Below, in pieces: positions 1 to 21,331 of a stretch of 21,331 nt of DNA. The stretch comes from a virus, in the IMG/VR virus record IMGVR_UViG_3300043409_001911, positions 1-21,331 of that record; one strand, written 5' to 3'. The notes below the pieces were generated by a model, which made no database searches, was not told the origin of the DNA, and saw only the letters and a list, made by a program, of their open reading frames with translations. How positions within the stretch are numbered: position 1 is the stretch's first letter; the number at the start of each line of letters is the position of its first letter. The position numbers were made by a program, and so were the translations under genes.

Positions 1-5
1 ATACG

Positions 6-239
6 GTGCAGGTGACGGTCGAATACGCAACGGGTCAGGTCCACGCCCTCGACCTCCTACCGGACAAAGTGTCTCGGCACACTATGATCTCGGTGTTCAC
101 GAATGGTGCCCAGATGTCACGACTATTCAGCACGTCTGAACTCCAAGCGGTATGTGCGCAGCTAGGCCTACCGCGCCCAAAAACAAAAGCGTTGGCGGTG
201 GCCGCCATCCTAAAACTGACAGGTAACCCAAGCACATGA
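6..239 (+). CDS. Small protein with SAP-like C-terminal helices
   Basis: This is a 77-residue protein of unknown function. The frame is open to the window edge, so GTG at 6 may not be the true start and the gene may be 5'-truncated. The C-terminal half (about residues 42-71) has the spacing of a SAP-type helix-extension-helix motif: a Ser-Glu-Leu helix start, a Cys, then a Leu-Gly-Leu turn, then Lys and a second Ala/Leu-rich helix. SAP motifs usually bind nucleic acid, but here the match is by eye only. The stop TGA overlaps the next gene's ATG (ATGA), so the two are probably translationally coupled. The N-terminal half is not recognised. Confidence 0.6.
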   Translation: MQVTVEYATGQVHALDLLPDKVSRHTMISVFTNGAQMSRLFSTSELQAVCAQLGLPRPKTKALAVAAILKLTGNPST

Positions 240-565
240 ACCAGTGGTTTGAAAAAGTCGCGGCTCTTATTTTCTTGCTCCTTCTCGTCGGGCTCGTTGG
301 TTTTTTGACCTTCGTCCCGCTTCCGCCCGCGTCCGAGAAAGCAGTGCTTATGATTATCGGCGGCCTGATGGCCCTCTGCACACAGGCGCTCCCGAAGCTT
401 TTTGGCAACAACAAAGAGGCCGAACTCGATAAGCGGGTCAGCGATCTCACGATTAAATACAATTGCCTGCAGGATACCCACGACCGTCTAATGGAGCTAC
501 TCGTCACGCGCCATATTATAGAACAACAAGGAGTCGTGGCTCGGAAAGAGCCGGGGCGGGTGTGA
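236..565 (+). CDS. Small two-helix membrane protein, holin candidate
   Basis: This 109-residue protein has two strongly hydrophobic segments, at about residues 8-29 (Leu/Val/Phe-rich) and 36-53 (Met/Ile/Gly-rich), joined by a short proline-containing turn. A charged, probably helical or coiled-coil tail follows (about residues 58-95). Two transmembrane helices plus a soluble charged tail is a common build for phage holins and other small inner-membrane phage proteins. No endolysin or spanin lies beside it here, so the holin role is only an inference. The start overlaps the previous stop (ATGA), and its stop overlaps the next gene's GTG start. It could equally be an uncharacterised accessory membrane protein. 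Confidence 0.7.
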   Translation: MNQWFEKVAALIFLLLLVGLVGFLTFVPLPPASEKAVLMIIGGLMALCTQALPKLFGNNKEAELDKRVSDLTIKYNCLQDTHDRLMELLVTRHIIEQQGVVARKEPGRV

Positions 566-861
566 ACAAAAAGCCGACCACGGCGGACTCCCGGCTGAAA
601 CGCGCGGGGGTCTCGGGGTTCAACACCCCAAAGAGGACGCCGGGCCACCCGACGAAATCGCACGTGGTGGTGGCCAAAGTCGGCACGCAGATCAAGACAA
701 TCAGGTTCGGGGAGCAAGGGGCGAAAACCGCAGGTGCTCCGAAAGCGGGAGAGTCGGACGCCATGAAAGCCAAGCGAGCTTCATTCAAAGCGCGCCACGC
801 TAAGAACATCTCGAAAGGGAAAATGTCTGCAGCATACTGGGCGGACAAAGCAAAATGGTAG
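562..861 (+). CDS. Small basic phage protein, DUF6321-like
   Basis: This 99-residue, very basic protein has a conserved-looking core around KSHVVVAK and IKTIRFGEQG, and a C-terminal block containing SFKARHAKNI and AAYWADKAKW. This combination matches a family found widely in short-tailed phages, which I believe is annotated as DUF6321; no function is established. I chose GTG at 562 rather than the in-frame ATG at 463. The family-like sequence begins right after it (VNKKPTTADSRLKRAG), it overlaps the upstream stop as GTGA, and the extra N-terminus would run entirely inside the previous gene. The position just ahead of the scaffold and capsid genes suggests a packaging, assembly or DNA-associated role, but that is inference. 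Confidence 0.8.
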   Translation: MNKKPTTADSRLKRAGVSGFNTPKRTPGHPTKSHVVVAKVGTQIKTIRFGEQGAKTAGAPKAGESDAMKAKRASFKARHAKNISKGKMSAAYWADKAKW

Positions 862-925
862 TCGCCCTCCACCGTCCGCAACAAACTTGTGGACACACCG
901 CAAACAAATGTAGTATGTGCGGGCA

Positions 926-1111
926 ATGAACAACTTAACCCGCCAAGAAATAACCAAAGCTTTTGAGCGCGTAGAGCACCGTGCGATAGCCGGACTGACC
1001 CGCGCTGAGAACCTTGAGCAGGTGAAACTTATGCAAGGTTCCCTGAGAGCTTGCGACGAGTTACGGAAAGAATTTGGCTTAGAGCCAAGATCATCGGAGG
1101 CAATTAAATGA
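926..1111 (+). CDS. Small helical protein of unknown function
   Basis: This 61-residue protein (start at ATG 926) looks entirely alpha-helical and charged, with heptad-like Leu/Ala spacing through residues 8-50. An in-frame GTG at 917 would add three residues. Neither start has a good ribosome site; the sequence before 926 is only weakly G-rich. Its stop overlaps the scaffold-like gene's start (ATGA at 1108), so it is probably co-translated with the capsid assembly genes. No family is recognised. Confidence 0.65.
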   Translation: MNNLTRQEITKAFERVEHRAIAGLTRAENLEQVKLMQGSLRACDELRKEFGLEPRSSEAIK

Positions 1112-2103
1112 CAAACACCAACCCAAGCGCAGCGCTAGACACCACACCCCAACCCAGCGCGGCTGATCCTATCGACGTTGTGGCACAGACCAGCACTCTC
1201 AACGACGACGACCTTATCCGATATATTGAGAGCTTGTCGCCGCCAAAACCGCAGACTCAAGAGTCACCAGTGGACAACGTAATCCCGTTTGCTGCGCCGA
1301 CACCTGCGCCCCAAGCTCCAGCTCTTGGCGAAGGCGGGTTCGACTCTTTGTTCGCTCCGCCCGCGCCGGTTCCACAACCCGCACCGACCTTCACCCCCGA
1401 GATGATGCAGTCGACCATCGACACAGCAGTGAGTAAGGCGCTGGCAGAGTTCGCGGCCAAGCCCGCCGCACCGCTGGCCTCACAGTTCTTATCTCCAGCG
1501 GACATGGGCTTGACCCCTGCGGAGTCCGAAGCTTTCGGAGACTCGATCCCGGTCATCCGTAAAGTAGCCGAAGCCGCCGCCGCCGCCGCTCGCAGTGAAG
1601 CCAACGCGGAAATCAGCGCGCTGAAAAACCGCGTGGAACAAATGGAGTCTTCCGTAAACTCTCGCATGACTGAAACCATCGGGGCCGCCTACCAGCAGCA
1701 GCTCGCTTCGGCGGTGCCAGACCTTAACCAACTCGTCTCAACGCCAGAGTTCAAAGCGTTCATCAGCGACACCGTTCCTATGACTGGTGAGCGGATTTCG
1801 TCGGTGCTTTCGGCGGCGCACGCCAACCGGGACTTGCCGAAGATAACTCGTATCATGGCGGAGTTCCGCAGCAAGCTCGGGCAAAGCCCGCTCGATGGGC
1901 TTGTCCAGCCTTCGGGTGTGGCGGCGTCCCCCAAACTGTCTACCCCAATGGCTGCACCTGCACCAAAAACGCTCCCTTGGACAAACCGGCTGAAAGCCGC
2001 CAAACTCTTCGACGCAGGAAAGATAACCAAAGCGCAGTTCGACGCGGTGGACGCAGAGTATAATGCGGCGGACCTTCAAGGAAGGATCGACTTCTCGGCG
2101 TAG
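1108..2103 (+). CDS. Probable capsid assembly scaffold protein
   Basis: This 331-residue protein lies immediately upstream of the major capsid gene, the usual place for a phage scaffold. About residues 1-110 are rich in Pro, Ala, Thr and Asp and look disordered, with an acidic stretch (LNDDDLIRYIESL near residue 31). Residues about 110-225 are Ala/Glu/Lys/Arg-rich and probably helical or coiled, and the tail about 270-331 is basic (WTNRLKAAKLFDAGKITK) followed by acidic residues. Scaffolds of T7-like phages share this disordered-then-coiled pattern with a charged C-terminus that contacts the coat protein. There is no cysteine. No serine-protease motif was seen, so a protease-scaffold fusion is not supported. 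The call rests on position and composition, not on a clear sequence match. Confidence 0.75.
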   Translation: MTNTNPSAALDTTPQPSAADPIDVVAQTSTLNDDDLIRYIESLSPPKPQTQESPVDNVIPFAAPTPAPQAPALGEGGFDSLFAPPAPVPQPAPTFTPEMMQSTIDTAVSKALAEFAAKPAAPLASQFLSPADMGLTPAESEAFGDSIPVIRKVAEAAAAAARSEANAEISALKNRVEQMESSVNSRMTETIGAAYQQQLASAVPDLNQLVSTPEFKAFISDTVPMTGERISSVLSAAHANRDLPKITRIMAEFRSKLGQSPLDGLVQPSGVAASPKLSTPMAAPAPKTLPWTNRLKAAKLFDAGKITKAQFDAVDAEYNAADLQGRIDFSA

Positions 2104-2179
2104 CGCCGGGAGTCGGTAAGAGTGCAGCACCCACGAGTATGAGAACAAAAACATTTTAACGCACACGGAAGGTAAACAG

Positions 2180-3142
2180 ATGTCACGAGTAAACACAGGC
2201 GGGATACCCGCAGCCGCAGGATACCCGCAATATTCGGGCTACCTAACATCTCCGGTAACCTCGAACAAAATCATCGAGCTGTATAAGTGCGGCTCGATCT
2301 ACCAAGAAATTGCCACGACCGAATATCTTGGCGAAATCCAAGGCAAAGGCGACCAAGTTCAATTCTTCCGCCAGCCAGAAGTAATTATCCGCGACCATAT
2401 CAAAGATGGCCGCATCAAGCACGACACGCTTGAGGCAAAGCAAATCACCTTGTCGATCGACGAGGCGAATGAGTTCAGCTTTAAGATGGCAATGGTCGAC
2501 GAAAGCCAGATGGAAAACTGGCCGATGTTCCGCGAAGCCATGATGAACAGCGCGGTTCGCACTATGGCACAGCGCCAAGACACCCGCATCCTTGGGTCGA
2601 TCTATGCCGACGCAGCCCCAGCCAATCGCGGCGCGAATGCCGGACTTGAGTCCAACTGTTACAACTTAGGCACGCCTGGGGCTCCGGCCATCATCACGAA
2701 AGACAACGTGCTCGACACTTTGATCGCGCTCGGCGCGGTTCTGGACGAACAGTGCATCCCTGCGGATAGCCGCTGGATTGTTGTGCCGCCGAAGTTTAAG
2801 CAGCTTCTGCTTTCTTCGCCTATCCTCTCGGTCGCGCAGTCAAGTGGACTCCAAGAGTCCACCATGTTGAATGGACGCCTGCCGCAAATGATCGGCGGGT
2901 TTAACATCTATGTGTCCAACAACCTCACTCGCGTCACCGACCCTGTGACAAACCTGCCAACCTACAACATCATCGCGGGATATAAGGGCGCTTTCGTCTA
3001 CGCTAACCATTTGGCGCAGACCCGTCAGACTGATGATGCACACACGTGGGACCACTACTATCAAGGCTTGATGGTTTGGGGCTTCGGCACAATTCAACCG
3101 ACTGGCCTCGTCCACTTGTATGCGAGTATGCCCGGTAATTGA
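2180..3142 (+). CDS. Major capsid protein (HK97-fold type expected)
   Basis: This 320-residue protein has the hallmarks of a podovirus coat protein. It starts near 'TSNKIIELYKCGSIYQEIAT'. A helical segment is followed by DTRILGSIYADAAPANRGAN (about residues 134-153), and then by LGAVLDEQCIPADSRWIVVP (about residues 184-203). This 'asymmetric DTR...N.G', then 'LDE..IP...RWIV.PP' pattern recurs in capsid proteins of many tailed phages. The C-terminal part has alternating beta-like stretches ending in a Gly-rich loop. Position directly after the scaffold and before a terminator agrees with the most highly expressed gene of the particle. A GGAAGG site sits about eight bases before the ATG. No delta-domain cleavage motif was seen. 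Confidence 0.87.
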   Translation: MSRVNTGGIPAAAGYPQYSGYLTSPVTSNKIIELYKCGSIYQEIATTEYLGEIQGKGDQVQFFRQPEVIIRDHIKDGRIKHDTLEAKQITLSIDEANEFSFKMAMVDESQMENWPMFREAMMNSAVRTMAQRQDTRILGSIYADAAPANRGANAGLESNCYNLGTPGAPAIITKDNVLDTLIALGAVLDEQCIPADSRWIVVPPKFKQLLLSSPILSVAQSSGLQESTMLNGRLPQMIGGFNIYVSNNLTRVTDPVTNLPTYNIIAGYKGAFVYANHLAQTRQTDDAHTWDHYYQGLMVWGFGTIQPTGLVHLYASMPGN

Positions 3143-3182
3143 TGGGCGCGCCGGAACAACGCTAAGATAAAAGGATACTATA

Positions 3183-3752
3183 ATGGCAACACATAAGCTT
3201 TTCCAAGGTGGACTCCGGGGTCGCACGGGTTTCCCGACCACTTTGTTTCCATCAACCGACGTAGAGCCAGATCAATATTTCCAGCCGGACCACCGGCAAG
3301 GGGATATTGTGACTTCGCAAAACCGGCGGTTTGTTTTCAAAGACTCCGACGTCCGCGTCGGTTTCAGCACTGACTTCTCTGACGGGCTATCCGAGTATGT
3401 CGACTGTCTCGAAGCGCCATTCGCGGCGGGCGATATTATCGAGGCTGTGATCCTGCCGCGCCACACTTCGGTGGACCGCATTTGGGTTAACGTCGAGCTG
3501 CCAGCCGCAGGGCTTCTGTTCGACATCACATTGCGGGGCAACTCGGCTTCGTCTGGCGGACCAGCGGTTTTGGCTGCGGGCATCGACGGGAGCGTGGTTG
3601 GGTCGCAGCTTATCGTTCTGCCTGACCATATCTACTTTGACCAGAACGACATGCTCCAGCTTGTCTTGACTACGGTTGACCACGCAGCTCTGCTGTGCGG
3701 TAACTTCACAGTGTCGCCGGTAATCACTGAGTATTGCCGAGGCGTAAACTAA
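3183..3752 (+). CDS. Probable capsid decoration or minor head protein
   Basis: This 189-residue protein has no family that I recognise. The first 60 residues are polar and Gly/Arg/Asp-rich. The rest alternates hydrophobic stretches with Gly/Asn/Ser turns (VILPRHTSVDRIWVNVELPA, then an AGIDGSVVGSQLIVLPDHIY stretch), which suggests a beta-sandwich. It is preceded by AAGGA eight bases before the ATG, and it is the last gene before the strong terminator at 3764-3796, so it is likely made at levels comparable to the coat protein. That setting, together with the small beta-rich build, points to a head decoration or cement protein, or a head fibre base. An alternative is a head-completion protein. 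Confidence 0.7.
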   Translation: MATHKLFQGGLRGRTGFPTTLFPSTDVEPDQYFQPDHRQGDIVTSQNRRFVFKDSDVRVGFSTDFSDGLSEYVDCLEAPFAAGDIIEAVILPRHTSVDRIWVNVELPAAGLLFDITLRGNSASSGGPAVLAAGIDGSVVGSQLIVLPDHIYFDQNDMLQLVLTTVDHAALLCGNFTVSPVITEYCRGVN

Positions 3753-3763
3753 CCCACCCACTT

Positions 3764-3796
3764 ACACGAGGGGGCCACACCCCCTCGTGTCTTTTT
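3764..3796 (+). terminator. Intrinsic terminator after capsid genes
   Basis: A perfect 11-bp stem (ACACGAGGGGG at 3764-3774 pairing with CCCCCTCGTGT at 3780-3790) closes a five-base loop (CCACA), followed by C and five T at 3792-3796. This is a textbook Rho-independent terminator. It starts 11 bases after the stop of the 3183-3752 gene and precedes the next ribosome site by only a few bases, so it separates high-level capsid transcription from the connector and tail genes. Confidence 0.93.
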
Positions 3797-3802
3797 AATT
3801 TT

Positions 3803-3807
3803 GGAGG
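3803..3807 (+). promoter_or_regulatory. Shine-Dalgarno site deciding the 3813 start
   Basis: GGAGG sits five bases before ATG 3813. An in-frame TTG at 3801 lies before and over this site, so ATG 3813 is the supported start. The sequence follows directly on the T-tract of the capsid terminator. Confidence 0.85.
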
Positions 3808-3812
3808 AAAGC

Positions 3813-4202
3813 ATGACTACCATCAAACTCTTACAAGCCGAAGACGGCGCGGTTTTTGCATTCGACGCAAAGTTGTATGAAAGCCGCGCAAACCTTAGTC
3901 TCATCGAGGTGGATATTGATCCCGTTGCCGCACTTGCGCACACCAACACACTACTCGCGAATGCAGGGATAGCCGCTCAGCGGCCCGTCGCGCCGCTGGA
4001 CACTCTTCGCCGCCTAGCCCCGCCCCCTGTCGTCGAGACAGCGAAACCTGTCAAGGCTGAGGCTCCATCACCCGCGCCTGACGACTCCGCGAGTCCGCCA
4101 AAAACCGATGAGTCCACACAAGTGCTGCCACCTTCGGGCCTCGTGGATGCTCCATCTTCGGAGCCTACCACGGTCTCGGCGGCTTCTATTTTCGGCGACT
4201 GA
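3813..4202 (+). CDS. Proline-rich small protein, unknown function
   Basis: This 129-residue protein has two parts. Residues 1-58 look folded (TIKLLQAEDGAVFAFDAKLY is beta-hairpin-like, then a DPVAALAHTNTLL helix). Residues about 59-129 are Pro/Ala/Ser/Glu-rich and probably disordered, ending in SAASIFGD. It is the first gene after the capsid terminator and stops just ahead of the adaptor gene (next ATG at 4204). Small proteins with a short N-terminal domain and a Pro-rich tail are common between the head and connector genes of podoviruses, but I recognise no family. A role as a head-assembly partner is only a guess from position. Confidence 0.7.
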   Translation: MTTIKLLQAEDGAVFAFDAKLYESRANLSLIEVDIDPVAALAHTNTLLANAGIAAQRPVAPLDTLRRLAPPPVVETAKPVKAEAPSPAPDDSASPPKTDESTQVLPPSGLVDAPSSEPTTVSAASIFGD

Positions 4203-4203
4203 T

Positions 4204-4977
4204 ATGGCGTCTTGCCGACCCCTCCTCCGTGACCTTATCCGACGCGCGCGTTATATTTTGGCGGACACGGTTTCCACAGGAGAGGGGTCGGCAGTCACGG
4301 ACCATGAAGGGTCGTGGTCCGACACGGCAATCGTCGACTATATAAACGAGGGGATCGGCCTCCTGCAATCTCTGCGGCCCGACGCCTTCATAAAACTTAT
4401 CAACCTCCGCCTGACTCCCGGTGTGAAACAAGTCGCTCCCGAGGGCATCGACCGGATAGCCGAGGTGCTCAATGCAACCGACGCCGACGGCAACATCATC
4501 GGGGACATCCAGCGGCGCAGCGACACCGCGCTATCACGACTTCCAGCGAACGTGGGTTGCTCCGGCAATCCTGACGTGACAGACACCTGCACAAACGCAG
4601 AGGCATATGTTGCGACATCCGCAACAATAAACGACTTTGACCCTCGGAGCTTCGACATTTACCCGCCGCCGCCGCGAAACGCGGACTCCTACGTCTGCGT
4701 TCGAGCGGTCATGGACCCCCCGTGCTTTTGCGCGAACCGGCCCGGAGAAGAGTTCGACATCCCGGTTAAGTTCCACGCGGCCATTATAGATTGGGTCATC
4801 CACCGGGCCTACCTGCGGGACATCGAGAGCACCTACGCAATCGCGCAGTCGACCAACGCTTTCAACCGGTTCTACACCATCATCTCAAACGGCCAGACTG
4901 GCGAGTCCAAGTTTGGCTCTGGGTATTTCTTAGGTGCCGAGGGCAGCGGAGACCCGCAAGCAAAAGCCCGCGCATAG
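4204..4977 (+). CDS. Head-tail adaptor-like protein, DUF6682 type
   Basis: This 257-residue protein matches the pattern of the phage adaptor family annotated DUF6682: an N-terminal helical pair (DLIRRARYILADTVS, then a Trp-Ser-Asp followed by IVDYINEGIGLLQSLRPDAF), a central strand region with FDPRSFDIYPPPP (about residues 150-163), and a C-terminal helical block (FDIPVKFHAAIIDWVIHRAY). In podoviruses this protein bridges portal and nozzle. ATG 4204 is chosen because the family-like sequence starts there; the frame is open further upstream but lies inside the preceding gene. It carries a Cys-rich insert (PPCFCAN and a DTC motif) that I do not associate with the family. It is followed by a second connector gene nine bases downstream. 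Confidence 0.8.
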   Translation: MASCRPLLRDLIRRARYILADTVSTGEGSAVTDHEGSWSDTAIVDYINEGIGLLQSLRPDAFIKLINLRLTPGVKQVAPEGIDRIAEVLNATDADGNIIGDIQRRSDTALSRLPANVGCSGNPDVTDTCTNAEAYVATSATINDFDPRSFDIYPPPPRNADSYVCVRAVMDPPCFCANRPGEEFDIPVKFHAAIIDWVIHRAYLRDIESTYAIAQSTNAFNRFYTIISNGQTGESKFGSGYFLGAEGSGDPQAKARA

Positions 4978-4986
4978 GAGCCGACA

Positions 4987-5619
4987 ATGACGTGCAGCAG
5001 TAATCCTATCGACACTGTCCCGTGGTCGGCGTTCGCTCCAGCGGTGCTTCTGCACTGCCCGACCGCGCCGTTGAACGTCATTGAGCACGCCGTGCGGGAG
5101 ACCGTCATTGAGTGGGCCGAGCGGTCTATGTCACTGGTGCGTGACATCTTTATCGACGCCCAAGAAAATGTGCGGGACTATGAAGTGGTGGCCGAAGACG
5201 GCTACAATATCCACACATTCAACAACGTGTCCTACCACGACCGCAACTTGCGCGCCGCCGGGTTCTCCATGCACCACGATCTCTGCTACGGCTACTACGC
5301 CTTCAGAATACCTTCGGCGCTGTTGCTTGGCGAGACGCCCGACTGCGACGAAGCGCGGGCCATCTATGTTTCTGCGGTGGTCAAACCCTCGCAGGTTTCG
5401 TGCAGTGTTGACCGCTGGGTGTTCGAGCGACACGCCGAGGCCATATCGACTGGGGCTATATCCCGCATGGCGCTTATAGCCAATCAGGACTGGACATCTG
5501 TGCAGACTGCGGGTATCATGCTGCGTAGGTGGGAAGCGTTCCTTGGCCGCATAAAAAGCGAAGTCTCTAAGAACTACTCCACCGCGCCTAGCTTTATGCG
5601 AGCGAGGCGGTTTATCTAA
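4987..5619 (+). CDS. Second connector or tail-adaptor protein
   Basis: This 210-residue protein resembles the second small connector gene that follows DUF6682-type adaptors in many podophages. The N-terminus runs from an aromatic/Pro segment (DTVPWSAFAPAVLLHCPTAP) into a helix ending in EWAERSMSL. A beta-rich middle follows. The C-terminus begins at HAEAISTGAISRMALIANQ, continues with a Trp, and ends in a helix and a basic tail (SEVSKNYSTAPSFMRARRFI), a recurrent ending in this group. The role is inferred as part of the head-tail junction. AGGAG precedes the ATG by six bases, and the preceding gene ends nine bases upstream. It has five cysteines. The stop is followed by the 179-base leader region. 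Confidence 0.7.
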   Translation: MTCSSNPIDTVPWSAFAPAVLLHCPTAPLNVIEHAVRETVIEWAERSMSLVRDIFIDAQENVRDYEVVAEDGYNIHTFNNVSYHDRNLRAAGFSMHHDLCYGYYAFRIPSALLLGETPDCDEARAIYVSAVVKPSQVSCSVDRWVFERHAEAISTGAISRMALIANQDWTSVQTAGIMLRRWEAFLGRIKSEVSKNYSTAPSFMRARRFI

Positions 5620-5623
5620 GACC

Positions 5624-5713
5624 CCAAATAAAAGGTCACCAACCTATGACACGCACCTAACCGAAGCACTAAAGAACACCAAATAAAAGGTCGCGGTGTT
5701 CCAAGGCACCTAA
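5624..5713 (+). repeat. Two-copy imperfect direct repeat in leader
   Basis: Both copies begin with the identical 14-mer CCAAATAAAAGGTC (5624-5637 and 5679-5692) and end with the identical 8-mer GCACCTAA (5653-5660 and 5706-5713). The middle differs (15 versus 13 bases). The first copy is flanked by GACC/GGTC, a short dyad. The second copy lies inside the 7-bp hairpin. Duplicated flanks with a variable centre look like paired binding sites or a duplicated leader, not chance. Confidence 0.8.
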
Positions 5714-5760
5714 TGGAAACGATCGCGGTCACTATAGGCAGTGGACGACAGGGCGCATAA
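5713..5760 (+). CDS. Possible 15-codon leader peptide
   Basis: ATG 5713 opens a 15-codon frame (METIAVTIGSGRQGA) with AAGG at 5703-5706, six bases ahead. It overlaps the promoter-like string. The codon choice looks like coding sequence, so it may be a leader peptide or a remnant of a lost gene. A chance frame is equally possible. Confidence 0.2.
   Translation: METIAVTIGSGRQGA
5729..5743 (+). promoter_or_regulatory. T7-class phage promoter-like sequence
   Basis: The bases TCACTATAGG at 5729-5738 are identical to positions -8 to +2 of the T7 class III promoter, and AG follows after one base as in GGGAG. The expected start would be G5737, about 60 bases before the tail gene at 5799. The upstream recognition half (T7 -17 to -9) does not match, which is expected if a divergent single-subunit RNA polymerase is used. 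No polymerase gene lies in this window, and only this one intergenic copy was found. The match also contains a small CACT/AGTG dyad. Confidence 0.35.
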
Positions 5761-5798
5761 GTGGTAAAGGGGCGTCAGGCCAGCCTACGGGAGCAAAT

Positions 5799-6797
5799 AT
5801 GTCTGACACCTCTGACCAGTTCGTCGCCCCCGGCGACACCTACGAGCAGCGCTACGGTCGAGGACGTCGGGCGCTGCAACGGGTCAACTTAAGAGGGTCG
5901 GCGTTTAACGGTGACCTATATATCACCGACGGTTTCTCGGACTCCAGCCAAGCACGGAACCCGGCCAACGACTTTAGGCCTGAGCTGTTCGCGCCGCAAG
6001 AGTTCGTGGACCCAAGATCACGGCAGCCGGGTCTCTTCGGCAGTTATGGGGTGCAGTATCTCGACGACCACTACCCACTGCACCACATCAACAACACAAA
6101 GCTAGTCAAAACGCCCGACCTGAAATCTGTTGTGGTTAGCGCGAGACAGTGTGGCTGCTCGGTCCTGACTCTGGAGTCGGCCCCGACCCTTTTGATACGG
6201 CGGCGAGGGCAGGAACAAGCCTGCCTGCGATACCTGCCGTTTGAGATCACTGGCTCCGGGAGCGAAGCGCACTACCTGTTTGACAGAAAGCTAGACGCCT
6301 TGACCCCCGGCAGGTATGAGATGATGTTTGTTATCGGGGGCACACCCCACATAACGGACCCCGCCTGCGGCACCCTTTGTGTGGTCGCGGAACTGACTGT
6401 CCCCAACCGATGCAATATCGGCGGGGTAGCGGCGGTCACCGCCCAAGAAATAGCAGCCCCCTCAAGGCCAGAAGGAATTGAAGACGTGTTCGACGGATTA
6501 GAATTTTTCAACGCACAACTCTGCGGGGTTTTGGAAAGCGACGCAGTTGTCCTGCCTTTGTCCGCAGAAGACACCGCGTCTTTGTGTGCGGGTATCCGCT
6601 GCCACCCTGTGCAGCTACGGATCACCGACGGAACAAAGAGCGAGGTCATCGAGATCACCGAGTGCGTAGCGGGGCAGCCTGTGGTGGTTAGGGGCGCGAC
6701 AAACATGCAGCCGCGCCGGTTCCCTCGTGGCTCGCGAGTCCGGTTCGAGTGGACCGCCGCCAACGTCCGCAACGCCTGTGAACCCTGCCCAATCTGA
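5799..6797 (+). CDS. Cysteine-rich tail appendage protein 1
   Basis: This 332-residue protein has no family match that I can name overall. Residues 1-105 are polar, with Arg/Tyr/His-rich turns. The middle is beta-like. Residues about 275-324 form a module (ITDGTKSEVIEITECVAG, then VVVRGATNMQ and RFPRGSRVRFEW) common in phage tail and fibre-base proteins, where a short strand pair is followed by 'RG...' and 'W/FP.GS.VRF'. A related module opens the next protein. Twelve cysteines are present (for example RQCGCS and NACEPCPI). GGGAG precedes the ATG by five bases. The location between connectors and nozzle supports a tail knob or fibre-base role. Confidence 0.65.
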   Translation: MSDTSDQFVAPGDTYEQRYGRGRRALQRVNLRGSAFNGDLYITDGFSDSSQARNPANDFRPELFAPQEFVDPRSRQPGLFGSYGVQYLDDHYPLHHINNTKLVKTPDLKSVVVSARQCGCSVLTLESAPTLLIRRRGQEQACLRYLPFEITGSGSEAHYLFDRKLDALTPGRYEMMFVIGGTPHITDPACGTLCVVAELTVPNRCNIGGVAAVTAQEIAAPSRPEGIEDVFDGLEFFNAQLCGVLESDAVVLPLSAEDTASLCAGIRCHPVQLRITDGTKSEVIEITECVAGQPVVVRGATNMQPRRFPRGSRVRFEWTAANVRNACEPCPI

Positions 6798-6805
6798 GAG
6801 ACGCT

Positions 6806-7849
6806 ATGATCCTGACTTACCCCTTTTCGTCGGTGCTGAACACTGCCATTCTCGCGGCGACGACACGTCTGCCCGCGCGCACCGGGCAGGCTTCACTCGT
6901 AGCGGACTTTACCGGCAACCACGGCTTCGCCACTATCTACACCGCCACAAGGTCTGAGCGGGTTATGGTCACGGTCTCCGGCGGCCAGCTCCAGATGATC
7001 CGTGGCACCGAAGGCACCGAGGCCAGAGGCTGGCCAGAAGGATCATGCCTTCGCTTTGACGCTCCGGTCGAAGGGGTTCCATGCCCCGACGAAGATACTT
7101 CTTCGGCGTGTGATGTCTCTGGAGTCTTGGGCAGGCTGCGCCCCGGCAAAGGGATCACGATTGATTTCACGGACCCGAACGCCCCCATCGTGGGCATTGC
7201 CCCGACCGGCGTATCCCCTGCGAACATCGGCTGCGGGGCCGAGGTCAACGAGTGCGGGCAAATAACCTTCGCGCCAGCGGGCTGGCCTGCCACCTGCATG
7301 AACAACTTTAATCCTTGCTGTGATAGCACGTCGACAGCGGGGCCGGTCGCGGTTGATGCTTGTGACGTCACATACACCACGATGTCGACCGCCAACATTG
7401 TGACTGGGGACACGGTGTGCGAAGCCTTGACCCAGCTCGAAGATGCTATCTCGTCTGGAGGCTCTAGCGGGGGTATGGTCGGAGTGACGGCAGGACGGTG
7501 TGTCGAGGTCACAGGGGCGGCGAGTTCCCCAACGATCGGCCTCCCACTCGCAGGAATTTCTGCGGGCGTATACGACGGCTTCTCGGTCAACGAATGCGGC
7601 ATCGTCACAGGCTACGCGGCACCCGCGCAAATGCCGGTGAGGGTCGAAGTAAAGTCGCCGATGGATGTCACGCTCCGGGCGCTCGACAACACCTACGTTA
7701 TCGAGATCGCCGAAGCCAGCACGAGCGGCTACGGAGTCACCCGCCTCGCCAAGACTAGCGACGCTATGACGAACCCATCTCCAGCGCTTCCATTCCATGT
7801 GGTGAGCGTGGAGTTCCTAGAAGCTTGGGCGACAGCGCGAGGGATTTAA
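6806..7849 (+). CDS. Cysteine-rich tail fibre-like protein
   Basis: This 347-residue protein combines three recognisable parts. Residues 43-85 repeat the 'RG...WPEGS.LRF' module of the previous protein. Residues about 111-158 and 225-272 are two copies of a fibre-type repeat, each with 'P.(I/V)G(I/L)...G(I/V)S' followed by VNECG. The C-terminus (SGYGVTRLAKTSDAMTN, then LPFHVVSVEFLEAW) resembles the end of tail-fibre or collar proteins. It probably forms a receptor-contacting appendage or its attachment point. Twelve cysteines are spread over CxxxC-like and CC pairs. It begins eight bases after the previous stop and ends one base before the nozzle gene's GTG. Confidence 0.7.
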   Translation: MILTYPFSSVLNTAILAATTRLPARTGQASLVADFTGNHGFATIYTATRSERVMVTVSGGQLQMIRGTEGTEARGWPEGSCLRFDAPVEGVPCPDEDTSSACDVSGVLGRLRPGKGITIDFTDPNAPIVGIAPTGVSPANIGCGAEVNECGQITFAPAGWPATCMNNFNPCCDSTSTAGPVAVDACDVTYTTMSTANIVTGDTVCEALTQLEDAISSGGSSGGMVGVTAGRCVEVTGAASSPTIGLPLAGISAGVYDGFSVNECGIVTGYAAPAQMPVRVEVKSPMDVTLRALDNTYVIEIAEASTSGYGVTRLAKTSDAMTNPSPALPFHVVSVEFLEAWATARGI

Positions 7850-7850
7850 G

Positions 7851-9563
7851 GTGCCGAGCATATCAGTCAAAATGTTCGGCGGCATGAAGCCGACGATCCA
7901 CACACCCAACACGCGGGAGAGTGTGGCTCAAATAGCACACAACGTAATTCTCCGAGACACCGCTGTCCGGTCGCACCCCACAGACCGGCGGCTCCCCGAG
8001 TCTGAAATTGCGTGGCGGCTGCGCCCTGCGTCGAGTGGCCGAGATGTCGAGCTCTACCGTCCGCAGGACACCGCCGAATGCTGCGGCGGAGTAGCGACTA
8101 TAGGCGTCTGCTCGACGGTGGTGGAGAGCCAGCTTTCCGCTTCGTGCGGTGACGTGGGCCACATACTTTTTTCCCGTGACGGGTGCGACCCTGAGTGGGT
8201 CGACTGGTGCGCGCAAACCACGCGGCCCGTCGTTGTCCCCCAACCCATCAGATGCGCGGTCGCGGTGCTCACCGACGCTGGGGCTATGCAGAGTTTGCCT
8301 ATCGCGGATTACCGCAGTCCCGACGAGCGGTCTTACACATACACATGGGTCGACGGTTTCAGTGTGGAGTCACCACCCGCGCCGCCTACAATTTCAGTGC
8401 CGTCCTACGACGATCAGACTTTCACCATCAGCGGGTTCGACACACCGCCGCCGAACGCTGCGTGCCTGCGGCTTTACCGGTCGGTTGCTTTTCCCAGCGA
8501 GGGAGACGTGCAAGACATTCCTGCTCAGGCTACGTTCCAACTCGTCGCCGAAATCCCGGCGGGCACTGCGGTTTTCGTGGATGACTTACGGCTGAACGAC
8601 ATTCTTGCGGGGACTTTGCAGACTACCTACAACTGCCCGCCGCCATGTATGACCGAAGTGGTTCACACGGATAACGGATATTTAGTCGGCTTTTCGGGCA
8701 CCGAGATATTTGTGAGCGAGCGCCATGAGCCCCACAACTGGCCCCTTCGTTACCGACTGACCCTCTACGATAAAATCGTTCGGCTGCTGTGCGTCGGAGA
8801 CACGGTGTTCGCGCTAACCACAGGCCATCCCTACCGGATCGCGGTTAGCCCCGGCCTAAGCAACGGGCAGTTCGACTCCACGGTTGACGTGTTCCGAATG
8901 CCCCACCCCTACCCGTGCCTCCAGCATATGGCGGCCACGACCGCGCCGTTTGGTGTTATGTATCCGTCGACGCAGGGTATTATCTTGATCGGCATCACAG
9001 GACCAGCGCAGCTTTATTCGGTCGACCGTTTCGATGAGAGGCTCGCGCTGGAGTTCCGGCCCACCGTGGCGATATACCACCAAGGCAGATATTATGGGGC
9101 GATGTCCCCGTCGACAAATGGCTTTGTGTTGGACGTGTCCGAGGGTAACAACGACGCGGTTGAGTTCGGCGACCTCACAACGATTGACTGGCCCAGCGCG
9201 CCGCTGGCGTTCCACCAAGGGCCAGATGGACGGACCCGCTACATCGCTGCGGACTCGCGGGTCTACGACATCGCCACCGGACTGCGGCCTCGGCCTTACC
9301 GCTGGCGCTCAAAACGGTTCGTCCACTCCGGCCAGATGCGACACACTGTCGCTAAAGTCGTGGGGTCTTATGGCCCGCCGGTTCGCTTCACGATATGGGT
9401 CGACAGTAAGCAGGTGTTCTCGAAAGAAGTCACCTCGTCACGCCCGTTCAGACTGCCGCCGCTGCGCCGAGGTTTGGACTGGACTTTTGAGATCGAAGGC
9501 ACTACGCTGGTTGAGGAAGTGCATTTAGCCACGAGCTTTGCGGAATTAACAGAAGAGAGGTAG
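7851..9563 (+). CDS. Nozzle-type tail protein
   Basis: This 570-residue protein follows the pattern of a large podophage tail protein often placed at the tip of the tail tube (gp12-like). It opens with ISVKMFGGMKP and a 'N.RESVAQIAHNV' helix. It then has 'YTWVDGFSVESPPAPP' (about residues 165-180), an 'ACLRLYRS' strand, NCPPPCMTEVVHTDNGYLVG, then ERHEPHNWPLRYRL and ALTTGHPYRIAV, and a C-terminal block PYRWRSKRFVHSG. Homologues have 'Y.Y......GPPS', 'PPP..M......NG' and 'PH.WP' in this order. The start is GTG at 7851, one base after the previous stop and with GAGGGA upstream. It carries twelve cysteines, some in additions near residues 70-125 that look like extra loops. Confidence 0.78.
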   Translation: MPSISVKMFGGMKPTIHTPNTRESVAQIAHNVILRDTAVRSHPTDRRLPESEIAWRLRPASSGRDVELYRPQDTAECCGGVATIGVCSTVVESQLSASCGDVGHILFSRDGCDPEWVDWCAQTTRPVVVPQPIRCAVAVLTDAGAMQSLPIADYRSPDERSYTYTWVDGFSVESPPAPPTISVPSYDDQTFTISGFDTPPPNAACLRLYRSVAFPSEGDVQDIPAQATFQLVAEIPAGTAVFVDDLRLNDILAGTLQTTYNCPPPCMTEVVHTDNGYLVGFSGTEIFVSERHEPHNWPLRYRLTLYDKIVRLLCVGDTVFALTTGHPYRIAVSPGLSNGQFDSTVDVFRMPHPYPCLQHMAATTAPFGVMYPSTQGIILIGITGPAQLYSVDRFDERLALEFRPTVAIYHQGRYYGAMSPSTNGFVLDVSEGNNDAVEFGDLTTIDWPSAPLAFHQGPDGRTRYIAADSRVYDIATGLRPRPYRWRSKRFVHSGQMRHTVAKVVGSYGPPVRFTIWVDSKQVFSKEVTSSRPFRLPPLRRGLDWTFEIEGTTLVEEVHLATSFAELTEER

Positions 9564-9567
9564 CGTC

Positions 9568-10038
9568 ATGTCAGAGTGGGAGACTTCGCTACGCCAAGTG
9601 CTAGGTAACTTTTTCGAGCATCAGGCGTCTATAAATGCAGTGGTTACTTTCTACCGCACCTCGCGGGCGATACCCATCACTATGTCCGGCGCGGCCACAC
9701 CGAGCGAAATCTCCGACGCGGGTATGGCGTTGCAGGAAGCCGCTCTGGTGCAAGACCTTAACCCGTTCATCACCAACTACGGGCACATGTTCCGTCCGGC
9801 TGCGCAGTCGGCGCTGCTGTCTTATCTCGACTCGTTCCGGTATCTCGAACAGCACAACAAGACCCCGGAGTCCAACAGTGAAGAGCGGTCTAAGCTTTAC
9901 TTCAAACACCGCGTGTGCCGGGACGGCCTGCACCAAGCTGCGGTGACCGCGCTCCTGTGCGAGAAGGGTTACGCCTACGTAACCGCCAACGGCATCCTCC
10001 TGCGTGACTCGCTGCTCGAAGTGAAAGGGTTGATCTGA
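9568..10038 (+). CDS. Helical protein before internal virion genes
   Basis: This 156-residue protein is of unknown function. The sequence is mostly helical: an N-terminal amphipathic segment (WETSLRQVLGNFFEHQ), a central helix around residues 66-95, and a Cys-containing HRVCRDGLHQAAVTALLCEK stretch. AGAGAGG lies about eight bases before the ATG. The stop overlaps the next gene's start by one base (TGATG). Small proteins at this position in T7-like phages include assembly chaperones or small ejection proteins, but I see no specific match. Confidence 0.7.
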   Translation: MSEWETSLRQVLGNFFEHQASINAVVTFYRTSRAIPITMSGAATPSEISDAGMALQEAALVQDLNPFITNYGHMFRPAAQSALLSYLDSFRYLEQHNKTPESNSEERSKLYFKHRVCRDGLHQAAVTALLCEKGYAYVTANGILLRDSLLEVKGLI

Positions 10039-11075
10039 TGCTAACCGACGCAGGCTTAATAGCATACGCCGACCAACAAAAGGCGATAGCCACTTGTTAC
10101 GTCGACGGCTACTATAAACCGCTGGCTATCGCGCAGGTCGCGCTCGGCGCGCTCGTGGGAACCTTCGGTCTTATCCGTCAGACAGAAATCGCGGCGGACT
10201 ACGTTGATATAGCGCGTGAGCAAATAGCGCAAGCGGACCGGCTTGTCGTTTTGGCAGAGCAGAATTACCGTGAGATCGCGGTCAGGGCTTTCACTTGCCA
10301 AAAAGAATTGTTCACGCGATACCAGTCAGAGTTCCAAGGCTTCGAGAATATTTATCTTGCAGACGCTTTCCGCCTGCAAGAATATGTGCCGGACTATCTC
10401 ACGCAGCAAGGCCGGGCTGTCGCTTCGGCGGGGTCCGCGTTTGATCGCGCGCAGCTCCAAGCCCGCCGGTCGGTGGGTAAGTTTAACACAGGGCGCGCGT
10501 GCTTTGACAACACCGTGTTCGCCATCGAGCGAGCGCTGGCCAGAACCGCTGCGTCCGACCGGGCCTACCGGTTTGAAGAGAGCCGCAAGTTTCGCCTCGA
10601 CCAGTGGTATTGGGCGCGCAGAACTGCGGGCATCAACGTTAGCGACAGCATGGCGTCTCGTGTGGTCTCGGGAGTCAACGGCGGGGCTTCGGTCGGCGCT
10701 TCTGGTTTTGGCAACGTCGTCAACGCTTTCGGCAATTCGCAAAATGCTGCGCAGTTGGCGGGGTCGGCCCTAGCGAACCAAGGCAATATCTTCGGCGGGC
10801 TGGCTAACTTCGGGTTCAGCAATGTCGGATACGGCTTAGGCCGCGCCACGACCGGCGGGCAGCTTGGCGGCACCAGTGCGGGTGGTTTCGGCGGCGGGTT
10901 CGGCGGCGGCAACGGCGGGATCAATACCTTGGCTGGGGCAGGTTTTAACGGACCGCTGACAAACTCATTGATAGGCGGCGTGAATGGTGGCATCACAGGT
11001 CAAGCGGCATCGTTCGAGGCCGCGACCACAGTGGGCTTCGGTGCAGTAGAAAGCGCGGCGTTCAGTCAGCAGTAA
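10038..11075 (+). CDS. Internal virion protein with gp14-like build
   Basis: This 345-residue protein has a hydrophobic segment near the N-terminus (IAQVALGALVGTFGLI, about residues 31-46), then a long Ala/Gln/Arg-rich helical region (about residues 50-215). A Gly/Asn/Phe-rich C-terminus follows (about residues 222-330) with many GG and FGGG turns. A membrane-active N-terminal helix plus a long helical body is the typical build of the smallest ejection protein of podophages (T7 gp14 or the gp7 class). The Gly-rich tail is unusual and is rather low-complexity. It is co-translated from the preceding gene (TGATG). The role is inferred from composition and from the two large internal genes downstream. 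Confidence 0.65.
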   Translation: MLTDAGLIAYADQQKAIATCYVDGYYKPLAIAQVALGALVGTFGLIRQTEIAADYVDIAREQIAQADRLVVLAEQNYREIAVRAFTCQKELFTRYQSEFQGFENIYLADAFRLQEYVPDYLTQQGRAVASAGSAFDRAQLQARRSVGKFNTGRACFDNTVFAIERALARTAASDRAYRFEESRKFRLDQWYWARRTAGINVSDSMASRVVSGVNGGASVGASGFGNVVNAFGNSQNAAQLAGSALANQGNIFGGLANFGFSNVGYGLGRATTGGQLGGTSAGGFGGGFGGGNGGINTLAGAGFNGPLTNSLIGGVNGGITGQAASFEAATTVGFGAVESAAFSQQ

Positions 11076-11116
11076 CCACCACAACCACGATCACCACCTA
11101 AAAGAAGGCTAACGCA

Positions 11117-12709
11117 GTGGACAACTTTACACAATTCTTAGACGGATCGGGGTTCATATCCGCGCTGCGGGGCGGCGTCGCCGACGAGTCAAGTATCCGA
11201 TCGTTACAGCGGGAACTCCGAGAGGCCGACCGTAAGTTTGTGTTCGACCAGCAAGCAGACCCGCTAAGGCTTGACACGCTGCGCAGCGCTACCGCAGAAA
11301 GCGGTGTGCGTAGCCGGTTGGCGGTAGCCACTGAGGAAGGTGAGCGCCGCAGGCTCGACGCGCTATCCAGCCAAGAGGTCGACCGGGCCACCATCTCCAA
11401 CGCGACCGTCGACAACGTGGTCTTGAGAGACTTCCAAACCACACTGTCGAACCAACAGAAGCTAATCCAGAACGAACAGGTGCTGGCCCGCGACCGGGTG
11501 TCTGCCCAAGGCTTCGGTCAAGCGCAGGCGATAGACTCCGCAGCGATCCGGCGGCAGGCTGTGGCGGCGGGCGTCGACATTAGTAAAATCCCCGACCCTG
11601 AGAAAAACATTCTGGCCGCAGCGGAAGAACTCGCTCGGCTGTCCCCACGTGAGCAAGAGCTTTTCGCTCCGGCGTTTGCCACGATCCAGACACAACTCAT
11701 TCAGCAGTTGCAGGACAGACTGCGCGGCTTCGAGACCGCACAGAACTCCCCGGCCCCGCAGGTAAACCAGACAGCCCCTAGCTCCGCGCCGCAAGCAATA
11801 GCTCCGGCTTCGCAGGCTACGCCTGTGTTTGACCCAACCCGGTTACAGCAGGCTGTCTCGGACGTCGCGCCGCTCGCCGCCGCTGAGCAAGCTCCGACCC
11901 CACGAACTCCAGCTCCGCAGGCTGCGCCGACTCCAGAGACTCCGTTCGCCATCAACTCCGAGCCTCTCGCCGCGTCTACGGCGGTTGCGCCGGTGGCGAC
12001 TAACATCCTCGACGCTGCCGCTAGGCCGACTGCGGCGGATCGTCCCACCTTTGCGGGTGTCCGGTTCGCGCCGGGGCACTTGTTCACCGTCGGCGAAGGG
12101 TCGACGGTCGAGAGTCTGACCAGCATATTCGAGAACGCCGACGAAGCCGACCTCATACCCGCTGCCGAAGAAGAACGTGAGTTCGAGAGCGCCGCGACCG
12201 CGCCGGAATATTATCCGAAGGTCGAGGACACTTCCGAGGGCTACCGAGGCGGTGAAGCGAACGCGGTGTTTAACGCTATGATCTTCCGAGAGTCGACCGG
12301 CAAGCAGTTCGATAAGCGAGGAAGGCCGCTTACGTCTTCAGCAGGCGCAGTGGGTATCGCTCAAGTTATGCCTGCGACCGCGAGGCATGTAGCCACTCAG
12401 CTTTTGAGAGAACCTTTCGATGAACAACGATACCGCAATGACGCAGCTTACAACCAGCGGCTAGGCCAAACTTACTTCAACTCCATGCTGAAAACTTTCG
12501 GCGGCGACACGACCCTCGCGGCGGCAGCATACAACGCCGGACCCGGCAACGTTCGAAAATGGCTGCGGACAATCGGCGACCCGCGCAAGGGGCAGGTATC
12601 ACACGCGGCATGGGTGTCCCAAATCCGTTCCGGCCCGAACCCCACCGAGACCCGCGACTATGTGCGCGCCGTTATGGGCCGTGCTCTCCGTGACAGAAAG
12701 AACCGATAA
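11117..12709 (+). CDS. Internal virion protein with lytic transglycosylase domain
   Basis: This is a 530-residue protein starting with GTG, with AAGAAGG 9 bases ahead. Residues 1-200 are helical. Residues about 205-335 are Pro/Ala/Thr-rich (a linker). The C-terminal 149 residues are a soluble lytic transglycosylase (SLT) domain. The catalytic glutamate is Glu392 (FRESTGKQF), followed by GAVGIAQVMP (about residues 410-419), AAYNAGPGNV (about residues 470-479) and TRDYVRAV. SLT domains of ejected virion proteins cut peptidoglycan during DNA entry, and I infer that role here. It contains no cysteine. In T7 the same activity sits on gp16, the largest internal protein; here it is on this smaller protein. 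Confidence 0.9.
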   Translation: MDNFTQFLDGSGFISALRGGVADESSIRSLQRELREADRKFVFDQQADPLRLDTLRSATAESGVRSRLAVATEEGERRRLDALSSQEVDRATISNATVDNVVLRDFQTTLSNQQKLIQNEQVLARDRVSAQGFGQAQAIDSAAIRRQAVAAGVDISKIPDPEKNILAAAEELARLSPREQELFAPAFATIQTQLIQQLQDRLRGFETAQNSPAPQVNQTAPSSAPQAIAPASQATPVFDPTRLQQAVSDVAPLAAAEQAPTPRTPAPQAAPTPETPFAINSEPLAASTAVAPVATNILDAAARPTAADRPTFAGVRFAPGHLFTVGEGSTVESLTSIFENADEADLIPAAEEEREFESAATAPEYYPKVEDTSEGYRGGEANAVFNAMIFRESTGKQFDKRGRPLTSSAGAVGIAQVMPATARHVATQLLREPFDEQRYRNDAAYNQRLGQTYFNSMLKTFGGDTTLAAAAYNAGPGNVRKWLRTIGDPRKGQVSHAAWVSQIRSGPNPTETRDYVRAVMGRALRDRKNR

Positions 12710-12711
12710 CC

Positions 12712-13113
12712 ATGCCTGACACCAAAACAACTGGCCTGTCCGCCAAAGAGTCCGCCGAGAGCACACTAAAACCCCGCGACCTGTTGGCCGAGCTCCTCGA
12801 CACTCATAGCGTTTCGCCGTTCGAGCTTGACGCACGGGATTTTTTTGACCGGGATCAAGACTCGCGGAGTCTTGAGCAGAACGAACAGGCAGGTGCCGCA
12901 CCGCAGGTGCCGCCGCTCTACCCCGATCAGCCCGACTCCTTATCGGCGGCGCTGCCATCAAACCCCAGACTAAAACCAGACGCCCTTGCAGAGGCTCTCG
13001 GCCCGTCTATCGAAAATATATCTCGGTTCGGTGAACCCGGCCCCGGATCATTCGCGGACATGTCAGAGAGTGAGATGCGGGCAATACTGCGCAAAGTCTT
13101 GAAGAAACTTTAG
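12712..13113 (+). CDS. Small acidic protein between internal virion genes
   Basis: This 133-residue protein begins two bases after the previous stop and ends nine bases before the giant gene. It is mostly polar and Pro/Ser/Asp-rich, with a short helix (LKPRDLLAELLDTH) and a C-terminal helix (MSESEMRAILRKVLKKL). No cysteine and no recognised family. A perfect 9-bp inverted repeat lies within its coding sequence (12855-12875). It may be a small assembly partner or linker for the neighbouring internal proteins, but there is no direct evidence for that. Confidence 0.65.
   Translation: MPDTKTTGLSAKESAESTLKPRDLLAELLDTHSVSPFELDARDFFDRDQDSRSLEQNEQAGAAPQVPPLYPDQPDSLSAALPSNPRLKPDALAEALGPSIENISRFGEPGPGSFADMSESEMRAILRKVLKKL
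12855..12875. repeat. Perfect 9-bp inverted repeat, 3-base centre
   Basis: Left arm TCAAGACTC (12855-12863) and right arm GAGTCTTGA (12867-12875) pair exactly around GCG. Each arm ends in a GASTC site (GACTC, GAGTC). The dyad lies inside a coding frame and has no T-tract, so it is not a terminator. It could be an RNA hairpin or a protein-binding dyad. Confidence 0.75.
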
Positions 13114-13122
13114 GAACTCACC

Positions 13123-16100
13123 ATGGATGAAGTAAACCGGTTGCAGTCTATTTTCGGCGGCGGGGGATCGTCGGCGCTCGACCAGCTAACGCGGTCTCAG
13201 GAGTCGGCTCGCCGCCAAAGAGAGCAGGAGCAGAACGAAGCAGAGCGTGAGGCCCGCCGCGCTCAGAGCGACGCTTTGCGTGAGACCCGTCTCGAACGGT
13301 CCGAAACTAACTTCGCGCGGCGTGAAGCTTCTTATGAGCGCGCGGAACTGCGGCGCGAACAAGCCGAGGCCAAGCTCCGTAAAAAGAGTTCGCAAGGGGT
13401 CGACTTAGAAATATCCGCTGCGGAATATCTAGCGGCCAAAGGCCACAGCCCAGAGCGGTTCGCCCGCAGCAGCAAAGAAGACCGGCTAAAACTGCTTGGG
13501 GCTTTCTATGCCGACACTCTCCGCCCGCAAGTAAACCGCATAGCGGCAGAGCGAGGATACACCGCGAAGCAGAAGGTTTCGTTCGAGCAGAACCTGCGCA
13601 CGGGTGCGTTCGCTGACCTTGCGCGCTCACACAGCTACGACTCCTACGTCCCATCGACAGCCTACATAGACGCATGGCAGCGCCGCGCGGCAAACCGTGC
13701 CGCGACAGCGAGTGTGGCACCCGCGAAGAGTAAAGGGTTCTTGAGCGAGGCTCAAGGCGTGGTCAGGCAGGCCGGGGCGGCCCTCGCCGAAGGCGCAGCG
13801 GGAACCGCTGCGTTTGTAAGGTCAGCGATTAACCAGATAGAAACCGAGCTGGACCCGAGGTCTGTCCAAGCGGCTCGCCGCGAAAACACTCTGCGGAATA
13901 AAGCCAACCGCGACTTCAGCGAAGGCCGCTTGACTGCGGAGCAGCTCCGTCAAGAAAGGTCGGACTCGCGGAGTCGCCTCAAGAGAACTTCGGCGCGAGT
14001 CGCGCCTTCGAAGGACGATAGTGTCTTAGATGGCTTCATCGCTTACGCAAAGCGAGAGGCTGACTTCGGGTTCAGCGAAGCTACGAAAGACAGCACCGAC
14101 GCAAAAGATTTCCAGACTCGGACGCGCAGCGCCAAGACCATTAGCGACACCGTGTCGGCCTACGCAGAGAACCCTGTCATCGCGGCGGCTTCGCTGTTCG
14201 GGTCGGTCGCAGGTTCGGGGGGTGCCGTCGGCGCGGGGCGCGTGGCCGCACTAAAAGGCGCGGGACTTATAGCAAACACCGCCGGTAAGTTCGGCGCGGT
14301 GAGGACCGCCGCGCAAATTAAACAGGGAGTCGCCGCCACCAGCAAAGCTTTCTCCGCGTCACGTGCTGCCGTAGTGGGCAACGCTGCGGGCGTTGGCGGC
14401 AGTGTCGAGCTGCAAGCCCGCGATGAACTAAACGCACTATCCGACGAACAGTTTCGCCTACTGCCTGCCTACCGCACCGCCGCCGAAGAGCTTGGCGATC
14501 TGCCGCCTGCGCTGATCCGAGACTATACCACCCGCGCGCTTGTCACGATAGGCCGCGACGTAGGCGCTGCGACCGCAGTGGTCGGGTCGTTGATCGGGGC
14601 GGGGACCGAGAGTCTTTTTTCCGGCGCGGTTAAGGCTGCGCTCCAAGGGGCAGGAGGCAACGTCACGCGGGCAGTCGCTCGCGAAGCAGCATCCGAAGCC
14701 GTCGAAGGTGCTGGCGAGTCCGCTGCGCTCGATCTAGGCCGGGGACGTGCTGTCGATCTGGAGCGCGCCGCAGGTGCTGCGGTTACTGGCGCGCTGCTCG
14801 GCGGTGTTGTCGGCGGCGGCCTTGCTGGCGCGAACCGCTTAGGTGGTGTAGGTGGTGCAGGTGGTAGCCCGCTCCGTAACCCACTCCGCCGCGCGTCCGC
14901 CAATCCTGCTCCCGTGACGGCTCAGGAGTCTGGTCCACCGAACACTCCGAGCGGCGGCAACCCGCTGGACCCTAGTTCGCCAGCATCACCTGCGCCTCGC
15001 CCGCTCCCACCATCGGACGGCGGCCCCTTGGCCGCACCGGACCCCGACGCTCCGGCCATATCGGCGCTGCTGGGAGACGTAGATGTCCAGCGGGCTCTTA
15101 ACTCCCCCGAGCTGGTCAACGCAGAGCTAATCGCTGCGACAGAAAACTTCAAGGCAATCCTCAACGAAACCGCCGGTAAAGACCAGCGGGATATCGACCA
15201 CAGCATTGAGTTCGCAGACCGCCTTTCGACACGAGCAGCCGGGGGCTTCGCCTCGACGGACCCCCTTAGCCTCGCGGCGGTCTCGCAGGAGGCGCTCCTT
15301 GCGGGCCTAGCGTCTCAGGACTCCGAAGTCACAGCCTCGATCCGCGAGCAGTCAGAAGCAGCGGTCTTTGGTGAAGACGGGCGGGTTGACTTTAGTGCAC
15401 CGCGCGACCTCGACCATATCGCTGCGGTTGCGCAGTCGCGCGCCGGCGAAACCCGGCGGCTGAAGTCAGGCAACACATCGACAGCGTTCGCGCGCGAAGG
15501 TAGCGTCACTCCTGAAGCGAGAGCTATAGCGCAGCAGTCACTGCTTATCGACAGCGGGGTTCCCGCCGAAGCCGCCGCTGAGTTGACCACTCTCGTGTCG
15601 GGGCTGGGCCGTGTCGGGCTGCGGCAGGCTTTAGAAGTGACCATCGAAGATAGCCTAGGGACGCCGCTTAGCGTCGCGGCGCGGACGCTCCGGGCCTTAG
15701 AGCGAGAAGCTTTGGCGGTGCAGCGCGCGGCCAACGGCCTCGCTAAAGTAGTCTCTCTCGCTGGTAAGCCCGGCGCTAAAGCTGAAGATATTCTCGCGGC
15801 ACTTGAGAGCGCGTCCTCGGCGGCTGAAGGGCTAGGGGCAAGGTTCAAATCAAGCGATGAGGGTTTGTTGGCTTTGGCCGCAGGTGCTCCAGCAGGACTC
15901 GGCGAGTCGATTGTCCAACGCGGTGGCGGTGGCGGTGGCGGCGGCGGCCTTCGGCCCCGCAGACCTAACAACCCCCTCGACCAACTCGCCGTGGCCCCAG
16001 TGCCGGGACTTATCCTCCAAGCTTCGTCTCGAACGGGGTCGCTGCCGGTAGACGCGGCGCGTAAAGTCGCAGCGAAACTCACCTCATGGTTCACAAACTA

Positions 16101-19100
16101 CGACTCGATGAACCAGTTTAAGCGGGCATCAAACGCAGCGTTGAATTTCAGCGGGCGACCCGTAGACATCCACGGGTCTTTCAGAAATGCGGCGCTCCGG
16201 GTGCGGGAAGCGCGCACGGCGGTGACCCAGCGATACGTGGAGCCGTTAAGGGTCGCCCTCGACGAAGCCTCGGCGGTGTCGGGCCTGCCGCTTGAGCAGA
16301 TCAACCGCGACTATGGGTTGTGGCGGGCGCTCACCCATGCGGAAGAACGCATTCGGTGGAACTTTGTCAACCGGACCAACGTGTTGAGTGTCGCCGCGCT
16401 GAAAGATTTTCAGACCTTGCAGGGCCGTCTAAAAGACCAGAACCTTTCGCCCCGAGGATACCGCGCCGGGTTGGAAGCTCTGTTCGCCGACGCCCAGAGC
16501 TACCGCAAAGAGTTTCAGACTCCTGAGCACACGGACCTCAGCACACAATTCGTCAGGTTCACGAACCCAGTCACCGGCCTTGACGACAGCCTGCTTATAG
16601 CGGACATCCCTGTGCAGTTGGAAGCCTTAAACCAACTCCCTTACATCGAGCAGTTTGAGACCGCACGCGAAATCGAGCGGGAAGGCTACGCCCGCGTGCG
16701 GGAAGCCCAAGCCAAAGGTAATATCGGAGGCCAGTTCAACCGCGACATTCTCGCGGCGGCAGACTTCAAAGACTACCTACCCCTGCGGGCGGACAGGTCC
16801 GGTGACGTGTTAGACACGGAGCAATCCCGCGACGACTTGAACTTCCGAAACAGTGGGCTGAAGAGGTCGATGGAAGCAGACCTTGGCTCGGGAGTCCGAG
16901 ACCCCGGCGACTCGCTTATGTTCGCGCTTCACCGGGCAGTGAAGCAGTCCGAAGAAAACGTCGCGTTTCAGCAGATGGTGCAGGTCGCCGAGACCCTAAC
17001 CCGTGCTGGCGGCGGCAACATCGGCGTGGTGACCAACGCCTTGCCCCTCACTGCGGAGACACGCGACGGCAGGCCGACGGGAAGGCTTTCAAACGCCAAC
17101 CTCGCTAAGGTGACTGACGAAGACATGTTCATGGCTCGGTATCCTGACGGGTCCATAAAAGTTTTGAGGGTCACCGACCCTCAAGTCCTCGATGTTCTGA
17201 CGACCCAGCACGCAGAAGAGGAAATGCCCGGCGCGTTCCGGGCGGTAGCGCGGTCGGTAACTCGTGGCTTTTCCCGGCTTCAGGTGCTGCACCCAAGGTA
17301 TATCATAGGCACCGCACTACCCCGCGACGCTATCGAGGCTATGCTGGTGGCCACAGGTGGGGCGCGCGGCCCCGGCCTCGACAACATCAAGACCCAAATT
17401 CGAAACCACGCAGAGCGTATTAAAGACAGCCGTCGCGTGTTTGAGTTTTACCGCGCCACGTCTGGCGAACGCGAAAAGCTCGCGGTTAAGTGGGCCGACG
17501 ATCCCGCGATGAAGTATACGTTGGAACGCTACCGCGAAATGGGGGTCATCTCTTTCACCGATCAGTTGGGCGGCGACGCCCAACTACTCCGGTCGGACTC
17601 CGCAGCGCAACGGAACCAAAAGCCGGTCGGTTTAGCCCGTGGGAAAAGGCTCATCAGCGACGGCTTCGCAGCGATAGGCCACGCCTCGGACCAAACATTA
17701 GGCGCTCTCTCTACGACGCTTGATAGTATTGGGCGCGACGCAGCCTACGCAACACTGCGGGAGTCCGGCGTCGGAGTGGAAGCAGCCACCAACTTGGTTC
17801 GCAATATATATGATCCAAGCCACCGGACCCGTTTCCCCGGAGTCCGCGCCGGCGCAGACTGGGTGCCGTTCCTAAACAGCGCCTTCGCAGGGCAGCACGC
17901 TTTTCTGGCGCGCCGTATCTGGAAGAACGGTGTGGCCCCGACTCGCGAGACGCGGGTCTCCGCCGACGGCGTGACCAACACCGAGCAGCAGATTGACTGG
18001 GGCCGCGCATGGGATGAGCTGAACTATCCTGCGGCAGCAGTATCGCTGGGACTTTCTACGCTTTCGACGGGCGCGATGTATGCCGTTGGGGCGGCTTTGA
18101 TGAGCGACGACGAAGACCGGCACCCGTTGTCGGACGTTCCGGCGGTGCAGCTTATGACTTCTCGCGGCGTTCCACTGGGCAGCGACAACGCAGGCAACCT
18201 CGCGGTCCTCAAAGTCCCTTCGCAGTATGGTCTAGACATGATGCTGCACGCTTTGGGCACAGGCACTGCGCTTGTCGCTTCGGGCACTCACTCCGTCGGT
18301 GAAGTTGCTACAGCGTTCGCCGACATCACTGCGCAGAACCTGATCCCGTTGGGCAAGTTCAACGCCGAGGCTTTCACGGATGCGTGGGGGGCGGTTGCCT
18401 TATCTGGTGGGGGCGTAGACGCGGACGATCTCTCTTCGTCCGGCGCAGGGTCGGCGGTGCAAGAAGCGGGCCGTGCTTTCATGTCGAGCATTTTAGGGGC
18501 CAACCCGTTGGGGGCGGCTATTGGGCAACCTATCTTAGACCGGACCCCCCAAGGGCGCACCATCAACAACCGCAACCCTGAAGACCCCGCGAGGATCGGC
18601 ACTACTGCGGCGGCGGTCCAGATGTCCGAAGCCATCGACAATGCTGTGACTGCGGAGTCCATACAGCATGTGGCGGTGTCTTTGGGCGGCGCTTACGCCA
18701 GAGACTTTGTGATGATCGCCAACACTGCTCGGAGGTTTGCGGAAGACCCAGACTACGCGGGCGGAGAGCATGAGATTTTTGACCACCCCGCTACAAACTT
18801 TCTCACACAGGTGAGAGTCGCGGGTCGCAACGGGCTGAAGCGCGAAGCCGACCACATCATAGGCACGGTGTTCGCCCCGAAAGCGGCGGCGTATAATGCC
18901 CTAAAGCGGACGGACTTTGACAACCGTGACACCTCGGCGTGGTGGAAATCAAATGGGCCGCTGGCCTCGAAATACCTCGACGACAACCCAGACTTCTCGG
19001 AGTTCGTCGGGATCATGGAAGATTACCAGTCCGCCCGCCGCAAGGCTATGGCTGTTATTCAAGAGGAAAGACATAACATCTATTCCGGGGGCAACAAGCC

Positions 19101-19194
19101 CGCCGACCATCAACTTATCCACGAAGCGCATAGGGAAATTGATAAGGTCGACGAGCAGTTTATCGTGGACAGTGCCAAGTTCACTCCGAAGTAG
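13123..19194 (+). CDS. Giant internal virion (ejection) protein, polyvalent type
   Basis: This 2,023-residue protein has a charged N-terminal coiled coil (about 20-95) and helical, partly hydrophobic Gly/Ala stretches near 348-385, 460-500 and 540-575. A Pro-rich linker follows (about 595-646), then a middle helical part, a polyglycine run (about 934-943), and a large C-terminal part. The C-terminal part resembles the large polyvalent phage proteins: 'LWRALTHAEERIRWNF' (about 1066-1081), 'KDYLPLRAD' near 1217, 'VLHPRYIIGTALPRDAIEA' (about 1388-1406) and 'WVPFLNSAFAGQHAFL' (about 1579-1594), comparable to the LPD38-type region. A hydrophobic helix lies near 1633-1660. It has no cysteine. It is probably ejected with DNA into the host, as is T7 gp16. 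Its 3' end overlaps the opposing gene by 14 bases. Confidence 0.85.
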   Translation: MDEVNRLQSIFGGGGSSALDQLTRSQESARRQREQEQNEAEREARRAQSDALRETRLERSETNFARREASYERAELRREQAEAKLRKKSSQGVDLEISAAEYLAAKGHSPERFARSSKEDRLKLLGAFYADTLRPQVNRIAAERGYTAKQKVSFEQNLRTGAFADLARSHSYDSYVPSTAYIDAWQRRAANRAATASVAPAKSKGFLSEAQGVVRQAGAALAEGAAGTAAFVRSAINQIETELDPRSVQAARRENTLRNKANRDFSEGRLTAEQLRQERSDSRSRLKRTSARVAPSKDDSVLDGFIAYAKREADFGFSEATKDSTDAKDFQTRTRSAKTISDTVSAYAENPVIAAASLFGSVAGSGGAVGAGRVAALKGAGLIANTAGKFGAVRTAAQIKQGVAATSKAFSASRAAVVGNAAGVGGSVELQARDELNALSDEQFRLLPAYRTAAEELGDLPPALIRDYTTRALVTIGRDVGAATAVVGSLIGAGTESLFSGAVKAALQGAGGNVTRAVAREAASEAVEGAGESAALDLGRGRAVDLERAAGAAVTGALLGGVVGGGLAGANRLGGVGGAGGSPLRNPLRRASANPAPVTAQESGPPNTPSGGNPLDPSSPASPAPRPLPPSDGGPLAAPDPDAPAISALLGDVDVQRALNSPELVNAELIAATENFKAILNETAGKDQRDIDHSIEFADRLSTRAAGGFASTDPLSLAAVSQEALLAGLASQDSEVTASIREQSEAAVFGEDGRVDFSAPRDLDHIAAVAQSRAGETRRLKSGNTSTAFAREGSVTPEARAIAQQSLLIDSGVPAEAAAELTTLVSGLGRVGLRQALEVTIEDSLGTPLSVAARTLRALEREALAVQRAANGLAKVVSLAGKPGAKAEDILAALESASSAAEGLGARFKSSDEGLLALAAGAPAGLGESIVQRGGGGGGGGGLRPRRPNNPLDQLAVAPVPGLILQASSRTGSLPVDAARKVAAKLTSWFTNYDSMNQFKRASNAALNFSGRPVDIHGSFRNAALRVREARTAVTQRYVEPLRVALDEASAVSGLPLEQINRDYGLWRALTHAEERIRWNFVNRTNVLSVAALKDFQTLQGRLKDQNLSPRGYRAGLEALFADAQSYRKEFQTPEHTDLSTQFVRFTNPVTGLDDSLLIADIPVQLEALNQLPYIEQFETAREIEREGYARVREAQAKGNIGGQFNRDILAAADFKDYLPLRADRSGDVLDTEQSRDDLNFRNSGLKRSMEADLGSGVRDPGDSLMFALHRAVKQSEENVAFQQMVQVAETLTRAGGGNIGVVTNALPLTAETRDGRPTGRLSNANLAKVTDEDMFMARYPDGSIKVLRVTDPQVLDVLTTQHAEEEMPGAFRAVARSVTRGFSRLQVLHPRYIIGTALPRDAIEAMLVATGGARGPGLDNIKTQIRNHAERIKDSRRVFEFYRATSGEREKLAVKWADDPAMKYTLERYREMGVISFTDQLGGDAQLLRSDSAAQRNQKPVGLARGKRLISDGFAAIGHASDQTLGALSTTLDSIGRDAAYATLRESGVGVEAATNLVRNIYDPSHRTRFPGVRAGADWVPFLNSAFAGQHAFLARRIWKNGVAPTRETRVSADGVTNTEQQIDWGRAWDELNYPAAAVSLGLSTLSTGAMYAVGAALMSDDEDRHPLSDVPAVQLMTSRGVPLGSDNAGNLAVLKVPSQYGLDMMLHALGTGTALVASGTHSVGEVATAFADITAQNLIPLGKFNAEAFTDAWGAVALSGGGVDADDLSSSGAGSAVQEAGRAFMSSILGANPLGAAIGQPILDRTPQGRTINNRNPEDPARIGTTAAAVQMSEAIDNAVTAESIQHVAVSLGGAYARDFVMIANTARRFAEDPDYAGGEHEIFDHPATNFLTQVRVAGRNGLKREADHIIGTVFAPKAAAYNALKRTDFDNRDTSAWWKSNGPLASKYLDDNPDFSEFVGIMEDYQSARRKAMAVIQEERHNIYSGGNKPADHQLIHEAHREIDKVDEQFIVDSAKFTPK

Positions 19195-19651
19195 GGGGGT
19201 CTTCGGCGGTCTTGACTCCGGGAGTCAGAGTTACAACGAGCCCGCCGCTGGCGGTGTCGTGGGTCTTGGCTATCTCGCAGGCTTGGTGAGGCGTGGCCCC
19301 AGCGAGCATCGCACCCAACGCGAGGTCGCCACCCGAGCCTAGCGCGGCGGGTGGGAAAAGCTCTATCTCATTATCGGTGTAGTCGTCGGACCACGAAGAG
19401 AAGTCGCCGGACCACAGACGGTCCTCGGTGTCTAGCCTTAGGTAGAAACTGTCCTGTATCTTGAACTCCCCCAAAGTGCCCTCGAAAAACGAAAGTGTCC
19501 GAGTCAGGTCGAAGGTGCTTCCTGTCACCCCCACTACGCTGCCATCGGGCAAGTTAAACCCCTTGACTATGGCGTCACTGAACACGGACCCGTGCACCGT
19601 GGCGCGAGAGTCGACGGCTAACGTTTTGCCGTCCGTTGCTATAACTGTCAT
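19181..19651 (-). CDS. HslV/proteasome-beta-like Ntn-hydrolase
   Basis: This 156-residue protein begins MTVIATDGKTLAVDSRAT, as do proteasome beta and HslV subunits. Removal of Met would expose Thr1, the nucleophile. Using that numbering, Asp13 (AVDSR) aligns with HslV Asp17 and Lys29 (IVKGFN) with Lys33. The downstream block LGSGGDLALGAMLAGATPHQ matches the GSGG turn containing the conserved Ser of the family. This supports an active Ntn peptidase or amidase of the HslV/Anbu-like class rather than a remnant. It is shorter than HslV (about 175 residues). No HslU-like ATPase is visible next to it. GAGGAG lies eight bases before the ATG. It overlaps the end of the giant virion gene by 14 bases. 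Confidence 0.82.
   Translation of the reverse strand: MTVIATDGKTLAVDSRATVHGSVFSDAIVKGFNLPDGSVVGVTGSTFDLTRTLSFFEGTLGEFKIQDSFYLRLDTEDRLWSGDFSSWSDDYTDNEIELFPPAALGSGGDLALGAMLAGATPHQACEIAKTHDTASGGLVVTLTPGVKTAEDPPTSE
19213..19227. repeat. 6-bp inverted repeat at convergent gene ends
   Basis: TGACTC (19213-19218) and GAGTCA (19222-19227) pair around CGG. It lies 18 bases beyond the giant gene's stop and within the opposing Ntn-hydrolase gene. There is no T-tract on either side, so it is a weak candidate for a transcription stop between convergent operons. It also carries a GACTC/GAGTC pair like three other dyads in the window. Confidence 0.4.
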
Positions 19652-19689
19652 TTTGTTTCTCCTCGTAAAATTAAATTAGTTTTATGGGG

Positions 19690-19872
19690 CTATGCGAACG
19701 CAAACAAGACAGACCCGGCTATACCGCACGCGATGCCGAGAGTTAAAAGCATCCTTGGCACGGGCTCGTCAGGGATGCTCCTCCCCGAAGAGGAAATTAT
19801 AACCACCCCAAAATAGGCGAGGGCGATCCCCCACACAACCAACACAACGCTGGCGACTTCTAAGCTATTCAT
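19690..19872 (-). CDS. Small two-helix membrane protein
   Basis: This 60-residue protein consists almost only of two transmembrane helices, about residues 5-27 (LEVASVVLVVWGIALAYFGV) and 40-60 (MLLTLGIACGIAGSVLFAFA), with a polar Ser/Arg/Asp/Pro loop between. GAGGAGG lies about six bases before the ATG. The start overlaps the end of the upstream gene by eight bases, so it is probably translationally coupled. It could be a holin, a superinfection-exclusion protein or a membrane partner of the neighbouring Ntn-hydrolase; nothing in the sequence decides this. Confidence 0.7.
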   Translation of the reverse strand: MNSLEVASVVLVVWGIALAYFGVVIISSSGRSIPDEPVPRMLLTLGIACGIAGSVLFAFA

Positions 19873-20047
19873 CGTCGGCCTCCTCTTCGGGTGAAAACAT
19901 ATCTCGCACGCGCTGCGCTAGGCTATACGGCACGTTATCGGTCACAAGTGTGCCTATTTTATACCCCGCTGAAAAAAGGTCGTTGCCTATTAGGTCTATC
20001 ACGTCTTCGTTTGTGTTAACCATGTTGGTTTTCTGCGGTTTACTCAT
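19865..20047 (-). CDS. Small soluble protein, unknown function
   Basis: This 60-residue protein has a basic N-terminus (MSKPQKTN), a hydrophobic middle with predicted helix (EDVIDLIGNDLFSAGYKIGT) and a strongly acidic C-terminus (FSPEEEADDE). Its ATG overlaps the stop of the DUF927-type gene (ATGA) and its end overlaps the next small gene, so it belongs to one tightly packed operon. GGAGAA about eight bases upstream, formed by the tandem repeat at 20046-20071, provides the ribosome site. No family is recognised. Confidence 0.65.
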   Translation of the reverse strand: MSKPQKTNMVNTNEDVIDLIGNDLFSAGYKIGTLVTDNVPYSLAQRVRDMFSPEEEADDE

Positions 20048-21331
20048 GTCGGTTCTCCATGTTGGTTCTCCATGTTGGTGTTGGTGTTGGTGTTGGTGGT
20101 GTGTTGCGCTACAGCATCCCGGCTGATCCTAAACGCCCGCCCATTAGGCCCAGAAACAAACCGAGGGTCTACGTCTAGGTAGGTGGTATATCGGCTGCGG
20201 TCTACTGGGAACCCATGCCGCTGCCACAGTCGGACCACAGCCGCCATATCTGAGACGTTATAGTTGTTTCGGATGAACTCCGCCAACGCACGTTCCATTA
20301 TGACTACTTCGCCCAGCCGCCCCCCGGAGTTACTGTTGGGCACGATATAACCTGCTGTCGCCCCTGCGCCGGTGTTAAGCCCTACGGTCGCCACATCCAG
20401 CATTTTATATTTGCCACTGGCGAGGAACGAGTCGATGATCTCTCGCATGTCTGACACGGACTCGGGAGCCACAGACTCTGCCCGATTAATAACGAGCGGC
20501 TTACCGAAGCTCACCGCCCCCGAGGGCGCGGGTGCAGTGGCGACGCGCGGCTCTACCCCAGTCCCATTAAACACGCTGACTAAATCATCTGCCCAATTGT
20601 CCATATCTTCTATGACTCCCAGCTTTCTAAGTATCGCCTCTACCACTCGGCAGACCGCTACTAAATCGTGCATAAACCTTTCCTGCGGGGCCGCGCCTTC
20701 GGCCTTACGGGTGGCCTCGCACATATCCTGCACCGCGCTCTTTACTTTGTCAAAGTGTGTGAGCACATAGTCTATGAACAGCGGACCCACGAGTCCGTAA
20801 TTCTCTGACATCGCGCGGGCCGCTTCAGACGCGCGGTTCGGATCGGTCGCGGCAGACCCCGACCGGAACGTCATGTTGAATATGCGAACCAGCGTAGCGG
20901 TATCTTGCGCGGACTCATCCTTCGAAGATGTAAGTTCTTCGGCGGTCAAGTTGGTGGTGACTATGAACAACCCGCGCCAGTCGTGCTTAACCTCACTGGC
21001 TTTACCGGTCGTCAGCAACCGGTCTTTGCCTGCCCCCTCTGTCCCTGTGAGCACCAGTGCTCGGAACTTTGACGCCGCGCTGGACATCGAGTCCTTGCTC
21101 ACTCCGGCCTCGTCTATGAACCCCGGAATATCTCGGCGGTAGTGCATCTCGCCTTCGAGCGCGACATTGGATGAACCCGCATTTATCCCGACACCTTCAG
21201 GGTGCCCCCAGAAAGACATCACCGCGCGGGCCATCGTGGTTTTACCCATCGCCGAGTCGCCGTTCAGCAAGACAGTCTGTCCTTGCGTCGGCGCGAACCT
21301 CATAAGGGGGGCGGCTAAGCTCAGCAACACA
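20044..21331 (-). CDS. DUF927-type replication ATPase, 5' end outside window
   Basis: This is the C-terminal 429 codons of a larger gene whose start lies beyond the window. The Walker A loop is GDSAMGKTT, followed by ARAVMSFWGHP, then a Walker-B-like IPGFIDEAG, a LTGTEGAGKDRL segment and WRGLFIVTTN (sensor-1-like Asn). This order matches the DUF927 helicase-like family, which is frequent in phage and plasmid replication genes as primase-helicase C-terminal parts. The last 17 residues are a TN-repeat tail and a duplicated segment (see repeat entries). Numbering here is local. The stop overlaps the next start. The role is probably DNA unwinding or initiation of replication. Confidence 0.78.
   Translation of the reverse strand, partial: VLLSLAAPLMRFAPTQGQTVLLNGDSAMGKTTMARAVMSFWGHPEGVGINAGSSNVALEGEMHYRRDIPGFIDEAGVSKDSMSSAASKFRALVLTGTEGAGKDRLLTTGKASEVKHDWRGLFIVTTNLTAEELTSSKDESAQDTATLVRIFNMTFRSGSAATDPNRASEAARAMSENYGLVGPLFIDYVLTHFDKVKSAVQDMCEATRKAEGAAPQERFMHDLVAVCRVVEAILRKLGVIEDMDNWADDLVSVFNGTGVEPRVATAPAPSGAVSFGKPLVINRAESVAPESVSDMREIIDSFLASGKYKMLDVATVGLNTGAGATAGYIVPNSNSGGRLGEVVIMERALAEFIRNNYNVSDMAAVVRLWQRHGFPVDRSRYTTYLDVDPRFVSGPNGRAFRISRDAVAQHTTNTNTNTNMENQHGEPT
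20046..20071 (-). repeat. 13-bp tandem duplication with start/SD motifs
   Basis: ATGTCGGTTCTCC (20046-20058) and ATGTTGGTTCTCC (20059-20071) differ at one base, and a partial third copy follows. Read on the minus strand, each unit contains ATGGAGAACC, giving ATG plus a GGAG ribosome-site-like core. One unit is in frame as part of the DUF927 C-terminus, and the other supplies the ribosome site of the next gene (ATG at 20047-20045). Confidence 0.8.
20074..20097 (-). repeat. Four-unit GTTGGT microsatellite
   Basis: Four perfect GTTGGT units on the plus strand encode Thr-Asn repeats in the minus-strand DUF927 tail. The six-base period keeps the frame, so unit gain or loss would only lengthen or shorten a low-complexity tail. 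It directly abuts the 13-bp duplication. Confidence 0.85.

Follow-up and report, generated by a model that had tools for sequence, protein, structure and literature searches.

Phages are known to lose the recognition sites of their hosts' restriction enzymes. Among orthodox Type II sites, 27.2% are under-represented in phages and 7.1% are eliminated, and phages eliminate under 0.5% of host sites of other restriction-modification types (Rusinov et al., 2018; PMC6286503). A depletion of GANTC has been described in pelagiphages (PMC9516812). Methylases specific for GAWTC (W, A or T) comprise MothHH_00029 of Moorella thermoacetica (PMC6700114) and an enzyme on the Psychrobacter plasmid pA3H9 that adjoins a predicted endonuclease (PMC10457243); they are distinct from the GANTC methylases. 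PfeI, TfiI and EcoRII are named as prototype enzymes in this set of papers as well (PMC6286503, PMC9516812, PMC6700114, PMC10457243). In the phage DNA described here, the phenomenon and every one of its elements are thus already known; new are the combination of missing words, its sharpness, and the clean exchange of W for S (G or C) at the centre of one of them.

The DNA analysed, called the window throughout, is the entire IMG/VR record IMGVR_UViG_3300043409_001911 (21,331 bases, G+C 59.4%). Its origin from a double-stranded DNA phage is indicated by genes that encode tailed-phage proteins of the capsid, adaptor and virion classes (Table 1). The window is probably a fragment of a tailed-phage genome, since end repeats are lacking and the window end truncates the last gene. 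Judged by the position of its gene, the protein of 2,023 residues may be a giant protein of the virion interior that enters the cell together with the DNA. The gene of the HslV-family peptidase lies on the opposite strand, and its end overlaps the end of this giant gene. No methyltransferase, defence-family or anti-restriction gene was found among the window proteins scanned against PHROGs, Pfam and PADLOC, a result that covers a genome fragment.

Table 1. Features of the window (positions in bases; E values are those of the profile matches).
Feature	Position	Strand	Remarks
GASTC, 80 sites	531..21331		from base 531 onward, biggest gap 1,037 bases
Major capsid protein gene	2180..3142	+	phrog_267, E 2.6e-33; marks the window as tailed phage
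Sole CCWGG (CCTGG)	2675..2679		within the major capsid gene
SU10-type adaptor (head-tail) protein	4210..4977, frame start approximate	+	PF24175, E 1.8e-14
Virion protein, phrog_511 family (internal virion protein)	7851..9563	+	E 9.3e-70
Structural protein with SLT lytic transglycosylase domain	11117..12709	+	PF01464, E 8.7e-20
2,023-residue protein	13123..19194	+	no match in PHROGs, PADLOC or PDB sequences; its two halves without match in Pfam
Small HslV-family peptidase	19181-19651	-	phrog_1040, E 3e-25
DUF927 primase/helicase-like protein	20044..21330, cut by window end	-	PF06048, E 4e-12; phrog_8841

An exact count gave GAATC 0, GATTC 0, GACTC 36 and GAGTC 44, that is, 0 GAWTC against 80 GASTC, which bears out the absence of the former and the abundance of the latter reported in the initial annotation; its figure of about 74 GASTC was right as to abundance and too low as to number. 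The codon-preserving shuffle that had been proposed there as a control was carried out by swapping synonymous codons among positions of the same amino acid with identical preceding and following bases, so that the proteins are kept, and it never came near zero: with codons pooled over all genes (n=400), 24.9 GAWTC are expected (sd 4.3, minimum 14), and under the stricter shuffle within genes (n=200), 16.4 are expected (sd 3.3, minimum 9). GASTC exceeds its shuffle expectation (80 seen vs 60.1), and the sum of both, GANTC, lies near expectation (80 seen vs 85, i.e., 24.9 + 60.1). GAWTC sites seem to have been converted to GASTC, and such a change of the central A/T to G/C would explain why GASTC is in excess while the GANTC total is about unchanged. 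None of the one-base neighbours of GAWTC is significantly depleted (z from -1.3 to +3.9), and therefore the target of avoidance is the double-stranded word GAWTC itself and no codon pair.

GAWTC is avoided in all three reading frames. As had been remarked earlier, Glu preceding a TCN Ser codon is always encoded by GAG (GAG 23, GAA 0) despite the common use of GAA, which makes up 165 of the 366 Glu codons in the window (GAG 178 and GAA 165 at all other positions, Fisher p 7e-7). The same holds for Asp before TCN (GAC 23, GAT 0; p 0.007), and GAA and GAT are both used before Ser codons of the AGY type (5 each). Gly codons and CGN Arg codons that precede ATC or TTC have C, G or T as third base in 55 cases and A in 0, and neither AAT nor ATT occurs with G preceding and C following.

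A scan with expectations from the pooled-codon shuffle covered palindromes, also degenerate ones, with a length of 4 to 6 bases; a word was regarded as eliminated if it was observed at one tenth of its expectation or less. GAWTC ranks third among the eliminated palindromes, behind GTAC (0 seen, 39.6 expected) and CCWGG (1 seen, 37.7 expected), and is joined by CCGCGG (0 seen, 21.6 expected), CGGCCG (0 seen, 17.3 expected) and GGCGCC (0 seen, 17.1 expected). Weaker cases are GCCGGC (2 seen, 15 expected), CAGCTG (0 seen, 8 expected) and RGATCY (0 seen, 9.5 expected), and on weaker evidence also CTCGAG and CCCGGG, both at zero on the two strands of the window. ATAT is found above its codon-preserving expectation (59 vs 46, z about 4). 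The short palindromes are affected and near-cognate words are spared: six palindromes are lost, whereas at the same one-tenth cut none of the 1,449 non-palindromic words tested (4-6 bases long, words containing an eliminated palindrome set aside) is eliminated. Several words that differ from CCGCGG or GGCGCC by one substitution exceed their expectation (CCGCAG, z 5.8; CCGCCG, z 6.7; GGCGGC, z 4.1), which has the look of sites destroyed through point changes. Such a signature belongs to Type II restriction enzymes, and neither to composition nor to a general dislike of palindromes.

A near-identity DNA search across phage records yielded no match to the window, and three single-protein scans of viral contigs found no relatives, whereas a capsid profile did recover some. 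By capsid, the nearest named phages are Rhizobium phage RHph_TM3_14A and HMO-2011-like phages (22-29% identity), and relatives in genomes reach a capsid identity of 38% at most. The comparison set consisted of contigs and genome loci recovered with the capsid profile, together with phages found via the capsid or another virion protein. A first comparison, which favours the window as it used words picked from it, found GAWTC eliminated in 4 of 108 testable loci (window counted in), and in two of these four, RHph_TM3_14A (L002) and L054, GASTC is eliminated as well. Locus L018 is low in both words (GAWTC 1/16, GASTC 10/17), and the window is the only one of the 108 testable loci to combine zero GAWTC with GASTC above expectation. 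In L002, L015, L054, L069, L070, L089 and L090, GAWTC and GASTC are both missing, i.e., the whole of GANTC, unlike in the window.

Ranking was based on an unbiased palindrome list, on which the window has 7 eliminated palindromes out of 62 testable, the highest number in 70 loci (window included); 38 of the 70 have no eliminated palindrome, and the most frequent loss is that of CCWGG (16 loci). None of the 70 long loci except the window has lost GTAC, and two shorter loci of the capsid lineage, L057 and L102, are also without it. L102 lies on a contig that was binned as Campylobacteraceae. The relatives that match best by capsid, L012 and L013, retain both GAWTC and GTAC. The losses are lineage-specific, which is what enzymes of the host would be expected to produce; within one capsid lineage, each relative can lack other words, and the pattern therefore fits a host-dependent pressure.

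Taken together, the window very probably represents the classical avoidance of several orthodox Type II specificities by a tailed phage, with restriction as the agent deduced from the words that are missing. The phage DNA would meet several Type II restriction enzymes on cell entry, genomes with fewer cut sites would survive entry more often, and site-destroying substitutions would be kept until 0 or 1 site remained. For GAWTC, the cheapest escape would be the change of the central A/T to G/C, which in the frame GAW TCN would be synonymous (GAA to GAG, GAT to GAC). The specificities probably include a GAWTC enzyme of the TfiI/PfeI kind, and next to it candidates recognizing GTAC (RsaI type), CCWGG (EcoRII type), CCGCGG, CGGCCG and GGCGCC, perhaps also CAGCTG and others; RsaI is the prototype enzyme for GTAC. 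Selection by restriction, as put forward in the initial annotation, agrees with the exclusive loss of palindromes of Type II form, the sharp borders and the often synonymous central swap, but a lone TfiI-like system does not account for at least six lost words. We infer that a single host or a set of hosts carried the enzymes. At least six simultaneous specificities are many for a single host, which counts against this explanation and makes it necessary to assume either more than one host or a long history.

Since the agent is deduced from the words only, there is room for another sequence-reading system, such as a defence other than restriction that senses GAWTC, or a regulatory protein that must not bind phage DNA. 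However, five unrelated Type II-like palindromes are lost to the same degree as GAWTC, for which a single common cause is simpler, so this alternative is very unlikely, and the antiphage sequence trigger suggested earlier is neither needed nor supported. Equally unlikely is a loss of the words without restriction, either because palindromes or hairpins are poorly tolerated in general or through methylation-driven mutation, with m5C being deaminated at CCWGG. In favour of such processes, CCWGG often carries m5C, and the window has low counts of most GC-rich six-base palindromes. Yet 15 of the 16 four-base palindromes escape elimination, and GGWCC (43 seen, 45 expected), GCWGC (103 seen, 100 expected) and GATC (67 seen, 67.5 expected) have normal counts. 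The deamination products of CCWGG, CTWGG/CCWAG, show no significant excess (CCAAG/CTTGG 58 seen, 52 expected; CCTAG/CTAGG 18 seen, 16 expected), and deamination is impossible at GAWTC when adenine is the methylated base.

CcrM-like GANTC methylation in an alphaproteobacterial host, as suggested for the GANTC-poor pelagiphages, is a still more improbable cause. It draws support from the depletion reported there (PMC9516812) and from relatives such as RHph_TM3_14A and L054, in which both halves of GANTC are gone, but GANTC methylation is blind to the distinction of W and S, and GASTC stands at 80 vs 60 expected, which refutes this cause for the window, in keeping with the initial annotation. A joint reduction of GAWTC and GASTC, the form that avoidance of GANTC (CcrM/HinfI) takes, is not seen in the window. 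The chance that composition, codon usage, amino-acid order or mere accident yields zero GAWTC is negligible, because the codon-blind maximal-order Markov expectation of just 11.5, which might speak for it, is itself depressed by the avoidance and was judged too low and replaced by the codon-preserving shuffles, none of whose runs fell below 14 or 9, respectively.

CRISPR spacers were searched with 20 kb of the window against sets of 5, 398 and 385 genomes, which overlap and are centred on Proteobacteria, and no spacer was found in this search, which ran without a positive control. Most matches fell into a repeat that encodes glycine (15920-15948), a stretch rich in Gly (about 10880-10920) and the SLT domain, which is conserved (about 12515). 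A further four short, isolated matches were rejected, as none sits in a repeat array. It is conceivable, if rather doubtful, that the window is a record of the combined restriction profile of one host, or of a tight host community, in which six or more Type II enzymes are active, one of them specific for GAWTC, and all are evaded purely via substitution. If this were true, the list of missing words could locate that host via its methylome. As a set, the missing words offer a fingerprint that can be used to predict the restriction enzymes of a metagenomic phage's host. The picture is that of a genome fragment, and the remaining genome could change it.

Compared with the described systems, the window shares with the phages surveyed by Rusinov et al. 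(2018; PMC6286503) the elimination of short palindromic sites (observed/expected below 0.1) from dsDNA phage DNA, with sites of other restriction-modification types unaffected. In contrast to that survey, in which the host enzymes were known or predicted, the enzymes are here candidates read from the words, and the window loses at least six words at once, one of them being the W half of GANTC alone. With the pelagiphages it has in common that an environmental tailed phage lost a word of the GANTC type; there, however, the whole of GANTC is depleted and the depletion is tied to CcrM-type methylation (PMC9516812), whereas the window is a clean natural case of evasion through substitution, with the GANTC total about unchanged and the central base swapped. 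RHph_TM3_14A and HMO-2011 likewise lack CCWGG and RGATCY, but GTAC is present in both; HMO-2011 retains GAWTC, and RHph_TM3_14A has lost it along with GASTC, unlike the window. The methylases of pA3H9 (PMC10457243) and M. thermoacetica (MothHH_00029, PMC6700114) are enzymes, while the window would carry only a presumed imprint, no such gene having been found in it; the specificity of these TfiI/PfeI-type restriction-modification systems is exactly the word that the window avoids.
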